From: a virus
Length of the DNA stretch: 64,000 nt
Reading direction: 5' to 3' (one strand)
Virus record (IMG/VR): IMGVR_UViG_3300005731_000180
Coordinates: 1-64,000 of that record
Shown here piece after piece: positions 1 to 64,000 of the stretch. The notes below the pieces were generated by a model. That model did not search any database and was not told the DNA's origin. It saw only the letters and a list, made by a program, of their open reading frames with translations. How positions within the stretch are numbered: position 1 is the stretch's first letter; the number at the start of each line of letters is the position of its first letter. The position numbers and the translations under genes were made by a program.

Positions 1-62
1 CAGCATGGTCAGCAGCATGGTCAGCAGCAGAGTCAGCAGGGTCAGCAGCATGGTCAGCAGCA
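1..62 (+). repeat. 12-bp tandem repeat, end of a coding repeat array
   Basis: Degenerate tandem copies of a 12-bp unit close to TCAGCAGCATGG. They encode Ser-Ala-Ala-X tetrapeptides in frame 3. The array continues leftward beyond the window. The same unit recurs at 2721-2860 inside another gene. Tandem coding repeats like this can change length by replication slippage. Confidence 0.85.
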
Positions 63-107
63 TATAAGCATTATTGTAGTAAATTAATAAAGTACCTAGA
101 CAAGTGA
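3..107 (+). CDS. 3' end of a Ser-Ala-Ala-X repeat protein (partial)
   Basis: Frame 3 is open from the window edge to TGA at 105-107. It encodes AWSAAWSAAESAGSAAWSAA followed by a 14-residue tail containing YKHYCSKLIKYLDK. The tetrapeptide pattern is that of the C-terminal region of the gene at 2124-2903, so this is probably a paralogue whose N-terminal domain lies outside the window. The stop is followed at once by the ribosome-binding site of the next gene. Function is unknown; the frame choice rests on the match to the second copy. Confidence 0.7.
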   Translation, partial: AWSAAWSAAESAGSAAWSAAYKHYCSKLIKYLDK

Positions 108-115
108 GGAATAAA

Positions 116-529
116 ATGAAAGCAGAATCAGAAACTAAAATGACAATCTTCTTCTGGGCAGTAGCAGCAATCCTGTTACTAATCTCTTTCGGAGAATCAG
201 AAGCAGCAGAACCAAAGTTAGACAATTTGTATATTGAAGCGAAGAAGTCAATTGGAACCAATCGTACACCTTACATGGTGCCAGACGAGAAGCGAGGGGA
301 GCTAAACCTCGGACTACAGTATTCTGTAGGAAGGCTTTATAATCGTCTGAAGGTTACAAGTTTTTATGGACACCAATTCAGACATGTAAGCTTAGATACA
401 GAACTTGGACTGAAGTTCGACAAATTCGAGGTATTCGTAGATCACTACTCAGGTCACGCATTGGATTACCAATACGAGTTTAAGTATCCAAATATGAACA
501 GCATTGGAATTAGGTATAACTTTAAATAA
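116..529 (+). CDS. Exported outer-membrane beta-barrel-like protein
   Basis: About 137 residues. The ATG at 116 follows GAGGA at a good distance and is preferred to an upstream in-frame GTG at 104. Residues about 8-32 form a Sec signal peptide (TIFFWAVAAILLLISF core, then small residues up to GESEAAEP). The mature part alternates polar and aromatic residues (NLGLQYSVGRLYNRLKVTSF; IGIRYNFK at the end), as amphipathic outer-membrane strands do, and has the aromatic near-C-terminal residue that BAM substrates carry. The predicted location is the outer membrane of a Gram-negative host. A role in changing the infected cell surface, such as superinfection exclusion, is inference. No enzyme motif is visible. 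Confidence 0.55.
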   Translation: MKAESETKMTIFFWAVAAILLLISFGESEAAEPKLDNLYIEAKKSIGTNRTPYMVPDEKRGELNLGLQYSVGRLYNRLKVTSFYGHQFRHVSLDTELGLKFDKFEVFVDHYSGHALDYQYEFKYPNMNSIGIRYNFK

Positions 530-539
530 GGAGGACGAA

Positions 540-776
540 ATGGAAACTATTGTAAGATACAGCAATCGTAAATATTACTCAAAGACGAACCATAAATACG
601 TAACCTTGGATTACCTGTCGGATTTAATAAAGGACGACAAGAAATTCCAAGTAACTCAGCATGGAAGTAATCAGAACATTACACAGGTAGTCGTGCTAAG
701 GGCCGCAACTTTGAGTAAAATTAATACAACCCAGATGAAAAAATTCCTTGACATGGAATTACAAACTGAGGTATAA
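540..776 (+). CDS. PhaR N-terminal-like (PHB_acc_N) DNA-binding protein
   Basis: 78 residues from the ATG at 540, preceded by AAGGAGG. The start (RYSNRKYYSKTNHKYVTLDY) has the signature of the N-terminal DNA-binding domain of polyhydroxyalkanoate accumulation regulators, normally K-R-Y-x-N-R-(R/K)-x-Y-D/S-T-x-x-x-x-Y-(I/V)-T-L. The following acidic stretch and NITQVVVLRAATL also fit. Host PhaR proteins have a further C-terminal region that is absent here; the protein is only the binding module. It is likely a small transcription regulator, of phage or host genes. The family call is by eye from the motif; the regulatory role is inference. Confidence 0.6.
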   Translation: METIVRYSNRKYYSKTNHKYVTLDYLSDLIKDDKKFQVTQHGSNQNITQVVVLRAATLSKINTTQMKKFLDMELQTEV

Positions 777-777
777 T
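748..777 (+). promoter_or_regulatory. Sigma-70-type promoter, full consensus hexamers
   Basis: TTGACA at 748-753, 18-bp spacer, TATAAT at 772-777. It overlaps the last codons of the PhaR-like gene. The expected start point is near 784, so it would serve the nuclease gene at 1025, or give a near-leaderless transcript for 781. Part of it is coding sequence, so coincidence is possible. Confidence 0.5.
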
Positions 778-780
778 CTT

Positions 781-1014
781 ATGGGAGCCTCACTGGTAAT
801 TGGAATACTACTATTCGGTTATCTATTTTCTAGCTTTATTTTAGACTTGTGTGTTGTGCTAATGAAAAGGTTTATGAAAAGTAGAGGTATCCAAGTAGAA
901 GAAAGTGAATCACTGCTAACTACTACATTAAGACACATTGCCACATTTCTTAGGGTAGTTTTTATGTCAGTTTTTGGAGTGGTCGCTTTCTTACTTATAA
1001 CGAGTTTGTTTTAA
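781..1014 (+). CDS. Small two-TM membrane protein
   Basis: 77 residues. The N-terminal hydrophobic segment (about residues 4-27) and a second one near the C-terminus (about 58-76) flank a short basic and polar loop (KRFMKSRGIQVEESES). No conserved family was recognised. The start at 781 is only four bases after a TATAAT box, so translation probably depends on read-through transcripts from upstream. It sits between the PhaR-like gene and the nuclease. Function is unknown. Confidence 0.6.
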   Translation: MGASLVIGILLFGYLFSSFILDLCVVLMKRFMKSRGIQVEESESLLTTTLRHIATFLRVVFMSVFGVVAFLLITSLF

Positions 1015-1024
1015 GAAGGATTTT

Positions 1025-2131
1025 ATGAAAGAAATAGGAAACCTCACAATTTCTAACTCCCAAGTGGATAAATGGGCAGATTGTCCTACTAAATGGAAGT
1101 TCCACTATATAGACCGTATCAGAAGCGTTTATAAGCCTTCCTCGCTGTTCTTCGGGTCAGCCATGGATGAAGCATTGGGTAGAATGAAACTGTCTAAGAA
1201 GAAGCCTGAGAGCTTCACAGAGGAAGAACGTAAGCTAATGGAGTTTACGGTTGAAGAAGTGTTCCTAAATACATTGAGAAGACAAGAGCATAATGGCGAA
1301 GAAATCGACCTTAAATTTTCTCCTCTCACATCATATTTTAAAAGTGATTTCGATTTATCTCTACTCACGGACGAGGATTTCCAAGAAGTTTCTGATTTCG
1401 CCACAGAAAACGATCTGGAGATATCCGTAGACGAAATTGAACTGTTTATGGAAGAGTGTTTCGCAATCCTAAAGAAAGGCCAACTGTCGGGTGTCGAGTT
1501 ACTGACTTACAACCTGATCGGTTGGCTTTCTCTTTACCGTAAGGGATTGATATTGATTGATGGATATGAGAAGGATATTATGTCGCAGATAAAAGAGGTG
1601 TTCGATATCCAGAAGAAGGTAGAACTTCCAGATGGGTGTGGAAATACCTACATAGGGTATATTGATTATACAGCAATTTTTCTGGACGAACCCGAGACAT
1701 ATTACGTTTGTGACGACAAGACGAGTTCCAGAGCTTATCCAGAGGATTCTGTGCAAACTTCGACACAGTTAGCTAGTTATTGCGAATTCGAGAAGACGAA
1801 CAAAGCAGCATATTCGGTTGTCGAAAAGAAGATAAGGAAACGTAATCCGAGGTACAGGACACAGTTAATCAGGGATGAAATTCCAGAGGAACAATTTGTC
1901 TTGACTTTCCAAAGAATAAATGATACCATAGACGGTATTGAGGATAGTCTTCGAAGTGGAGAATTTCCGAAAGCCAAATATAGAGAGGGTGGAGAGAAGA
2001 ACTGCTATTTCTATGGACGGAAGTGTGAGTACTACGGTATGCCAGAGTGTCACGGAGTTCCAAAGACTGAACTTAGTGACATAGGATTGGTAAAGCTAGA
2101 AGATAAAACGGAGGAGTCGAATAATGGATAA
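1025..2131 (+). CDS. PD-(D/E)XK nuclease (RecB/Cas4-like)
   Basis: 368 residues, start supported by AAGAAGGA. The N-terminus (SNSQVDKWADCPTKWKFHYI) is the motif typical of the PDDEXK_1/RecB C-terminal nuclease family. The active-site block is GYIDYTAIF followed by YYVCDDKTSSRAY, giving the D-x(n)-D-x-K pattern, with a QLASY helix after it. A Cys-rich C-terminus (NCYFYGRKCEYYGMPECHG), together with the N-terminal CPTK cysteine, could hold an iron-sulphur cluster as in AddB or Cas4 relatives; that is inference. It shares an operon with the ERF annealase, consistent with DNA end processing for recombination or replication. The stop overlaps the next start. Confidence 0.85.
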   Translation: MKEIGNLTISNSQVDKWADCPTKWKFHYIDRIRSVYKPSSLFFGSAMDEALGRMKLSKKKPESFTEEERKLMEFTVEEVFLNTLRRQEHNGEEIDLKFSPLTSYFKSDFDLSLLTDEDFQEVSDFATENDLEISVDEIELFMEECFAILKKGQLSGVELLTYNLIGWLSLYRKGLILIDGYEKDIMSQIKEVFDIQKKVELPDGCGNTYIGYIDYTAIFLDEPETYYVCDDKTSSRAYPEDSVQTSTQLASYCEFEKTNKAAYSVVEKKIRKRNPRYRTQLIRDEIPEEQFVLTFQRINDTIDGIEDSLRSGEFPKAKYREGGEKNCYFYGRKCEYYGMPECHGVPKTELSDIGLVKLEDKTEESNNG

Positions 2132-2903
2132 AGTAAAAGTAGTTAAGAATAGCGACCATGTACTATTCAGTACGACTAACGGAGAGTATCACATGACTCT
2201 CCAAGAGTTTACTGAACGTGGAGAAAGTAATGCCAAAGAGTATGCGTTAGCAGAGATCGAAAAGAAAAGTAAAGCAGGGCAATATTCGGACAGTACAATT
2301 AACTTCACTCAAGCTAGAAAGTTAGGTTTCTGTGAGTACGGTATTGAAGACTTCTGTAACAAGTTAGGATTAAATAAAGATAAAACTTACAAAATTGCAG
2401 ACCTGAACAAAGCTCTAACTCTAGAAGTACTAAAAGAGTATCCAAACGAATGTATTAAGTTATTCGGAAAGGATACATTGAAGTACCTCGGAGGTGTTAA
2501 AGGTATCCTAAGTAAAGATACAATAAACATCGTACTTAGACCAGAGTTTATAGAAGAGAAGAAGTTACATGAGTTGTCTGTTAAATTTGCTTACGACTGT
2601 CTAAATAACTTTGAGAAGGAGTATCCAAATGACGATAGACCTCGTAAAGCTATTGAAGCTAAACAGAGGTGGTTAGAAGGTAAGGCTACAGATAAGGAGT
2701 TGGAGGTCACACGAGATGAAGCAAGGTCAGCAGCAAGGTCAGCATATTGGTCAACAGCAAGGTCAGCATATTCAGCAGCAGAGTCAGCAGCATATTCAGC
2801 AGCGTGGTCAGCAGCAGAGTCAGCAATAAGGTCAGCAGCAGAGTCAGCAATAAGGTCAGTAACAAGAGAAAGGCAAGTTAAGATGATACTGGAAGTACTA
2901 TAA
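2124..2903 (+). CDS. Imm5-like-domain protein with Ser-Ala-Ala-X tail
   Basis: 259 residues; strong site GGAGGAG upstream of ATG 2124. The middle of the protein carries FAYDCLNNFEKEYPNDDRPR then KAIEAKQRWLEGKATDKELE. This is the hallmark of a widespread family of phage and bacterial proteins (Y-P-x-D-x-R-P-R-K-A-I-E-A, putative Imm5-like group) in which it leads into Ala-rich repeats. Here the repeats are tetrapeptides S-A-A-(E/W/Y/R) at about residues 198-246, followed by RERQVKMILEVL. The repeat region is probably a long helix. Function is unknown; the family name is by pattern only. A paralogue end is at 3-107. Confidence 0.65.
   Translation: MDKVKVVKNSDHVLFSTTNGEYHMTLQEFTERGESNAKEYALAEIEKKSKAGQYSDSTINFTQARKLGFCEYGIEDFCNKLGLNKDKTYKIADLNKALTLEVLKEYPNECIKLFGKDTLKYLGGVKGILSKDTINIVLRPEFIEEKKLHELSVKFAYDCLNNFEKEYPNDDRPRKAIEAKQRWLEGKATDKELEVTRDEARSAARSAYWSTARSAYSAAESAAYSAAWSAAESAIRSAAESAIRSVTRERQVKMILEVL
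2721..2860 (+). repeat. 12-bp coding tandem repeat array
   Basis: About eleven degenerate copies of a 12-bp unit (GCAGCAnnGTCA phase) encoding Ser-Ala-Ala-X tetrapeptides inside the gene at 2124-2903. X alternates among Glu, Trp, Tyr and Arg. It is the same repeat family as at 1-62. Confidence 0.85.
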
Positions 2904-2917
2904 GGAGGAGTCGAATA

Positions 2918-3280
2918 ATGGCAAAGAAAGCAAGTAAAACGACAGACAAATTAAAAGAAGCAGAAGCAAGAAATGTGGAGCTCATGGAAAGAATTAGACA
3001 ACTGACGGAAGAGTTAGAAGTTGTCAAAGCAAAAAACAAGGATGCTGTAATTGATATGGAAACACTTACAGAAGAGGCGGTAAATGTACGCTTCGACGAA
3101 GAGGAAGGTATCTACGTATTCGACGTAGTGGCATATTCGCCTAATGGAGTAGCTGCCTTGAAATCTAGTGAACCAGTAGCAGCAGATGGTCATTCAAATA
3201 AAAGAGAACATGCATTTAAGAGAATGAGAATGTATGTTGGAAAAGACTTAAAAGAGAAACTATCACAAGGGAGAAGGTAA
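2918..3280 (+). CDS. Hypothetical protein with N-terminal coiled coil
   Basis: 120 residues. Residues about 8-45 are a charged heptad-rich helix (LKEAEARNVELMERIRQLTE). The C-terminal part contains VRFDEEEGIYVFDVVAYSPN and a basic end. Its initiation region GGAGGAGTCGAATAATG is identical to that of the gene at 2124. No family recognised. It lies between the repeat protein and the recombination genes and overlaps the next start by one base. Confidence 0.65.
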   Translation: MAKKASKTTDKLKEAEARNVELMERIRQLTEELEVVKAKNKDAVIDMETLTEEAVNVRFDEEEGIYVFDVVAYSPNGVAALKSSEPVAADGHSNKREHAFKRMRMYVGKDLKEKLSQGRR

Positions 3281-3720
3281 TGAGTAAATTAGCGAACCAA
3301 GCCAACATCCAAGTATTAACAAACGTATTCGTAAACGAAGACGGAACTTTTGTCGAAGCCACGGTAAAAGATATTTCCAAGGAGATTTCTGTAATCAGAT
3401 ATGGAAAAGGTATCGAAGAGGCTGAAGACTTGGCCATTACGAGAGCAGAAGAGTTATTCTTTTCTGAAGACTTTCCAGAAAGAACGTCACTGAGATTCCG
3501 TGGCAAGAAAGTAGTCCTATCTCCCGAGAAAAAGAATCCTACAACTGGTACTAAAGTTCCTGCGGTATTTACGCAAGAGATTACGGTTGATCTGATAACT
3601 AAAGACTCGGAAGGTGAGGTGCTAAGACAAGCAGTAATCACTAGACAAAATGAAGACCTGGTGGAAGCTGAGAAGCAAGCACTAGAAAGAGCAATGTCAC
3701 TAATAGGAGTTGGAAAATGA
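3280..3720 (+). CDS. Hypothetical protein, recombination-cluster neighbour
   Basis: 146 residues, start overlapping the previous stop (TAATG). It begins SKLANQANIQVLTNVFVNED and has mixed alpha/beta content, with GKKVVLSPEKKNPTTGTKVP in the middle and a helical end (LVEAEKQALERAMSLIGVGK). I do not recognise a family. It sits directly before the ERF gene with a 4-base overlap, so it is probably co-translated and may act in the same pathway. Confidence 0.65.
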   Translation: MSKLANQANIQVLTNVFVNEDGTFVEATVKDISKEISVIRYGKGIEEAEDLAITRAEELFFSEDFPERTSLRFRGKKVVLSPEKKNPTTGTKVPAVFTQEITVDLITKDSEGEVLRQAVITRQNEDLVEAEKQALERAMSLIGVGK

Positions 3721-4397
3721 GTAAAGAAAAGGTAGACGCTATCCTAACGTCAATGGCCAAGGTGCAACAGTCACTTGACGCTATTAAGAAAGATCAGCAA
3801 GGTTACGGATATAAATTCAGAGGGATTGACCAAGTACTGAATACTTTAAATCCACTGTTTAAGGAAAACCAAATCGTAACACTAAGACGTAACGTAAAAT
3901 CTAACAGAGTGGTTAGAGAGGTTACAACAACTAAAGATATGTTACAAGTCGTGACTGACGAGAATGGACTTCCAATCAAGGACGAAAAGGGAAAGGATAT
4001 TAAGACGATGCAACCTAAGACTACCACAAAGCAATATGTGGAAGTAATGATGGAAGCTGAGTACGTATTCAAATCACTTATCGACGGATCGGAAATCGTT
4101 ACCGAAGGTTTCGGAGAAGGTCAGGACACATCAGGTGGAGATAAGGCATCGTCAATGGCCACGTCTAATGCATATAAGTACGTAATCTTCGAAATGTTTA
4201 ACATTGCTACTGACGAGCAGAAAGACTCGGATCAGGTTACAGCAAGTGCCAATAAAAACAAACAAGAGAAGACAAGTTTTTCTGGGAGAGGTAAGTCCAA
4301 TTCGGAAAAACCAAAGGAAGCTGCAAAAGAGGAACCTAAGTCCGAAGATAAACCTGCGGATACAGAAAAACCTAAACGAAGCTTCAGGAGAGAATAA
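3717..4397 (+). CDS. ERF-family single-strand annealing protein
   Basis: 226 residues. The N-terminal two thirds fits the ERF recombinase family: a helical start (LTSMAKVQQSLDAIKKDQQG), then YGYKFRGIDQVLNTLNPLFK, then a beta strand pair YVEVMMEAEYVF and GEGQDTSGGDKASSMATSNA-YK, the conserved S-A-(x)-T-Y/N-A-x-K-Y region. ERF proteins anneal complementary single strands in phage recombination. The last 50 residues are a low-complexity Lys/Glu/Pro-rich tail ending KRSFRRE, typical of ssDNA-protein-contacting tails. The nearby exonuclease candidate is the PD-(D/E)XK gene at 1025. Confident family call. Confidence 0.85.
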   Translation: MSKEKVDAILTSMAKVQQSLDAIKKDQQGYGYKFRGIDQVLNTLNPLFKENQIVTLRRNVKSNRVVREVTTTKDMLQVVTDENGLPIKDEKGKDIKTMQPKTTTKQYVEVMMEAEYVFKSLIDGSEIVTEGFGEGQDTSGGDKASSMATSNAYKYVIFEMFNIATDEQKDSDQVTASANKNKQEKTSFSGRGKSNSEKPKEAAKEEPKSEDKPADTEKPKRSFRRE

Positions 4398-4747
4398 TGC
4401 AGAATAATATTACAGTGGACGGATTAGTAGAGCAGCTAAAAGTGGGACTAGAGGAACTTCGAGAAGTATTGGACTTCGAGGTGGACGACCTTTCCAAGAA
4501 GGAGCTAAAACGCTCTGTAAGCAATTTAAGGTCACTCCTTATTGCTACTATGGAACATCCATTTGAAGGGCAATATGCCCCAATACAGGAGCTCTCAGAC
4601 GAGATGAAGAAACTACTTCAGAACACTCTAACGCTTAGGAACCTACAAACTGCAATTGTAATGCATAGCGTAGCTGATAAGGCATTAGATGAAGTTGAAC
4701 AGGAAATCATAAAAGAGGCGGAAGCCAGAGAAAAAGGAGACCAGTAA
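4397..4747 (+). CDS. Hypothetical helical protein
   Basis: 116 residues, start ATG overlapping the ERF stop (TAATG). It is mostly helical and acidic (LKVGLEELREVLDFEVDDLS; KEAEAREKGDQ at the end). No motif or family recognised. Tight coupling to the ERF gene suggests a partner in recombination or DNA protection, which is inference only. Confidence 0.6.
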   Translation: MQNNITVDGLVEQLKVGLEELREVLDFEVDDLSKKELKRSVSNLRSLLIATMEHPFEGQYAPIQELSDEMKKLLQNTLTLRNLQTAIVMHSVADKALDEVEQEIIKEAEAREKGDQ

Positions 4748-5067
4748 TGTACGTAAAACTTGCTGACATTAAGATGAAAAAGGAACTAGCAGACAAACTA
4801 AGTAAAGAGGATAAGGAATTCCTAGAGGATTGCCTCCCTTATCTGTCTATCGAGGTAGATCGCTACTATGCCAAGGAAATTACTGTAAACGGTAGGGAAC
4901 CTAAATTGGCGAACAATGGTAGAACTTACCTGAATCCAGACTCGCAGCGTAACTTCGAGGAAAGGGTGAAGAATTCTGGAAAGGCAGGGGATGATTTCGA
5001 TGCCAAGTGTCAGAAGGACAGGGAGTTCGGGAAGATTGGCCAAATCCAAATCGAAGTAGAAGATTAA
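4747..5067 (+). CDS. Hypothetical protein ending the first operon
   Basis: 106 residues. Start overlaps the previous stop. Charged N-terminal helix (KKELADKLSKEDKEFLEDCL), then EITVNGREPKLANNGRTYLN and an acidic end. No family recognised. It is the last gene before a strong terminator. Confidence 0.6.
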   Translation: MYVKLADIKMKKELADKLSKEDKEFLEDCLPYLSIEVDRYYAKEITVNGREPKLANNGRTYLNPDSQRNFEERVKNSGKAGDDFDAKCQKDREFGKIGQIQIEVED

Positions 5068-5071
5068 CAAG

Positions 5072-5096
5072 GAGCCGAATTTATCGGCTCTTTTTT
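5072..5096 (+). terminator. Rho-independent terminator (GAGCCGA stem)
   Basis: Perfect 7-bp stem GAGCCGA/TCGGCTC with loop ATTTA, followed by six T. It ends the recombination operon and is followed directly by a promoter. The same stem is used at 31509. Confidence 0.93.
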
Positions 5097-5097
5097 G

Positions 5098-5126
5098 TTG
5101 CATTGGAGAGAAAGAGATGGTACAAT
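5098..5126 (+). promoter_or_regulatory. Extended -10 sigma-70 promoter
   Basis: TTGCAT at 5098-5103, 17-bp spacer, TACAAT at 5121-5126 with TGG directly before it (extended -10). It lies just after the terminator and 28 bp before the GTG at 5155, with GAGGAGG between. Confidence 0.75.
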
Positions 5127-5154
5127 GGAAGTAGGATAACTGAGGAGGTTTACA

Positions 5155-5424
5155 GTGTCGAATAAAGAGTTTTTCACGGATTGGGTTAGCGAGGTAACTG
5201 AAACCAGTGGCGACCTAGGTGCATATTTCAGTATTGAGTCTGCTACAGAGGCGGCATGGGATCACCAGCAATCAAAGTTGGACGCTAAGGACGAGCTTTT
5301 AAAAGAGGCTGTTGCTATGCTGTTAGAGGAATGTCCAGAAGTTGCAAACTTTTACGACTTGGTAACTTGTGACAGGTGCCAGTTTCTAAATAAACCAGAA
5401 ATTAAGCAACTGAGAGGCGAGTAA
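5155..5424 (+). CDS. Hypothetical protein, first gene after a promoter
   Basis: 89 residues from GTG 5155 with GAGGAGG upstream. It begins SNKEFFTDWVSEVTETSGDL and has an acidic helical middle, then CDRCQFLNKPEIKQL near the end (a CxxC that may bind metal). The F-x-(E/D)-W-(I/V) start resembles the start of the protein at 10311. No family recognised. Confidence 0.6.
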   Translation: MSNKEFFTDWVSEVTETSGDLGAYFSIESATEAAWDHQQSKLDAKDELLKEAVAMLLEECPEVANFYDLVTCDRCQFLNKPEIKQLRGE

Positions 5425-5763
5425 ATGGAAATTATAAAAAGCATAGATTGGGCTATTGATACTATTAGAAATCAGATTAAGTTTGGACTGACTGACAATC
5501 CACTGGCATCAGCAAAAAGAAGAGAAGCTAGAGCTAAGGGTGTTTTGCTTGATTGTAAAAGAGAAATCCAATCCCTCAAAGATCAACTAGCCCAATCGAA
5601 GAAAGACTTAGAAAAAGCTGAAAAGGTTATAGAGTCGATAAGTGACGAGTGTTATTCATGCAATCAAGGTGTGTCTTGTTCAGGTATTACTGTTGATGTG
5701 ATTGAAGAAAAAGCCCGTCAATACTTTCAAGAAAAACAAGACCAATTAAAGGAGTCGGAATGA
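5425..5763 (+). CDS. Hypothetical coiled-coil protein
   Basis: 112 residues immediately downstream of the previous stop. Long charged helix (residues about 30-72) with a CYSCNQGVSCSG cysteine cluster after it. The last 18 residues (EKARQYFQEKQDQLKESE) are nearly identical to the C-terminus of the protein at 10311, at the DNA level too, so part of the gene was duplicated or exchanged. Function unknown. Confidence 0.6.
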   Translation: MEIIKSIDWAIDTIRNQIKFGLTDNPLASAKRREARAKGVLLDCKREIQSLKDQLAQSKKDLEKAEKVIESISDECYSCNQGVSCSGITVDVIEEKARQYFQEKQDQLKESE

Positions 5764-6068
5764 GTCACGTCGAAGATAGGTTACGGATGCGATTCGGCAT
5801 CACCGATTTACCACCAGGCAAGCTCAAATGGCTTACACTGAACTACGGTGAGGAGGTTATCCAGAAGGGTGAAGGTACGATATACAAGGTGGACTACGGA
5901 GACCAAACCCTGTATCCCGTGGTTGTAAACAAGGACGGAACGAGCGAGTTCATCGTGACAGTGTTGTGGACTTCCTACGTGGAAATGTTCATCAGGAAGA
6001 AGTTCCGTCACAACAAAAAGAAACTGTCCAAAATGTTAGGAAAACTTAGGAGGAAGAGTGGTAATTAA
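5760..6068 (+). CDS. Hypothetical basic protein
   Basis: 102 residues, ATGA overlap with the previous gene. N-terminal RLRMRFGITDLPPGKLKWL, central beta-rich part (GTIYKVDYGDQTLYPVVVNK) and a strongly basic C-terminus (RKKFRHNKKKLSKMLGKLRR) that could contact nucleic acid. No family recognised. Confidence 0.6.
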   Translation: MSHVEDRLRMRFGITDLPPGKLKWLTLNYGEEVIQKGEGTIYKVDYGDQTLYPVVVNKDGTSEFIVTVLWTSYVEMFIRKKFRHNKKKLSKMLGKLRRKSGN

Positions 6069-6291
6069 TCCAGAAGAGTTCAAACTACAGCGTCCAACTG
6101 TCCAGAAGAATTACTTGGAAAAAGGTCTCGCTAAAGCGTTGGAACTGTCTACCGTATCGGGAATTAACCTACTGGCAAGTCTTCACTTTATCTCGGAGCT
6201 ACCTCTGACAGAGGAGCAAAGTTTGGAGGTGGAGGGATATATTGCAGATTTGGAGAAGTTTTACGATGTTACGTTAAGGAGAGGAGAATGA
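6058..6291 (+). CDS. Small hypothetical helical protein
   Basis: 77 residues from GTG 6058, with AGGAGGAAGA upstream inside the previous gene. Sequence is helical (EKGLAKALELSTVSGINLLA; EEQSLEVEGYIADLEKFYDV). It overlaps the helicase start by four bases. It could be a helicase partner by position, but nothing in the sequence proves it. Confidence 0.6.
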   Translation: MVINPEEFKLQRPTVQKNYLEKGLAKALELSTVSGINLLASLHFISELPLTEEQSLEVEGYIADLEKFYDVTLRRGE

Positions 6292-7361
6292 GTTTCACAA
6301 ATAAGAGGAAGAGTCAGCTTGGTGTACGTAGCCTTGGGGATATGATACGAAGTGGGGAGGTTAAGGACACCTCTTATAGTCCGTTAAGCGTAGATACGAG
6401 TAAGTTCATCTTAGGGCCAGATTGGTTGGATGACTTGATTAGAAGGTGGTCTAGGGGCGACCTGGTTGGTGTTTTGGCTGGTGCAGGAGTTGGTAAAACA
6501 ACGGTAATTCTTAACATTTTATACCATATATTAAAGAATAATGAAGACAAAGAAGACGCATTTGTTACCTTTGTTTCCTTAGAACTTACTGCACAAGAAG
6601 TTGCAGATAAGTGGTTTAGAATTTGTGGTGAAGATCAACACCTAATCGACAGGTTTTACATTATTGAGAACTACGACGAAAATGACAAATGTAAAGAGTT
6701 AACTCCATCAAAAATTAAAGTAGAGCTAAGTAAGATAATTGACAGTACTAGTGGCGATTTACTAGCATTTGTTATTGACCATTTACACGAAATAGAAAAC
6801 AACGGTTCTACTGACTATAATCCTGTAGTAAAGTCATTAAAAAATGTTGCAGTAGAAACTAACTCAGTAGGATTTATTTTATCACAAACTACTAAAGGTA
6901 AAGGTATCGGAGATATTCCAATTCCTAAAGATGGATGTTACGGATGTTCTCGTTTTGAATGGCTTTGCTCTTATATCATTTCTGTGTCTCAACCTTTACT
7001 AAGAGTAAGTTCAAAATGTTCTTTATCGGTAGTAGCTTTACAATACTCTAAGATTAGATACAAGAATAAAACTGATAATCTAAAAGAGATGATGAATTAC
7101 TTATTCCATTATGACTTTGATACGCAGAGAATTACACCTCTAAATCCTACTCAAAAATCAGAATTCGCTATATGGTATGAGCAAGTACTGGAATTAAGAG
7201 ATGCTGAAGAGAAGTTTAAGACACACCAGTATGACATATCTACGACTATTAAGAATAAAGATGGAAAAGAAGTAGACATTAATAGAATTGTTGGAGGAAC
7301 GAAACCAGAGTCCGACGAAGAGTATGTTAAGAAAACAACTTCTCGAAGCTTTAGGAGATAA
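6288..7361 (+). CDS. DnaB-type replicative helicase (RecA-fold ATPase)
   Basis: 357 residues. Walker A GAGVGKTT at about 65-72; Walker B FVIDHLHEIE at about 161-170 (Asp-His where many DnaB proteins have Asp-Tyr); a SLELTAQEV motif after the first strand, as in DnaB/T7 gp4 family; and RYKNKTDNL near the expected R/K finger region. It has only a short N-terminal leader, so the DnaB N-terminal domain is missing and there is no fused primase. The phage primase is probably the separate gene at 12615. It drives the replication fork with the polymerase at 16055. Confidence 0.85.
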   Translation: MSFTNKRKSQLGVRSLGDMIRSGEVKDTSYSPLSVDTSKFILGPDWLDDLIRRWSRGDLVGVLAGAGVGKTTVILNILYHILKNNEDKEDAFVTFVSLELTAQEVADKWFRICGEDQHLIDRFYIIENYDENDKCKELTPSKIKVELSKIIDSTSGDLLAFVIDHLHEIENNGSTDYNPVVKSLKNVAVETNSVGFILSQTTKGKGIGDIPIPKDGCYGCSRFEWLCSYIISVSQPLLRVSSKCSLSVVALQYSKIRYKNKTDNLKEMMNYLFHYDFDTQRITPLNPTQKSEFAIWYEQVLELRDAEEKFKTHQYDISTTIKNKDGKEVDINRIVGGTKPESDEEYVKKTTSRSFRR

Positions 7362-7363
7362 AC

Positions 7364-7636
7364 ATGCCCAGCCCGAAGAGATTACCACTTGTGGAACGTC
7401 TTAAAACAAAACTAAAGAGTAACCCTAACGTAAACCTTGTAGATATGAATATACCGCTTGGAAATGGAACTGAAATTCCTAGATTAAAAGACATACTTGA
7501 GGAGAATGTTGACGAGAAGTATTATTTGAAGCATAGTATAGTTCAGAAGATTGTGGAGGAGGTCTCGTTCAGGGAGAGACTGGTCTCTATAAAATTAGAC
7601 AAAGAAGGAAATAATATTTATAAGGAGGAGAAGTAA
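7364..7636 (+). CDS. Detached m5C-methyltransferase-like segment, hypothetical
   Basis: 90 residues. Residues 39-55 (PRLKDILEENVDEKYYL) closely match the stretch that follows motif VIII in ordinary DNA cytosine-5 methyltransferases (L-x-D-I-L-E-x-x-V-D-E-K-Y-Y-L-S). The nearby methyltransferase at 8993 is circularly permuted and stops just after motif VIII, so this short protein may be the missing segment kept as a separate polypeptide, or a relic of it. No catalytic motif is present. The resemblance is seen directly; functional pairing is inference. Confidence 0.55.
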   Translation: MPSPKRLPLVERLKTKLKSNPNVNLVDMNIPLGNGTEIPRLKDILEENVDEKYYLKHSIVQKIVEEVSFRERLVSIKLDKEGNNIYKEEK

Positions 7637-7914
7637 TGAGTGTATTTTTATTAAGTATTATGAGTATAGTTGCGTTATTATTTATTATTACTGGCTCTGA
7701 GATTGGTATAGGATTTGTACTAGGATTATCACTAGCCCTAGTGGCTACTTTAATATCTTTTAATTACGATAGTACCGACTACGTGTCGGTGCAAAAAGCA
7801 GCGAAGGTATGTACTAAATACAATACTACGCTAGATGTAATTTACCACGACGGAGACTTTAAATGCGTTAACGGTGCAGAGTTTGATAAGAAGGCTTACT
7901 CAGGTAAGGAGTAG
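7636..7914 (+). CDS. Two-TM protein with HDGDFKCVNGAEFD domain
   Basis: 92 residues; good site AAGGAGGAGAAGTA, ATG overlapping the previous stop. Two N-terminal TM helices (about 2-45) and a C-terminal soluble part with paired Cys (VCTKYNTTLDVIYHDGDFKC) ending in VNGAEFD. The protein at 15644 is a paralogue with the same order and the same HDGDFKCVNGAEFD motif. The soluble domain probably faces the periplasm, given its two cysteines. Function unknown. Confidence 0.65.
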   Translation: MSVFLLSIMSIVALLFIITGSEIGIGFVLGLSLALVATLISFNYDSTDYVSVQKAAKVCTKYNTTLDVIYHDGDFKCVNGAEFDKKAYSGKE

Positions 7915-7987
7915 TATGTATGTGGATATTTTTTTAGTATTATAGTAATTGTTTATTTTTGTTATACCGAGTATAGAGAGGATAAAC

Positions 7988-8053
7988 ATGAATAGAAGTC
8001 GTCAAAAACGGCATGGAGCTTTGGGAAGGTCTGGTATGGAGTTAGATTTATGA
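7988..8053 (+). CDS. 21-residue micro-protein (candidate)
   Basis: ATG 7988 with GAGAGGATAAAC upstream encodes MNRSRQKRHGALGRSGMELD plus Leu. The stop overlaps the next start (ATGA), the usual coupling in this genome. It is very basic at the N-terminus. It may be a real peptide or a leader that couples translation of the next gene. The 70 bp before it hold no convincing gene. Confidence 0.4.
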   Translation: MNRSRQKRHGALGRSGMELDL

Positions 8054-8286
8054 AAAATAGTAATATTATGATTACATTAACTGTATTAGCACTGATCTTG
8101 GTAGTTGATTTCCTAAGACCTACAGATGATACAGATAAGTCTAGATTTAAGCGTTCAGGTATGTATCTATATATCGACCACGGCACAGGCTGTCATTACC
8201 TAGCAGGAGATGGTTTCTTCGGTAAGCAGGTTTTGATTCCTAGACTTGATAAAAACGGTAAGCATGTTTGTGAGGGTGGTAAGTAA
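8050..8286 (+). CDS. Membrane-anchored DUF6440-like protein
   Basis: 78 residues. One N-terminal TM helix (IMITLTVLALILVVDFL), then a small beta domain with YIDHGTGCHYLAGDGFFGKQ and IPRLDKNGKHV. This resembles the small DUF6440 type of domain (D-x-x-T-G-x-x-Y-L ... L-x-D-x-x-G-K). It lies in a run of five small membrane proteins. Its layout (TM, then Cys-containing small domain) resembles the genes at 7636 and 15644. Function unknown. Confidence 0.6.
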   Translation: MKNSNIMITLTVLALILVVDFLRPTDDTDKSRFKRSGMYLYIDHGTGCHYLAGDGFFGKQVLIPRLDKNGKHVCEGGK

Positions 8287-8540
8287 TGAGTTTATCAGTT
8301 GTGTTATTAGTGTGGTTTTTAGTTGGAAGCTTTATAACAAATCTGACTTGGGTGATGAGTGATCTTAAGCACCGACTAATAAAGGACAATGGTAAGTATG
8401 ATTCAGATTACTATTCTAGAATATACTCTAGAGGGTTGATTATAGGTTTTATATTAGGGCCGATTACAGCCGTCCTAGCTTATAAGATATTTAAAGAACA
8501 CGTTACAGAGTTAGAAGAATTTGAGAAGAGCGGTGAATGA
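8286..8540 (+). CDS. Two-TM membrane protein
   Basis: 84 residues, start overlapping the previous stop. TM helices at about 3-24 and 50-68, with a basic/polar loop (SDLKHRLIKDNGKYDSDYYS) and an acidic C-terminal tail. No family recognised. Confidence 0.6.
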   Translation: MSLSVVLLVWFLVGSFITNLTWVMSDLKHRLIKDNGKYDSDYYSRIYSRGLIIGFILGPITAVLAYKIFKEHVTELEEFEKSGE

Positions 8541-8803
8541 ATCGACTAACTGAATCTATAGGCTTTATAGGAGCTTTATTCCTAGGCTTTTGCGCCGTAC
8601 CTGAAGTGTACTTAGCCCTTACCACAGGTAAAACAGGCCTTAGTTGGTCTTTTCTATCAATCTGGCAAGGTGGAGAGATAATGCTTCTTATTTACACGTT
8701 GATGAAGAGTAAGGAAGTGAAGCTGTGGCCTTTATTCCTGAATTATGGAGCTAATATTATATTGATTGGGATTATTATGGCAGTTAAGGGAAGATTGATA
8801 TGA
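8537..8803 (+). CDS. SemiSWEET/PQ-loop-like three-TM protein
   Basis: 88 residues with three TM helices. The first has the PQ-loop family pattern (IGFIGALFLGFCAVPEVYLA, with the C-x-x-P-E/Q motif), the second follows SWSFLSIWQGGEIMLLIYTL and the third LFLNYGANIILIGIIMA. Length and topology match bacterial SemiSWEETs, which dimerise to form sugar channels. A phage copy could change host solute transport. The family call is by eye; substrate unknown. ATGA overlap on both sides. Confidence 0.55.
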   Translation: MNRLTESIGFIGALFLGFCAVPEVYLALTTGKTGLSWSFLSIWQGGEIMLLIYTLMKSKEVKLWPLFLNYGANIILIGIIMAVKGRLI

Positions 8804-9000
8804 GTACTCAATGGGCAGTTTGGGTATTAGGTGTCGTATTTTATTTAATGCCATTGATAATATGTTGGTGGATTGCTGAACCTTTTAAAGGCCGTCACCT
8901 AGATATTACTATGGCTTATATATTTATCGGAGTATTTCCAGTGTTGAATATATTACTGGTCATCTCTAGTATTAGGCAATTTAGGAGAAACGGTGAGTAA
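8800..9000 (+). CDS. Two-TM membrane protein
   Basis: 66 residues. TM helices at about 5-27 and 37-57 with a basic C-terminal end (SIRQFRRNGE). Overlaps its neighbours by 4 and 8 bases. Could act with the SemiSWEET-like protein by position. No family recognised. Confidence 0.6.
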   Translation: MSTQWAVWVLGVVFYLMPLIICWWIAEPFKGRHLDITMAYIFIGVFPVLNILLVISSIRQFRRNGE

Positions 9001-9994
9001 CGAAGAGAGAGAGATACTCAAGGTCTGGGATAAGACTTCTACCGGACGTAAAAGCCAGTGTGCTTCTATTTATCATACAGATGGAATATTTCCGACTATA
9101 AGCGCAGGAACTCACGGGTATTCAATGGGACAGATTATGGAAGAACACACAATAGCGTATTCAAAGTCACACCGCAAGACTTATATAGACGCAAGGGGAG
9201 TTATTGATGAACATGCCAACACCCTTTCGACAGGAGATGGATGTTCAAATCAATCAACTGGAACTTACGTATTTACCAAGTCGAAGGAGCAGTTCACTTA
9301 CGACAACGTAAGAATTCGTAAGCTGACACCTCTGGAAACAGAAAGACTGCAAGGTTATTCTGACAATTGGACTAAGTATGCTAAACGAGAGGACGGCACC
9401 GTTTACGAATTATCTAACACGAGACGCTACAAACTATGCGGTAACGGAATAAGTGCCACTGTTACTCAGACGATCTTTCCGAAAGTATTCGGTAACGATA
9501 AGCTGAGAGTATTGGACTTGTTCTCTGGATGCCATGGAACAGGTATGCTGCTTCCAGATAACTTCCAAGTAGTAGGTTTCTCTGAGGTGGACAAATACGC
9601 TAGTGACCTCCTGCGTTACAGGTATCCAGAAGTGCCGAACTTTGGAGATGTAACAAAGCTCGTCAACCTAGAGCTTCCAGAATTCGACCTACTGACATTC
9701 GGGTATCCATGTCAGGATGTTAGCAGCTCGGGACTGAATAAAGGCTCAGAAGGGAATAGAACGTCTCTTGTTTGGGATGTATGCGATCTTATCGAAAAGA
9801 CCCGACCTCGTTTCATTGCTGCGGAGAATGTTAAGAATCACTTGTCCAAAAGGCATGAGGAGTTTTTCACTGCTGTATTGGAAAGGTTATCTAATTTGGG
9901 ATACGAATTGGATTTCGAAGTGGTAAACAGTAAGTACTTCGGACTTGCCCAGAACAGAGAGCGTGTGTTTATTATCGGTAAACTTAAAAAGTAG
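8993..9994 (+). CDS. Circularly permuted DNA cytosine-5 methyltransferase
   Basis: 333 residues from GTG 8993 with AGGAGA upstream. Motif order is IX-X-I-IV-VI-VIII instead of the usual I to X: a recognition-domain-like start (SIYHTDGIFPTISAGTHGYS), motif IX LTPLETERLQGY at 111-122, motif X GNGISATV at 150-157, motif I DLFSGCHG at 175-182, catalytic GYPCQD at 237-242, ENV at 278-280 and QNRERVF at 320-326. It ends 7 residues later. M.BssHII is a known enzyme with this kind of permutation. Catalytic Cys240 and the ENV Glu are present, so activity is likely. Probable role: protecting phage DNA from host restriction. A possible detached segment lies at 7364. Confidence 0.88.
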   Translation: MSNEEREILKVWDKTSTGRKSQCASIYHTDGIFPTISAGTHGYSMGQIMEEHTIAYSKSHRKTYIDARGVIDEHANTLSTGDGCSNQSTGTYVFTKSKEQFTYDNVRIRKLTPLETERLQGYSDNWTKYAKREDGTVYELSNTRRYKLCGNGISATVTQTIFPKVFGNDKLRVLDLFSGCHGTGMLLPDNFQVVGFSEVDKYASDLLRYRYPEVPNFGDVTKLVNLELPEFDLLTFGYPCQDVSSSGLNKGSEGNRTSLVWDVCDLIEKTRPRFIAAENVKNHLSKRHEEFFTAVLERLSNLGYELDFEVVNSKYFGLAQNRERVFIIGKLKK

Positions 9995-10023
9995 TTGACT
10001 TCCTTATAGGAGTCTGTTAGAAT
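9995..10023 (+). promoter_or_regulatory. Sigma-70-type promoter
   Basis: TTGACT at 9995-10000, 17-bp spacer, TAGAAT at 10018-10023, immediately after the methyltransferase stop and 19 bp before ATG 10042, with GGAGG in between. Confidence 0.75.
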
Positions 10024-10041
10024 GGTTACAGGAGGTACAAA

Positions 10042-10254
10042 ATGACTAATTATTCGCACCTATGGAATGATTTACCCGAAGAGGAAAGAAAAAGACTGAT
10101 GCCTTATCAGATTGAGTGTCAAATTAGACATACTAAAGCGGCAAGGTTAAAAGCAGTAAGAGCTCACGAAAGACATTTAAGAGAAATTGACGAACTAGTT
10201 AAATACCTTGAAAGTAGGTTAAAAGAGATAGAGGCACAAAATGGCTGTAGATAA
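10042..10254 (+). CDS. Small hypothetical helical protein
   Basis: 70 residues, first gene after a promoter; site AGGAGGTACAAAATG. Strongly helical and charged (ARLKAVRAHERHLREIDELV then KYLESRLKEIEAQ). No family recognised. Confidence 0.65.
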   Translation: MTNYSHLWNDLPEEERKRLMPYQIECQIRHTKAARLKAVRAHERHLREIDELVKYLESRLKEIEAQNGCR

Positions 10255-10324
10255 TAGGTATGATACGATGCCGATTGTATTAGATTGGCTAGATAAAATA
10301 GAGGTACAAAATGAGCAAACTTAA
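10241..10324 (+). CDS. 27-residue micro-protein (candidate)
   Basis: ATG 10241 follows GAGGCACAAA; encodes MAVDNRYDTMPIVLDWLDKI then EVQNEQT, overlapping both neighbours. The initiation box GAGGYACAAAATG is repeated at 10042, 10311 and 11163, which supports real translation here. Function unknown. Confidence 0.45.
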   Translation: MAVDNRYDTMPIVLDWLDKIEVQNEQT

Positions 10325-10811
10325 AACTTTTAGTGAATGGATTAAAGATGAAGTAACATTCAGTGATGAATGTTTACAATCCATGCAAGTAGGCTATGAA
10401 GCAGGAATTAAAGAAGCAACGAGTCATTTCCAAAAAGGCGAAGATTTATCTGATATCTCTATCGCAGGTATGCCTATGACTGTTGAACATGTAGCAGAGT
10501 TGCTTAATAAACATGTTATTGAAATATCGCAGAAGAATAAAGAGGTATGTGAACTTGAAGCTAGAATTTTAGCAGTCGAAGAAAAGAAAAACTTTCTAGA
10601 AAAGAGTTTGGAAAAGGCTGAGGAGGTTGTAAGGTTCTATCAGGCTGGCTATCACTTGAAAGTATCAAATACTAGAGGTGAAGTGATTGACTTCGATGTA
10701 GATGCTGGGCCTTTTTATAACACAATTACAACTCTTGAAGATATAGATAGAGGAGAAAAAGCCCGTCAATATTTTAAAGAAAAACAAGACCAGTTAAAGG
10801 GGGAGAAGTGA
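10311..10811 (+). CDS. Hypothetical coiled-coil protein with shared C-terminal tail
   Basis: 166 residues; site GAGGTACAAAATG. N-terminus KTFSEWIKDEVTFSDECLQS resembles that of the protein at 5155. A coiled coil spans about 75-108. The last 18 residues (EKARQYFKEKQDQLKGEK) match the end of the protein at 5425. It looks like a fusion of the two types of module found as separate neighbours at 5155 and 5425. Function unknown. Confidence 0.65.
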   Translation: MSKLKTFSEWIKDEVTFSDECLQSMQVGYEAGIKEATSHFQKGEDLSDISIAGMPMTVEHVAELLNKHVIEISQKNKEVCELEARILAVEEKKNFLEKSLEKAEEVVRFYQAGYHLKVSNTRGEVIDFDVDAGPFYNTITTLEDIDRGEKARQYFKEKQDQLKGEK

Positions 10812-10987
10812 GTAGGCAATTCAAGTGTAAAAAATGCGAAAGCGAAGAAGTTGCAATTAAACTAAAGGATTATATATCTCATGCGTTTCACGATGAGAGA
10901 TGTGATGAGTTTTTATCATGTCATTGTAAGAGATGCGGTCACTGGTGGAAAGAAAAGCCATCGGACAAACTAGAGGGGGAGAAGTGA
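10808..10987 (+). CDS. Small zinc-finger-like protein
   Basis: 59 residues from GTG 10808. Two metal-binding pairs are visible: CKKCESEEV at about 7-10 and CHCKRCGHWW near residues 38-46, so a zinc ribbon is likely. Overlaps the stop before it and the start after it by four bases, as true genes do here. Likely a nucleic-acid or protein-binding accessory factor; function unknown. Confidence 0.6.
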   Translation: MSRQFKCKKCESEEVAIKLKDYISHAFHDERCDEFLSCHCKRCGHWWKEKPSDKLEGEK

Positions 10988-11166
10988 AATATATATGTTT
11001 AATACTTGGCTGCAATCATAAAGTTTGCACAGAAACAAAGTGGTTTGGAGATGATTTATTTCAGGGCTTTAAATGTAGCCGATGCGGAACTCCTTCGACT
11101 TACTGGGGTCACGTTATAAATATGCGTGATTGCAATGCAATGATTAACCCTGAGGGCACAAAATGA
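10984..11166 (+). CDS. Small Cys-rich protein
   Basis: 60 residues from GTG 10984 with GAGGGGGAGAA upstream. Cys pairs CLILGCNHKVC and CSRCG suggest a zinc-binding fold. The site matches the one before the gene at 10808, which it follows with a 4-base overlap; the two may have arisen by duplication. Confidence 0.6.
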   Translation: MKYICLILGCNHKVCTETKWFGDDLFQGFKCSRCGTPSTYWGHVINMRDCNAMINPEGTK

Positions 11167-11483
11167 ACAATCTTAAGAATGAAGAGGGAGTGATGTTAAA
11201 AGATAGCATTTACAAAATAGAAGAAAATAAAACAATTGTTGCCTTTGGTTCTGGTGCGATTATGACAGGTCAGTCATGGGACAAAAAGAATCAGGTTATG
11301 GTTCATTTTTGCGACACCAAGGAAAAGCACATCATTGGTGCAAACAAGAGTAGCGAGACAACATGGAAAGAGCTTGAAAGAGGGCAAACTATTATTTTTG
11401 GCTTTAACAAGCTTGAATCAATAGATGTTGTTATAGAAGAACTGTTGGATGCTAGAAGTAAATTTCTAGAGCTGAATCCTTAA
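11163..11483 (+). CDS. Hypothetical protein
   Basis: 106 residues from ATG 11163 (site GAGGGCACAAA). An internal ATG at 11193 is a possible alternative. Mixed alpha/beta sequence (NKTIVAFGSGAIMTGQSWDK) with an acidic helical end. No family recognised. Confidence 0.6.
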   Translation: MNNLKNEEGVMLKDSIYKIEENKTIVAFGSGAIMTGQSWDKKNQVMVHFCDTKEKHIIGANKSSETTWKELERGQTIIFGFNKLESIDVVIEELLDARSKFLELNP

Positions 11484-11495
11484 GGAGTCTAACCA

Positions 11496-11801
11496 ATGAC
11501 CGTCAATTTAGAGAATTGTAATGAGATAATAGCTGAGTTTATGGGTGTGAAGCCATTGTCTCAAACTTATAAAAACCTAGGTGGCAAAGATTATTCTGAA
11601 TCCCTAGATTCCCTCGTTCCTGCTTGGGAGAAGTATAATTTAGTCCCTAGTTACGACAAAATGGGTGACTACTGGTCTTGTGAAATGTTGCAAGGGTCTA
11701 CACTTGGTAAGAGCTATGAAAATGGTATTTCTAAAAAGATTGAGGAAGCGACAGCAATAGCAACAGCAAAAGCAATACAGGAGCTTAATAATGGGAAGTA
11801 A
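11496..11801 (+). CDS. Phage ABA sandwich domain-like protein
   Basis: 101 residues; AAGGAGT upstream. It begins with NCNEIIAEFMGVKP, has AWEKYNLVPSYDKMGDYWSC in the middle and ends with an Ala-rich helix (EEATAIATAKAIQELNNGK). This order (I-A-E-x-M-G start, short beta part, A-x-A-I-x-x-A-L type helix) is that of the small phage ABA sandwich domain family, common in phages and of unknown role. Family call is by eye. Confidence 0.5.
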   Translation: MTVNLENCNEIIAEFMGVKPLSQTYKNLGGKDYSESLDSLVPAWEKYNLVPSYDKMGDYWSCEMLQGSTLGKSYENGISKKIEEATAIATAKAIQELNNGK

Positions 11802-12042
11802 AAAAGAATTTACATTACACAACGGTAAAGGTGTTTTATATGGTAGGTATTCTACTGATGAATTTGCAAGAAAATTCAAAGAACTATCAGATAGATTGAC
11901 TGAAGCCGAAAAGACTATAATCAATATTCTAAACGAGTCCGACAAGGACTATGGAATGAGCGAACCTGCTAAATTTCAAGTTAGAAGAATAAGAACTATA
12001 TGTAATGAGTATCTTGAGGAAATTAATGAAAACATCAACTAA
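11791..12042 (+). CDS. Hypothetical helical protein
   Basis: 83 residues. Starts GSKKEFTLHNGKGVLYGRYS and continues as charged helices. Overlaps the previous gene by 11 bases and the next by 17. No family recognised. Confidence 0.6.
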   Translation: MGSKKEFTLHNGKGVLYGRYSTDEFARKFKELSDRLTEAEKTIINILNESDKDYGMSEPAKFQVRRIRTICNEYLEEINENIN

Positions 12043-12151
12043 AGAATACCTGTCAATCCCAATTTCCATACTAGCACCTGTAATCGTACTAGCGAGCAGT
12101 ACCTACAGTATCGCAAGAAATTGGATTAAGTCCAACTTCAGGAGGAGGTAG
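12026..12151 (+). CDS. 41-residue single-TM micro-protein
   Basis: ATG 12026 with GAGGA six bases upstream encodes a short polar start, a TM helix (ISILAPVIVLASSTYSIA) and a basic tail (RNWIKSNFRRR). The stop overlaps the GTG of the RNase H gene (TAGTG). Its last codons AGGAGGAGG also serve as the Shine-Dalgarno of that gene. Good candidate for a small inner-membrane protein. Confidence 0.6.
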   Translation: MKTSTKEYLSIPISILAPVIVLASSTYSIARNWIKSNFRRR

Positions 12152-12618
12152 TGAATCGAGTACGAATCGACAAACTCAACCTGGACTCCAAGAAACCGCA
12201 AGAATGTAGCTCGAATTTCATCACAGCATTTGTAGACGGAAGCCACTGCCCTAAGACTAAAGCGTGGGGAGTCGGAATATGGATAAAGCACAACTCTGAC
12301 AAAGGTGATATAATCTCAGAAGGCGGAAAGGGATTCAAGTCCGCATTTCAGACAGAAAGCTTCGGACTAAAGCTACTTAAGAAAAGGTTACTAGCGGACT
12401 ACGACTTGGAAGGGAAGGTAATCATAATCCAATGCGACTGTATCCCTGCCCTAAACAAGTTCGAATACCAAGACCTGCTAACAATTGGAAAAGCGAAACA
12501 TGTTAAGCTGAAGCACGTCAAGGCCCATACGTATAACAAAACGAAGAGAAGTTACATAAACGAACTGGTAGACAAAGTGGCATACCGAGAAATGAATAAG
12601 TGGAGGTCTAAGAAGTGA
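12151..12618 (+). CDS. Ribonuclease HI
   Basis: 155 residues from GTG 12151 with AGGAGGAGG upstream. RNase HI motifs are all present: AFVDGSHCPKTKAWGVGIW (Asp29), QTESFGL (Glu69), IIQCDCIPAL (Asp96), and the His-loop HVKAHTYNKTKRSYINELVD (His126, Asp141). It cleaves the RNA strand of RNA-DNA hybrids and would remove replication primers. It lies directly before the primase gene with a 4-base overlap, so the pair likely forms a priming and primer-removal unit. Confidence 0.9.
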   Translation: MNRVRIDKLNLDSKKPQECSSNFITAFVDGSHCPKTKAWGVGIWIKHNSDKGDIISEGGKGFKSAFQTESFGLKLLKKRLLADYDLEGKVIIIQCDCIPALNKFEYQDLLTIGKAKHVKLKHVKAHTYNKTKRSYINELVDKVAYREMNKWRSKK

Positions 12619-13532
12619 TACTGACTATATTTCCAAAAATCAATAAACATCCCACACCAGAGGAGAAACCCAAGCTATCCAAATTTGCTTCCAAGCCGCA
12701 TAACGGTGAGGAGAGACACTTCGACAACGAAGAGCAGTTATTTGATTTGGTGACTTCCTACGGTTGGTCTCCTTCCGTATTTAAGGGATACCGTAATAAC
12801 GCTAATTTTAGCTTCTGTGACGTTCTAGCCTTGGACATAGACTCAGGTATGCGTTTACAGGATGCAGAGCTTATATGCAAGAATAAAGGCCTCTGTGCCC
12901 TTATTTCTCCTAGCCCTTCTTTTACGGAGGAGCTACACAAATTCCGCATAATTTTCCCTTTGGTGAGACGTATTACCGATCCAGAAGTATTTTCAGCTAC
13001 TTGGAAAAGATTAGGCGAATATTTCCCAGAAATTGACGAACAGTGTAAGGATATGGCAAGGTTTTACTTTCCGTGTAAGCCTGACATGGACAATACTGTG
13101 TGGATAGACGGTGATTTCTTGGAACCTGTGAAACCTGTTAAAAAAGTAGTTGACTCTCGGGTAAGAAGGGAGTATAATTTAGTTACCACGGATGGATTAG
13201 AGAGCAAGGACGCTCTCACTTTCCTTTACGGAGAGTTGCCAAGTAAGGTGTCTGAAGCGGTAGTTCACTTTCTGGAAAATGCTCATACAGGTCTGGAAGG
13301 TGAGTGGATTAACAGCTTAAACGCATGTTGTTTTACTTTGGCCTCCCAAGGAATCGAGCATGAGAAAATTTGGCAAGCGGTAGAAGAGGTTGCACCAGAA
13401 GCGTTGGACGAGAAGGACGAGTACCAGATTGAGAGAGCTCTACGTGACGGAGACGAAGCGTTTCAGCTTAAGGAAGAACAAGAAGGAATACAAGGTACCA
13501 GAACGGAATTAAACATAAGGAGAAGAAGGTGA
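12615..13532 (+). CDS. AEP-superfamily (archaeo-eukaryotic type) primase
   Basis: 305 residues from GTG 12615. The catalytic D-h-D is at DVLALDIDSGM (Asp74, Asp76), followed by SPSFTEELHKFRIIFPL, the S-x(n)-H-K-x-R-(I/V) motif (His108), and DMARFYFP (about 147-153), which fits the third motif. This is the pattern of phage and plasmid primases of the AEP class. The C-terminal part (GEWINSLNACCFTLASQGIE) resembles primase-associated helical domains. It would supply primers for the polymerase at 16055. No helicase is fused; that function is at 6288. Confidence 0.8.
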   Translation: MILTIFPKINKHPTPEEKPKLSKFASKPHNGEERHFDNEEQLFDLVTSYGWSPSVFKGYRNNANFSFCDVLALDIDSGMRLQDAELICKNKGLCALISPSPSFTEELHKFRIIFPLVRRITDPEVFSATWKRLGEYFPEIDEQCKDMARFYFPCKPDMDNTVWIDGDFLEPVKPVKKVVDSRVRREYNLVTTDGLESKDALTFLYGELPSKVSEAVVHFLENAHTGLEGEWINSLNACCFTLASQGIEHEKIWQAVEEVAPEALDEKDEYQIERALRDGDEAFQLKEEQEGIQGTRTELNIRRRR

Positions 13533-13915
13533 GTGGATTTGTAGTTTATGTAGAACAAGGTGCTGTAAAACATAAGCAATTTGTGTCTGAAAAGGCGAGA
13601 GATTGTTTTGTGAGGGATTTTCTATTAGATAGTCAAAATAATGATGATAGTTTTGTGGAATTTATCGGCGATGGTACTATAAGTCGTGCTGAAGAATTTT
13701 ATGGAAAGTCTGAAAAAGAGCAGGAAAAGCGAGAGATAAAAGTTGGAGATATGGTTAGAGTTATTGAAGACGAACAGCATTTTTTAAAATCACTCGAAAT
13801 CGGTAAGGTCGTAAGTGTAGGTGAAAATGTTGTCCGAATTGCTTCTATTAATCCTAGTCATTGTGATGGGATATGGATGACTAGTCTGACAAATGTGGAG
13901 CTTGTAAATGAGTAA
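13529..13915 (+). CDS. Hypothetical protein with KOW/SH3-like C-terminal barrel
   Basis: 128 residues from GTG 13529. N-terminal half GFVVYVEQGAVKHKQFVSEK; C-terminal half IKVGDMVRVIEDEQHFLKSL then IGKVVSVGENVVRI, a short beta-barrel pattern like KOW or SH3 modules. No firm family. Confidence 0.6.
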   Translation: MSGFVVYVEQGAVKHKQFVSEKARDCFVRDFLLDSQNNDDSFVEFIGDGTISRAEEFYGKSEKEQEKREIKVGDMVRVIEDEQHFLKSLEIGKVVSVGENVVRIASINPSHCDGIWMTSLTNVELVNE

Positions 13916-14093
13916 GGTATTTGAATTCCCATCATTCGGTGATGGAGACGACGACTATACAATCCAAGATGGTATTACGATCCGTCCAGTAAGCAATGGA
14001 TATATCCTCGAAGTACAAAATGACGAAGAAGACTTAACTGAAGTCTACCTTGATAAGAAAAAACTTATTGACAGATTAAACGAGTTACTGTAA
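13908..14093 (+). CDS. Small acidic hypothetical protein
   Basis: 61 residues, start ATG inside the end of the previous gene. Acidic (GDGDDDYTIQDG; QNDEEDLTEVYLDKKKLIDR). No family recognised. Confidence 0.55.
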   Translation: MSKVFEFPSFGDGDDDYTIQDGITIRPVSNGYILEVQNDEEDLTEVYLDKKKLIDRLNELL

Positions 14094-14094
14094 A

Positions 14095-14244
14095 ATGAGC
14101 AACGTAATAATAGCGACCCTAGTAACAATATTTATCTTGGTCGTTGGTATACTAATAGCTGAAGATAATATAGAACTTCCAATTATACTAATCGGTATGA
14201 TAGTAGGTTTTGGAGTAATAAGGAGTGATGGAGATGAGCATTAA
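14095..14244 (+). CDS. 49-residue two-TM micro-protein
   Basis: ATG 14095, one base after the previous stop. TM helices at about 3-21 (VIIATLVTIFILVVGILIA) and about 28-42. The end of the gene contains AAGGAG, which positions the ATG 14234 of the next gene. Function unknown. Confidence 0.6.
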   Translation: MSNVIIATLVTIFILVVGILIAEDNIELPIILIGMIVGFGVIRSDGDEH

Positions 14245-14566
14245 ATTTCCCCTAAAAATGACACAATTGAAAGAAGGTAAGCTTTACGAGAGAGAAAAGG
14301 GTGGATTCGTAATGCTAAAGAGTGATGGGCAGTTTTATTTTGCCAATGACGAAGAGTTTGACTTTAACGAAATTACTGACCTAAACTTACTGAACTGCGG
14401 TTTCGAACTTAGCGGACTAAAGCCGCCTAAAACGCTACGTGAAATCTTTGTGGACTACACAGACGACAATAGAACGCAGCAGAGAGAGAATAACTTCAGA
14501 AGGTTACTTGAGAAGTTCGTAGAAGAGATTGAAGTACTAAAGTCTAAGCTAAAGGACATGGAATGA
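14234..14566 (+). CDS. Hypothetical protein
   Basis: 110 residues. ATG 14234 is chosen over the upstream in-frame GTG 14225 and ATG 14228 because AAGGAG at 14220-14225 is at the right distance. Beta-rich first half (KLYEREKGGFVMLKSDGQFY) and a C-terminal coiled helix. No family recognised. Confidence 0.6.
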   Translation: MSIKFPLKMTQLKEGKLYEREKGGFVMLKSDGQFYFANDEEFDFNEITDLNLLNCGFELSGLKPPKTLREIFVDYTDDNRTQQRENNFRRLLEKFVEEIEVLKSKLKDME

Positions 14567-15063
14567 TTAGAGTAACTTGTCCGCATTGTGACATTGAGTA
14601 CGGAATTAGTCCAGAAAGAGAAGTGGAACATGACGACTACTTCGCAATGACGTGTATCAGTTGTGAGGGTGACTTCCTAGTAAACGGACTCGGAGAAGCT
14701 AAGGCCCTTACACCAGACGAAATGGAAGCAGTTCTAAATGAGTTCGATAGACAGGAAGAAGAGGGATACTTTCCAACACCTTCACTAGTTGCCGAGACTA
14801 AGATGAACGGTACAGAGGTGGACTCTTTGCTGAGTATCTACAGCCTTACGGATAACTTGGAAGGTCTGGATGACGAATCGCTAGTGGACGAAATTGACGA
14901 GATTATGAGATTATTCGTGAAGGAATTGGACTACCAGTACAATACCGAGTATGCAGAGTGTATCCGCATGTTTAATGTATCACGAAAGCTGAATAAGTCG
15001 GATCGTAAGCTATTAGAGAACTGTTACAAGCTTACGTACGGTGTTGGGTGTGGAAGGATTTAG
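14563..15063 (+). CDS. Zinc-ribbon hypothetical protein
   Basis: 166 residues. N-terminal CPHCDIEYG (6-9) and MTCISCEGDF (about 31-34) form a four-cysteine zinc ribbon. The rest is acidic and helical, with a Cys near the end (GVGCGRI). Likely binds nucleic acid or a protein partner. ATGA overlap upstream. Confidence 0.65.
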   Translation: MIRVTCPHCDIEYGISPEREVEHDDYFAMTCISCEGDFLVNGLGEAKALTPDEMEAVLNEFDRQEEEGYFPTPSLVAETKMNGTEVDSLLSIYSLTDNLEGLDDESLVDEIDEIMRLFVKELDYQYNTEYAECIRMFNVSRKLNKSDRKLLENCYKLTYGVGCGRI

Positions 15064-15065
15064 GT

Positions 15066-15230
15066 ATGACAAAAGAAGAGTTGGCAGATATTATTGAGGA
15101 CATTGTTTGGGACACTTACGACTATGATCTTGTTTCTGGACATTCTATTAGTGGTGAAACTATTATTGAGGAGTTGGAGAAGTTAGGGTTCCATTTTACA
15201 AATTATTTTCCAGAGGAGAAAGAAGAATGA
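15066..15230 (+). CDS. Small acidic hypothetical protein
   Basis: 54 residues from ATG 15066 (AAGGA eight bases upstream); an in-frame GTG at 15048 would add six residues and overlap the previous gene. Acidic helical sequence (KEELADIIEDIVWDTYDYDL). No family recognised. Confidence 0.55.
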   Translation: MTKEELADIIEDIVWDTYDYDLVSGHSISGETIIEELEKLGFHFTNYFPEEKEE

Positions 15231-15454
15231 TATATCCTACAGAAACTATAAAGAGTTGGTCAAAAAAGTACGAAATTAATCCAATAGAAGATGAATGTCC
15301 GAAGTGTGGAATTAAAAGAGTTGCAAATATCCCATTTGCTGATGGTGTTTTAAGAGGGTTTATTTCTGAAGTACATGAATGTGGAGAGCGTTACACATTG
15401 GTGACTTTTGTTGATACTACTAACCAACTAGTGGATTTATTTAGAAATGGATAA
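15227..15454 (+). CDS. Small CxxC protein
   Basis: 75 residues, ATGA overlap. CPKCG at about 22-26 plus a distant Cys-Gly (HECGE) give a likely zinc site. No family recognised. Confidence 0.6.
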   Translation: MIYPTETIKSWSKKYEINPIEDECPKCGIKRVANIPFADGVLRGFISEVHECGERYTLVTFVDTTNQLVDLFRNG

Positions 15455-15650
15455 CCTTCCAATCCCGATATTCAGCAACCTGCTGATATACAAGAGTTAT
15501 CAAGGCTTTTCTGTAGAGCTTTGTTTAACTGAGCCGTATTGTCCAAATGGAGAGGTTCCACTCGTTTTTGTAATGTGTGGGTTTATCGAGTTTATTGTGG
15601 AGAGTAAGTGGCTTTATAGGAAGATTTACGAAAGGAGATTTAGATGCTAA
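15447..15650 (+). CDS. Small hypothetical protein
   Basis: 67 residues, overlapping both neighbours by 7-8 bases. Hydrophobic and Cys-containing middle (EPYCPNGEVPLVFVMCGFIE), basic end. Function unknown. Confidence 0.5.
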   Translation: MDNLPIPIFSNLLIYKSYQGFSVELCLTEPYCPNGEVPLVFVMCGFIEFIVESKWLYRKIYERRFRC

Positions 15651-15934
15651 CAATTATTTTACTAGGGTTATTAAGTTTTATCACCGCATTAATTGCAGAT
15701 AGTTCGAAAGAAGATGGAGCTTTTGGACTATTTTTTGGTTTATTGATAGGCTTATTGGTTTCTTCTATTGGTTTTAATTTTGATTACACAAAAGCGTCTA
15801 CTTTTAGAAACGCAGAGAGTGTATGCGTTAAGTCAGGTTCTAAGCTGAAATTAATTCAACATGATGGAGACTTTAAGTGCGTCAATGGTGCAGAGTTCGA
15901 TAGGGATGTATTAAAGGAAGTCAAGGGTGAGTAA
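15644..15934 (+). CDS. Two-TM protein with HDGDFKCVNGAEFD domain (paralogue)
   Basis: 96 residues; site AAGGAG. Two TM helices (about 2-18 and 27-46) and the C-terminal domain VCVKSGSKLKLIQHDGDFKC followed by VNGAEFD. It is a clear paralogue of the gene at 7636: same topology, same spacing of the two cysteines and the same terminal motif, but diverged elsewhere. Function unknown. Confidence 0.65.
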   Translation: MLTIILLGLLSFITALIADSSKEDGAFGLFFGLLIGLLVSSIGFNFDYTKASTFRNAESVCVKSGSKLKLIQHDGDFKCVNGAEFDRDVLKEVKGE

Positions 15935-16052
15935 GGTTACGCTTGACGACATTAAGAGGATGTACTATAATGGGGATGATCCAATTAGGTTGTTCAGGTT
16001 ACAGACCAGGTACTTGAAGTTCGGCGAGTTTATAGGATTTTTGGAGGGGTAG
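15927..16052 (+). CDS. 41-residue micro-protein (candidate)
   Basis: GTG 15927 overlaps the previous stop. Encodes MSKVTLDDIKRMYYNGDDPI and a further 21 residues with FRLQTRYLKFGEF. Its 3' end contains GGAGGGG, the Shine-Dalgarno of the DNA polymerase gene. A promoter is embedded in its coding region, so the open frame could also be chance. Confidence 0.4.
   Translation: MSKVTLDDIKRMYYNGDDPIRLFRLQTRYLKFGEFIGFLEG
15943..15971 (+). promoter_or_regulatory. Sigma-70-type promoter before DNA polymerase
   Basis: TTGACG at 15943-15948, 17-bp spacer, TATAAT at 15966-15971. It lies 84 bp before the polymerase start and overlaps a small open frame. Confidence 0.7.
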
Positions 16053-16054
16053 GT

Positions 16055-18397
16055 TTGATTAGAATGAGGTCAAATTCAGTAGTAGCTAAAGACTATAAGA
16101 CAGTAAACTCTTTAGAACTATTTGAAGAGTTACTAGAACATATAGATAAGTACGACTATCACGCTTTCGATGTGGAAACAACAGGACTAGATGTTCACGA
16201 AGATATCGTGATAGGTTACGGAATTTGCGGTAAAGCAGGACAAGCTTATTATGTTCCTATTTACTGGTGGGATGTTTTAGAACAAGAATTAAAGAAATTC
16301 GATTGGGAATTTGACACCACATTACCACTTAGAAAATTGAAGGACATTCTTACTTGGAATGGTAGTTACGATATTCAAATCACAAAGAACGACTTAGGTA
16401 TCGACTTATTAAATAACTTAGCATCAGAAGTAATGCTAATGAAGCACACTCTTCAGGAAGAAGGGCCATTCAAGCTAAAAGAGTCGGCAATAGAAGAACA
16501 GCACAATCTTGGACTAGACGTAGAAAAAGCGGCTAACGAGGAACAACTTATTCTTAAAGAGAATATTGAAAAGAATGGTGGAAAGGCTACTAAAACTAAC
16601 TATGAACTGTATAAAGCGGATATGCCAATAATAGCTACCTATTGTTGTGCTGACGTTGACTTAACTTTTAGGCTACACGAGCTCTATTACGACCGACTAG
16701 AAGAAGAAGGACTTTGGGAATTCTTCTATATAGACGAAGTGATGCCTCTGTATAAAGAAGTGACTATTCCGATGGAAGCCATAGGAGTGCGTCTTGATCT
16801 TCCATTAATTGAAAAAGTGGACAAAGAGATACAAGTTGATATTGCCAAATATAAAGAAACAGTCATTGAAGGTCTTAAGAAGTCCGACGGTTTCGACGAT
16901 TGGGTGGAATCATTCGCTGCTAAAAAATTCCCAGTAAAAAAGGGCGGCTCTTTTGGAAACAAACTAGCAGAAGTGTTAGGTTTACCTTTTCCAAAGTCTG
17001 AGAAAACTGGAAAGTATTCTATTACTAAGAAGACTAAAGAGCTTATAAAAGAATCCCATCCTGATATTTACGCATTTTACGAAACAGAGAAAGGTAAAGA
17101 ACCAGAGCTAAGTAAAGAACTTACTAAGAAGGTTCAGAGAGAGTTACTATCAGAACTGACAGAAGGTAACTTAATTTCGATAAACAGTAAACAGCAGATG
17201 GCAGATTTGGTATTCGGATACTTAGGGGTAAAGCCTATTGGAAAGAAAGGCAAGTCTGGTCACTACAGTTTTACTGAAAGTACGACAGACGAGATCGCAG
17301 ACAAGTACGGTTTCGATTGGGCCAAGGATTTGCAGATTTACAATAAGCTTGCTATTAAGATTAAGCCTACATATATCGACAGGTTCTACCAAAATCATAA
17401 AGACGGGTACTTTTACTTTAATTATAAGCAACATGGAACGATATCTGGACGTTATGGGTCAGATGCTCAACAAATCCCAAGACCGATGGAAGAAGGTGAG
17501 GCTCCTGAGATTATCATAAAGTATGTTAACCAATTAAGGAAGTTTTTCATTGCCAGAGAAGGACATGTGTTCATAGACGATGATTATGAGTCGCTAGAGC
17601 CGCATGTGTTCGCTCACGTATCTACAGACGAGAGGCTTAGGGATATTTTTAGAAAGGGTCACGACTTCTATTCTTCTATTGCTATTCCAACAGAAGGTTT
17701 AACTGGAGTTAGTGCTGATAAAAAGGCTGACAATTACTTAGGAAAGGTTGATAAAACTAAAAGACAGGCAGCCAAGAAGTATGCCCTGGGTATCGTTTAT
17801 GGATTAGGAGATTATGCTTTATCAAAAGATTTAGAAATTTCGCAAGAAGAGGCTCAAGAAAAGATAGATAATTACTTAAACGGATTTCCAGACCTAGCTA
17901 AGTGGATGAAAGATTCTGAAAGGATGGCAAAAACTTTGGGATATGTTAAGACTCAAACAGGTAGAATTCGACACTTACCAAAAGTTAAAGAACTATATGA
18001 AAGGCACGGAGATAAACTTCTTGACTATAAATACAGGAATAAGCTAATACATCAGAAAAAAGCTACGTTAGGGAAGGAAGAGGCTAATAAACTTGTTACT
18101 GGGTGGTATTTAGACTATAAGAATGGACTAAATAATGCCAAAAATGTGCAGATTCAAGGATTAGCTGGTTCTATAGTGAATAGAGCTATGATCGCTGTTG
18201 TTCGAGAGTTTAAAAAAAGAGGTATAAAAGGAGTTCCAATAGCTCAGGTACACGATCAAGCTATTTTTGAAGTTCCAGAAGAAGTTAAAGAGTTGTCTAT
18301 GGAAATTGTACAAGATAAAATGGAAAACATCACCAAACTTAGCGTAGACTTGAAGGCTATTCCTGAGTTAGCGAATAATTGGGCAGACGGACATTAA
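16055..18397 (+). CDS. Family A DNA polymerase with 3'-5' exonuclease
   Basis: 780 residues. TTG 16055 is favoured because GGAGGGG lies at the right distance; ATG 16064 is the alternative. Exonuclease: AFDVETTGL (39-42 DVET), NGSYDIQI (about 102-106), YCCADVD (about 196-202). Polymerase: motif A FIDDDYESLEPHVFAH (about 506-521), motif B KRQAAKKYALGIVYG (about 569-583), motif C QVHDQAIFEV (His733, Asp734). Motif A is atypical: YESLEPH replaces the common YSQIELR, but the catalytic Asp and the Glu are kept. It is the replicative polymerase, as in T7-like phages, and works with the separate helicase and primase. Confidence 0.93.
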   Translation: MIRMRSNSVVAKDYKTVNSLELFEELLEHIDKYDYHAFDVETTGLDVHEDIVIGYGICGKAGQAYYVPIYWWDVLEQELKKFDWEFDTTLPLRKLKDILTWNGSYDIQITKNDLGIDLLNNLASEVMLMKHTLQEEGPFKLKESAIEEQHNLGLDVEKAANEEQLILKENIEKNGGKATKTNYELYKADMPIIATYCCADVDLTFRLHELYYDRLEEEGLWEFFYIDEVMPLYKEVTIPMEAIGVRLDLPLIEKVDKEIQVDIAKYKETVIEGLKKSDGFDDWVESFAAKKFPVKKGGSFGNKLAEVLGLPFPKSEKTGKYSITKKTKELIKESHPDIYAFYETEKGKEPELSKELTKKVQRELLSELTEGNLISINSKQQMADLVFGYLGVKPIGKKGKSGHYSFTESTTDEIADKYGFDWAKDLQIYNKLAIKIKPTYIDRFYQNHKDGYFYFNYKQHGTISGRYGSDAQQIPRPMEEGEAPEIIIKYVNQLRKFFIAREGHVFIDDDYESLEPHVFAHVSTDERLRDIFRKGHDFYSSIAIPTEGLTGVSADKKADNYLGKVDKTKRQAAKKYALGIVYGLGDYALSKDLEISQEEAQEKIDNYLNGFPDLAKWMKDSERMAKTLGYVKTQTGRIRHLPKVKELYERHGDKLLDYKYRNKLIHQKKATLGKEEANKLVTGWYLDYKNGLNNAKNVQIQGLAGSIVNRAMIAVVREFKKRGIKGVPIAQVHDQAIFEVPEEVKELSMEIVQDKMENITKLSVDLKAIPELANNWADGH

Positions 18398-18398
18398 T

Positions 18399-18881
18399 AT
18401 GGATATGAAGACTTGTAAAAAGTGCCATAAAAAACTGCCTGTCACTTCTTTCTACAAAGGAAGAAGTGGGTGTATAACTTGTAGAAAAGCTTATATGAAA
18501 ACTTATAGAGAGGAAAATAATTATAATAAACTTTATTATGAAAAGAATAAGGAAAAAGATAAGAAAAGATGTTTAGAAAATTATTATAAAAACAAAGATG
18601 ATCCAAGTAAAAAACTAAAGTGGAGAGAAAGTCAACTAAAGATTAAATATAACTTAACTATAGATGATTGGAACCTTATGTACGAGGAGCAGGATTATTT
18701 ATGTGCTATCTGTAAAACAGACGAACCAAAAGGAAACGGATTGTTTCATGTAGATCACTGCCACTCCTCTGGAAAAGTGAGAGGATTATTATGTCATCAT
18801 TGTAATGTAGCTTTAGGGTCTTTTAAGGATGATATTGAAGTATTAGAACGAGCTATACGTTATCTGAAAGATAATTCTTGA
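18399..18881 (+). CDS. Endonuclease VII/HNH-type nuclease after DNA polymerase
   Basis: 160 residues. CKKCHKKLP and CITCRKAY form an N-terminal zinc ribbon. The C-terminal half has YLCAICKTDEPKGNGLFHVD then HCHSSGKVRGLLCHHCNVAL, the recombination endonuclease VII/HNH pattern with Cys-bound zinc and the catalytic D-H. No good Shine-Dalgarno is present. A free-standing HNH gene just 3' of a polymerase gene is a usual site for homing endonucleases; a Holliday-junction role is the alternative. Confidence 0.8.
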   Translation: MDMKTCKKCHKKLPVTSFYKGRSGCITCRKAYMKTYREENNYNKLYYEKNKEKDKKRCLENYYKNKDDPSKKLKWRESQLKIKYNLTIDDWNLMYEEQDYLCAICKTDEPKGNGLFHVDHCHSSGKVRGLLCHHCNVALGSFKDDIEVLERAIRYLKDNS

Positions 18882-18906
18882 CACCTCCTCATTTATCAAC
18901 TATAAT
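18878..18906 (+). promoter_or_regulatory. Perfect-consensus sigma-70 promoter
   Basis: TTGACA at 18878-18883, 17-bp spacer, TATAAT at 18901-18906. It overlaps the stop of the HNH gene and is followed by a 40-nt leader and AAGGAG before ATG 18947. Confidence 0.9.
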
Positions 18907-18946
18907 CTAAAGAGTAACAGGGAAATAATTCCCAAGGAGCAGTAAG

Positions 18947-19159
18947 ATGAAAAAATATCGTGTATTCCTTCCAATTTTTGCAACATCCATAGAAGTAGTA
19001 GAAGCTAACTCACCAGAAGAGGCATTAGAGTTAGCTAGTGGTACACCTAGTGTATGTTACCACTGTAGCAAAGAAGTGGAACTATCTGAAATTGATTTCG
19101 AGACATTGGATAACACTAAACTGGAAGAAATGGTTTTCGAACTAGACGAGGATGAATAA
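18947..19159 (+). CDS. Small hypothetical protein under a strong promoter
   Basis: 70 residues; AAGGAGCAGTAAG upstream. Begins KKYRVFLPIFATSIEVVEAN then SPEEALELA, a beta-hairpin plus helix pattern common in small phage proteins. Contains CYHC. Acidic end. Directly behind a consensus promoter, so probably made early and in quantity. A host-takeover role is possible but unproven. Confidence 0.65.
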   Translation: MKKYRVFLPIFATSIEVVEANSPEEALELASGTPSVCYHCSKEVELSEIDFETLDNTKLEEMVFELDEDE

Positions 19160-19197
19160 TGAAGCGAAGTGAAACCGTGGGAACCCGAGGAGGAAGC

Positions 19198-19344
19198 GTG
19201 AGAACCGAAGTAAACATCAAACTAACACTGGAAACCCTAGACCACTCGGAATACTGCACCCTCATGGATATAATCGAGTCAGCATTGGAAACCCAATCAG
19301 GAGTTGTAGACGTAGAGGTAAAATCGGAGGAGTACTATGAGTAA
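19198..19344 (+). CDS. Small hypothetical protein
   Basis: 48 residues from GTG 19198 with GAGGAGG five bases upstream. An upstream in-frame ATG at 19159 (overlapping the previous stop) would add 13 residues but lacks as good a site. Sequence RTEVNIKLTLETLDHSEYCT, acidic end. No family recognised. Confidence 0.55.
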   Translation: MRTEVNIKLTLETLDHSEYCTLMDIIESALETQSGVVDVEVKSEEYYE

Positions 19345-19636
19345 GACATTGCTAATAGAATTGCATAACGGAGAGCTAACAGATACGATATTTGAAGTTG
19401 TAGAGCCGCAACATGACGAAGCTCCATGCAAGCTGGTTTACAGTGAGTTAGGAAATTGGACTAAGAAAGGTTCTGATGCATACAAACTAGAAATAGTAGG
19501 TACTACCTACACATTTACTGACTGTTTTACAAAAAAGAAGTTTAAATTAGATATTTGTCAGTTAGCTGCACTAATTCAACTGGCAAATTTACACTCTAAC
19601 AACCTGTCAGAATACAAACTATTTAAGGAGCTTTAA
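19337..19636 (+). CDS. Hypothetical protein
   Basis: 99 residues; CGGAGGAGTACT upstream. Beta-rich first half (TLLIELHNGELTDTIFEVVE). No family recognised. Confidence 0.6.
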   Translation: MSKTLLIELHNGELTDTIFEVVEPQHDEAPCKLVYSELGNWTKKGSDAYKLEIVGTTYTFTDCFTKKKFKLDICQLAALIQLANLHSNNLSEYKLFKEL

Positions 19637-19637
19637 A

Positions 19638-19838
19638 ATGAGCTGTAAGCCTTGCGGAGAGAATCCATGTAACCAACCATGGTGCAGCTTTACAGAGCTC
19701 TACGACGTAACCTGCGGCTGCTGTGGACGTGTTAGCATAGTAACATGGAAGGATGCTGTCGAGAATGGGCCAATTTGCTGCCCAACTGAGGATTATGAGA
19801 TCGCAGAATCTTCAGTAAATTTAGTGGAGGAAGAATGA
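19638..19838 (+). CDS. Small Cys-rich (zinc-binding) protein
   Basis: 66 residues with ten cysteines: CKPCGENPCNQPWC, CGCCG and ICCP. Probably binds one or two zinc ions. Starts one base after the previous stop (GGAGC upstream). Confidence 0.65.
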   Translation: MSCKPCGENPCNQPWCSFTELYDVTCGCCGRVSIVTWKDAVENGPICCPTEDYEIAESSVNLVEEE

Positions 19839-20170
19839 GTAGCGATTATGGACTAAAACCATGTCCTTTTTGTGGTTGTGACGATGTATTAGATCATTCT
19901 AGTTGTTTTTTCGTCACTGTGAAATGTAAATTATGTGGAGCTACTATTAAAGACGGTACGGTGCCTGTACTTGTAAAAAAAGACAAAATACCTATCGGAA
20001 TAACAGACGATATGCTATATGAAGCTACAGGTTTTTGTTTACGTTCAGAAAACGGTGATATTTTAGAGTACCCTAAACATGGGTATGTAGGAATTAATAT
20101 AAAAAAGTCCTTATATAGGTTCGGTGTTTCTTGTAGATGGAATAGGAGAAGTAATGAAAATAAAATTTAG
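19835..20170 (+). CDS. Lar-like zinc-ribbon protein
   Basis: 111 residues. N-terminus LKPCPFCGCDDVLDHSSC then VKCKLCGATI fits the small Lar restriction-alleviation-like zinc ribbon (K-P-C-P-F-C-G ... C-x-x-C-G). The C-terminal 60 residues are not part of that family. Restriction alleviation is known for some relatives only, so the role here is inference. Confidence 0.6.
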   Translation: MSSDYGLKPCPFCGCDDVLDHSSCFFVTVKCKLCGATIKDGTVPVLVKKDKIPIGITDDMLYEATGFCLRSENGDILEYPKHGYVGINIKKSLYRFGVSCRWNRRSNENKI

Positions 20171-20384
20171 AAGATCATATCCAGATCATACAGAGGTTAC
20201 GTTAGAAACTGACAATGTAAAACTAGATATTGGGTATTTTGATGAAGAGGAATTATCCACATTTCTATCAAATTTACAAATAGTTATTTTAGACGAACTA
20301 ACTTACAATGATTATAAGTGGTGGATTGATTTAATAAAAGATGAAGTAGAAAGAGCTGATTATAGTTTGGTGGAGAGGAAATGA
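20154..20384 (+). CDS. Hypothetical protein
   Basis: 76 residues from ATG 20154 (AGGAGAAGTA upstream; an earlier in-frame start lies inside the previous gene). Sequence KIKFRRSYPDHTEVTLETDN, with an acidic helical end. No family recognised. Confidence 0.6.
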   Translation: MKIKFRRSYPDHTEVTLETDNVKLDIGYFDEEELSTFLSNLQIVILDELTYNDYKWWIDLIKDEVERADYSLVERK

Positions 20385-20617
20385 AATTTATATGGAATAT
20401 AGCATTTATATTTACTATCGGTTTTACTGTTGTGTCACTTATTTATTTAGTAACTATATTAATCGGCGGTTTTGAGTTCAATAGAGAATTATATTCAGGT
20501 ATCTATGTCGCATGTTGTATTGTTTCGATTTCAGCAGGAAATGTAATCACTCAAGTCGATGATGAGTATATTGCAAAGGATTTAAAGGATTACTTATTTA
20601 AAGGAAAGGAAGAATGA
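20381..20617 (+). CDS. Two-TM membrane protein
   Basis: 78 residues; TM helices at about 4-27 and 38-56, charged C-terminal tail. Two Cys adjacent in the second helix. Function unknown; near the holin-like gene. Confidence 0.6.
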   Translation: MKFIWNIAFIFTIGFTVVSLIYLVTILIGGFEFNRELYSGIYVACCIVSISAGNVITQVDDEYIAKDLKDYLFKGKEE

Positions 20618-20805
20618 CTAAAGAAGAGTTTATAAACGAAGCGTACCGCAGAGCAGATAATGCAGGTAGGATAGATGATGAATTAGTGATCAGATTCTAC
20701 TTGGACATGTTCCTTAAAATGGGTATGGCACCTCCCGAGATGGAAGGTAAGTACGTAGACGGAAGGGTGCAAAAACGAGGATGGGAAGAGGAGCCTTTAT
20801 GTTAG
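20614..20805 (+). CDS. Small hypothetical protein
   Basis: 63 residues, ATGA overlap. Helical start (KEEFINEAYRRADNAGRIDD). The 3' end carries GAGGAGC, the ribosome-binding site of the holin-like gene. Confidence 0.55.
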   Translation: MTKEEFINEAYRRADNAGRIDDELVIRFYLDMFLKMGMAPPEMEGKYVDGRVQKRGWEEEPLC

Positions 20806-21179
20806 ACTCGATATTCAGAATAGCTAACAAGCTCATTCCAGATAAAAACAAGAAATACGATGCACTAATCGAAATGTCCAAGTCGGACTCAGAAGCTACT
20901 CGTGCAGATGCTGCAATTCTCGTAAAAGAAATGGAAACTGGTAGCGGCTCTTGGAGACCACGAGTGGCATACTTACTTTGTGCGTATTTCCTCATATTCT
21001 CTGGATTGTACTTCCTGGCACCTGCGATAATCGTAATGGGTGACTTGAACATGTACTACCTAGAACCTACTCCAGACGCAATGTTTTCGCTACTAATCGC
21101 TTCTGTAATCCTACTCTCACTGGTAATCGGAAGGGAAATCGTGAAGCTTATACGAGCTTTAAAGGGTAAGATTCTGTAA
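20799..21179 (+). CDS. 3-TM holin-like membrane protein
   Basis: 126 residues from ATG 20799 (GAGGAGC upstream). A soluble helical start is followed by GSGSWRPRVAYLLCAYFLIF, a hydrophobic hairpin with LAPAIIVMGDLN, and a last TM (MFSLLIASVILLSLVIGREI) ending VKLIRALKGKIL. The W-R-P before the first membrane segment and GRE-x-x-K after the last one match the Holin_3TM family of phages and gene-transfer agents. It would permeabilise the inner membrane at lysis. It lies in the early arm, away from the late genes, so the holin call is moderate. Confidence 0.55.
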   Translation: MLDSIFRIANKLIPDKNKKYDALIEMSKSDSEATRADAAILVKEMETGSGSWRPRVAYLLCAYFLIFSGLYFLAPAIIVMGDLNMYYLEPTPDAMFSLLIASVILLSLVIGREIVKLIRALKGKIL

Positions 21180-21180
21180 C

Positions 21181-21209
21181 TTGACACGGAAATCGCAACA
21201 TGGTATAAT
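21181..21209 (+). promoter_or_regulatory. Perfect-consensus sigma-70 promoter
   Basis: TTGACA at 21181-21186, 17-bp spacer, TATAAT at 21204-21209 with TGG before it. GGAGGGAG and ATG 21228 follow. Confidence 0.92.
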
Positions 21210-21227
21210 CCACTTGGAGGGAGTAAT

Positions 21228-21401
21228 ATGGACGAAGTAAAGCTAACATTCACAGAATTCGACGAACTGAAAGACAAGCTGTTCCAATTAGAGCAGGATA
21301 ACGCTGAGTTGGAGAAGAAGGACATAGCGGAGAAGTTTATCAATGCTCTGAGATGCGAGGCAGCATACGAGAATTACAAGAAGAGATTCGAAGATGAATA
21401 A
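21228..21401 (+). CDS. 57-residue acidic coiled-coil protein
   Basis: ATG 21228 with TTGGAGGGAG upstream, directly behind a consensus promoter. Helical and charged (EFDELKDKLFQLEQDNAELE; ENYKKRFEDE at the end). The stop overlaps the next start. Too small for family assignment, but context makes it a convincing gene. Confidence 0.7.
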   Translation: MDEVKLTFTEFDELKDKLFQLEQDNAELEKKDIAEKFINALRCEAAYENYKKRFEDE

Positions 21402-21594
21402 ATCAGAAGCACTACTAAAGCACTACGCTACTATGAATATTGCCAGAGAACTAATGTACAGCTTTGCCACAAAAGAACACGGAATTTCAGCAGCAGTTGA
21501 TTTTGAGTACGCAATTCACGTAGCCGAAAAAATGTACGAAATCCAAGAGAAACGACAGCAAGAAATTATGAAGGAATTCGAAGATGAAAAATAA
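21394..21594 (+). CDS. Small hypothetical helical protein
   Basis: 66 residues; GAAGA upstream. HYATMNIARELMYSFATKEH, ending EIMKEFEDEK, which resembles the end of the previous protein (KKRFEDE). No family recognised. Confidence 0.6.
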   Translation: MNKSEALLKHYATMNIARELMYSFATKEHGISAAVDFEYAIHVAEKMYEIQEKRQQEIMKEFEDEK

Positions 21595-21763
21595 ACATGT
21601 AAACCCACCGCTTCACAAGATCGTACTCGGATACATCTCGCTATGCATCCCTGCTGCAATGTTGGCCAGAGTAGTAAGGTTCCTTACTGGAAGGAAAGGG
21701 ACACCACTCGAAGTGGGACTGATGGAATACTATTATGACATGGAAAAGAGGTTACTGAAATGA
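21584..21763 (+). CDS. 59-residue single-TM protein
   Basis: ATG 21584 overlaps the previous stop; stop overlaps the next ATG (ATGA). Encodes a polar start (MKNKHVNPPLHKI), a hydrophobic helix (VLGYISLCIPAAMLARVV) and a basic then acidic tail. Consistent coupling on both sides supports it. Confidence 0.6.
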   Translation: MKNKHVNPPLHKIVLGYISLCIPAAMLARVVRFLTGRKGTPLEVGLMEYYYDMEKRLLK

Positions 21764-22212
21764 TTCTAGCTGACACAAGTAACATTATCCAATTGGCACC
21801 ATTTGTGGACTACCTTTACGAAGTTCTTCCGAATAACTACAACAAGGATCAGGCAAGTGTTTACCTAAAAGACGGGACTTGGGAAGTTGTAATCAAAACC
21901 GACTGTAAGGATTCCATGTTCCATCGTGGAACGGTTACGGCTACTGCAAGGTTTGACAAGATCGAGGATGTAGTCGGTTGTCTCGCTGATAGGTATTTTA
22001 ATCTCCAACTTTTTGAGATTCACCTCCACCAAGCAACTATCAACAAAGCTCTGGTAGCTAAATTGGATTACGAGCGTATAGTAGAAGTTGTTGGAGAGGA
22101 AGCGGTATGTCAAGCTGAAGAAGGATGGAATAACTTTGCTAATACTATCGTGAAATATGTGGATAAAATCGAGAGGAAAAAGAATATCAAACTCGTGGAG
22201 GAAATGAAATGA
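21760..22212 (+). CDS. Hypothetical protein
   Basis: 150 residues. Mixed alpha/beta (ASVYLKDGTWEVVIKTDCKD; GTVTATARFDKIEDVVGCLA) and a helical C-terminus. No family recognised. Couples to the phosphoesterase gene by ATGA. Confidence 0.6.
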   Translation: MILADTSNIIQLAPFVDYLYEVLPNNYNKDQASVYLKDGTWEVVIKTDCKDSMFHRGTVTATARFDKIEDVVGCLADRYFNLQLFEIHLHQATINKALVAKLDYERIVEVVGEEAVCQAEEGWNNFANTIVKYVDKIERKKNIKLVEEMK

Positions 22213-23459
22213 AAGCACTATCTTATACAGACGAGCAGTTGAAATGGATTTTAGAGAACGGATCGTCAGAGCTTACTTGGGCTGAACTAGCAGAAGAATT
22301 TGAGAAAGAATTCGGGATTAAGAAGACTGGAAATGCAATTAGGAAGACTTACTCTCTATGGGAAGGTCACGAATTTTCCAATGATGAGATGTTGAAGAAT
22401 ATCAGGTCTGCTCACAGTGCCAAGAAGCAGAAAGGAAAAGTGGCCAAGGAAAATAGGCTACTGCTGGATTACTTGGATCAGCAGGAAGAGATGATTGAAT
22501 CGTTCAAAGAAATTCTTAAAGCTAATCCTCTTAAGGTACATAAACCTGTAAAGAATAAGAAGAAGAAAAAGAAAACACAAAGAGCAATTATTATGCACCT
22601 ATCGGACACGCATTTTCAGTCAATGATTGATGAAGATGAAATGGCAGGTCTAAATAAATATACTAATATAGAAGAAGCTAGAAGACTTGCATTTTTTACA
22701 AAAGAAGTATGTGAGTTTAAGGAAGAGTACAGAGACGAGACTGAACTTGTTATCGTGTGCAATGGCGACCTTGGCCAAGGCATTATCCATGATATTGAAA
22801 ATACACCTCCTATGACCACTCAATTCTCTGCAATGTTACACTTACTAACCCAAGCTATATCTTACGCTTCTACAAAGTTTAAAAAAGTAAGAGTAATTTG
22901 TACTGTAGGTAATCACTTAAGAATGATGCATAAAAGTAATAAAGGAAGACAGACTCGTGAAAAGTGGGATTCTTTTGCCACAATGTTACACGTAGCACTT
23001 AAGTATGCTCTACTAAGTCATACTAATGTAGAATTTGAAATACCTATAGCCCCTTTTGCCTATACTGACATTCTTGGACATAAATTCTTTATAACACACT
23101 CAGACACAGTTCTTAATATTGGTTATCCTGGTAAGTCAATTAATGTTGAAACTGCTAAGAATAAAATTAACGACCTGAAAGAAGGACTTGGACACATTGA
23201 CGTAGTTCTTGCTGGCCATGTACACGTAGATACGAAGCAAGTTCTTATTAATGGAACTACTTTACTAACTAATGGTTCTATGTCAGGTATTGATCCTTTC
23301 GCATTAAGTATTGGAATTACAAAGTCATTACCTACTCAGCAGTTATTCGAAGTCACAAAAGAACATCCAGTAGGTGATCTAAGAAGTATCCACTTAAACC
23401 AAGCAGATAAGATAAAATCTCTGGATAAAATAGTAGAACCGTTTAAAGGTAAGTTTTAA
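22209..23459 (+). CDS. Metallophosphoesterase with N-terminal HTH
   Basis: 416 residues. Residues 1-50 look like a helix-turn-helix (ELTWAELAEEFEKEFGIKKT then GNAIRKTYSLW), followed by a Lys-rich linker. The calcineurin-type motifs are MHLSDTHF (Asp133, His135), VCNGDLGQG, TVGNHLRMM, FITHSD and LAGHVHVD: the complete D-x-H, G-D, G-N-H, H, G-H-x-H set for a two-metal site. The overall layout is like phage phosphoesterases of the SbcD/Mre11-related kind, though no partner ATPase is adjacent. DNA nuclease or phosphodiesterase activity is likely; substrate unknown. Confidence 0.85.
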   Translation: MKALSYTDEQLKWILENGSSELTWAELAEEFEKEFGIKKTGNAIRKTYSLWEGHEFSNDEMLKNIRSAHSAKKQKGKVAKENRLLLDYLDQQEEMIESFKEILKANPLKVHKPVKNKKKKKKTQRAIIMHLSDTHFQSMIDEDEMAGLNKYTNIEEARRLAFFTKEVCEFKEEYRDETELVIVCNGDLGQGIIHDIENTPPMTTQFSAMLHLLTQAISYASTKFKKVRVICTVGNHLRMMHKSNKGRQTREKWDSFATMLHVALKYALLSHTNVEFEIPIAPFAYTDILGHKFFITHSDTVLNIGYPGKSINVETAKNKINDLKEGLGHIDVVLAGHVHVDTKQVLINGTTLLTNGSMSGIDPFALSIGITKSLPTQQLFEVTKEHPVGDLRSIHLNQADKIKSLDKIVEPFKGKF

Positions 23460-23478
23460 AGATAGGGAGAAATAACCT

Positions 23479-24045
23479 ATGTCGAAGGTAAAAGACGACC
23501 TTGAACTGGCTCACTCATGCGATATCTACCTCCCTACAAGGACTATATTTCTTACTGGTGAGGTGGATCAGTCTATGTACGAGGCAATGATAAAGAATCT
23601 CCATGTCCTAGACACATCCTCTGGAACAGTAACAATCTACTTCAACTCAGAAGGTGGAGAGGTTACTCACGGCTTGGGAATCTACAATGCCATTGTTGGA
23701 ATGAAGAATCACGTCAGAGGTATCGTCTGGGGCAGTGCCGAGTCTATAGCCTCTGTAATCCTTCAGGGCTGCGATGAGAGGATTATGCTACCTCACACCT
23801 ATCTAATGGTTCACGATGGATCAGACGGGCATATAGAGGCTCCTAGACACGTTCAAAAGAAGTGGCAAGAGTTCGAGGACTACCAGATGAAACTTATTGA
23901 GGATATCTACCTCGAAAAGATCAAGACCCAATATAAAAGATTCTCAAGAAAACGCTTGCAAGACCTTCTGAAAACTGATACAATTTTATTACCAGATCAG
24001 GCAATAAAGCTTGGATTGGTGGATTTAATACAGGAGGTTGTGTGA
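23479..24045 (+). CDS. ClpP-like serine protease (S14)
   Basis: 188 residues, typical ClpP length, AGGGAGAAATAA upstream. IYFNSEGGEVTHGLGIYNAI matches the ClpP I-x-S-x-G-G-x-V-x-x-G-x-A-I-Y-D core. Catalytic Ser89 in GSAESIAS, His112 in YLMVHDGS (ClpP has M-I-H-Q) and Asp167 in the DTILLPDQAIKLGLVD end block. All three are present, so it may form an active tetradecamer. It is in the replication/regulation arm rather than beside the capsid gene, so prohead maturation is less likely than modulation of host proteolysis; that is inference. Confidence 0.8.
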   Translation: MSKVKDDLELAHSCDIYLPTRTIFLTGEVDQSMYEAMIKNLHVLDTSSGTVTIYFNSEGGEVTHGLGIYNAIVGMKNHVRGIVWGSAESIASVILQGCDERIMLPHTYLMVHDGSDGHIEAPRHVQKKWQEFEDYQMKLIEDIYLEKIKTQYKRFSRKRLQDLLKTDTILLPDQAIKLGLVDLIQEVV

Positions 24046-24542
24046 ATACTGATTATTATTCAGTAAGTGTGGATGCTACGGCAGATAAAGTGAGCAAGGA
24101 TATTAAAGGCGAATTGCCTATCTGTAATTGCCAATATCATAATAAAGAAGAAGTTATGCATATCACAACTGAGACTGACGGAGAGTGTGATAATTGCGGT
24201 CATTACGTATTCTGGGGAACTACTAAAGATATTACTCAGGCTACTCCAAGTAAAAGTGGTAAGTTTAGGAAATCAAAATACTCAGAGTCTATTATGAAAG
24301 ATATTTCTGTAGACTTAAAGAACGGAGTAACAGTTAAGGACGTTTGTGTTAAGTATGAAGTTAGTAAAACCTTTGTATATAAAATCAGAAAAGAAGTGCT
24401 AGGAAGTAAATATAAGCAAGAGTTGATTAACAAAGTCAGAGATAGAATCAATGAAGGTGTTACCCAAGTTGCAGTTAGTAAGGAATTTGGTATTTCACAA
24501 AGTACTATCAGAAAGTGGAAAACTAATGAATGGAAAGAGTAG
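24042..24542 (+). CDS. Zinc-ribbon plus HTH DNA-binding protein, copy 1
   Basis: 166 residues from GTG 24042. N-terminal CNCQYH and CDNCGHYVFWGTTKDITQ (about 52-69) make a zinc ribbon; then two HTH motifs, VKDVCVKYEVSKTFVYKIRK and VTQVAVSKEFGISQSTIRKW, of the transposase/homeodomain-like type. The next gene shares the ribbon and one HTH, so the pair arose by duplication. A sequence-specific regulator is likely. Confidence 0.7.
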   Translation: MNTDYYSVSVDATADKVSKDIKGELPICNCQYHNKEEVMHITTETDGECDNCGHYVFWGTTKDITQATPSKSGKFRKSKYSESIMKDISVDLKNGVTVKDVCVKYEVSKTFVYKIRKEVLGSKYKQELINKVRDRINEGVTQVAVSKEFGISQSTIRKWKTNEWKE

Positions 24543-24550
24543 AGGTCTAA

Positions 24551-24934
24551 GTGGCAATCAAAGGTAAGTACCAAAGAAGCGGTAGAACTAATTCGAGAAA
24601 AAAGATTGCACTTTGTAACTGTAAACTTCCTGTCGAACATGAATATGCAGGATACCACAAGACATTAGAGAAGGATGGTATTTGCTCCTACTGTGAGCAT
24701 TATGTTTTTTGGGGAACCAAAGAAGATATGACTAAAGACCTAAAAGAAGTCAAGCATAATAAAATAAGGACATTCGGCAAAGACAAATATACGCTAGAGT
24801 ATAAGAATCAGGTGCGTGAAAAGTATGAAGATTCAACCTACAAAGTGGATCAAGTATGTAAAATGTTCAACCTTCCGAGAAGTACTATAATGGCTTGGAA
24901 AAAGAAATACGGTTGGAAAGCTAGGAGACGATAG
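24551..24934 (+). CDS. Zinc-ribbon plus HTH DNA-binding protein, copy 2
   Basis: 127 residues from GTG 24551 (AGAGGTCTAA upstream). LCNCKLPVEH and CSYCEHYVFWGTKEDMTK correspond to the same elements of the previous protein; a single HTH follows (VDQVCKMFNLPRSTIMAWKK) and the end is basic (KKYGWKARRR). It lacks the second HTH of copy 1. Candidate phage transcription factor. Confidence 0.7.
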   Translation: MAIKGKYQRSGRTNSRKKIALCNCKLPVEHEYAGYHKTLEKDGICSYCEHYVFWGTKEDMTKDLKEVKHNKIRTFGKDKYTLEYKNQVREKYEDSTYKVDQVCKMFNLPRSTIMAWKKKYGWKARRR

Positions 24935-25917
24935 TGAATGATTTTGTAAAATGGTTTCAATTAAAATATCCTAAATTAGTAGGGGCCATGAAATCCTGTA
25001 GTCACCACTACGATAAGCAAAATCTAAATCCATACCACCTAGAAGACGACGTATGGACTCATACGATGATGGTCTGTCAGAAAGCCGAGAACGAGTCACG
25101 ACATGTCCAAATAGCAGCTCTACTTCATGACATTGGAAAAGTGTTAACCAGAAAGGAGAATCACGAAAAGAAACGTGTTTCGTTTTTTGGTCACGAGAGT
25201 ATGAGTGCCTTTTTATCCTTAGATATCCTAAAAGAACTTAAGTTATCGGACTCGCAGATAGTCGAGATTTTCCAACTAATCTGTTTGCATACAGAACCCT
25301 TCAAGCTGACGGAAGACGAGCTAAACAAGAGACTGATATCCAATATTGACCTTGCAGAGAACCTAGTTAGACTAAATAAGGTAGACGGAGAGGGAAGGTT
25401 TTACGACAACGAATCAGATCGTGAAGTATCTCTTAGTCCGCAGGTTAGCATCGACTGTAATAAAAAATCCTCAGAGGTGACATTTCTAGTCGGACTTCCG
25501 TGTTCTGGTAAGTCTACTTTTGCCAAAGAAGCAGATATTGTATTAAGTAGGGATGATCTCGTGGAAGAGTTGGGAACTGGAGATACCTATTTGGAGTGTT
25601 GGAAAACGGTAGACCAGAAAGAAGTAGATAAGGAATTACAGTCCAGGTTCAGAAAGCTCGTAAAGGAAGGTAAAAGTTTTACGATTGATATGACGAACTT
25701 GAATAGGAAATCGAGAAGAAAATGGCTAAATCAATTACCTGCTTGCTATTCCAAGAAAGCTGTGGTATTATTAACAGGACTAGCAGAGTTAAAAAAACGT
25801 AATGAAGCTAGAGAGGGTAAAACTATACCAGAAGATGTTATCGAAAATATGTGTAAGAGTTTCTACCCACCTATGTTTGACGAATTTAACATTATAGAAT
25901 GGAGAGTAAGTAAATGA
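24934..25917 (+). CDS. HD-Pnk: HD phosphoesterase fused to polynucleotide kinase
   Basis: 327 residues. Residues 1-150 are an HD domain: His35, His43 (DVWTHTMMV), the HD pair at LLHDIGK (about 65-66) and FFGHESM (about 87). Residues 180-327 are a P-loop 5'-OH kinase like T4 Pnkp: GLPCSGKS at 187-194, SRDD at 205-208, DMTN at 252-255. The same domain order is known in bacterial HD-Pnk (Runella), where HD removes 2',3'-cyclic or 3' phosphates and the kinase phosphorylates 5'-OH ends. It would heal RNA ends for the ligase at 26609. Start overlaps the previous stop. Confidence 0.85.
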   Translation: MNDFVKWFQLKYPKLVGAMKSCSHHYDKQNLNPYHLEDDVWTHTMMVCQKAENESRHVQIAALLHDIGKVLTRKENHEKKRVSFFGHESMSAFLSLDILKELKLSDSQIVEIFQLICLHTEPFKLTEDELNKRLISNIDLAENLVRLNKVDGEGRFYDNESDREVSLSPQVSIDCNKKSSEVTFLVGLPCSGKSTFAKEADIVLSRDDLVEELGTGDTYLECWKTVDQKEVDKELQSRFRKLVKEGKSFTIDMTNLNRKSRRKWLNQLPACYSKKAVVLLTGLAELKKRNEAREGKTIPEDVIENMCKSFYPPMFDEFNIIEWRVSK

Positions 25918-25979
25918 AAGTAATTATGAAAGCATACGCAGGGTCGCACTTATTTGGAACAAATACAGAAAACATATAA
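25914..25979 (+). pseudogene. Truncated RlaP-like nucleotidyltransferase remnant
   Basis: ATG 25914 overlaps the HD-Pnk stop. It encodes MKVIMKAYAGSHLFGTNTEN then Ile-stop. The A-(Y)-A-G-S-H-L-F-G-T-N-T-x-N start is that of predicted nucleotidyltransferases of the RlaP/DNA polymerase beta type that accompany RNA ligases, where it is followed by a S-D-x-D-Y-K-G active site. Here the frame stops just before that point, and an HNH gene begins 53 bp later. No continuation is found after the HNH gene. It is best read as the 5' stub of a gene destroyed by insertion. Confidence 0.6.
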
Positions 25980-25992
25980 CATTCGACTTGTG

Positions 25993-26019
25993 ATGTATTT
26001 TATAATATAGGTAATACAT
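25993..26019. promoter_or_regulatory. Inverted repeat upstream of the HNH gene
   Basis: Perfect 7-bp inverted repeat ATGTATT (25993-25999) / AATACAT (26013-26019) around an A/T-rich 13-nt loop that includes TATAAT at 26001-26006. It ends two bases before the AGGAA ribosome site. It could be an operator, or an mRNA hairpin near the ribosome site. No good -35 box fits the TATAAT. Confidence 0.4.
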
Positions 26020-26031
26020 ATAGGAATAAGT

Positions 26032-26622
26032 GTGGGAAAGTTTATAGATAGAACTGGTCAAAAATTTGGAAGATTGACAGTAATAGAGAGGTTTATTGAA
26101 GAAGGAAAACCAAGACGAAGAACTCAATGGAAAGTTAGTTGTGAATGTGGAACAGAAAAGGTAGTGGATAGTGATAACATGGTTGCTGGTAAAATAAAAA
26201 GTTGTGGTTGTCTGGCTTTAGAAAAAAATAAAACAAACTTTAAAGGTAAAACTCCAGCTAATACTTTAGAAAAAGGAGAAGGTTCTTTGTCCTGCTTAAT
26301 TAATAAATATAAGGTAGGAGCTAGAAGAAGAGGTTTTGAATATAATTTGACTAGAGAAGAGTTTAGAAAACTAAGTAAACAAAATTGTAATTATTGTGGT
26401 TTGGAACCTTCAAAATCTATACAAGGTCAAAGGTCTAATGGAGAATACACATACAATGGAATAGATCGAATTGATTCGTCTAAAGGTTATTTTAAGGAAA
26501 ATTGTGTACCTTGCTGTGAATTTTGTAATAAAGCTAAATTAAATCATTCATTAGAAGAATTTAATAATTGGATTGAGCGAATAATAAATTTTAGAAAGGA
26601 AAAAGAAAATGATAACTTATAA
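26032..26622 (+). CDS. HNH homing endonuclease inserted in the RNA-repair cassette
   Basis: 196 residues from GTG 26032 (TAGGAATAA upstream). N-terminal region (DRTGQKFGRLTVIERF; WKVSCECGTEKVV; KIKSCGCL) is the DNA-binding half common to AP2-like/HNH homing enzymes. C-terminal HNH: CNYCGLEP, NGIDRIDSSKGYFKENCVPC then CEFCNKAKLNHS. The gene is visibly richer in A/T than its neighbours, a sign of separate origin. It sits between a truncated RlaP-like start and the RNA ligase, whose start it overlaps by 14 bases. Confidence 0.85.
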   Translation: MGKFIDRTGQKFGRLTVIERFIEEGKPRRRTQWKVSCECGTEKVVDSDNMVAGKIKSCGCLALEKNKTNFKGKTPANTLEKGEGSLSCLINKYKVGARRRGFEYNLTREEFRKLSKQNCNYCGLEPSKSIQGQRSNGEYTYNGIDRIDSSKGYFKENCVPCCEFCNKAKLNHSLEEFNNWIERIINFRKEKENDNL

Positions 26623-27697
26623 GCCAAACTTTACAGAATTAGAAAAACTATCAGAAGAAGGTTACTTAAGAAAGGTCGTAAGTCCTTGCAACAAGTTAGT
26701 ACTTTTTAATTATACCGATAAATGCACCTTCGAGAGAAAGTGGAATAAGCATACCCTAAACTCTCGTGGAACAGTGTACGAAATCGAGTCTGGAAAGACT
26801 GTAGCACGTGCTTTCCAAAAGTTTTTCAACTTCTCAGAATTAACTTCATGTAAGCAGAAGACTATCTTAAACGGTAGTGGAGTGTATGCAAGTTATACAT
26901 CTCACGAAAAGGCAGACGGTTCATTAGGAATCATCTACCACTATGATGGAACTTGGAGAGTAAACACTAGAGGTAGTTTTACTTCAGACCAAGCTATCAG
27001 AGGTGCCGAGATTTTAAAGAACTACGATATTTCCAAGTTAAACAAAAACTTAACCTACCTCTGTGAAATAATCTACCCTGAGAATAAAATCATTGTGGAA
27101 TACGGAGACGTAGAAAAGTTGGTACTACTGGCAGCTTTTGGAACTGAATCAGGAAGGGAAGTATTACTTGACGGATTTAACCAACCGTTTGAAGTGGCTG
27201 AAACTTACAGTCACACAATCAAGGAAATGATCGAACTTCAGAAGACTATTCCAAAAGATCAAGAGGGATTCGTAGTTAGATTTTCCAATGGTGAACGTGT
27301 CAAATTTAAGGGACACGAATATCTCCAAATTGCAAGGATTCTGAAAAACTGCTCACCGTTAGCTTTATGGGAAAATATGTCAGACGGTATTGTCGATAGG
27401 AAGTTTCTTGAGACAATTCCAGAAGAGATTTATCCAGAAGTGGAACCTATTGTAGAGAAGCTGGAAGTAAATTATTATCTTACATTATTTCATTTAAGTT
27501 TAGAAGCAGGACGAGTTTCATTAGATATCGGAACATCCGAATTAAATAGCAACGAAGACAGGAAGAAGTTAGGACTTTACCTTAAAGAAAATAGAGTAAA
27601 ACATTCTTCTGCTATGTTTCCTTATTTCCTGAAACAGTACGACAGAGTTCAAGACTATATAATGAAAACTATCCGCCCTACTGGTAACGTATTATGA
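26609..27697 (+). CDS. T4 Rnl1-type RNA ligase
   Basis: 362 residues; AAGGAAAAAGAAA upstream. Nucleotidyltransferase motif I HEKADGSLG puts the adenylated lysine at Lys101, almost the T4 Rnl1 position (Lys99). Flanking features match Rnl1: RKWNKHTLNSRGTVYE, FQKFFNFSE, then TRGSFTS, EGFVVRF (motif IV) and VKFKGHEYL (motif V). The C-terminal helical domain (about 260-362) fits the tRNA-anticodon-specific Rnl1 end. With HD-Pnk it forms a pathway that repairs cleaved tRNA, as T4 does against host anticodon nucleases. Confidence 0.9.
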   Translation: MITYKPNFTELEKLSEEGYLRKVVSPCNKLVLFNYTDKCTFERKWNKHTLNSRGTVYEIESGKTVARAFQKFFNFSELTSCKQKTILNGSGVYASYTSHEKADGSLGIIYHYDGTWRVNTRGSFTSDQAIRGAEILKNYDISKLNKNLTYLCEIIYPENKIIVEYGDVEKLVLLAAFGTESGREVLLDGFNQPFEVAETYSHTIKEMIELQKTIPKDQEGFVVRFSNGERVKFKGHEYLQIARILKNCSPLALWENMSDGIVDRKFLETIPEEIYPEVEPIVEKLEVNYYLTLFHLSLEAGRVSLDIGTSELNSNEDRKKLGLYLKENRVKHSSAMFPYFLKQYDRVQDYIMKTIRPTGNVL

Positions 27698-27939
27698 AAT
27701 TCTCAGTCCTATACCTACTACTGTCCGTAAACCTGTTCGCAGTAGCTTACTATAGCGAAGTGAAAGAGGTTGACAGTGGTGTGAAGAAAATGGAAATCGA
27801 GAGGTCGTGCCAAGCAGGTGTACTGTTTTACGTGACACAGTACCCAGAGGAGCTTCCACTTGCTGAAAAGAATACCAGAATAAGGTATATCTCGAAGGTG
27901 TGTGGAAAGTTAGCTAAAACTTACATGGAGATAAAATGA
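27694..27939 (+). CDS. Small exported protein
   Basis: 81 residues, ATGA overlap with the ligase. N-terminal signal sequence (FSVLYLLLSVNLFAVAYYS), then a charged domain with two Cys (SCQAGVLFYVTQ; KVCGKLAK) that could form a disulphide in the periplasm. No family recognised. Confidence 0.6.
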   Translation: MKFSVLYLLLSVNLFAVAYYSEVKEVDSGVKKMEIERSCQAGVLFYVTQYPEELPLAEKNTRIRYISKVCGKLAKTYMEIK

Positions 27940-28217
27940 GCTTCACTAGTAGTAGTACCTTAAATGATTTACAGAATTTCCTATTTATACGACATAGTAT
28001 AAATATATACCAAGACCCTTCAACATGTGGGTATGTTTTGGAGAAGGTGTTGCGTAGTGGCGATATTTCACGACCTGTGGAAGTTACGCTTTATGGTGAA
28101 GATTTGCTTAGATACCGTTTTGAACATGTTATCAAAAAGTATGTACTTGAATTATTGGGACAGTGCGAGACTGTTAAAATTAGTACAAAGTTTTTTACAG
28201 GAGTTGAGCTGAAATGA
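27936..28217 (+). CDS. Hypothetical protein
   Basis: 93 residues, ATGA overlap. LNDLQNFLFIRHSINIYQDP; two Cys. No family recognised. Confidence 0.55.
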   Translation: MSFTSSSTLNDLQNFLFIRHSINIYQDPSTCGYVLEKVLRSGDISRPVEVTLYGEDLLRYRFEHVIKKYVLELLGQCETVKISTKFFTGVELK

Positions 28218-28238
28218 TAACTTTTAAAAGAGAAGTTA

Positions 28239-28469
28239 ATGCCTAAAAGAGACAAATCAAAGTATATCTTCGGCGAGGTGGTAAAGTCGTTCTTTGGAGT
28301 AATTACTGTACGAATAGTATGTGACTGTAGGGCTTTTAGAGAAGGCGAAGAAGTTATAATTAAAGGTAGACATAAGTTCCCAATCGGTAGCCTAGTTGGA
28401 GTGTATTTTAATGGTAGTTATGTTGCAAGGACACTTGCTCTAATTCGAGGTGGAAGTGAAGCTGAGTAA
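28239..28469 (+). CDS. Small beta-rich hypothetical protein
   Basis: 76 residues; AAAAGAGAAGTTA upstream. Sequence IFGEVVKSFFGVITVRIVCD, basic loops and a GGSEAE end; reads as a small beta barrel. No family recognised. The 3' end overlaps the deaminase start. Confidence 0.55.
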   Translation: MPKRDKSKYIFGEVVKSFFGVITVRIVCDCRAFREGEEVIIKGRHKFPIGSLVGVYFNGSYVARTLALIRGGSEAE

Positions 28470-28902
28470 ACTTGAGGCTTTTATGGCCATTGCAGAAGAC
28501 ATTGCAGCCCTATCTCCCGATATCCACACAAAAGTTGGCTCTATAGCAGTACATCCCGAGACCTACGACTGTATCCTGCCTAGCTACAATGGATACATTT
28601 CGGAAGCTAACGACCAGGTAATCCCTAAAACGAGACCAGAGAAATACGAATACATGATCCATTCTGAAATGAATATGATCTGCCAAGCTGCCAAGAAAGG
28701 GAGAGCTTTGGATGGTTACTGGTCTATCCAAACACTGAGTCCATGCACTAGCTGTATGCGGATTCTGTACCAATCTGGAATACGTACAATAGTATTTAAG
28801 GACAAATATCGGGACTTCGATAAACAAAAAGAGATGTTAGACTTAAATTTAACCTTGACTCGAATTGGAAACTTTGTTAAAATAGTTCTAGAGCCGAAGT
28901 AA
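28456..28902 (+). CDS. dCMP deaminase-like zinc deaminase
   Basis: 148 residues from GTG 28456 (CGAGG upstream; GTG 28450 is a near alternative). Zinc and catalytic motifs: MIHSEMNMICQA (His-x-Glu) and LSPCTSCMRIL (Pro-Cys-x-x-Cys). The start FMAIAEDIAALSPDIHTKVG is typical of the dCMP/cytidine deaminase family. It probably makes dUMP from dCMP for thymidylate synthesis, together with the dUTPase at 30787. No thymidylate synthase was seen in the window. Confidence 0.85.
   Translation: MKLSKLEAFMAIAEDIAALSPDIHTKVGSIAVHPETYDCILPSYNGYISEANDQVIPKTRPEKYEYMIHSEMNMICQAAKKGRALDGYWSIQTLSPCTSCMRILYQSGIRTIVFKDKYRDFDKQKEMLDLNLTLTRIGNFVKIVLEPK
28855..28883 (+). promoter_or_regulatory. Sigma-70-type promoter
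   Basis: TTGACT at 28855-28860, 17-bp spacer, TAAAAT at 28878-28883. It overlaps the deaminase 3' end and lies 36 bp before ATG 28919. Confidence 0.7.
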
Positions 28903-28918
28903 GGCAAAGGAGAAAATT

Positions 28919-29710
28919 ATGTATTTTATGAATAAGCCATGTGATATTATTAAAGAAATTAATGATTATGAAACATTAGTAGAAGTTTACGAAGAAGTGT
29001 ATGATGAATTTGTAGGTTCTTTTGAGTCATCGGTAAGAATGATAGTACCTTCTAAAGATTTACATAAACGTCCAGTTAATGTGTCTGATGTATTCGAAAA
29101 AACCAAAAAAGAAGCTATCGAGTCTGTTAAAGAAGAGACTACTAGGTTAATCGAAGAAAGGAAAACTAAATTAAATACTATTGAAAGTTCTATAAAAGAC
29201 TTGGAGAATAAAAAGAACATCCTTTTAAAATCACTCGAACAATTAGATAATAGTGACCAAATAACGAAGTTGCTGACTAATGATTTTAATTTTATTGTAG
29301 TAACTAATGGTTATTTATTCGGAATGTATCCTAAAGATAAGTTTATAGGAAGTGGTGTGGAATATGCAAACGAAGGTGAATTAAATGCAATTTCTTATAG
29401 ATCAGTAGGTAATAAGAAAGTTAAACCTATGTTAATGCAATACAGAGATAGTTCTGGTAATCGTTATCCTATGGACATAGCAGATACTGAGGAAGAAGCA
29501 AAAGAATTATGTTTAAAGTACTGGCTTTTACTTGATGATTACGATAAAGGAAGACATTTAGACAAAATGATAGACTTTGGTTTTGGTGACATTCAGGAAG
29601 TTAAAGAGTTTTCTGAAAAAGAAAACAAAGTTGAACAAGAGAGAATTTTAAAAGATATTAATGAAACTAAGAAAAAACTACAGAACTTGGAAAGTAAGTT
29701 AAAAAGATAA
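28919..29710 (+). CDS. Hypothetical protein with two coiled coils
   Basis: 263 residues; AAAGGAGAAAATT upstream, directly behind a promoter. Coiled coils at about 60-105 and 235-263 flank a globular centre (NDFNFIVVTNGYLFGMYPKD; YRDSSGNRYPMDIADTEEEA). Rich in A/T codons. No family recognised. Confidence 0.65.
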   Translation: MYFMNKPCDIIKEINDYETLVEVYEEVYDEFVGSFESSVRMIVPSKDLHKRPVNVSDVFEKTKKEAIESVKEETTRLIEERKTKLNTIESSIKDLENKKNILLKSLEQLDNSDQITKLLTNDFNFIVVTNGYLFGMYPKDKFIGSGVEYANEGELNAISYRSVGNKKVKPMLMQYRDSSGNRYPMDIADTEEEAKELCLKYWLLLDDYDKGRHLDKMIDFGFGDIQEVKEFSEKENKVEQERILKDINETKKKLQNLESKLKR

Positions 29711-29725
29711 GGCAAGGGAGAGTAA

Positions 29726-30118
29726 GTGAATGAGATAATATTTTTAGCAGTAATGGTATTAGTTCTAACTGTATTGTTAATTGTAGTTAGGTATTTTTTT
29801 AGTAAATCTGAAAAAGAATACGAACAAAGAAAAGCTGACCTCGAAAAGAAGGTCTCATTCGCTAAAGCAGCTCCTCCGTGTAGGGTTTACTTCATCGACA
29901 AAGATGGAAAGCAGAAAAAGACTAAATTATTCAAGGCTTATGTATTCAAAGATTTGTACTTTGAGTTTGTAGATTTTCCTAAAACAGTCGCAGAGAAGTA
30001 TATCAAAAACTCCTTCAAAGATGGATATTTAACCGACGAAAAAGGCAAGCACTACCCATCATGTAACATAAAGCAAGTTTGGGTCAGTGAGGAGATTCAA
30101 GATGACAGTGTGGAATAA
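29726..30118 (+). CDS. Membrane-anchored hypothetical protein
   Basis: 130 residues from GTG 29726 (AAGGGAGAGTAA upstream). One N-terminal TM (IIFLAVMVLVLTVLLIVVRY), a charged linker, then a soluble domain (PCRVYFIDKDGKQKKTKLFK). No family recognised. Confidence 0.6.
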   Translation: MNEIIFLAVMVLVLTVLLIVVRYFFSKSEKEYEQRKADLEKKVSFAKAAPPCRVYFIDKDGKQKKTKLFKAYVFKDLYFEFVDFPKTVAEKYIKNSFKDGYLTDEKGKHYPSCNIKQVWVSEEIQDDSVE

Positions 30119-30479
30119 AGACGAGACTCTGGAGTTGGTAAAGCTAAACAAAAGTGGTATGCCAATTAGAGAAATCCGTAAAGAATTACATCTAAAATTT
30201 GGAAACAAGAGAACTCAAGCATCGGTTTACGGTAAGCTGAAAAACATTAAGAGACACGGTATCCCGACATTTCCTGAGCCAGTAAGCATTAAGACACTTC
30301 AGGAGGTGCGAGACGAGCATATATACGACACGTACATCCACTTTAACGAGAACGGTCTGAAGGCTGCCAAGAGCTTAGGAGTGACGGAAAAGACGTTCTG
30401 TAGGCTTATTAGAAATGCGAAGATGAAAGTAAAAGCAGATTGGGAAAGATTTGCTGAAGAAGTAGGGAGGGAGGAGTAA
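30102..30479 (+). CDS. HTH-type DNA-binding protein (candidate)
   Basis: 125 residues from ATG 30102, seven bases after GAGGAG, preferred to GTG 30087. Two helix-turn-helix-like stretches: LVKLNKSGMPIREIRKELHL with KRTQASVYGKLKNIKRHG, and HFNENGLKAAKSLGVTEKTF then CRLIRNAKMKVK. Likely a regulator or DNA-binding accessory factor. Confidence 0.6.
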   Translation: MTVWNKDETLELVKLNKSGMPIREIRKELHLKFGNKRTQASVYGKLKNIKRHGIPTFPEPVSIKTLQEVRDEHIYDTYIHFNENGLKAAKSLGVTEKTFCRLIRNAKMKVKADWERFAEEVGREE

Positions 30480-30790
30480 TGTTTTACGACGATAGGGTAG
30501 AAGAATGGATTAGACACCATAAAACTGAGTTGACTAGTCTTAGTAAAAGTGGTAAAAAGGTATGTTTTTTACGTAATAAGTTTTTAAGGTTATATGAGAT
30601 TTACATACGATATACTTATACTAGTTTTATTGGATTTCGTTTTAACGAACTTTATGAGGTGAAGTATAATGATGTTATAGTTCCTACTAGAGATGCTAAA
30701 AAGTTATTTAAACTTGCCGAGTCTATAATGAAAGATAATGAGAAAGCAGCGTTAGAAAGAATAACAAAATATGCATTGGAGAACCTGTGA
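30479..30790 (+). CDS. Hypothetical protein
   Basis: 103 residues, TAATG overlap. Basic and aromatic (CFLRNKFLRLYEIYIRYTYT). No family recognised. Coupled to the dUTPase by a 4-base overlap. Confidence 0.6.
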   Translation: MFYDDRVEEWIRHHKTELTSLSKSGKKVCFLRNKFLRLYEIYIRYTYTSFIGFRFNELYEVKYNDVIVPTRDAKKLFKLAESIMKDNEKAALERITKYALENL

Positions 30791-31227
30791 AACTTAAGTT
30801 CAAAAAACTACACCCCAAAGCAAAAGCTCCTGTAAGACAGCATACTCAGGACGCAGGTTTTGACCTGACGGTAACAGAAAAAATCCTAAATGGTTACTAC
30901 AACCAAGTGGAATACGGATTCGGAATTGCTGTAGAGATTCCCGACAACCATGTTGGACTACTATTTCCAAGAAGCTCTGTCTACAGGAAGGACTTGACAC
31001 TGAGCAATTGTGTGGGAGTTTTGGATGCCTGTTATCGTGGAGAAATCAGAGCTATCTTCCGTAAGACGAGGGAATGTGACTCTGCATACTCAGCAAAGGT
31101 TTACGAAGTGGGAGAAAGAGCGATACAGCTTGTTATAGTCCCATTGGCAAATATTACAGAAACAGAAGAAGTTGACGAACTGACACCTACTGACAGAGGT
31201 GAAGGTGGATTCGGTTCAACGAATTAA
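30787..31227 (+). CDS. dUTPase
   Basis: 146 residues from GTG 30787. All five trimeric dUTPase motifs: DAGFDL (22-27), FPRSSVYRKDLTLSN (60-74), GVLDACYRGEI (77-87; catalytic Asp80 kept, with an unusual Ala-Cys after it), GERAIQLVIVPL, and the C-terminal DRGEGGFGSTN. Hydrolyses dUTP to dUMP, protecting DNA from uracil and feeding dTMP synthesis with the deaminase. Confidence 0.92.
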   Translation: MKLKFKKLHPKAKAPVRQHTQDAGFDLTVTEKILNGYYNQVEYGFGIAVEIPDNHVGLLFPRSSVYRKDLTLSNCVGVLDACYRGEIRAIFRKTRECDSAYSAKVYEVGERAIQLVIVPLANITETEEVDELTPTDRGEGGFGSTN

Positions 31228-31240
31228 TAAGGAGCAGAAA

Positions 31241-31504
31241 ATGAAATGTATTTTTACTGGACAAGAAACGAAGAACAAAACACGTAACCTGCCTGTATCC
31301 AGAGAAGGTCGTAAAGTTATGCGTGAGCGTCAGCTTATCATGGCAGAAGCGAAGCTGGAGGAGCATCACAAGTTTATCGAGTCTCTAAACGAAAAGGGAC
31401 AGTTCTCTGATCCGCTAATCGCACAGACTACGGTTAAGGATTTTATGCCAAGTATTACTGAAGTTTTACAAGAGCAAGTTAGACAAAATAACTTAGAAGA
31501 GTAG
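31241..31504 (+). CDS. Small hypothetical protein
   Basis: 87 residues; AAGGAGCAGAAA upstream fixes ATG 31241. Starts KCIFTGQETKNKTRNLPVSR, a start seen in small phage proteins, then helical. Last gene before a terminator. Confidence 0.65.
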   Translation: MKCIFTGQETKNKTRNLPVSREGRKVMRERQLIMAEAKLEEHHKFIESLNEKGQFSDPLIAQTTVKDFMPSITEVLQEQVRQNNLEE

Positions 31505-31508
31505 CAAG

Positions 31509-31530
31509 GAGCCGAGAAAATCGGCTCTTT
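31509..31530 (+). terminator. Rho-independent terminator (GAGCCGA stem)
   Basis: Perfect 7-bp stem GAGCCGA (31509-31515) / TCGGCTC (31521-31527), loop GAAAA, with the T-run continuing beyond the stem. Same stem sequence as at 5072. A consensus promoter follows four bases later. Confidence 0.9.
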
Positions 31531-31534
31531 TCCC

Positions 31535-31563
31535 TTGACACAAATTCCCGACTCTGCTATAAT
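31535..31563 (+). promoter_or_regulatory. Perfect-consensus sigma-70 promoter
   Basis: TTGACA at 31535-31540, 17-bp spacer, TATAAT at 31558-31563, then AGGGAGC and ATG 31581. It directly follows a terminator, making an insulated operon start. Confidence 0.93.
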
Positions 31564-31580
31564 ACCTAAAAGGGAGCTAA

Positions 31581-31895
31581 ATGACAAAATCAAAGCACAG
31601 AGTTTACCCAAAAGATAACGAAGAGAAACTAAAAGAAGCTAACAGAGAGTTAAGGGCTAAGGTCAAAAAGCTCACTAAGTTGGTTAAGAAACTAAATGAC
31701 GAGAAAGAGCAGCTAGAGCGAACATTTGGACGAAACATTGCACAAATCGACAGACTTACTGAAAGTTTATCTGTGGAGGAGACAATTGAAGTTGCTAATG
31801 GGAGAGTTCTGGAACCTAAGACTAAAGAATCTGTCATTGCTGATATGAAACAAAGATTTGGAGGAAATAATGCAAAAACTTCTGACAAGAATTAA
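31581..31895 (+). CDS. Coiled-coil hypothetical protein
   Basis: 104 residues, first gene of the operon. Long Lys/Glu-rich coiled coil (about 13-66), then GRVLEPKTKESVIADMKQRF. No family recognised. Confidence 0.65.
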   Translation: MTKSKHRVYPKDNEEKLKEANRELRAKVKKLTKLVKKLNDEKEQLERTFGRNIAQIDRLTESLSVEETIEVANGRVLEPKTKESVIADMKQRFGGNNAKTSDKN

Positions 31896-32196
31896 GGACT
31901 TTTATAGGGACTTGCTAAGGCCAGTACGTAACAAGTTCTTACAGATATACCTTCATAAGCCAGTAATTGTTTACTTAAATACACCTGGTTGCGAAGATGG
32001 AGGAATATACGTTGTAGACGACTATAGCGGATTGGACAACATGCTGAAACTGATTCCAGACTCAGAAGAAGATTCCATGTTTGAGGTTCCAATTCTAGTT
32101 AAACCGTACCACGTACAAGTTTACTCACTGGACAAAAAGCAATTCCTAGCTTTGAGTTTGTTAAATATAATGGCCAAGATTGGTGGTAGGTTTTAA
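31870..32196 (+). CDS. Hypothetical protein
   Basis: 108 residues; GGAGGAAATA upstream fixes ATG 31870 inside the previous gene. Basic amphipathic start (KLLTRIKDFYRDLLRPVRNK), then a beta/alpha domain (VIVYLNTPGCEDGGIYVVDD). No family recognised. Confidence 0.6.
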   Translation: MQKLLTRIKDFYRDLLRPVRNKFLQIYLHKPVIVYLNTPGCEDGGIYVVDDYSGLDNMLKLIPDSEEDSMFEVPILVKPYHVQVYSLDKKQFLALSLLNIMAKIGGRF

Positions 32197-32579
32197 TGGA
32201 TAAGAAGTGGAAATCAAAGATCATCAACGCTCTTAGGAAGTTATCCTTCTCCTATCCTCCACGTAACGAGGCCAAGAAGAAACGTAAGGTAGCTCCTGCT
32301 ATTTACAGTTGTGCTATTTGCGAAGTTCACTGCTACGATGGGAAGTCAGAAAAGGCTTACGAGAAGCACAAGGAAACGTATCCAGACTTGGTGTACGGAA
32401 TCGTGCTGGATCACATCGAGCCAGTAGTCGATCTTAAAAAGGGATTTGGAAATTGGAACGAATTCATGGAAGGATTATTCTGCGACGAGGAAAACTTCCA
32501 AGCAATTTGTAACCAATGTCACGATATAAAGACGAAAAAGGAAAACGAAGAGAGGGTACTCTCAAGGAGAAAAAAGTGA
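32196..32579 (+). CDS. HNH endonuclease
   Basis: 127 residues, start overlapping the previous stop. SCAICEVHCYDGK, then VLDHIEPVVDLKKGFGNWNE and NFQAICNQCHDIKTKKENEE: a zinc-bound HNH fold with the D-H catalytic pair. The motif G-F-x-x-W-x-x-F is found in small phage HNH nucleases. Unlike the genes at 18399 and 26032 it is embedded in an operon with matching base composition, so a resident phage nuclease is likelier than a homing enzyme. Confidence 0.8.
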   Translation: MDKKWKSKIINALRKLSFSYPPRNEAKKKRKVAPAIYSCAICEVHCYDGKSEKAYEKHKETYPDLVYGIVLDHIEPVVDLKKGFGNWNEFMEGLFCDEENFQAICNQCHDIKTKKENEERVLSRRKK

Positions 32580-33298
32580 AAAAACTAGCTTTAAGACTTG
32601 GACTGATGACAGTAGTCGCACTTTTGCTAACAGTAGGCTCTGTAACAGTTTCATTTGTTATGCCTCAAGTTGTAGAAAATTACGTAAGAGCGAATGTTGG
32701 AACTGAGGTGGTTAAAATTGTTGGAGTAGGCGGTACTGGCTCAGGGTTCTACATTAAATACAAAGACAAGAACCTAATTGTAACTAATAAGCATGTATGT
32801 CAGCTTAAGACTCCAGATGACCAATTATGGACAATCGACTACGGTAAAGATACAAAAGTTATAAGAAAAGTTTTAATTCTCTCAGAAGAACATGATTTAT
32901 GTTTACTAACTGGAGATGAAAACAACCATGGACTATCTGTTTCTGATAAACAAATGGAAGTTGGAACTAAGAGTTACTTAGTAGGTCATCCTACAGGACA
33001 ACCTTTGACGGTATCTTACGGTACATACATAGGAGATAAAACAATCTCAATGCCTGTGCCTACACCTATTAATACTAAATACGGTATTGTTTACCTTCCG
33101 TTTCTGACAGACTTTGAAACTAACCAATTTCATCAATACGCTAGACCTGGTAGTTCTGGTTCTCCAATCACGGACATTTACGGAAATGTAGTTGCTGTTT
33201 TATTTGCAGGTATTAATAACGATAGCTTCAAGTCTTTTGGAGTACCGTCAAGATTTCTAGTAAACCTAATTAAAAAATATGACGAACAAACTAGATAA
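32576..33298 (+). CDS. Membrane-anchored trypsin-like serine protease
   Basis: 240 residues from GTG 32576 (AAGGAGA upstream; earlier in-frame starts lie inside the HNH gene). N-terminal TM anchor (LGLMTVVALLLTVGSVTVSF), then a chymotrypsin/HtrA-like domain: GSGFYIKYKDKNLIVTNKHV (His73), SEEHDLCLL (Asp107) and YARPGSSGSPI (Ser194). A complete triad suggests activity in the periplasm. No PDZ domain follows. A phage periplasmic protease could act on envelope proteins or in lysis; that is inference. Confidence 0.8.
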   Translation: MKKLALRLGLMTVVALLLTVGSVTVSFVMPQVVENYVRANVGTEVVKIVGVGGTGSGFYIKYKDKNLIVTNKHVCQLKTPDDQLWTIDYGKDTKVIRKVLILSEEHDLCLLTGDENNHGLSVSDKQMEVGTKSYLVGHPTGQPLTVSYGTYIGDKTISMPVPTPINTKYGIVYLPFLTDFETNQFHQYARPGSSGSPITDIYGNVVAVLFAGINNDSFKSFGVPSRFLVNLIKKYDEQTR

Positions 33299-33668
33299 AG
33301 AATACTTACAACAGTTCCTCGACGATAATACAGTCGAGGAGCTTATTCAGGAAAGCGGTAAAGGCGAATTTAAAGACCCTACCGTAATCAAGTTCTGTCA
33401 ATCCTACTCCCTCAAATCAGGGGAAATCAGGGTGCCAAGTTGGTTGATCTACATGGTGTATCGTTCTCGATTTACCAGAGTAGGTAACGCTTTTAAGGTA
33501 AAACCTGTGGCATTTTTCCGAACATTTAAAAAGCTGTTCACACAAACACGATCTGGCAACCAGAGGTATTACTTACTAAATACCGACTTTAACTTGGAAC
33601 CTGAAGATTGGGATAACTTCAAATACTACTACAGGATGTATTACATAAAAAAAGTGGACAAGGAATAA
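33279..33668 (+). CDS. Hypothetical protein
   Basis: 129 residues; overlaps the protease end by 20 bases. Basic and aromatic (WLIYMVYRSRFTRVGNAFKV; FKYYYRMYYIKKVDKE at the end). No family recognised. Confidence 0.6.
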   Translation: MTNKLDKEYLQQFLDDNTVEELIQESGKGEFKDPTVIKFCQSYSLKSGEIRVPSWLIYMVYRSRFTRVGNAFKVKPVAFFRTFKKLFTQTRSGNQRYYLLNTDFNLEPEDWDNFKYYYRMYYIKKVDKE

Positions 33669-33683
33669 TTACTGTGGTATAAT
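33655..33683 (+). promoter_or_regulatory. Extended -10 sigma-70 promoter
   Basis: TGGACA at 33655-33660, 17-bp spacer, TATAAT at 33678-33683 with TGG before it. Drives the last rightward gene. Confidence 0.8.
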
Positions 33684-33725
33684 CCCAAAGTGTTACTACT
33701 TTCAGCTAAGGATTCTCTTATTATT

Positions 33726-34535
33726 ATGTCAAATAGTCGAGAAAAAGAAAAACATTCATCGTTAATGAAAAAATACACACTCAAGTCACGACAAGAGTTG
33801 ATAGACTTTGACTATCTAGATCAACTTAGTGATAGTGAGTTGGATTTCCTTAATCAGTTCATTGCAGAAACCGTACACACGTCTTTCTCTAACAACCCTG
33901 AGATTAAAAGGCTCACAGAGATCATCACGTCCATTGTGGAGTGTCCTGACGTAAAAGACATAGCTAGAGAAGTAAGTATTTTAAAGCAGCTTAAAAAGGA
34001 TTCTAAGACCTCTGAGGAGGAAGCTAATATTGGTAAGAAAATAAAAGAACTTACTGAGGAAAAGCGTGTCCTAATGGTAAAGAATAAGCGAGTAAATAGG
34101 GATATTATCCAAGACCTAGAGAACCAGATTCAAGAGATTAGGAACCAGACTCTATTGTATCCTAATAAAGAAGATCATAAAGAGTTTTACAACGCTAATA
34201 ACGACCGTAATGCCGACATTTATAACTTGGCAGCTAGAACTAAATCCCTATTCCAACTGGAACCACAGCAATTCGACACATATTATTCCAATTCAATGAA
34301 AGTGGACTACGAGCTATATCGTATAGATTCGATGGAAAGAGCTGAAATCGAAGAACTAGAGGCCTTAGTTTACGAAAAGCTAAGGACTATAAACACAAGC
34401 GATAGTAAGCGTCTTATGAGAAAGTTGGACAGATGCCACAATCACGAGGATGTGGCACAGATGTTGGGTGAAATATGTGAGGAATACGAAGTCCGACTAA
34501 AAGCATTAGATTGGACTTTTAAGAGGTCTAATTAA
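33726..34535 (+). CDS. Coiled-coil hypothetical protein, last rightward gene
   Basis: 269 residues from ATG 33726; a GTG at 33690 would be almost leaderless, and AAGGA lies 13 bases before the ATG, so the start is not certain. Largely helical with coiled coils near 85-150 and 205-245. Has its own promoter. Its last 8 bases overlap the end of the convergent gene on the other strand. No family recognised. Confidence 0.65.
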   Translation: MSNSREKEKHSSLMKKYTLKSRQELIDFDYLDQLSDSELDFLNQFIAETVHTSFSNNPEIKRLTEIITSIVECPDVKDIAREVSILKQLKKDSKTSEEEANIGKKIKELTEEKRVLMVKNKRVNRDIIQDLENQIQEIRNQTLLYPNKEDHKEFYNANNDRNADIYNLAARTKSLFQLEPQQFDTYYSNSMKVDYELYRIDSMERAEIEELEALVYEKLRTINTSDSKRLMRKLDRCHNHEDVAQMLGEICEEYEVRLKALDWTFKRSN

Positions 34536-34887
34536 TTGTCTGTGTTATTTTAAGGATTGTGTAGATAGTACCTGCTACTACTGAAACAATACCTAATACC
34601 TTGGAAATATCGGTAACGTAAGAAGTGAATACTTCTCTTTTCTTTTTCTTCTCTTCACGAATAGATTTTCTTATTAAGTGATCCTGTGTCATCTCTTTTA
34701 ACTGCGGAACAAGGTCTTCCAATTGATCTATGATCTTCTGATCCCCTGCAATATGTTCCTGGACAAGCTCGATATGATCCTCATATTTACGTGCCATATT
34801 CTTAAACTCCGACTCCAGACCAATAACTTTGTCCGAAGTTTTGTCAAGCTTATCTTCCATTCTGTTAAATCTTTCCTCACTTATCAT
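34528..34887 (-). CDS. Coiled-coil protein with C-terminal TM
   Basis: 119 residues; CGGAGGAACG upstream of ATG 34887. Long charged coiled coil (about 1-88, with a KKKKRE basic patch) followed by one TM (ISKVLGIVSVVAGTIYTILK). Last gene of the late arm, after the ejection proteins. The position and topology (cytoplasmic coil, tail anchor) would suit a lysis accessory or holin-like protein, but no family is recognised. Confidence 0.6.
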   Translation of the reverse strand: MISEERFNRMEDKLDKTSDKVIGLESEFKNMARKYEDHIELVQEHIAGDQKIIDQLEDLVPQLKEMTQDHLIRKSIREEKKKKREVFTSYVTDISKVLGIVSVVAGTIYTILKITQTIN

Positions 34888-34912
34888 CGTTCCTCCGTGA
34901 AACTAATAGAAT

Positions 34913-36877
34913 TTACTCTTTGTCTTTCGTGTCCAAGTCCAAAATTCCTCTAAGGTCTTGTCTAAATGCTGGCTGCTGTGTGATAGCGTGCATCCTAATG
35001 GCTTTTTGAACTGGATCGTCCATCTTTGAAATATCCTGTATTACTTTTGAAAATCTCATTTTCCCAGCGTTCTCTAGTGCTTTTCCAAGCGACTCTAAAG
35101 ATTTACTATCAGTATTCTGCATCCACTTAGACATAGATGATACCATTGCTTGAGCTTCTGTAGAACCTTTTCCGACCATTTCACGTACTGATTTCGATAA
35201 CTCTGTAATAGGTCTAGCTGCTTGTTTAGCTTTACCAGTAACCTTTCCTGCTGTAGTTAGTCCAACTGCTGCTGCACCTCTAGGGAATGTAGTAAAGAAA
35301 CCTGCACCTTGCGGATTTAAGTATTGGAGAACCTGCACACCTGCGTTAATCTCTTTGATTTGACTTCTAATCTCATCTGCGAATTTTCCAAGTCCTGATT
35401 CGTTAAGTAGGTCACTGATTTCTTTCTCACTCATCATTGCAGAAATATCGTAAGTTTCGTCAGATAATTTCTTGATTAAAGCCTCTCCAGCTTTTGCTTT
35501 CTCTGCACCTTTGATCTTAACTCGTCCCGACATTGTAGAAGTACCTGCGTATGCTTCTAAGTCAGATAGTGCGCTATATTTGTCTTTGTTGCGGAGGAAT
35601 TCATTAACTCTATCTGGATATTTCTTTGTTAACTGTTCGATAACCTCGTCGTCCACGATATTGTCAATTCTCTTTGAGAAGTCTCTCATAATCGCAAGTA
35701 GTTCTTTATCTTTGATATCTTCAGCACCGTCAATAAAGTTAGTCGTCATTGCCTTAAGTTCGTCTGATATTTTAGAGGCCTTTTTAAGATCAAGAGCCGA
35801 TAGGTCTGCGTTTTGTGTCTTAATTGACTTAAGATAATCCGCTACCTTTTTAAAGTCTTTTGCTGTTTTGGAAGTAGATGAAGGAAGATTACTTCTGAAC
35901 TTCTCTAATACGTCGTCGATTTCACCAAAAGCTGTGTCTAGTTTTACTTCAGCTTGTTCTGTAGCAAGTTTACGTAGTCCACCTATTTGCTGACCAATTT
36001 CAGTTCTACTTTTTCTAACTGTATTTACGATATTATCTGCTAAACCTTTGGCTCTACCTTGGACTTCTTTTGAAATACCTTTAATCCCACCTGAACCTGG
36101 TCTCATTGCTCTTGTGAACATTTTCTTAGCGGCAGTTAATGGATCAGCTTCTTTAGAAATAGCTTCAACTTCTTCTTTTAAAAACTTGGCACCTTTTCCG
36201 ACACCTGGCACAGACTTTAATAATTTCCCTGCTCCTAGACCTAGACCTGCTGATAGTGTTCCTATTTGGGCACCTTCTGACAGTTCTTTCATTGTACCTT
36301 CGATATCGCCTTCTAGTAGCCTAGCATCTCCTCTAGACGCTTCTGAAGCAGCACCTTCCAATGCTCCAACTCCAAGTACTTTAGCTACCTCTCCTGCTTT
36401 TGTGGCAGCTTTTCCAGTAACACCTAATGCTTTTGCTGGTAGTGCCATTTGTGCTAACTCAGAAGTAATTCCACCTGTTGTAGCTGCGATTGGACTTCTT
36501 TCTCTAGCTTCTTCTGCTGATTTTTGAATTGACTCCTTTCCGCCGTAGTAACCTTCTTTGAAAGTTTCCCAAGCTGAACCTGGTGTCTTCTCTTTTACAT
36601 CAAAACCTTCTGCTCTAAGCTTTTTATCCACATCCGATTCTGGTGCAATATATTTGGAAAGTAAATCGTAAACTCCTGAAGAGATACCTCCAGCAACTCT
36701 ACCTACTGTAGTATCTGCCATTCCTGTTAAAAAGTCTTGTGCAGTTTCCACAGCTCCACCGTCTTGCGGTGCAGCAGCTTCAGCTCCGACTTCTTCCCAA
36801 GATTCTGTATCTTCCCAAGTTGGAGTTTGGTCAACTGTTTCCCAATTTTCTGTGTCTTCCCATTTTGGATCAGCCAT
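34913..36877 (-). CDS. Internal virion (ejection) protein candidate with WED repeats
   Basis: 654 residues. The N-terminus has tandem W-E-D-T-E-x-W-E-x-V units (KWEDTENWETVDQTPTWEDT), as at the start of many large phage inner proteins. Next come Gly/Ala-rich segments (TLSAGLGLGAGKLL and similar) that could insert in membranes, then long helices. It lies behind the transglycosylase in a run of ejection-type proteins. Probably delivered with the DNA; not a recognised family by motif. Confidence 0.55.
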   Translation of the reverse strand: MADPKWEDTENWETVDQTPTWEDTESWEEVGAEAAAPQDGGAVETAQDFLTGMADTTVGRVAGGISSGVYDLLSKYIAPESDVDKKLRAEGFDVKEKTPGSAWETFKEGYYGGKESIQKSAEEARERSPIAATTGGITSELAQMALPAKALGVTGKAATKAGEVAKVLGVGALEGAASEASRGDARLLEGDIEGTMKELSEGAQIGTLSAGLGLGAGKLLKSVPGVGKGAKFLKEEVEAISKEADPLTAAKKMFTRAMRPGSGGIKGISKEVQGRAKGLADNIVNTVRKSRTEIGQQIGGLRKLATEQAEVKLDTAFGEIDDVLEKFRSNLPSSTSKTAKDFKKVADYLKSIKTQNADLSALDLKKASKISDELKAMTTNFIDGAEDIKDKELLAIMRDFSKRIDNIVDDEVIEQLTKKYPDRVNEFLRNKDKYSALSDLEAYAGTSTMSGRVKIKGAEKAKAGEALIKKLSDETYDISAMMSEKEISDLLNESGLGKFADEIRSQIKEINAGVQVLQYLNPQGAGFFTTFPRGAAAVGLTTAGKVTGKAKQAARPITELSKSVREMVGKGSTEAQAMVSSMSKWMQNTDSKSLESLGKALENAGKMRFSKVIQDISKMDDPVQKAIRMHAITQQPAFRQDLRGILDLDTKDKE

Positions 36878-36885
36878 ATTATTTC

Positions 36886-38286
36886 CTATTCGTATCTTAA
36901 AAATTTCTTTGTGTCTGCGTCAAATACTGCAACTCTTCCAGATTTAGGGTCTCTTTTTCTGACTTCGTTTACAGCCTTTTCTTCTTTAGGTTGCTTGTCA
37001 ACATTCCCTTTAAAGTCTTTTAGAGTACCTTTGCTTTCGTATTCTTTTATTGCTCTTTCTTTTTGTTCTGCTCTCTTTTTAACATCACTGATAAATGACT
37101 TTATACGCTTGATATTCTCTTCAGCTCCAAGTTTCGGGTTAAAGCTTCTTTCTAAGAATTGCTTCCCTTCTTTCTCAGTAAACTGTGCACCTAATGTCTT
37201 TCTTAAGTCTTGTTGGATAATTTGTTCAAGTCTATCTTTTACATCTTGAAGTCTTGGATTAACTACCGAACGTACCCAATCAATTCCACCTGACGTTTCT
37301 ACTAGTTTGTCCAATGGCCCTGTGAACATATCTTTGTTGTCGCTGATATCTTTTAGAACTTCGTCAAGTCTTCCAATATCACCTTGGGCTTGAGCGAATC
37401 CCCCACCTGCAACGTAATCAGCATAGTCTTTGGCAAACGCTTTATCAACTGCTTTCTGTCCTTCTGTGAGACCTTGAGACTTCTCAGCAGCTTTAGCGAT
37501 AGTCTGTTCCAACTTAGCTTCTCTATCCTGTTGTGCGAGTTCTCTTTTAAGTTGTCTATCTTTTTCTTTTTCAGATAAATCTGTTTTCTCTTTTTCTTCT
37601 GCACGTGCCATAGAAAGTTGATTAAGTAATCTACCGTATGCTGTTTGCTGGTCTTCTTTAGCTTGTCTAGCAAACTCTGGTGACTTAACTTGGACTTGCT
37701 TTAGCATTTCCATTGGAGTTCTAGCTGCACGTGAAGCAGCAGCTTGGTCATACTTACCTAGCGACTGGTTTAATGTATTTAGGAATCCGAGTAAGGCATC
37801 TTTCTTTCTTGCAGACTCTGAATCACCTTTACTACCTTCTTGTAATTCTTTTATTTGAGCAAGAATATCTTCGTATGGACTTTTAGCTTCCTCTTTTTTC
37901 TGTGCAAGTTTTTCCTTTACCGCAGATTTTACAGACTCTGGTTTAGCTTGGTCGATTTGTTTGGCAAGTCTGTCAGCTTCCGATACTTCCTCAACTTCTT
38001 GCTGTGCCATTTGGTTTAGCATGTTAGCTTCTTGTGCATTTGCTGAAGGCTCAGAAGGCATCCTAGACATTATCTTTTTGGACATTCTTGGTTGTTCTTT
38101 TTGTCCAAGTAATTCTTCTAAAACTGGACTACCTGATTCTTGTTTAGGTTCTTCTGGCATGATCTGAGGATTCATAATCGCAGAAATATCGTCCTCCTGT
38201 TGTGGAGTAAGAACTGAATTCATGTCCTCTTCTTTCGGTCTCATTATCCCGACAGTGTTGAGTAAATCTTTTAGTTTATCGACCAT
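36886..38286 (-). CDS. Helical internal virion protein candidate
   Basis: 466 residues; AGGATAAATT upstream. Almost wholly helical and charged, Lys/Gln/Glu-rich, with coiled coils about 150-290. Ends in GRVAVFDADTKKFLRYE. First gene downstream of the late-motif copy inside the transglycosylase gene. Likely a virion inner protein by position. Confidence 0.55.
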   Translation of the reverse strand: MVDKLKDLLNTVGIMRPKEEDMNSVLTPQQEDDISAIMNPQIMPEEPKQESGSPVLEELLGQKEQPRMSKKIMSRMPSEPSANAQEANMLNQMAQQEVEEVSEADRLAKQIDQAKPESVKSAVKEKLAQKKEEAKSPYEDILAQIKELQEGSKGDSESARKKDALLGFLNTLNQSLGKYDQAAASRAARTPMEMLKQVQVKSPEFARQAKEDQQTAYGRLLNQLSMARAEEKEKTDLSEKEKDRQLKRELAQQDREAKLEQTIAKAAEKSQGLTEGQKAVDKAFAKDYADYVAGGGFAQAQGDIGRLDEVLKDISDNKDMFTGPLDKLVETSGGIDWVRSVVNPRLQDVKDRLEQIIQQDLRKTLGAQFTEKEGKQFLERSFNPKLGAEENIKRIKSFISDVKKRAEQKERAIKEYESKGTLKDFKGNVDKQPKEEKAVNEVRKRDPKSGRVAVFDADTKKFLRYE

Positions 38287-38294
38287 AATTTATC

Positions 38295-38810
38295 CTATAT
38301 TAATTCGTTACAATTTTTTGCTTTATCTAATTTATTTTGAAATATTTGTTTTAGTTGTCCAACAGTTCTATCACCTATCAACCTTCTGTTATGCTGATAT
38401 TCTTTTTGGAACTTGTCCTTAACTACAGTTTCATCACTAGTTGTTAAGAATCTATAACCACTTGGAATTCCAAAGAAATGTAAAATATACAGATTACGGT
38501 AAGTTACAGGTAGTCCTTTACGCTTTAAATAGTTGGAATGTTCTTTAGTTAGCAAGGCAGCTAACTTAGTGTTTAGCTTAGGTGAAAATACGTCACCAGA
38601 GAGCTTATATCGCCTTTTAAGAGCTTCTTCTGTAGGTCTGGTAACTTGGTATAACCCCTTAGCTTTAGTGGCTTTATTTACGGCTTTTGGATTCCAATTA
38701 GACTCGATTTTGGCAATCTTGCACATATAATCAGGCTCCACTCCAACTGAAGTGGAAACCTGTTGTACTACTGTTACTAGTGAAAATAGTGCTGTAAAAA
38801 GTATTGCCAT
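38295..38810 (-). CDS. Lytic transglycosylase (SLT) protein
   Basis: 171 residues. Hydrophobic N-terminus (ILFTALFSLVTVVQQVS), then the SLT fold: CKIAKIESNWNPKAVNKATK (catalytic Glu36) and GLYQVTRPT (52-60), with the helical remainder including RNLYILHFFGIPSG. It cleaves peptidoglycan, either as a virion enzyme opening the wall for DNA entry (the T7 gp16 role, here a separate small protein) or at lysis. It contains a copy of the putative late promoter in its coding sequence. Confidence 0.85.
   Translation of the reverse strand: MAILFTALFSLVTVVQQVSTSVGVEPDYMCKIAKIESNWNPKAVNKATKAKGLYQVTRPTEEALKRRYKLSGDVFSPKLNTKLAALLTKEHSNYLKRKGLPVTYRNLYILHFFGIPSGYRFLTTSDETVVKDKFQKEYQHNRRLIGDRTVGQLKQIFQNKLDKAKNCNELI
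38438..38469 (-). promoter_or_regulatory. Putative late promoter, copy F (inside the SLT gene)
   Basis: Minus-strand AAT-TC-CAA-GTGG-TTAT-AGATT-CTTAACAACTA. All conserved blocks are kept apart from the first T of the last block. It is the only copy that is fully inside a coding region. The next gene downstream is 36886-38286, 152 bp away. Confidence 0.7.
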
Positions 38811-40339
38811 TATTTCTTGCTACCTACCATTTGGAGAAGCTTTCTCAGTCCGTCTAGTTCTGCCTTAGCATCTGCTCCATCTTTTAGCATTTCTTTGTTT
38901 CTGTCCTGCATCATAACAGTATTAACTGATTCTCCAGAGTTAATTCTATCTGGAAGTAAATCCCCTGAGTAAGAGTCACCTTCGATAATTCGTCCTTCTT
39001 CCATTTCTTCAGGACTTCTAAGGCCACGTAAAACTTCTAATAGTTCGTCTTGTGCATTATCGTTTACCGCAAGTTCTCCGTTGTCGATAGCTTCGTCTAC
39101 TCTTCCACCATCTGCCATTCTCTCAGAACTTTCTATCATCTGCTCCTCGATACCACCATTCGCATACATATCACGTTCTTCGTGTGTCATTGGATGGATA
39201 AGGTCGTTAACGTCAGATTCAGCTTGTCCAGAAGCTCCTGCAAACTCACCAGGTTGGATACCTTCCATAACCTCTTCGTCTTTCATTTCCGACTTTTTAG
39301 TAAGCTCACTTAAAGCTTGTAGTGCTTGAATGAACTCCGCAGGTACTTCCTTATTATTATACATGTTCTCTGTTTCCTTGTCAATATCTTCTGCTAACCC
39401 ACCGTTTTCGTATTTAACTCCACCATTATTCATATAGCTTGCACCTGCTGTTGCTGCTCCTAGAAGAAGTCCTCTAGTTCCTGCCGCTTCTGCTTGTGCT
39501 GCCTGAGCTTGTGACTGTGCCTGTTGTCCATAAGCTTGTGCTACATTTCCCATTGCACTTTGCATACCAGTAGCTTTTTGTAACTGATTCTGGTATTGCT
39601 GTTGGATTAATCCTTTATTAGCTGCTTGTTGTTGGTTTAACGTAGATGCTCTTTGATTTTCAATAGCCTGTCTCTGAGCAAGGTTAGCTTGTTGGGCTTG
39701 TGCTCTTTGCATTGCGTTAAATTGGTTAATAGCATCTCTAGCTTTTGCTGCTGAACTTTGTTCTTGGAATTGCTGACCTCTGAAGGCTCCAGCTTGTTGT
39801 CCAAGTTGAGAAAGTGCTGCCCTTCTCGCTTGCGCTTGTTGGATTGCCAATCTGTCAGCTCCCTCTGCTGCTCTACTTGCAGAAGCTTGCGAACTTGCCA
39901 ATCTAGCTGCTAATTCCTGACCTCCACCAGATACACCTCTTTGTGCCATGTCTGATAAGATGGATTGCTGTCTTGCTTTTTCTTCTGCTCCGACTTGTCT
40001 TTGCAATTGTCTCATAGCAGCTCTATCTTCCTCACTAAATCCCTTTTCTGAAAGTTCTTTAAGTTGAGTTAGAGCAGACCTTTGAGCTTCTTCCGACTGT
40101 GCATCAGGAGCAATATCCGCAAGTGATGTGTCACCTAGTTGTTCTGCTTGTTGCAGACCTACTAATTGTGGGATTTCGAGAGCTAGTTTTTGTTTTTCAA
40201 TATCAGGAATTTGGAGCTTGTCCAGTTCTTCCATAGCTCTCTTATACATCTGCATTTGAGACGCTGCTGCTCCTGCTCCTGCATTTGGGTCTGCTGTCAG
40301 TCCTAGAGCTTGAGTTGCACCACTCACTAATTTACCCAT
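38810..40339 (-). CDS. Gln/Ala-rich internal virion protein candidate
   Basis: 509 residues; AAAGGAGTAAATA upstream. The N-terminal 300 residues are Gln/Ala-rich helices. Then comes an acidic half with N-G-G elements (YMNNGGVKYENGG; MYANGGIEEQM; MADGGRVDEA). Such elements recur in virion proteins of marine phages. Placed between a GNAT-like protein and the transglycosylase, as T7 gp14-gp16 follow gp13. Ejection protein by position and composition. Confidence 0.6.
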   Translation of the reverse strand: MGKLVSGATQALGLTADPNAGAGAAASQMQMYKRAMEELDKLQIPDIEKQKLALEIPQLVGLQQAEQLGDTSLADIAPDAQSEEAQRSALTQLKELSEKGFSEEDRAAMRQLQRQVGAEEKARQQSILSDMAQRGVSGGGQELAARLASSQASASRAAEGADRLAIQQAQARRAALSQLGQQAGAFRGQQFQEQSSAAKARDAINQFNAMQRAQAQQANLAQRQAIENQRASTLNQQQAANKGLIQQQYQNQLQKATGMQSAMGNVAQAYGQQAQSQAQAAQAEAAGTRGLLLGAATAGASYMNNGGVKYENGGLAEDIDKETENMYNNKEVPAEFIQALQALSELTKKSEMKDEEVMEGIQPGEFAGASGQAESDVNDLIHPMTHEERDMYANGGIEEQMIESSERMADGGRVDEAIDNGELAVNDNAQDELLEVLRGLRSPEEMEEGRIIEGDSYSGDLLPDRINSGESVNTVMMQDRNKEMLKDGADAKAELDGLRKLLQMVGSKK

Positions 40340-40342
40340 TAT

Positions 40343-40678
40343 TTACTCCTTTAAGTCTTTAATAAAATATGTTTGTTCGTCTGTTCCACTAATTATTTTA
40401 TAACCGTTTGATTTAATAAATTGGACAGCTTCTTTATAGTTTAATGCGTTATTCGCTGCCGTACACATTATCCCGATTTTTCCATTTAACCTTGCGATAG
40501 CTTCAATCTGTTTTCCAAATTGTGAACCTGCTTTAGTTCGTCTATAAGGTTTGGCGATAAAAAGGTCTACAATAAAAAGGTAATCTCCATCGAACTTGTA
40601 GCTGATAAATCCCTTATCATTCTCTATCGTAATAGCACCTTCTCTTTCTTCGACATATTGTGCGTAAAAGCTACTCAT
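40343..40678 (-). CDS. GNAT-fold-like protein (gp13-like position)
   Basis: 111 residues; start overlaps the previous stop (TAATG). Pattern of a GNAT acetyltransferase core: GDYLFIVDLFIAKPYRRTKA then GSQFGKQIEAIAR, a strand with GKIGIMCTA and NYKEAVQFIKSNGYKIISGT. The Q/R-x-x-G-x-A/G acyl-CoA loop is only partly kept (RRTKAGSQ), so catalysis is unsure. Small GNAT-like proteins occur at the gp13 position, between tail and ejection genes, in T7-like phages. Confidence 0.6.
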   Translation of the reverse strand: MSSFYAQYVEEREGAITIENDKGFISYKFDGDYLFIVDLFIAKPYRRTKAGSQFGKQIEAIARLNGKIGIMCTAANNALNYKEAVQFIKSNGYKIISGTDEQTYFIKDLKE

Positions 40679-42297
40679 TACTTTTCCAATAACTTTCTAA
40701 GAAGTTGGGCTTTAGATTGCTTTACTGCTCCATTAGCTGCCTGTATAGGTGAAAGTACCTGATTAGGATTGTACTTTGATTGGAGTCCTAAGTAATCCTT
40801 ATATGTTCCGCTATCTTGAATTGCCGATAAAAGTCTAGACAAGTTATATCGTTGTTTATTTTCATCTAGACCTGTTGTAGTTATTGTGCTAATTCCTGAA
40901 CTTCTACTTCCTATTCTACGTGTTTCTTGTGGATTATATGTTTGCTCTGTAACACCTAAGTTTGCTAGTAATCTTCTATCAGAATCCGATAATGCACCTT
41001 GAGAACCTTTTCTTATTACGTCCAAACCTTGCGTAAATAAATCCTGAGCTCCTTGTGATCCTAACTGCTTAAGTCCTACCCATCCACCTAAGTCTAATCC
41101 TAAATTCTCACCAGCTCTTTGATATCCTAAACCTGCCATACCTTGCTCGTATTCAGACTTTCTCTGTCCAATAATATCTTGTAGTGCTTTTAATCCTGTT
41201 GGGTCTTCAGCTCCAACTTGTGTCGGGTCTAAAATAATATCTTGCTCTCTACCTGCTAATCTGGCTAAAGCTTGCGATCTTGCTAAGTCTTCTGCTGTGG
41301 CCAATGAACTTGCAGTAGCTTGTCTTAAGTAAGTAGACGGATCAACTCCATATAATCTATCGTATCCAAGTTGGTCAATATTTTCTTGAGTAAGTTGTCC
41401 ACTTTCAAAAGCTTGTTTAAGGTTATTAATTCCTTCAAGTCTTCCTTCAACTTGTCCTCTTAATGCTTCTGTAGCCTGTTCTGCTCCAGATGTAAGTTGT
41501 TGACGGATATCTGCCGCACCTGCTGACAATTCTCCACGTTGAGCTAGAGCTTGCTTTCTGGCCTCTGCCAAAGCCTGTTGCTGTTGTTTAGCAGCATCTT
41601 GAGCTTGTGTTACAATTCTTTCTCCAGCTTGTCTGTCACCACTTAGAATAAGTTCATCTAGTGCCGACTGTCCTGCTGTATATTTTTGTCCTTGTCCAGC
41701 AAAAGCTTGTCTCAGAAGGTCAGATTTACGTCCTGTAGCCGCTTGCTGTGCAATGTTACCTAGCCTTTGAGCTTGTGCTTTGGCTTGCGTTAAATCCAAT
41801 TCTGGAGTCTGTGCTTTCATTTGAGAAGCTTGTTGGAACTGCTGTATAGCTTGGTCTTCTAATTGTTGACCTGCACCGATATTCTGCGCTTGCTGTAATG
41901 CACTTTGAGCTTGTTGAAATGCTCTCTGTTGCATATCACGTTGTTGATTTACTTTAGACATAAAGTCTGACTGTTGCTTCTGAATTTGCTGTCCAACTGC
42001 CTGAGCCTGACTTTGTGTTGCTTTTTCCACACCTTGGGAAATACTTTGAGGCTTGTTAGCCGCTACGTATTTACGTAAGTCAGCACCCATTCCAGAACCT
42101 TTTGTAGACTTTGGAGCAGGAGCTTGAGTTGGCGAACCAGAGGCACTTGCAGGAGCCTGTGAACCGCCCATAGGAGCTTGCTGTCCTTGTTGTTGTGGCG
42201 CAGCTTGTCCTCCCATAGATTGGGCTTGAGAACTTGGGCCAAGAGTATTCATCCTAGCTAATTCGTCATTATCGTTCTTAGTCTTGAAAAATGCCAT
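40678..42297 (-). CDS. Gln/Ala-rich internal virion protein candidate
   Basis: 539 residues; AAAGAGGTAAC upstream. Extreme Gln/Ala content (QQKQQSDFMSKVNQQRDMQQ), mostly helical, with a Ser/Pro/Gln-rich N-terminal segment. It is the first gene after late-motif copy A. Composition fits the elongated inner-core proteins of short-tailed phages. No family motif. Confidence 0.6.
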   Translation of the reverse strand: MAFFKTKNDNDELARMNTLGPSSQAQSMGGQAAPQQQGQQAPMGGSQAPASASGSPTQAPAPKSTKGSGMGADLRKYVAANKPQSISQGVEKATQSQAQAVGQQIQKQQSDFMSKVNQQRDMQQRAFQQAQSALQQAQNIGAGQQLEDQAIQQFQQASQMKAQTPELDLTQAKAQAQRLGNIAQQAATGRKSDLLRQAFAGQGQKYTAGQSALDELILSGDRQAGERIVTQAQDAAKQQQQALAEARKQALAQRGELSAGAADIRQQLTSGAEQATEALRGQVEGRLEGINNLKQAFESGQLTQENIDQLGYDRLYGVDPSTYLRQATASSLATAEDLARSQALARLAGREQDIILDPTQVGAEDPTGLKALQDIIGQRKSEYEQGMAGLGYQRAGENLGLDLGGWVGLKQLGSQGAQDLFTQGLDVIRKGSQGALSDSDRRLLANLGVTEQTYNPQETRRIGSRSSGISTITTTGLDENKQRYNLSRLLSAIQDSGTYKDYLGLQSKYNPNQVLSPIQAANGAVKQSKAQLLRKLLEK

Positions 42298-42320
42298 GTT
42301 ACCTCTTTATTTTATACTAA

Positions 42321-42352
42321 TAGTTGTTAAATTATCGTAACCTATTGTTATT
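42321..42352 (-). promoter_or_regulatory. Putative late promoter, copy A
   Basis: Minus-strand AAT-AA-CAA-TAGG-TTAC-GATAA-TTTAACAACTA. It fits the whole shared pattern, lies in the 58-bp gap before the gene starting at 42297, 24 bp from its ATG. Confidence 0.8.
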
Positions 42353-42354
42353 CT

Positions 42355-42768
42355 TTATGAAAATTCCAACTTAAGGATGATTTGGTACTTGTTATTGGCC
42401 TGTAAACCTGCTACGTGCTTGATTTCGTATCCACCTGTTCCAAGTGAAGAAAAGGTTACAAAAGGAGCAGAAGTTGGATAAATAGCTGCATTTGTTAGGT
42501 TTAATGCAGAAACTACCTGTGAACCTATAGCCCCAACATTAGAACTGAACTGTGTCTTTGTCGTAGGAACTCCATTAGAGTTTACAGTAACTTCAAATTG
42601 GACTAACTTGGACTTCAGGTTAGTAAAATCCAAGTTACCGTTTACGACGTTGATTATCTGCTCGATGTGGTGATTAAATGAAGAGGCGATATATCCGATT
42701 ACCTGACGTTGTTCGTCATTAAAGTTTCCTTCTTCCGTCAATCTTCTTAGGTTATCTAATTGTGACAT
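42355..42768 (-). CDS. Hypothetical structural protein
   Basis: 137 residues from the ATG at 42768, which overlaps the previous stop (TAATG) behind GGTGGAG. Helical start (LDNLRRLTEEGNFNDEQRQV), then a beta-rich part (LTNAAIYPTSAPFVTFSSLG). Last gene of the tail unit. No family recognised. Confidence 0.6.
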   Translation of the reverse strand: MSQLDNLRRLTEEGNFNDEQRQVIGYIASSFNHHIEQIINVVNGNLDFTNLKSKLVQFEVTVNSNGVPTTKTQFSSNVGAIGSQVVSALNLTNAAIYPTSAPFVTFSSLGTGGYEIKHVAGLQANNKYQIILKLEFS

Positions 42769-45700
42769 TATCTCCACCTTCTCTTCGAGATTGATCTAGG
42801 ATTCATGGTAATACCAACAATCTTAAACTTCTCTCTAGCGTTTACGTGTTTGAATCTGATTCTCAAATATCCGCATTTCTGCTTATTTCTTGGAACAATT
42901 CTTCTGATAGGAGTTTCAGAACCTCTTCCTCCAAAGTTTGATGAACCAAAGCTACCGTTACCAAAGTCTCCAATATCTCTAGCTAGGAAGTCCGAAAACT
43001 CAAAGGCCTGTGAAATGTCGGAATTAAATCCAATTGTTCCAGAATAAAAGTTTGTCTGATCGAACATTAATGTTGCATCTTGAACTTGCTTAAGTAACTG
43101 CGGGTCTCCGAAATGCTGTGGTGCCCACTCAATATCTGTTTGGATACCTTCGTAGATTAAAACAGTTCCTTGTAGGAAAGCAGAGTTTTTATTGACACTA
43201 ACAGTATTTCCTGAAAAGGGTATATTTGTAACAATAGCTTCATAAGTGACAGTTTTAGTATAAGTCGTATATGATTTAATAGAAGTGTCACAACTCGGAT
43301 CATTTAGCTCACCTATTAGCGTATTAAACTCTGTTAATAAAGTAGTAAAGTTACTTGAGTACGAAGTAGCAGTTACCGTTCCTGATGAATCATCTGCAAC
43401 AAGTTTTGTATTTAGATCGTTCATTTTGTTTGTAATATTGTCGCCAGGTGATGCTTCTAACGTCGAGAAGTAATCTGTATCATCCAAACCAGAATCAATA
43501 TCCAATCTCTTTAAAAGAGAGTTAAAACGATTTAGAGTAACTGTCTGGGCTTGGTAAACAACATCTCCCACTGTTACATTACTCGCATTAGAGAGTGTTA
43601 ATTCAAGGTCTCCAATTGCATTAGTCGGAAGTGTTAAGGCAAAATCCAAGTCAGCATAATCGCTTCTATCGTCGTCTTTTCTTTCTCGTCTAATTATATT
43701 ATCTGCTCCATCTCCGATATACATTTTATCATCTGAAGTATTAACTAGTCCGCATGTTCCACCTATTGTCCACCTTGTCCAAGAACGAGTGAAATAATTG
43801 TAACGGTACATTTGTGTTGCTACAGTATCTCCTGTTTCTGTAGGTAGTGCAATTAAGTAACTTCTATCCGACTCGTAAGCTATTGCGAAAGAAGTAAGTT
43901 TATAATCGTACCTTGGGTTAGTAACACCTAGAATCTTATCCTCAATATCCGTTGAAATAATAAATGGAGATGACTCTGTAATAGTCGCAATTCCTTGGGA
44001 CGTTAGAGCGTAAATTTGGTTGTTCAAAATAACTGCCGTATCAGGAGCTAGTACTTGTACTGAAGATTCTACTAGTCGTGAATTGAACGGAGAAGACGTA
44101 CCTGTTACTAGATAAATCCCATCTTCTTTCATAACGATTAGGTTATCTCGTAGTGCCAAAATTCTCTGAATTGCCTTATCTTTAGGGCCAATGTCAATAA
44201 AGTTTACTAATGGAACTGCTTCTGGTTTTCCAAACTTAGAGTAATACAATCTGTTCCCTGCTACTTCATTATCAGATTCCACATCTGCTAAAAACCAAGT
44301 ACCTGTAGTACCTGCTCCTGTTACGTTTACTGGAATTGAGAAAGTGTTTGGATCAATTACCGTTACTGTATATTTTCCTAAAAGAGCAGGAGTAGAGTCT
44401 GTACCGTAAATAAATACTTCCTGCCCAGAAACAAGTCCATGAGTAGCTGATGTTATTACAGATGGATTTGCTGCACTAATTCCTGTGATAGTGTTAGTCT
44501 GTGATAAAGTTGGATCAAACTCTGCGCCATTAGCGTCTAAGCTTCCTAAAAAGAAACTTCCATCTGCTAGTTCTCTAGATTCCAGAGAAATAATACCAGG
44601 TAAATCATCCGGACTTGACAAGTAAGTAGCTCTAACTGGAGAACTCGTATCCTTGTTTATAATCTTAACAAGTGATCTAGCAGTTTCATCAATTGCCTGT
44701 CCAACAGAAGCTAAACTTGAAAGAAGAACTTCATTTGAAGCTGAATCCTCTCCATCACCAGCCGTTGAAGGAGCAGCGAAAGTAAATCCTGTAGGTGTCG
44801 AACCGTCTACTGCGTTGTCAACATTTCCGTTCTTATTCCAAGTAACTGTTACTGTAGCAGTTGAAACTGAAGTCGAGAATTCTCCCGAAGCTAGTAAAGC
44901 TGCTGATAAAGCTGTAGCAACATCTCCTACTGTGTCGTTTGTGTTGATATCTACTCGTATCCCGACTCTTGCAGTTACTTCAGGATCAGATGCACCTGCA
45001 CCAGTAGAAAACCAAACATAGTATTTTCTTTCATTTCTTGCTGTATTAATTAAAAAATATGTACCGTCTAGTGAGTCCGAAACATCGGCAACAGTGGTAA
45101 TATCTTGTACCTGTGTAGCTCCAACAAACGTGTACTCTCTAGAGGTATCTCCGTTACCTATTACGATTCCAGAAGTTCCAGAAACGAAGTCATCTACCGA
45201 TAATACTCTTAGTTGTAGTCTGTGGAAAGTAGATGTGTTTGCGTAGAACATGAAGTTCTTAAATAGCTCAACATCTTTTGCTACAGGCGGTTTCTCATTG
45301 GCTTGTAAGATACCTTCTCCGTTTACAGGGTTTGTATATAAAAATGCACCTTGCTCTCTGAATGACTCAGGAGTGGCATCACTTACAGATATCTCTTTTG
45401 CTGATAGTTCTGAAGTAGTTGGAAAATCTTCGAATAAGAAGTTGTGTTCATCACCTGGTTCGATATCATCAAGTGTAAGGCCTTCTGGAGTTGTGACTAC
45501 TCCTGTTCTGTAAACTTGGTAAAAGTAATCAGTTGAGTCTACTTCAGTTGGGATTGTAAAAGTAAGGTTAACATTAGCTGCTGTCCCTGTTACAATAGAA
45601 CCTTGCTCTGTTACTGAGATAGTAAACCCTGTTCCGTTTACAGACGAGTCTGAAGCATCTGTGAGGTTTTCTCCTGCTTCTGTAGACGTTACTGTGATTA

Positions 45701-46553
45701 CATTACTTGCCACTTCAACCGTGAAAGGTAAGTTAGATATAGCAGCAGCTACTAATATAGCAACATCATCTGCTGTAGTAGCACCTGAAATGTCAACTTT
45801 TACTTTAGTCTTACCGAAAGTATCAGAATCAGTTGGCTCTGTTCCAGAACCTGTTTTATCCATCCATAACATGTAATCAACAGTTGACGAACTAATAAAG
45901 AAATACGTTAAGTCAGTAATAGAAGCCGAGGCCACTGTAGTTATTGAAATAGTCTCAGATAAGTTAACATCTGACGTACTATTAGTGATTACTAATCTAG
46001 AACTTGGACTTCCTAGTATTATGTTATTGTTATTATCTCGCTTACCCCAAACAATCCTGTAAGCTACTTTTGAACTTGATGGAAGAAAACCTGCTGTCGT
46101 AAAGTCTAACTGACCTTCCAAGTCTAAAGCTTTAGGCCCTCCTGCTTGTTCAATAGACCCTGCTACAATCTGTGACGCAGAAGTAGCTGATATCTTTTTA
46201 ATCCCTGAATTTGAGGTCATATAAAAGTTACCATTAGATTCTTTACCTTTAATTCTGGCAGTTCCAGAAGGCTCAGTAAGTGACTCTGTGAAAGACGTAA
46301 AAGTACCTGTAGAGTCGTCAAATTGTAAAGTAGACCCAAAGTGTCTTAGGATTCTATCTTTATATACAAGTAACTGTTTAGCTCTATCAGTAGAACTTGG
46401 TAGTTCGTCTCCGTATTGGCTAAGTCCTCTTCTTGGCTCTGCTACATCTGGAGTATCAATAACGATATTATCAGCCTTAGTTAGATAACCGTCATTGTTT
46501 GATAGCTCGTTGTCGAAGGTTTTTAGTCCTCGACATTTTAGAATAGTTCCCAT
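42768..46553 (-). CDS. Large tail tube/nozzle-like protein (T7 gp12-like)
   Basis: 1261 residues. The start LKCRGLKTFDNELSNNDGYL and the centre (ILALRDNLIVMKEDGIYLVT; NNQIYALTSQGIATI; SDKMYIGDGADNIIRRERKD) read as beta-propeller blades as in T7 gp12-type nozzle proteins. Two inserted modules at about 215-320 and 495-600 share a pattern with the protein at 48258 (Y-Y-V-W-F ... D-P-x-V ... V-x-I-x-x ... T-G-F-T). Follows a gp11-like gene. Likely the tail tip of a short tail. Confidence 0.65.
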   Translation of the reverse strand: MGTILKCRGLKTFDNELSNNDGYLTKADNIVIDTPDVAEPRRGLSQYGDELPSSTDRAKQLLVYKDRILRHFGSTLQFDDSTGTFTSFTESLTEPSGTARIKGKESNGNFYMTSNSGIKKISATSASQIVAGSIEQAGGPKALDLEGQLDFTTAGFLPSSSKVAYRIVWGKRDNNNNIILGSPSSRLVITNSTSDVNLSETISITTVASASITDLTYFFISSSTVDYMLWMDKTGSGTEPTDSDTFGKTKVKVDISGATTADDVAILVAAAISNLPFTVEVASNVITVTSTEAGENLTDASDSSVNGTGFTISVTEQGSIVTGTAANVNLTFTIPTEVDSTDYFYQVYRTGVVTTPEGLTLDDIEPGDEHNFLFEDFPTTSELSAKEISVSDATPESFREQGAFLYTNPVNGEGILQANEKPPVAKDVELFKNFMFYANTSTFHRLQLRVLSVDDFVSGTSGIVIGNGDTSREYTFVGATQVQDITTVADVSDSLDGTYFLINTARNERKYYVWFSTGAGASDPEVTARVGIRVDINTNDTVGDVATALSAALLASGEFSTSVSTATVTVTWNKNGNVDNAVDGSTPTGFTFAAPSTAGDGEDSASNEVLLSSLASVGQAIDETARSLVKIINKDTSSPVRATYLSSPDDLPGIISLESRELADGSFFLGSLDANGAEFDPTLSQTNTITGISAANPSVITSATHGLVSGQEVFIYGTDSTPALLGKYTVTVIDPNTFSIPVNVTGAGTTGTWFLADVESDNEVAGNRLYYSKFGKPEAVPLVNFIDIGPKDKAIQRILALRDNLIVMKEDGIYLVTGTSSPFNSRLVESSVQVLAPDTAVILNNQIYALTSQGIATITESSPFIISTDIEDKILGVTNPRYDYKLTSFAIAYESDRSYLIALPTETGDTVATQMYRYNYFTRSWTRWTIGGTCGLVNTSDDKMYIGDGADNIIRRERKDDDRSDYADLDFALTLPTNAIGDLELTLSNASNVTVGDVVYQAQTVTLNRFNSLLKRLDIDSGLDDTDYFSTLEASPGDNITNKMNDLNTKLVADDSSGTVTATSYSSNFTTLLTEFNTLIGELNDPSCDTSIKSYTTYTKTVTYEAIVTNIPFSGNTVSVNKNSAFLQGTVLIYEGIQTDIEWAPQHFGDPQLLKQVQDATLMFDQTNFYSGTIGFNSDISQAFEFSDFLARDIGDFGNGSFGSSNFGGRGSETPIRRIVPRNKQKCGYLRIRFKHVNAREKFKIVGITMNPRSISKRRWR

Positions 46554-46555
46554 TA

Positions 46556-47545
46556 TTAATATCCACTTTTATTAAACCCACCTCTTTGTTGACTGAGAGT
46601 TGAGTGTCTGTTTACGATCTTCTTGTTACTTCCATCTACTCTATCGTTCAAGATAGTACTTAAACTCTTTTCCATCTTAGAAAGTTGCCTCTCTAGAGAT
46701 TGTTTAGCTTGCTCGTCGTTAAGACCCTCTGCTACTGAAATGGCCACTAACTGAGCTAACACAGAATGAAGTTCTGTTGGGACATTTGGCACAGGTGTTT
46801 CCTGTGTAGCTGTTAGGTAGTCTCCTACCGCTAAGTCTGACGGAATAGTGTCTGGATCGCTGATAGTTACAGTTTTCATTGAACTAGACACTGCCGATAC
46901 AGTAATGTCATATCCAAGAATATTATGCGGACTCTTGTATTTAACAAAGTCACACCCTTCTGTGACTAGTCCAGAAAAATCAGTTGGGAAGTTTGACATG
47001 GTAATTATTCCAGTGTCTCTATCAATTGCTGTAATCTTTCCTACTTCGCTTTCTTTTACCATCATACTAGGCTGCATGTAGTAGTACATTCTAAGACTTC
47101 CAGAGCTTACTGGAAAATCATTCAACAACTTCACGTTGTTATCCTCCAACATATAGCTGAAACCTTGTTCATCCCAAGACGTGAAACCTCTAGACCCTTG
47201 ATAAGCATAGTGATCTGGAAGGTCGATTCTATGCATCTCGTAAATTACCTGATTGGCAAACTCAACTGTTGGGTCTTGTACATAGAATATGTCTCTTAAT
47301 TTATTTCCAGCAGCTCTCGAAGGAATATCGTATGTGTAAGTGTTTTGGACAAGTGATACGTCTTCTTTCGTCACTAAGTACTCTTCATATTTTGAAATGA
47401 TTTCTGTAGCAAGAAAAACATCCATCTCGTTATTCATCATCTCGATTAAATCTTCATCAGTATATGAGTCATCATCTGACGGAATAAAAGCTTTTCTGCG
47501 AATAGTTCGAAGTAGCTTATCTGTTGTTAAGGCTTTCTTAGACAT
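46556..47545 (-). CDS. Tail adaptor/tubular A-like protein
   Basis: 329 residues; AAGGATAAGCC upstream. N-terminus LLRTIRRKAFIPSDDDSYTD then EDLIEMMNNEMDVFLATEII is typical of phage head-tail adaptors (gp11/tubular A type), with helices followed by a beta part and a helical end. Directly upstream of the gp12-like gene, the usual order. Confidence 0.6.
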   Translation of the reverse strand: MSKKALTTDKLLRTIRRKAFIPSDDDSYTDEDLIEMMNNEMDVFLATEIISKYEEYLVTKEDVSLVQNTYTYDIPSRAAGNKLRDIFYVQDPTVEFANQVIYEMHRIDLPDHYAYQGSRGFTSWDEQGFSYMLEDNNVKLLNDFPVSSGSLRMYYYMQPSMMVKESEVGKITAIDRDTGIITMSNFPTDFSGLVTEGCDFVKYKSPHNILGYDITVSAVSSSMKTVTISDPDTIPSDLAVGDYLTATQETPVPNVPTELHSVLAQLVAISVAEGLNDEQAKQSLERQLSKMEKSLSTILNDRVDGSNKKIVNRHSTLSQQRGGFNKSGY

Positions 47546-47554
47546 GGCTTATCC

Positions 47555-47890
47555 TTATTTAGTCTTAAGTTTCATCAATTTTTTAAGCTTCTCTTTCAGA
47601 GAATCTGGCATTTCGTAAGAATCTTCTTTTTCCATTAACTTTACGTCTTTGATTTTATCAGCTTCTTCTTTTAGTTCTTTTGGCAATTTGTATCCGCCGT
47701 TTTCGTATTTCTTTTTACCACCGTTCATGGCTTTCATTTCTTTACGTTTTTTGATTAGCTTCTCTGCCATAGATAGGCCTTTCTCAAGTCCTTCTTTAGA
47801 GTCAGAAATTACTGAAACCTTTTGGACTCCTCCGTCCTTCATTTCTTTCATTTTCTTAAGCATTTTCTTACGTTTTTCACATTGATCCAT
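47555..47890 (-). CDS. Lys-rich small virion-associated protein candidate
   Basis: 111 residues; AAGGAGAATCAGAC upstream. About a quarter Lys. Contains MNGGKKKYENGGYKLPKELK, an N-G-G-x-K-Y-E-N-G-G element also seen in the protein at 38810. First gene behind late-motif copy C. Function unknown. Confidence 0.6.
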   Translation of the reverse strand: MDQCEKRKKMLKKMKEMKDGGVQKVSVISDSKEGLEKGLSMAEKLIKKRKEMKAMNGGKKKYENGGYKLPKELKEEADKIKDVKLMEKEDSYEMPDSLKEKLKKLMKLKTK

Positions 47891-47939
47891 GTCTGATTCT
47901 CCTTATTTCGACTACTTACATTTTTCTTGACTGTATATA

Positions 47940-47971
47940 TAGTTGTTAAAATGGGATAAGTACGTGGTATT
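47940..47971 (-). promoter_or_regulatory. Putative late promoter, copy C
   Basis: Minus-strand AAT-AC-CAC-GTAC-TTAT-CCCAT-TTTAACAACTA. One deviation from the pattern (CAC for CAA). 50 bp before the ATG at 47890. Confidence 0.8.
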
Positions 47972-47972
47972 A

Positions 47973-48248
47973 TTACCATTCACCTATAATAATTGCGGTT
48001 ATTCCAGCTCCAGTGGTCACTTTCCAACCACCTGAGTTTTCGGACTGTATATCCAACTCTAGCGAGACAGGAAGTACTGTACTATCAGCATCATAGATTG
48101 GCATAGCCGTATCTCCTCCGTCTTGTATTTTTAACTGACCTGTGATTACTTCAGAAGACGGAACTACTACAACACGATGGATAATATCTCCCATCTTACC
48201 TGAGCCTAGCGTTACGGTTTGATTCTCTCCTACGTATTTGTATGCCAT
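47973..48248 (-). CDS. Small beta-rich structural protein
   Basis: 91 residues; TAGGAGACAAAT upstream. YVGENQTVTLGSGKMGDIIH, then a Trp-Lys-containing beta end (GGWKVTTGAGITAIIIGEW). Looks like a small tail or decoration protein. No family recognised. Confidence 0.55.
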   Translation of the reverse strand: MAYKYVGENQTVTLGSGKMGDIIHRVVVVPSSEVITGQLKIQDGGDTAMPIYDADSTVLPVSLELDIQSENSGGWKVTTGAGITAIIIGEW

Positions 48249-48257
48249 ATTTGTCTC

Positions 48258-51023
48258 CTAAACTTCTATATCAATAAACTCAAACTCCACAGCGATCGTA
48301 GTATTGTTATCCGATACGTCGAATACCCTCCACTTCATATCAGTTTTCTCTTCCAATAAAATTCCACCCTTCGGAATACTTTCATACCCTAATGAGTTAG
48401 TAATTTCGATATTACGCTTTGTTTGAAATGCTTCATTCTCTTTGCGTACCATAAATCCTACGTTAGCAGAACCGTTAGAACCTGATGTTCTAGTCATACT
48501 TGCTTTAAGGCCGAGTACGAGACGTTTCTTTCCTGCTGGAACTGTGTCTGCTCCTAAAGTAGATTGGTTTGTTCCAGTTGGCATTACTGCAAATATTTGT
48601 GAAGGTGTTCCTGTCCAAGATGCGGTGATACTTCCTTGATTAAATTCAGCACTACCTGCTGTTACAACTTCCATTCTGGATACTCGCCAGTAAGAATTCA
48701 CCGTAGTAACTGCTGTAGTTCCATTTAGAGTTATTATTTCATTAATTTCGTTATAACTTCCGTCTAATCCGTAAATCCTTAACGTCCTGGCACCTGTACC
48801 TGCTGATGTGTCATTTCCGCTACTAGAATCTACATCCAATGTTGTAGCTGAACCAGTAGTAGGTTGACCTGTATATACTCCTCCGTTGTTCCAAATATCT
48901 TCAGGAGTAGACCCTGTATCTATATCAGGGTTCCTACCAAACTTTGTATTAATCTTCGCATCCGAATAATTTCCTAATGCAACGTCTGTATAAAAGTCTG
49001 AGGTCTGTAAAGCTCCTTGATCGTTTGTACCTACGTTTACGTAAGTAGAATCTGAAGCTCTCTTTCCAACAATAACTGAACGATTTAGTGTTACAATTGA
49101 GTTTGCTGGAACAAAAGATTCCATCTTAAGCATCTGACCTGTTTGCGGTTGAGTCTCTAACTTAAATCTAAAGTGGAATTCGGTCTGTGCAACACCTGAT
49201 GTGTTTACAAACTGTATCTGGAAATATGGAGCTAAAGTTGAAGTAGCAAACCAATTAAGGTCGTCAGTTGGATCATAAGGTGAGGTAAATGTTCTAATAA
49301 GTTGTGTACCTGCGGCATCCGCATACCAAAATCCATTAATAGTTCCAACCTGATCGGCTTTGAATTCACCGATTACTTGAGAAAACTCTTCTACGTTTAC
49401 TATATCAGAAGTAAAACTAGCACCAATGCCTAAAGGAGTATTTGAACTAGCTGTCGAATAGTATCCACTTTGTCTTTCGTTAGCATATACTCCATCTGGA
49501 TTCTTACCAGCATTTACCGTTCTGTTTACATTAACAAGCGAGTTTGTCGGAACAAAAGCCTCTAAACTTAACATCTGTCCATGTTTTGAACTAGTGTCCA
49601 ACTTCGACCAAAAGTGAAACTCTGTCTGAGGAGTTGCACCGTTTGTGTAGATTAGACGAATATATCGTGAAAAGGTTACAGAAGAGAACCAGCTAATATC
49701 GTTATTTGGAACGTATGGTACAGTGAATGATCTAAGAGCTTGTGTTCCTGCTGCATCTGCATACCATGTTCCAACAAGTGTTCCTGTTTGGTCTGCTCTT
49801 AACTCTGTACTAATTTGAGAGTAACCTTCACAGTCGATTATCCCACTATCGAACACTCCTCCAGAACCTAACGTAGCGTTAGTTGAAACTGCGTCAACAT
49901 ATCCTGATTGTCTCGTATTTTCATACATGTTATTAGGATTTAGACCTGTATTTACTGACCTTGTTAGGTAAGCGTCAGAGTCCAGTGGAATATTGGAATC
50001 TAGTTTGAATTCCAACTTGTTAAATTGTCCGAGAGAGGTCTGTAGTCTGAAAGCGGTCATATTGGAACCTGACGTATTCACTGCTACAACACGATACCAT
50101 TCACGGCCCATAATTAGCCTTCTAGGAGTTCCAAATGTTACCCCTGCCTCGTAGTCGTATTTTAAGCTAGAGTCGATTCCTGCTGCCGTTCCTGCCGTAT
50201 AAACAGGTTGTCCTAAAGTAGTTGACAGTTCTGTATTAGCAAACTGAACGTACCAAGAGAAATCCTGATCCGCATAAGGTGACACCAAAATCTCGGGACA
50301 TTGCCTCCTAGTCCAAGGGCCATAGAAAACTTCCCCTGCATTTAGAGGAGTAGACGTACTATTATCTTCATCCACGAATAAACAATCTCTGTCCAAAAAC
50401 ACTGTTCTGTTAACTTCGTCGTAAACGTACTTGTATCCTTCTGGTGCAGTTAAGTCTTTGTCCAGTAATAATTCAGAACTACCTTGTGCTAATACTGTAA
50501 AAGTAAATCCCGTGTTGTTGTCTGAAATGTCGTCTGTAGCTCCAAGAACTTTATTAGTAATCTCTATAGCACCTTCCAAATCCTGTACGGTAAAGTCCGT
50601 ACCTGCTACAGAAGCTATCACAGTTTTTGTTGCGAAGCTGATAATCTTTTCATTATCACCAGAGCTAATTGGAACTTCGATTCCTGTTTTTCCGACTACA
50701 GCAGGATCAGTTCCTCCAGAGTCCACGTTGTACCAGACGTAGTATTGCGTTTTGTTTAGCGCAGAGTTTAAGTTAAAATATTTGTTATTCAGTGAACCTG
50801 AAACGTCCGAATTGAATTCCACTCTCGACTTCTCGAAGTCAGAATCAAGGTAGAACTTGATATTGGTTACATTTTCCTGGGAATCTAATGTAGTCTCTAC
50901 ACGGTTCCAGTAGGAACCTACGATATTGTTTACATCTATAACACGCTTCGCACTAATCGAATCTTCGTGTTCGATTTTAGACGTTAACGTAGCGTCAAAT
51001 TGGGATGGATTCTTAGTACTCAT
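48258..51023 (-). CDS. Large fibre/appendage protein with tandem repeats
   Basis: 921 residues; GGAGAGAAGTA upstream, start overlapping the previous stop. Residues about 75-182 are the same module found twice in the protein at 42768 (TQYYVWYNVDSGGTDPAV, then NNTGFTFTV). Residues about 354-500 and 501-648 are two tandem copies of a roughly 147-residue beta domain (NTGLNPNNMYENTRQSGY vs NAGKNPDGVYANERQSGY; GTWYADAAGTQALRSFT vs GFWYADAAGTQLIRTFT). The C-terminal part is another beta domain. A receptor-binding or baseplate appendage is likely. Confidence 0.65.
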   Translation of the reverse strand: MSTKNPSQFDATLTSKIEHEDSISAKRVIDVNNIVGSYWNRVETTLDSQENVTNIKFYLDSDFEKSRVEFNSDVSGSLNNKYFNLNSALNKTQYYVWYNVDSGGTDPAVVGKTGIEVPISSGDNEKIISFATKTVIASVAGTDFTVQDLEGAIEITNKVLGATDDISDNNTGFTFTVLAQGSSELLLDKDLTAPEGYKYVYDEVNRTVFLDRDCLFVDEDNSTSTPLNAGEVFYGPWTRRQCPEILVSPYADQDFSWYVQFANTELSTTLGQPVYTAGTAAGIDSSLKYDYEAGVTFGTPRRLIMGREWYRVVAVNTSGSNMTAFRLQTSLGQFNKLEFKLDSNIPLDSDAYLTRSVNTGLNPNNMYENTRQSGYVDAVSTNATLGSGGVFDSGIIDCEGYSQISTELRADQTGTLVGTWYADAAGTQALRSFTVPYVPNNDISWFSSVTFSRYIRLIYTNGATPQTEFHFWSKLDTSSKHGQMLSLEAFVPTNSLVNVNRTVNAGKNPDGVYANERQSGYYSTASSNTPLGIGASFTSDIVNVEEFSQVIGEFKADQVGTINGFWYADAAGTQLIRTFTSPYDPTDDLNWFATSTLAPYFQIQFVNTSGVAQTEFHFRFKLETQPQTGQMLKMESFVPANSIVTLNRSVIVGKRASDSTYVNVGTNDQGALQTSDFYTDVALGNYSDAKINTKFGRNPDIDTGSTPEDIWNNGGVYTGQPTTGSATTLDVDSSSGNDTSAGTGARTLRIYGLDGSYNEINEIITLNGTTAVTTVNSYWRVSRMEVVTAGSAEFNQGSITASWTGTPSQIFAVMPTGTNQSTLGADTVPAGKKRLVLGLKASMTRTSGSNGSANVGFMVRKENEAFQTKRNIEITNSLGYESIPKGGILLEEKTDMKWRVFDVSDNNTTIAVEFEFIDIEV

Positions 51024-51439
51024 TACTTCTCTCCAATCTTCTTAGTCTTTCCCCACAGGTCTTTACATGCCCAATAACGTGCGGATAGTTTATCTTTAGC
51101 CGAATCACATCCATGTCTCGACCTAAAGTTTTTCTTTGCTTCTTTGGAATAATTATGTTTGTAACCCGTAGCTCCATAATGGATTAGCTTTTCCTTTCCG
51201 TTATCACAAGCTTTTACCATTTTCTTTTTACCGTCTCTATTTGAGGACTTCGGAGAGTTACACTTCATGTCCTTCTTACCACCGTTTTTGAAGTACTCTT
51301 TACGAGCCTTTCTGTCGGCTTTAGAAGCTTCTATTGCAGCAATCTGACGTAGAGCTTCAGCTTTTGACTTATGAGTTCCTAGAGTCTTCTTATCTTTAGA
51401 ATCTCGAACTAAGAACTTGTTTCCTTGTTTTTTTAACAT
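51023..51439 (-). CDS. Small basic structural-region protein
   Basis: 138 residues from ATG 51439; a TTG at 51472 would extend it into the previous gene. Lys-rich. Contains EYFKNGGKKDMKCN and a conserved-looking end (HYGATGYKHNYSKEAKKNFR; SRHGCDSAKDKLSARYWACK). An R-x-R-H-x-C-D ... A-R-Y-W-(A/S)-C-K end occurs in proteins of other large marine phages, and the spaced Cys/His may bind zinc. Function unknown. Confidence 0.6.
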   Translation of the reverse strand: MLKKQGNKFLVRDSKDKKTLGTHKSKAEALRQIAAIEASKADRKARKEYFKNGGKKDMKCNSPKSSNRDGKKKMVKACDNGKEKLIHYGATGYKHNYSKEAKKNFRSRHGCDSAKDKLSARYWACKDLWGKTKKIGEK

Positions 51440-51452
51440 AATTGTCGCACCA

Positions 51453-51968
51453 TTAAGGTTTTGGGTTGTCAATCTTTATCTGCTCTCTAAGAGCTAAGTA
51501 TTCTTCCATCTTTTCAGGTCGTCCTGCCTCTTTTTCAGCTAAGGCTTCTAGAAGTAAGCTATCAATCTTAGCGTACTCTGATTTACGATTATCCAACCAA
51601 GCTGTAGCATTTAACTCATCTAATAATGACTGGTAAGATGTTTCTAACGCAACCATCATCGACTCAGCTTCTACTTTATCCGCTTTAAGTACTTGTTGAT
51701 TGAAGTAAGCCAGTGGGTTTGAAATATTGGAAGCTCCTGCTAGTAGTCCTTTATCTTCCATTGCATCGAAGCGAGCTTTAAGATCATCAATTCTAGCCAC
51801 TTCCGCTAGTCTAGCTTCTTCGGCTTCAGTCAGTTCTTGTTTGTAGATTACTAGTTCAGCTTCTAACTGCTCGACTGTTGCTTCCTCATCCTCTGCTAAT
51901 TCTAATCTAGAACGAAGGATAAGTACGCAATCTTCAATTGTTAGGTCTTGTATTTCTTGTAACGTCAT
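51453..51968 (-). CDS. Coiled-coil fibre-associated/assembly protein candidate
   Basis: 171 residues; GGAGGGCTT upstream. Acidic helical sequence with a coiled coil (EQLEAELVIYKQELTEAEEA). It follows directly after the tail fibre gene, where fibre chaperones are often encoded. No family motif, so the role is positional inference. Confidence 0.5.
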   Translation of the reverse strand: MTLQEIQDLTIEDCVLILRSRLELAEDEEATVEQLEAELVIYKQELTEAEEARLAEVARIDDLKARFDAMEDKGLLAGASNISNPLAYFNQQVLKADKVEAESMMVALETSYQSLLDELNATAWLDNRKSEYAKIDSLLLEALAEKEAGRPEKMEEYLALREQIKIDNPKP

Positions 51969-51976
51969 AAGCCCTC

Positions 51977-54900
51977 CTATGTCCTCTTAGTTATCTTTAC
52001 TTGAGTATAAATTTCATCATCACCAAATGAAGTCGCTAAACCAAAACCACTTGTTGCTAATGTTGACGTACATCTATGTTGAACTTCAAATGTCTTAGGT
52101 GAAGTTAATGTTAAACTGCAAATTCCTTTAGAGCGATTAGTAACCGCTACCCCACTAATACCGTCTACGATTTCAGAAGACCCTATAGATACTACTGCTG
52201 CATCAGTTATGTTGTATAATCTAGACTTATGACCACTCACAGCATTGCCTCCATTACATGCCGCAGGAGCAGTCCACTCAATATCATATACACCAGAATC
52301 TAAAGTAAACTGATTAGATGCTAGGGAACCGAACTTAGAGAAGTCACCTTCAGATGTGTTCAAGTCTCTTGTTTGGTATGAACCTGAAGTAAATGTGCCA
52401 CCTGCTGTACCAGAAGATTTAACATCCTTCAAATACCCCACTAACGGTTTAGGCACGCCGAGTAAGTCTCCTACTCCGATTTTAGATATAGTAAGTTGTG
52501 TTCTTGCATCCGTAGTATTTAATTCACTGTCAGTATGGGCTCTAATAATGTCGCCTTTATTTAATATACCTGACCATGCTACGGTACCTGAGTCTGGTGC
52601 GGCTGAGGGAAGTTCTGCGCTACATAACCTATCTATTACATTTGTTAAAGAGTCAATAGATGTTGTTAATTCTGATGAATTTAAACTTATACCGAATATA
52701 TCATCGTTACCAGCAGTATTAACATCAGTATAACTAATAAAATACACTCCAGTATGGTTGATAGTAATTTCTGTACCACTAGCTGCACTATCTGTAACAG
52801 TCATAGAACCATTAGTAGTATCTTGTGTTGAAGCTATAGAAGAAAATGATGATGCTCCGTCTATAGCAATATTAGAGAACCTTCTAATATGAGTGTTAGT
52901 TGACCCGTGGCCATTACTAGTACCAAGTCTAACCATTGAGTTAGAAGCATTGCGAGCGTTGTATGAAATAATATTCTCTGTATTTGTAACCCATCCATCA
53001 ATAGGTACTTCTATTTTTATATTTATGTACTGATTACTTAGTAAAAACCCTGTACCGAGAGATTTATCAAAAGCTGATCCTGTTGTCTGATAAGTTAAAA
53101 ACATTTTATTAGTATCACTTCCATCATAAAAGATAATACCTTCACGATCCGTACTAGATATAGCATTTGTACCTGATGTTGTGGTACTCCATCTACCAAT
53201 TGCATACCTTGAACTACCTTTCATAAGTGTTGTATCAATATTTAAACTAGAAGGTAAAGTAATACTACAATCTGACGCTGCAACTGTACCTGCCCTAAAT
53301 GCACCTTCAACTATTAAATTCTGACCTAACCTACGTTGAGTTACATCTATCTCAGTAACCGTTCCAAAACCAGAACTAAATGTGGGTGTATAATCTTCTC
53401 TATCTGTAGCATTTAAAGTATCTTTACTAATAAAAGGCGAAGAAGTACCTGTAATGTCATCTACTAAAAGAATCTTAGTATTATTACCTGTTACAACTTG
53501 AAAACCGTACTTAATAGCAGTCACTCCGTCTGGGACATGAGCCTGTGCAGAGAATCTTTGGGCTCTACTAGAAGCTTTCAGGAATAGAGTCGCTTCTGCA
53601 ATTTCCGCACTATTAGTCGCATCGTAAATTACAAAACGAATATCATCATCATCACCGTCATACTTATAATAGAACTCGAACCCGATAGTGTTTTCTTGCT
53701 GCTTCTCTCCAACAGTAATACTTCCACCTGCAATCCAATCGTTTGTAGAAGAAGTACTCATTGTATATTTCAGTCCTTGGTCTCCGTTTATTGGAGTTAC
53801 TGTATCAAGAGCAAGTGTTCCATCTAATGTTCCACCGTTATCGAAAGTAGCGTTATTACCTGATGTGTAGTCATCAATTCCGTTGTTCTCGTGATCTTCT
53901 GTGAAGAATACGTCCAATCCTCCTCCACCTGAACCTGTACCGATAGCAGTCCAACCTGCTCCGTTATTGAAAACTGGAGTTCCAAGAGTCGTATCGTATG
54001 CGATTAAAGCTTCTGTATCAGTAAGTATGTCGAGGTTAGTTGTTGTATCTTTTGGAAGGACTATACGAGATGTATTACTCGCAGTACCTCCGTCAATGTC
54101 TGGAGTATTAATGTCTGGAGAAGTTAGCGTCTTGTTGGTAAGAGTTTGTGTGTCAGTAGTACCGACCACATTTCCAGCAACTCCATGAACACCAGAAGTC
54201 GGATTATCAACCTCACTTCCATGTGTCAGTCCTGATATTGTATTACTTCCTGCTGCTATAGTCTTATTAGTGAGCGTGTCAGTCGTATCTTGTCCAACTA
54301 AAGTCGTTGTCGCATCTGGAAGAGTTACTACTCTGTTAGCAGTTTGAGCTGCTGTTATAGTCGTCTTAGTCGCAGTAGTTCCACCTGCATCAAAGTCAAT
54401 CTTCTTAGTCGAATCCGTTGCATCTTGTACTTCAAATGCATCATCTTGTGCGTTGATCGTGTTACTGTCTCCAATAGTTTTATTAGTCAAAGTAGTTGTA
54501 CTTGAAGCTGTTACAACTGTTGAATCAACTGCTACTGTTACAGTTTGTCCTGTTACAGATGTGTCAATTCCAGTTCCACCTGATATAGTCAAAGTTTGCG
54601 AGTCTAGGTCAACTGAACCAGTACCAGAGTCTCCTACTATATCCAAGTCTTGTGCAGTAACTTGTGCATCAACATACGCTTTAATAGATTGCTGTGTAGC
54701 AAGTTTTGTATCAGAGTTAGATACCATATCATCTTCATCTAGGATAGCTGTACCTGATACTGATGTATTGATAACAGGGCTTGTAAGCGTCTTATTAGTC
54801 AGTGTATCAGCTGTATCCTGTCCGACTAGGGTAGTATCAGCATCGGGCATTGTAACCGTTCTATTAGCCGTTTGTGCTGCTGCTATAGTAGTTTTTCGTT

Positions 54901-55178
54901 GAAGCGGTTCCACCTGCATCGAAGTCGATCTTTTTAGTAGAGTCTGTAGCGTCCTGAACTTCAAAAGCATCGTCCTGTGCATTGATTGTGTTGCTATCTC
55001 CAATCGTCTTATTTTCCAGAGTTTGAGTTTGGTCGTTAGTTACTACTTCTCTTTCTGCCGAGTCGATATATGTTTTGATTTTGGAAGACTTATTTTTAAG
55101 TTCACCTTCTTTTGAAAGCGCATCAGTATCTGCTCTAAGGATAATCCCTTTATCTACTCTCATTGGTTTTTTTGCCAT
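51977..55178 (-). CDS. Tail fibre protein, interrupted by a one-base insertion
   Basis: Read as one gene from ATG 55178 (TAGGAGATAATC upstream), about 1066 residues once a single base in the T5 run at 54892-54896 (A5 on the coding strand) is ignored. As given, the first frame stops at 54864, and the rest is open in another frame to 51977. The repeat copy downstream shows the expected join S-T-K-T-T-I. N-terminal KPMRVDKGIILRADTDA, then repeated L-T-N-K-T-(I/L) units and a collagen-free beta repeat region; the C-terminal 500 residues form several beta domains. Likely receptor-binding fibre. The break may be a sequencing error, a real mutation or a slippage switch. Confidence 0.75.
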
Positions 55179-55190
55179 GATTATCTCCTA

Positions 55191-55670
55191 TTAATTTATA
55201 ATTGCTTTAGCTCTAAATACAGCAGTAATTGTATCTGTATTCGTCTTGTCTTCAGAAACGTATGTCACCTGTCCTGTACTGTCGATATCTAGAACAACAC
55301 CAGGCTCTCCGCCACTACCTTCTACGCTAGTAATCGAGATAACGAAATCCGACCCGTCGTAATTTCCAAATAACTGTCCTGACTCCGTTTGGTCTGGTGT
55401 AGCATCTGTAAAGCTTCTTGTAATGGTATATTCAGCAAATATATACTTAACTTCTGCCGTATCAAAACTGAATCCTGTTACGTTTCCTGTTGTGTTATTT
55501 GCCAAGATTGCTGTAGTTTGTGTGATATCTTGTGGCCCTTGTACAGAACCTAGTGCATCCTCTACTGCTTTGTAGAACTCTACAAGGGATTCTCCCCAAG
55601 CTGTTGACTCAGAGTCTCCTGAATCTGGCATAGTGATGATTTTGTTACCGATTTGGATATCGAATGACAT
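55191..55670 (-). CDS. Structural protein at the head of the fibre unit
   Basis: 159 residues from ATG 55670 with AAAGGAATTCC upstream; a longer open frame to 55760 runs through the promoter and is not used. MSFDIQIGNKIITMPDSGDS, then LVEFYKAVEDALGS and a beta-rich end. Contains SVEGSGGEPGVVLDIDSTGQ. First gene after late-motif copy D. Possibly a fibre connector; no family recognised. Confidence 0.6.
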   Translation of the reverse strand: MSFDIQIGNKIITMPDSGDSESTAWGESLVEFYKAVEDALGSVQGPQDITQTTAILANNTTGNVTGFSFDTAEVKYIFAEYTITRSFTDATPDQTESGQLFGNYDGSDFVISITSVEGSGGEPGVVLDIDSTGQVTYVSEDKTNTDTITAVFRAKAIIN

Positions 55671-55707
55671 AGGCGGAATTCCTTTGTTTGTTGTGTATAT
55701 ACAGTTA

Positions 55708-55739
55708 TAGTTGTTAAAGTGGTGTAAGTAATTGGAATT
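55708..55739 (-). promoter_or_regulatory. Putative late promoter, copy D
   Basis: Minus-strand AAT-TC-CAA-TTAC-TTAC-ACCAC-TTTAACAACTA. Fits the whole pattern. 38 bp before ATG 55670. Confidence 0.82.
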
Positions 55740-55760
55740 ATGGAAAGTGGGAAAGTACAC

Positions 55761-55789
55761 TTGATAAAAGTAAAAAACAGTGTTAAAAT
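55761..55789 (+). promoter_or_regulatory. Sigma-70-type promoter for the GIY-YIG gene
   Basis: TTGATA at 55761-55766, 17-bp spacer, TAAAAT at 55784-55789, then AAGGAGC and ATG 55808. It lets the inserted rightward gene be expressed inside the leftward late arm. Confidence 0.75.
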
Positions 55790-55807
55790 GTCAATAAGGA
55801 GCTATTA

Positions 55808-56668
55808 ATGTATTATATCTATAAAATAACTAGTCCAAGTGGTAAAAATTACATAGGAATTACTAAAAATCTAACAAGAAGAAAACGTGAACATACTATC
55901 AATGCCAATAAAAACACTGATAGACTCAACAGAAGGAAAATAGTAAAGGCTTATAAAAAGTATGGTGCTGATGATATGTCTTTTGAGCATATATTTTGTG
56001 CTTTTAATCAGGAATGTGCTAAAGAAATCGAAATTGAACTCATAAAATATTATAACTGTTTTAATAAAGGGTATAATATGACAGAAGGTGGAGACAGTAC
56101 TACAATCACTAGACAGTTTACTGAAAAAGAAGTAGACGAAATAAGAGACCTTCTTGAATTTTCTAACATGTCTCAGAATATGATAGCAAAACAATATAAT
56201 ACGACTAGAACTAGAATACATGCTATAAAATATAATAAAGAATATTGTGACCTAGGTAAAGCTAGAGTTATAAATCGACCTGTAAATACGCAAGTTAGAG
56301 GAAATAAAGTATCATTATCTAAACTGGACGATGATAAAGTAAGAGATATCTTAGTTAGGTATGAACAAAAGCGTGAAAGAGTAAAGGATATTTGTAATTT
56401 ATTCGGAATAACAAGACAAACACTATATTCTATTGTATTAAATAAAACTTGGAAACATGTAAAACGTGAATTTAAGATAACAAGAAGACATAGAGGTAAT
56501 AGTAAATTTACAGAGAAACAGGTTAGAAAACTTTGGAAAATGAAAAAACTAGGATATAGTATAAGAGAGATTGCCGATCACTATAATTTAAATTATACAA
56601 CCCTTCATTCTATATTTAACGGTAAAAACTGGAAAGACTTGTATGAAGAGTATAACGAAAGTGAATAA
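55808..56668 (+). CDS. GIY-YIG homing endonuclease
   Basis: 286 residues; AAGGAGCTATTA upstream. YYIYKITSPSGKNYIGITKN is the GIY-YIG core; LTRRKREHT supplies the Arg, and KEIEIELIKYYNCFNKGYNM the Glu helix and the conserved N-x-x-x-G-Y-N. The C-terminal 190 residues carry several HTH-like NUMOD units (MSQNMIAKQYNTTRTRIHAI; VKDICNLFGITRQTLYSIVL; SIREIADHYNLNYTTLHSIF). The gene is A/T-rich and antisense to its neighbours, between the capsid gene and late promoter D. A mobile gene. Confidence 0.9.
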   Translation: MYYIYKITSPSGKNYIGITKNLTRRKREHTINANKNTDRLNRRKIVKAYKKYGADDMSFEHIFCAFNQECAKEIEIELIKYYNCFNKGYNMTEGGDSTTITRQFTEKEVDEIRDLLEFSNMSQNMIAKQYNTTRTRIHAIKYNKEYCDLGKARVINRPVNTQVRGNKVSLSKLDDDKVRDILVRYEQKRERVKDICNLFGITRQTLYSIVLNKTWKHVKREFKITRRHRGNSKFTEKQVRKLWKMKKLGYSIREIADHYNLNYTTLHSIFNGKNWKDLYEEYNESE

Positions 56669-56671
56669 AAA

Positions 56672-56695
56672 AAGGAGAGGCATTAACCTCTCCTT
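56672..56695 (-). terminator. Rho-independent terminator after the major capsid gene
   Basis: 9-bp stem AAGGAGAGG/CCTCTCCTT with loop CATTAA. Read leftward, the stem is followed by seven T (A-run at 56667-56673 on the plus strand). Read rightward, after the GIY-YIG stop, it has no T-run, so it mainly stops the capsid transcript. Confidence 0.9.
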
Positions 56696-56716
56696 AGTAT
56701 AACTATGTAGTAAGTC

Positions 56717-57958
56717 TTATGACTCAATGAAATTTAGAAGTGCAGTTCTTCCTGGCTTAGCAGTGAATAGAGCGATATCAGCGTAAGCTCTGAACTCGTA
56801 TCCTGCTGTCTTCTCAAGAAGTCTTACCATCTTGTCATCAAGACCTGGTTGGTTGAAAGTAACGTCTGATGAACCAATCTTTAGGAAGTCACCTGGTACC
56901 ATCATGTATGCATAACCTTCTTTACAGAATATTGTAGATACAATCTTGATCTTACCATTTGGCCCAAAGAATGTGATGTTCTCAGTACCTTGCTCAAGTC
57001 CAGAAGACTTGTAAGAGCTATCGAATTCTCTCTTAGCAGCTAGGTCAGAAAGTAGGTTCTTCCAAGAAAGAGGGTTACAAAGTACGCAAACTTCTTCCTT
57101 CTTAAGTCCTTTTTCCATCATTCTAGCGATACCTTCTTCAATCTTATCGAAAGATAGTACGGCCTCTCCTCCTGAGAAGTTTGTACCAACATTTACAGTG
57201 TTCCCTCTGAAAAGAGAGTACTGAGATGCGTCGATTCCGAAAAGAGTTCCAGTTGTGTTAGAACAGATTTTGTGAAGTCCAACTGCTTCTTGGTTGTAAG
57301 CACCTTTGTGGTAAATCACGTCAGTAGCTACTGTACCAGCAGGAAGTCCGTCAACTGTTACTTGTTTAGCACTCATGTCAACAGAAGAAACATTTGTTTC
57401 ACCTCTTTTAACACCTGCTGCACTTCTAATCTCAATTGGCATATTCTCAGACCCAGCCCATAGACCTGCGGCCCATTCGTGATCTTCGATTTTGATAACA
57501 TTAGAAGAAACTGACTCAACAATTCCGATTCCTGATTGACCGTACATGAAGATGATTTCTAGACGAACCATGAAAGATTCGAACATATTTTCAACAATGT
57601 ACTTTGTTTCTTGTACGAAAGCTGCTTCTTTTCCTGAAGCTGCTCTAGAAGCTGCGTCTACTGAAAGAACAGAGCTAAGGTGGATTGAACTACCTTTAAC
57701 TTGTGCTTCGTCGTGTGCTGCTGCTACCGCAGAGTTTAGGTCGTAAGCTGCTCCACCTGTTCCTCCGTAAGAGAAACCAAATTCGTATCCAAGAGCTACT
57801 GGTTGGTTATAAAACTTTCCACCTCTTTTGCTAGACTTGATAAACTTTACCATGTTGTAAAGCTCAACTCCAGAAGGCTTTAGGTTTTCGATTTGTTCCG
57901 CATATACGTCTTTAAAATGTCCGTTTAGCGTCGATTCTGTATTAGCTGATGCTGCCAT
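56717..57958 (-). CDS. Major capsid protein
   Basis: 413 residues; AAGGAGATAAGAA upstream. Start MAASANTESTLNGHFKDVYA then EQIENLKPSGVELYNMVKFI, middle KGLKKEEVCVLCNPLSWKNL and end EFRAYADIALFTAKPGRTAL. This fits HK97-fold capsid proteins of podoviruses that have a separate scaffold. Context: scaffold and decoration genes upstream, strong terminator downstream. No N-terminal delta domain or protease motif, in keeping with a scaffold-based head. Confidence 0.8.
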   Translation of the reverse strand: MAASANTESTLNGHFKDVYAEQIENLKPSGVELYNMVKFIKSSKRGGKFYNQPVALGYEFGFSYGGTGGAAYDLNSAVAAAHDEAQVKGSSIHLSSVLSVDAASRAASGKEAAFVQETKYIVENMFESFMVRLEIIFMYGQSGIGIVESVSSNVIKIEDHEWAAGLWAGSENMPIEIRSAAGVKRGETNVSSVDMSAKQVTVDGLPAGTVATDVIYHKGAYNQEAVGLHKICSNTTGTLFGIDASQYSLFRGNTVNVGTNFSGGEAVLSFDKIEEGIARMMEKGLKKEEVCVLCNPLSWKNLLSDLAAKREFDSSYKSSGLEQGTENITFFGPNGKIKIVSTIFCKEGYAYMMVPGDFLKIGSSDVTFNQPGLDDKMVRLLEKTAGYEFRAYADIALFTAKPGRTALLNFIES

Positions 57959-57972
57959 TTCTTATCTCCTTA

Positions 57973-58437
57973 TTATGCTTTGTAAACAACTTTAACTAAA
58001 AGTGTTGGCGACTCAGAAGCAAGGTTAAGTCCTGTTCCTGCAATATCAATTGCAACATTTCCACCTGCTGTAAGCCAATCTGACCCTACTTTTGCTACAG
58101 TTAGAGAAGTAGCTAATGCTGTCTGCTCAGTAACTTGTACCTCAAGTACCTTTTCAAGTGCACCTTCAGCAAGCTTTGATCCGTCAATGATGATTCCAAA
58201 TTGAGAGTCACCTGTTGAGTTATCTACTGCTGTAGTGAAACTTCCTGATAAGTCTTCGATAGCATCTGCTTCTGAAACTTTACCTTCTGTTCTTAGTTTA
58301 AGAGCTGATGGAATGTCTGAAGAGTGTACCTTGTCGGCTGGTGTTGCGTTAGCCGTGATTGTACATTCAACAATAAGCTCTCTAGTTCTGTCTAGAGCGT
58401 CAGCTACTAGATTGTCTGCTGTGTTTGCTATTGCCAT
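57973..58437 (-). CDS. Head decoration-like structural protein
   Basis: 154 residues; CAGGAGATTAAAA upstream. Starts AIANTADNLVADALDRTREL, Ala/Thr-rich beta pattern, ending ESPTLLVKVVYKA. Co-transcribed with the capsid gene behind late-motif copy E. Head decoration or minor capsid protein by position; family not recognised. Confidence 0.55.
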   Translation of the reverse strand: MAIANTADNLVADALDRTRELIVECTITANATPADKVHSSDIPSALKLRTEGKVSEADAIEDLSGSFTTAVDNSTGDSQFGIIIDGSKLAEGALEKVLEVQVTEQTALATSLTVAKVGSDWLTAGGNVAIDIAGTGLNLASESPTLLVKVVYKA

Positions 58438-58574
58438 TTTTAATCTCCTGTAAAAATGATGTAGTTAATAATAAAAAATCACGGTGTCACTTTCTTTCTC
58501 TTAGTAAGGTATTCTTAAAGTCCTGTTAAGGATATTCGAGAAGCCAGCTAAAATAATCAATCGCTAACCATATA

Positions 58575-58604
58575 AAGAGGTTAAGCTTTTACCCTTAACC
58601 CCTT
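58575..58604 (-). other. Hairpin in the capsid-operon leader
   Basis: GGTTAAG (58579-58585) / CTTAACC (58594-58600) with an 8-nt loop, extended by AAG/CTT past a mismatch. It lies in the 190-nt stretch between late-motif copy E and the decoration gene. Read leftward it is followed by TCTTTATATGG, a weak T-run, so a leader or stability structure is likelier than a terminator. The rest of this gap holds nothing else I can identify. Confidence 0.45.
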
Positions 58605-58627
58605 GATTTTCTCACCTAATTCAAAAG

Positions 58628-58659
58628 TAGTTGTTAAAACTTTGTAACTACTTGTTATT
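58628..58659 (-). promoter_or_regulatory. Putative late promoter, copy E
   Basis: Minus-strand AAT-AA-CAA-GTAG-TTAC-AAAGT-TTTAACAACTA. Fits the whole pattern. It lies just past the scaffold stop and leads into the decoration and capsid genes through a 190-nt leader. Confidence 0.82.
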
Positions 58660-58662
58660 ACA

Positions 58663-59781
58663 TTATGCGTTGTACTGTTCTTGTAATTTCTTGAAGAAAT
58701 CTGCCGAACTTACTGATCTTTCTTTCTCTTTAGGCTGTGAAGAAGATTGCTTCGATTTAGAGCTATCTTTGTTCAGACTACTCACGTTTACTGGTGGAGT
58801 GATCTTCTTTTTCTGAGCCTCTTTCTTGGCCTTACGAGAAATGCTGTACTTTTCCAAGAAATCTTCAGGTGCTTCTTTGATGAATGATCCAATCTCTTCA
58901 AAATATTCCTGCTCCACAAGTGGAAGAACATCTGCGATTGTTACATCTGGAAATAGTGGTTCACCTGTAATTTCGTCTACTTGACTTTCTGCCCAATCAA
59001 GAGCGTCTGCTGCACGAGAGATGAACTTAGGATTCTTTGGAATAGTTACGTTACTCATTTTCCAAGCATTATCAATCTCTTCCTGAAGCTGTGCCATTTG
59101 TTGCTCTTGCATCCTAGCTTGCTCAATAGCAGTTTTCTCGTCTTCGATTTTCTTAAGCTTTTCACGATACTCTTCCAATTCCTTTTGGATTTTCTCTCTT
59201 TCTCTCTGTTCAGGTGTCTTCTGCTCGTCTTCGATTTTCTTCATAATGTGACCAGCAGCGATATCATCAACATTTACTCCAAGTTCAGCTAATGCACTAA
59301 TAGGATCGTTAATTAGTTCCTCTAAAGCCTTTTGATAAGTTTGTTGAAGTTCTTTAGCCTCTTTGGCTTTCTCTGTAAATGCCATAGACTTTTGAAGTTC
59401 TCTTTTGATAGCTTCTTCATCCGAAAGGTCAATCTCTCTTTCAACAGTCTTACCATTTACTTTAAGCTCAAACTTTCGCACCATGCTTTTCAGTTCTTCA
59501 GTTGAAGCTCCTGCGGCTGCTGCTGCTTCTAGTTCATCTTGAAGTTCTTCTTCTGTTTCTGCTTCCGAATTAGCGACGTGTTCAGAGTCATCTTCTGAAC
59601 CATCTTCTTCTTCTCCAGAAAGCTCTGCTTCTGCATCTTCTTCCGAACCATCTTCTGTTGAATCTAATTCCGAGTCTGTTTCTAATTCTGCTCCTGAATC
59701 ATCTGCTGAAGCTTCTGGTGCTGAACCACCTTCTCCTTCAAATTCTTCCATGAGCATGTGTTGGTACCTGTCTTTAAACAT
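58663..59781 (-). CDS. Scaffolding protein
   Basis: 372 residues; ATG 59781 is chosen because AAAGGAGAACGAAG precedes it. Highly acidic N-terminal half (Glu/Asp/Ser-rich runs), long coiled coil (about 180-245), basic Lys/Ser-rich stretch near the C-terminus (KKEAQKKKITPPVNV) and SSADFFKKLQEQYNA at the end. Acidic, helical and placed between portal and capsid: a typical internal scaffold, with a basic C-terminal tail suited to binding the coat protein. Confidence 0.75.
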   Translation of the reverse strand: MFKDRYQHMLMEEFEGEGGSAPEASADDSGAELETDSELDSTEDGSEEDAEAELSGEEEDGSEDDSEHVANSEAETEEELQDELEAAAAAGASTEELKSMVRKFELKVNGKTVEREIDLSDEEAIKRELQKSMAFTEKAKEAKELQQTYQKALEELINDPISALAELGVNVDDIAAGHIMKKIEDEQKTPEQREREKIQKELEEYREKLKKIEDEKTAIEQARMQEQQMAQLQEEIDNAWKMSNVTIPKNPKFISRAADALDWAESQVDEITGEPLFPDVTIADVLPLVEQEYFEEIGSFIKEAPEDFLEKYSISRKAKKEAQKKKITPPVNVSSLNKDSSKSKQSSSQPKEKERSVSSADFFKKLQEQYNA

Positions 59782-59865
59782 CTTCGTTCTCCTTTTGTCG
59801 TCTGTTACGATAGACAATAAGTGGCCAATCCATACGGGTATGACCTGAGTTATTATAAATTACCG

Positions 59866-61953
59866 CTATCCTTGCGGTGTTAAAGGTTGTCCTGTTGCTG
59901 GATCAACTGGAGGAGTAGGCATACTTACTCCTGCTGCTGCTGCGTTTTGTACTGCTTGCGGATTGTATCCCATCTCTGCTTGTTGTGCTACTTCTGATGC
60001 TGGTAAAGGCCCACCTGGTGCTGGAGGTGGAGGAGTAGACGGAACAGGAGGTTGTTTCGCAAGTGTTTTACTATCTAAATATTTCTGTGCTTCTGTAGCT
60101 TGTAAGTCTTTGTGTTCTTGGATGTGAGCTAGAACCCTTGTAACGAGTTCATTATCAAATCTCAAAGAAGAATCAGACAATACAGAAATGTGTTCTGCAA
60201 TGTGCATATCGTGATCGTCGATAGCAATAGCAATAACGTCATCCCCTGCTACTAGTGCTTCGTTTTCTGATTTAATTAACTGCATCTTTTTAGTAGGTGC
60301 TTCTGTCATAGTTTCTAAATTCCCTGAGTTCAGTACTGAGAAGTATTGTTCAGGAGTTGTAATAAGTCCCATCTGAATTAAGTTCTGAGCCATTTCAGAA
60401 CGTCCAGCAGTTGTATTTGATAGTGGGTTTCCAACATCAACGATAACTCTCTGAACTCTATCTAAACTGTCTCTACTAAATTCACGTACTCTAGCTGCGT
60501 TAGATTTACCAACAATCTCAGCAATTCTAGGAGCTTCTGCATAGTCTTGTAAGATTTCCACAATTGCCGAACCTACGTCTTCCATAAGCTGAACGTACTC
60601 TTGTTGGAAACCTGAAATATATTGTAAAGCTTGTGATTGGATTAGTGCAAGTGCATTACCTGAACGTAAGTTCTGCTCAGGATTACCTCTTGTTACTGCG
60701 TTAATCCCTGAAATAGTTTCCATTGCTTTTTCTACAATTCCAAGATAATTAAATGCTTCTGCTGGAGATCGTGTAAGGTTAAGTGCTTCAGGTCTTCCTC
60801 CTGTTGGCCCTTCCATTGGTGTGTAATCAATGAAATTAAGTCCACCAGCTATCTCTGAGACTTTTATATTACTTCCATCTGGTACAAGTACGTTTTGAAC
60901 TCCAAAAGCTGTTAGATTCGTCAATACAGTACTGTACATCGAGTTTGCAGCTTGTTGTAGAGGCATTAAATCCCATAATGGAGTATATCCTCTAGATGTT
61001 CCAATATAGTTAGATGGTGCAATACGGAAAACAGGTAATCTTCTATATGGCATAGGCCCATCTTCTAGGAAGATTTCGTCGTTGATATAAAGTAGATATC
61101 TTCCATTTGGAGTTGATTCTGTTCTTTTGTGGAATAATTCGTAAACCGCAATATCGTCTGTTTCGTCAATTTTTGATAGTGAGATTTTTCCTCTCTTCTC
61201 AGACTTATCTCTAGTTTCCACTTCAAGAATCTTGTCCGCAAGTTCAGGATATTTTGATGCGAGGTTGTGACGGTTTACAAAAGTTCGGATTACAACCCAC
61301 TCTTGGTCATCCCAACAGTCTTTACCGAAATCAAACATAACATTGAGAGGGTCTAGAGATTTGAACTCCAAATCCCCCTCATAAACAGGTATTCTTTCTA
61401 ACTTGTTACCTATTTTGTCGATTAAATTACCTTCTTCGTCTTTTAGTTCGTTTCCATCATCGTCGTAAAATGGCTCAGGCTCAACAAAATCATAAGCTTT
61501 ACCTTTTGTTGCGTTCCATTCTACCTTTAGGTATCCTGAAGCTAATACGATACCTTTTTCTGCTGTATCTTTTAACTTCTTCTCAACCTTCTTCTGACGC
61601 ATATAGTATTCTAATAAGTCGTTTGCCAAATCCACCTGTACTTGCGACTTGTGGTCTGTGTTTACCGCTTTAGCCTGAAAAGCTGGCCTATTAGAAGTTA
61701 CCATTGTAAGAATATGTCTAGCAATGTTGTGATAGTGGTTTACTGCAATATTAACTAGTTCTCCAGATTCCCCACCGTATGAGATTCCATGATCTTCTTT
61801 GTAGTAAATTCCATGGTAATAGTCCCATGAACGCTTCACTTTCTCTAAATAAGCATCACTAACCATACCTTTGAACCATTCATTACCTTTGGCTTGTAGA
61901 TATTCGATGGCTTCTTTAGCTTCATCATTGGCAAAATATACGTCATTACTCAT
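59866..61953 (-). CDS. Portal protein
   Basis: 695 residues; AAGGAAATAAG upstream. VNIAVNHYHNIARHILTMVT then SNRPAFQAKAVN, a KGIVLASGYLKVEWN segment, WDLMPLQQAANSMYSTVLTN and a Gln/Ala stem end (QSQALQYISGFQQEYVQLME) are characteristic of large podovirus portals (P22-like class). The C-terminus is Pro-rich (PPVPSTPPPPAPGGP). Directly behind the large terminase and late-motif copy B. Confidence 0.85.
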   Translation of the reverse strand: MSNDVYFANDEAKEAIEYLQAKGNEWFKGMVSDAYLEKVKRSWDYYHGIYYKEDHGISYGGESGELVNIAVNHYHNIARHILTMVTSNRPAFQAKAVNTDHKSQVQVDLANDLLEYYMRQKKVEKKLKDTAEKGIVLASGYLKVEWNATKGKAYDFVEPEPFYDDDGNELKDEEGNLIDKIGNKLERIPVYEGDLEFKSLDPLNVMFDFGKDCWDDQEWVVIRTFVNRHNLASKYPELADKILEVETRDKSEKRGKISLSKIDETDDIAVYELFHKRTESTPNGRYLLYINDEIFLEDGPMPYRRLPVFRIAPSNYIGTSRGYTPLWDLMPLQQAANSMYSTVLTNLTAFGVQNVLVPDGSNIKVSEIAGGLNFIDYTPMEGPTGGRPEALNLTRSPAEAFNYLGIVEKAMETISGINAVTRGNPEQNLRSGNALALIQSQALQYISGFQQEYVQLMEDVGSAIVEILQDYAEAPRIAEIVGKSNAARVREFSRDSLDRVQRVIVDVGNPLSNTTAGRSEMAQNLIQMGLITTPEQYFSVLNSGNLETMTEAPTKKMQLIKSENEALVAGDDVIAIAIDDHDMHIAEHISVLSDSSLRFDNELVTRVLAHIQEHKDLQATEAQKYLDSKTLAKQPPVPSTPPPPAPGGPLPASEVAQQAEMGYNPQAVQNAAAAGVSMPTPPVDPATGQPLTPQG

Positions 61954-61984
61954 ATCTTATTTCCTTATATTATGTGCTTAAGTA

Positions 61985-62016
61985 TAGTTGTTAATTTAGT
62001 ATAAGTTATTGAGATT
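61985..62016 (-). promoter_or_regulatory. Putative late promoter, copy B
   Basis: Minus-strand AAT-CT-CAA-TAAC-TTAT-ACTAA-ATTAACAACTA. One base deviates (A for the first T of the last block). It overlaps the last two bases of the terminase gene and lies 32 bp before the portal ATG. Confidence 0.8.
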
Positions 62017-63532
62017 ATTTCCTTCTTGTTGGAAATCCCATACGTCTAGCTAACTTGCTCCTGTCAGTCTCGAAAGCTCCATCAGGGTAAATCACTCGAT
62101 CACCAACTGGCATACCGTAACCAGGTGGGAATGGATTGTGATGTTCATTTATATTTCTTACCAAGTAGACCAAAGCATCAACTAAATCGCCGTGATGCGT
62201 CTTGTATCCGTTTGGGTTTCCTTTTTTGACTTTTGTTTTGGCAAATTCATTCTTAATTTTACCGTCTCTAGCTGTTTTCCATTTAGTAGTTTCTAGTTGG
62301 AAAATAAGCTGCTTACATTTAGGATTAATCTTGATGGAACCTTCACGTAACATTCTACAAATCTTATCAACTACCGATTGTTTATCATGCTTTTTTGTGG
62401 CTTTAAAATTAAGTCCATACTCAGTATTAAGGTCGTTAATTAAAATCTTGTTGTTGTTATCCATTATCCTTCTGTAAGGTTCTATCTTCTGTCCAAAACT
62501 ATTAGTCCAATTTAACTTCTCTTTTCTTTTGATAGTATCAGAAATTTCCTTAGTGGTGATACTTTCACTTTCATGCTCCCCACCAAGCGTAGCTTCATCC
62601 TCTATAACAAGTTCTTTTCTGTGATAATCCCAATAAGCAAATAACATACCAGTTAAATCGGTAGCAGCAGGGTCTCCTGATGTATATGCATCAAAAAAGT
62701 CGGGTCTTTTGTAGTCCTCTGTTACCACGTCATTCTTAACGTCATCATTAAACGTATGGATTACCATGTCACTTCTATCTACAGCAAACTCGCACAAATA
62801 CTCACACTTAAACTTAGGGCCAGAGAAATCTCCATATCTTTTACGTAATCTTTTCTCAAGCTTCGGACTCCAAAATGGCGACTCGAATACCGTAAATTTA
62901 ATTAGCGTTCCTTCCTGCATTTTTGGAATAATGTATTCTGTGTGGAATAAGTGAGCAGGGTCTTTGTAGTTCGGTGTTGATGCTAGTACGATATCACCAT
63001 CAGTGGTATCTGTTGTAGGAGAGAGAACTGAGTTAACAACATAGTCTAACTCGTCTACGAATCCAGCTTCATCAACAATACATAAGTGAGCATACCCACC
63101 TCTAAGTGCATCTGCGTTCTGATTATTTACTGCTGCAATTTGAATTTCTGATCCATTTGGAAATACTAGCTTACCTTCTGCTTGTTTCCATTCTGGTCGC
63201 AAGTTTTCAGGCATAGTTTCCTGAATAATTGGAATATTTTTTGTAATAATTTCGGCAACCTGTTTCTTTGTTGGACAGGCATACTTTACAACTGCTCTAG
63301 GTGTTCTTAGACAAACTTCATAGGCCCAACATGTCAATACGAAAGACTTACCAAAACGTCTTGAACAGAGAATTGTAGCAATATCACCTTCTCCCTTCTT
63401 GACTAGCTCAATAAGTGTCTCTTTAACTTTATGTTGATTACCTTTTAAGAGAAACCTTAAATCCCCTTTTTCCCAGAACTTCTTTATCAGTTGTTCTTCT
63501 GTGAATTTAGGTTGAAGTTTTCTAGTTGTCAT
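62015..63532 (-). CDS. Terminase large subunit
   Basis: 505 residues; AAGGAAAATAA upstream, ATGA overlap with the previous gene. ATPase: Walker A CSRRFGKS at 56-63, Walker B LCIVDEAGF (153-157), coupling motif LASTPNYKDP. Nuclease: TSGDPAATDLTGM (Asp287 region) and the C-terminal HHGDLVDALVYLV. Packages phage DNA through the portal. Confidence 0.93.
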   Translation of the reverse strand: MTTRKLQPKFTEEQLIKKFWEKGDLRFLLKGNQHKVKETLIELVKKGEGDIATILCSRRFGKSFVLTCWAYEVCLRTPRAVVKYACPTKKQVAEIITKNIPIIQETMPENLRPEWKQAEGKLVFPNGSEIQIAAVNNQNADALRGGYAHLCIVDEAGFVDELDYVVNSVLSPTTDTTDGDIVLASTPNYKDPAHLFHTEYIIPKMQEGTLIKFTVFESPFWSPKLEKRLRKRYGDFSGPKFKCEYLCEFAVDRSDMVIHTFNDDVKNDVVTEDYKRPDFFDAYTSGDPAATDLTGMLFAYWDYHRKELVIEDEATLGGEHESESITTKEISDTIKRKEKLNWTNSFGQKIEPYRRIMDNNNKILINDLNTEYGLNFKATKKHDKQSVVDKICRMLREGSIKINPKCKQLIFQLETTKWKTARDGKIKNEFAKTKVKKGNPNGYKTHHGDLVDALVYLVRNINEHHNPFPPGYGMPVGDRVIYPDGAFETDRSKLARRMGFPTRRK

Positions 63533-63903
63533 TTATTTTCCTTACCACCTTGAAGTAGTTTCCATTGCTTTAGTAACTCATCTTCAGATAGTTCCTTACC
63601 TTTAGCTTGCTTCTTAGACCTCTTAATAGTTCCACCTCGAATGTCCATTAAAGCTTTGGTAAGTATCTTGTAAACGTCAGCTTCTTCTTTGGTAAACGTA
63701 CACTGCTCTGATATTTCTCGTAACCTTTCCAATTGTTGCATGGCAATAACCTCTGCATCTGGAATGTCTTCAATATCCGACTCTTCGATACCAAAATCAT
63801 CTAACGTAACTTTAAGCTTCATGTTGCGTTTTTTGAGTTCTCGAACCTCTTCATTGAGATTGGCCAACTCTGCCAACAGTTCAGCTTCTTTAATTTGATC
63901 CAT
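63529..63903 (-). CDS. Small-terminase candidate (coiled coil)
   Basis: 124 residues, start overlapping the previous stop and end overlapping the large terminase start by four bases. N-terminal coiled coil (IKEAELLAELANLNEEVREL), then a helical part and a basic end. No clear HTH. Position directly before terL suggests the small terminase subunit or a packaging partner. Confidence 0.5.
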   Translation of the reverse strand: MDQIKEAELLAELANLNEEVRELKKRNMKLKVTLDDFGIEESDIEDIPDAEVIAMQQLERLREISEQCTFTKEEADVYKILTKALMDIRGGTIKRSKKQAKGKELSEDELLKQWKLLQGGKENK

Positions 63904-64000
63904 TATTCTTCCTCTTCGTGAAGTTCTTTGATAAGTTGATGTACTTCTTCTAGGGTTCTAGCAAACGTAACAATTCCTTTGTCGTTTGATCTAACTAACC
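63903..64000 (-). CDS. 3' end of an unknown gene (partial)
   Basis: Read leftward from the window edge, 31 codons including SNDKGIVTFARTLEEVHQLI and an acidic end KELHEEEE, stopping at 63903 with TAATG overlap to the next gene. The overlap supports a real coding end. The gene continues beyond the window. Confidence 0.55.
   Translation of the reverse strand, partial: LVRSNDKGIVTFARTLEEVHQLIKELHEEEE

Follow-up and report, generated by a model that had tools for sequence, protein, structure and literature searches.

Probable late promoters and their clade-variable core element in a widespread family of uncultivated phages

Introduction

Phages of the phiEco32 type use the single block tAATGTATAtA, located 6 to 8 nt before the start and recognized by the phage ECF sigma factor gp36; in phiEco32/SU10, a phage of about 77 kb, a few copies of this block divide the middle and late genes, and the early genes depend on host sigma-70 (PMC4281155). 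The late promoters of T4 consist of a block in the -10 region with no -35 element, and are utilized by the host polymerase together with gp55, gp33, and the gp45 clamp (PMC2988020). Those of AR9, with the form AACA-N6-TA/G, are transcribed by the multisubunit nvRNAP of the phage (PMC5312081).

Here we examine a 64-kb window, bases 1 to 64,000 of a 67,662-base viral record (G000). A first-pass annotation had proposed that six copies of a 32-nt bipartite motif, AAT-N2-CAA-N4-TTAY followed after five bases by TTTAACAACTA, act as late promoters in this window. Comparison with related genomes makes it very probable that the six sites are phage late promoters, and they appear to work most like those of phiEco32 and T4. 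The likeness to phiEco32/SU10 lies in the genome size, the putative single -10-like block, the few copies that split the gene units, and the sigma-70 promoters of the early genes; the sequence is a different one, and no sigma gene scored over the cut-off in the present family. Nor was a phiEco32/SU10-type phage among the matches of our portal search. With T4 the sites would share an element in the -10 region and, as proposed below, a host polymerase joined by phage factors, and one version of the core, TTAACAAATA, presumably resembles the T4 late block TATAAATA. Unlike T4, the lineage of the window has an extra upstream block, and profiles of our candidates for the factor gave no gp55 or gp33 match among PDB sequences. 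As the family shares no recognizable sigma gene, its promoters are filed under neither the phiEco32 nor the T4 type. If the start inferred below is right, the positions of the core and of a TATA-like step, with G at +1, also recall the T7 class; the differences are that no such polymerase was found in 26 family records, with working controls, and that the second block reaches about -38 in the lineage of the window. The promoters of AR9 are similar in having AACA at a fixed distance before the start, but the TA at N6 is present in some copies only (47940 and 66592), and many more bases are fixed here.

Results

Six sites on the late strand

All six copies are found on the minus strand, each with 0 or 1 deviation from the fixed bases. 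When both strands of the 67,662-base record were scanned with up to 3 mismatches, exactly these six were recovered and none on the other strand, and a reversed control pattern gave no match in the record. A matrix built from the copies assigns them 36.5 to 42.4 bits and the best other position in the record 8.0; when one copy is omitted from the matrix, it still scores 26 to 36 bits and ranks alongside the other five. The early arm had been described as free of the motif, and the scan likewise gave no copy on the early strand.

The late arm encodes a terminase, the portal, a major head protein, a fibre, an SLT transglycosylase, and ejection-like proteins, and the order of units that the first-pass annotation had read from the sites is broadly right. 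The putative promoter at 61985..62016 (-) overlaps the 3' end of terL (62015-63532) and precedes the portal gene, whose start is 31 nt downstream. Three further copies lie before the capsid unit (58628..58659, -), with a 190-nt leader containing a stem-loop, before the fibre unit (55708..55739, -), and before the genes for a 111-aa protein, an adaptor-like protein (46556-47545), and a nozzle-like protein (42768-46553) (47940..47971, -). The latter two names are our assumption, taken over from T7-type tails without a family match. The copy at 42321..42352 (-) is followed after 23 nt by the start of a 539-aa ejection-like gene, and that at 38438..38469 (-) is situated within the gene for the SLT transglycosylase (38295-38810); from this site it is 151 nt to the following late gene, which encodes 466 aa. 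A GIY-YIG homing-endonuclease-like gene (55808-56668, +) is found on the opposite strand in the late arm, between the capsid and fibre units.

The 3.7 kb of the record past the window contain a perfect core, TTTAACAACTATATATACA, at 66592-66623, ahead of a leftward gene of 125 aa, and a degenerate copy at 64683-64714, which consists of CAA, TTAT, and then ATTAACAAACTATATG with one inserted base, and precedes the genes leading to terL. In the whole record, TTAACAACTA occurs seven times on the late strand and 0 times on the early strand, with 0.22 expected per strand. The record has no terminal repeats and may lack some kilobases. Repeats resembling CAGCATGGT stand at its beginning (1-66) and nine C residues at its end (67654-67662), both of which probably mark points in the early arm where the assembly broke off.

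A core element shared by related phages

Alignment-based searches with the portal and the terminase identified related portals in more than 300 IMG/VR contigs. These relatives were reached with two- and three-sequence alignments, and queries with single proteins were unproductive. For comparison, the open reading frames (ORFs) of 22 relatives of 70 to 88 kb, three of which were read minus their final 11 to 2065 bases, were clustered with those of the window, giving a set of 23 genomes; domain profile searches covered 26 family records, G000 and 25 relatives. Exact terminal repeats of 65 to 127 bases are present in G004, G012, G019, and G022, which are probably complete. A search of phage records for near DNA relatives gave no match, and scanning of genome contigs with the portal gave no confirmed relative. 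Among phage records, a partial one from Silvanigrella aquatica (CP017838.1) is the best relative, with 27 to 31% identity in the portal, the head protein, and the nozzle-like protein. The family is widespread, with no close isolate in the phage collection searched.

In 21 of the 23 genomes, a pattern-free search of the gaps before late genes revealed the same kind of element, a TTAACA-type core on the late strand. The lineage-specific cores of these 21 genomes add up to 156 late-strand and 4 early-strand copies, where the expected number for each core is 0.1 to 0.7 per strand per genome. The cores were chosen from late gaps, and the early strand is therefore a fair control. The elements recovered de novo were TAACAACT(A), TAACAACT(T), TAACAAAT, TAACAAGT, and, in G017, CACCCTTA after AA. 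The core is not seen in G005 and G012; the former has another repeat, GCTATTATATA, and no repeat element was detected before the late genes of the latter. In the Silvanigrella phage record, GTAACACTTATAGT occurs exactly twice, both times on the late strand, once before the portal gene and once before a gene that precedes the capsid genes.

These comparisons modify the view of the 32-nt motif as one unit. Its final 11 bases, the 3' block TTTAACAACTA, are the family-wide part, with clade-specific versions TTAACAAATA, TAACAAGTTA, TTAACAACTT, and ACACCCTTAT, whereas the upstream half is lineage specific. In the copies of the window, the upstream AAT-N2-CAA-N4-TTAY block carries 26.4 bits versus 10.8 in shifted controls (p about 0.0005). 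Elsewhere, G025 has a different upstream block, and G005 and G017 also score above the control, which is not the case for most genomes. In trees of the portal and of the early protein present in 23/23 genomes (33690-34535), promoter types are clustered, yet have switched several times, and the trees did not single out the factor. A loose 14-base pattern was also run against the phage collection; its matches were mostly at chance level among the matches listed, and it was not used. Judged by their titles and abstracts, none of the papers that a literature search for TTTAACAACTA returned dealt with phage transcription.

Position of the start and leaders

For 43 sites located 20 to 34 nt before a start codon, the Shine-Dalgarno sequence was identified with a loose pattern. 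In 26 of the 43, it begins 14 to 15 nt after the first T of TAACAA. The Shine-Dalgarno sequence must be contained in the RNA, and transcription thus starts at its onset or earlier. With that base as +1, we infer that the core extends from about -17 to -7, ending about 7 nt before the start, and that a TATA-like step occupies -4 to -1; the upstream block would then lie at about -38 to -23. The copies of the window itself preserve the TATA-G step poorly. Just downstream of the promoter, folding is stronger in leaders of at least 150 nt than in short ones (mean, -8.5 versus -3.7 kcal/mol); the long-leader sites include 58628, and several of them precede capsid genes.

Promoters and proteins of the early arm

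The early arm encodes a family A DNA polymerase, a DnaB-like helicase, a primase-like protein, an RNA ligase, and an HD/polynucleotide-kinase protein. The genes for the latter two are near each other (24934-27697, +), an arrangement known from phage tRNA repair. The arm also contains genes for a ClpP-like protease (23479-24045, +) and a trypsin-like protease (32516-33298, +), families which recur around the early/late junction in relatives. The earlier view that this arm uses sigma-70 boxes is supported by near-consensus promoters, as eight sites with 11 to 12 matches are present, all on the early strand. Perfect 12/12 sites are found at 748..777 (+) and 18878..18906 (+), and, with an additional TG, at 21181..21209 (+) and 31535..31563 (+). 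An 11/12 site, TGGACA-17-TATAAT with TG, is located at 33655..33683 (+), before the gene at 33690. The only perfect sigma-70 promoter on the late strand, TTGACA-17-TATAAT at 39356-39384 (-), is inside a 509-aa ejection-like gene.

The first-pass annotation had recognized no single-subunit RNA polymerase in the window, and extending the search to the full 67,662-base record still revealed none. The profile of the T7/N4-type polymerases (PF00940), which detects the T7 and N4 enzymes with E values of 1e-109 and 1e-14, respectively, found no member in G000 or the 25 relatives, and the sigma families PF04542, PF04545, and PF08281 gave nothing over the cut-off in the 26 family records. Inspection of large ORFs for polymerase motifs gave none that was convincing, and no multisubunit polymerase gene was recognized among them; DxDGD is absent from the ORFs of the window and has two unconvincing matches in relatives (ORFs of 1363 and 246 aa). 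The large early ORFs examined encode polymerase A or B, a helicase, a ribonucleotide reductase, or an ATPase-domain protein. In G021 only, a 168-aa frame (67989-68411, -) has weak matches to sigma regions 2 and 4.

Candidate specificity factors

Among the early proteins, the best candidate for the factor is a winged-helix-like protein (33279..33668, +), whose profile is found in 22 of 23 genomes. Its gene always lies directly before the 33690 gene, and the one remaining genome has another small ORF in that place. AlphaFold2 modeled the protein with moderate confidence (pLDDT, 77), and the best Foldseek matches of this model include many winged-helix regulators of the Fur, ArsR, and PadR types, none of them significant. 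The profile was not found in the partial Silvanigrella phage record. A second candidate or partner is the product of the last early gene (33690..34535, +; likely start ATG 33726), the only early family present in 23/23 genomes. PHROG, PDB, and Foldseek searches with this protein found nothing, and no structural match was obtained. Its homologue in the Silvanigrella phage is encoded close to the terminase genes, so a role in packaging is also possible. By profile against PDB sequences and by fold comparison, neither candidate resembled a known sigma factor or activator, and the same searches gave no gp55 or gp33 match or such a fold, though divergent homologues may have escaped them. That the winged-helix-like protein is the late specificity factor is a tentative proposal.

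Several other early proteins were rejected for this function. A small DNA-binding protein with a PHB_acc_N (PhaR-type) domain (537-776, +) exceeded the cut-off in only 12 of 26 records, which is too few for a general factor, and the HTH proteins at 24042-24542 and 24551-24934 (+) are outside the widely shared early families. An HNH protein (32196-32579) is widespread (21/23) but nuclease-like. The two neighboring HTH-domain proteins (24042-24934, +) share a cysteine-rich N-terminal motif.

Discussion

Our results support the interpretation of the six sites as late promoters, as the element is conserved on the late strand before late operons in 21 genomes, and the early strand carries sigma-70 promoters instead. 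It is very improbable that the motif acts in RNA, as a leader element, processing site, or translation signal. It is often found directly before the Shine-Dalgarno sequence. However, the start codon follows at anything from about 20 to 200 nt, folding just past the site is stronger in long leaders, and the sites keep to one strand over about 30 kb. The motif might also be an operator, bound by a phage activator or anti-repressor that assists the host sigma-70 polymerase at weak promoters, as the upstream block of the window overlaps the -35 region, a zone of activator binding, and TTAACA resembles TTGACA. We regard this as rather improbable. The motif had been called unlike the sigma-70 boxes, and weak 9/12 matches, at 47949-47920 and 61994-61967, overlap only two of the six sites. 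The late arm contains no more sigma-70-like sites than shuffles do, and TTAACA as a -35 element would put the start downstream of many Shine-Dalgarno sequences.

As to what reads the promoters, the first-pass annotation had named a phage factor or a phage RNA polymerase. A factor made early fits our results, whereas a polymerase of the T7/N4 type is disfavored by the PF00940 searches. A T7-class polymerase, either too diverged for recognition or encoded in the unassembled part of the record, is an unlikely reader. None of the 26 family records, four of them seemingly complete, contains PF00940, although T7 and N4 were detected, and the large early ORFs examined have other identities. In addition, the upstream block extends to about -38 in the lineage of the window and in G025, beyond the contacts of T7-class enzymes. 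These points have to be weighed against the positions of the core and TATA step, which are those of T7 promoters if the start follows the TATA-like step, against a record without end repeats that may be incomplete, and against the clade-specific promoter variants, which are usual for single-subunit polymerases.

As neither a T7/N4-type polymerase nor a sigma factor scored over the cut-off, and as the early arm carries sigma-70 sites, we favor recognition of the late promoters by the host RNA polymerase with a phage specificity factor, which we consider the probable arrangement. Transcription of the early arm would begin with the host RNA polymerase at ordinary sigma-70 promoters. One of the early products, a phage specificity factor, would then bring this polymerase to TTTAACAACTA, which would lie at about -17 to -7 and serve as a -10-like element in one block, comparable to those that the phage sigma factors of T4 and phiEco32 use. 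In the lineage of the window, the upstream block, at about -38 to -23, may assist as a second element. The factor would most likely be the winged-helix-like protein (33279-33668), perhaps together with its neighbor (33690-34535). This raises the possibility, which we consider a reasonable one, that in this uncultivated family a factor of an unrecognized type, namely the small winged-helix-like protein either alone or with the universal helical partner, makes the host polymerase read a clade-variable TTAACA-type element with which it has co-evolved.

These findings provide a description of the probable late-gene switch in a widespread phage family, and narrow the protein that reads the promoters to a few small early genes. 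In vitro transcription with these few proteins could therefore reveal a new way of redirecting the host polymerase, and the natural promoter variants would represent a ready series of matched factor/promoter pairs. The element also allows late operons to be called straight from metagenomic contigs.
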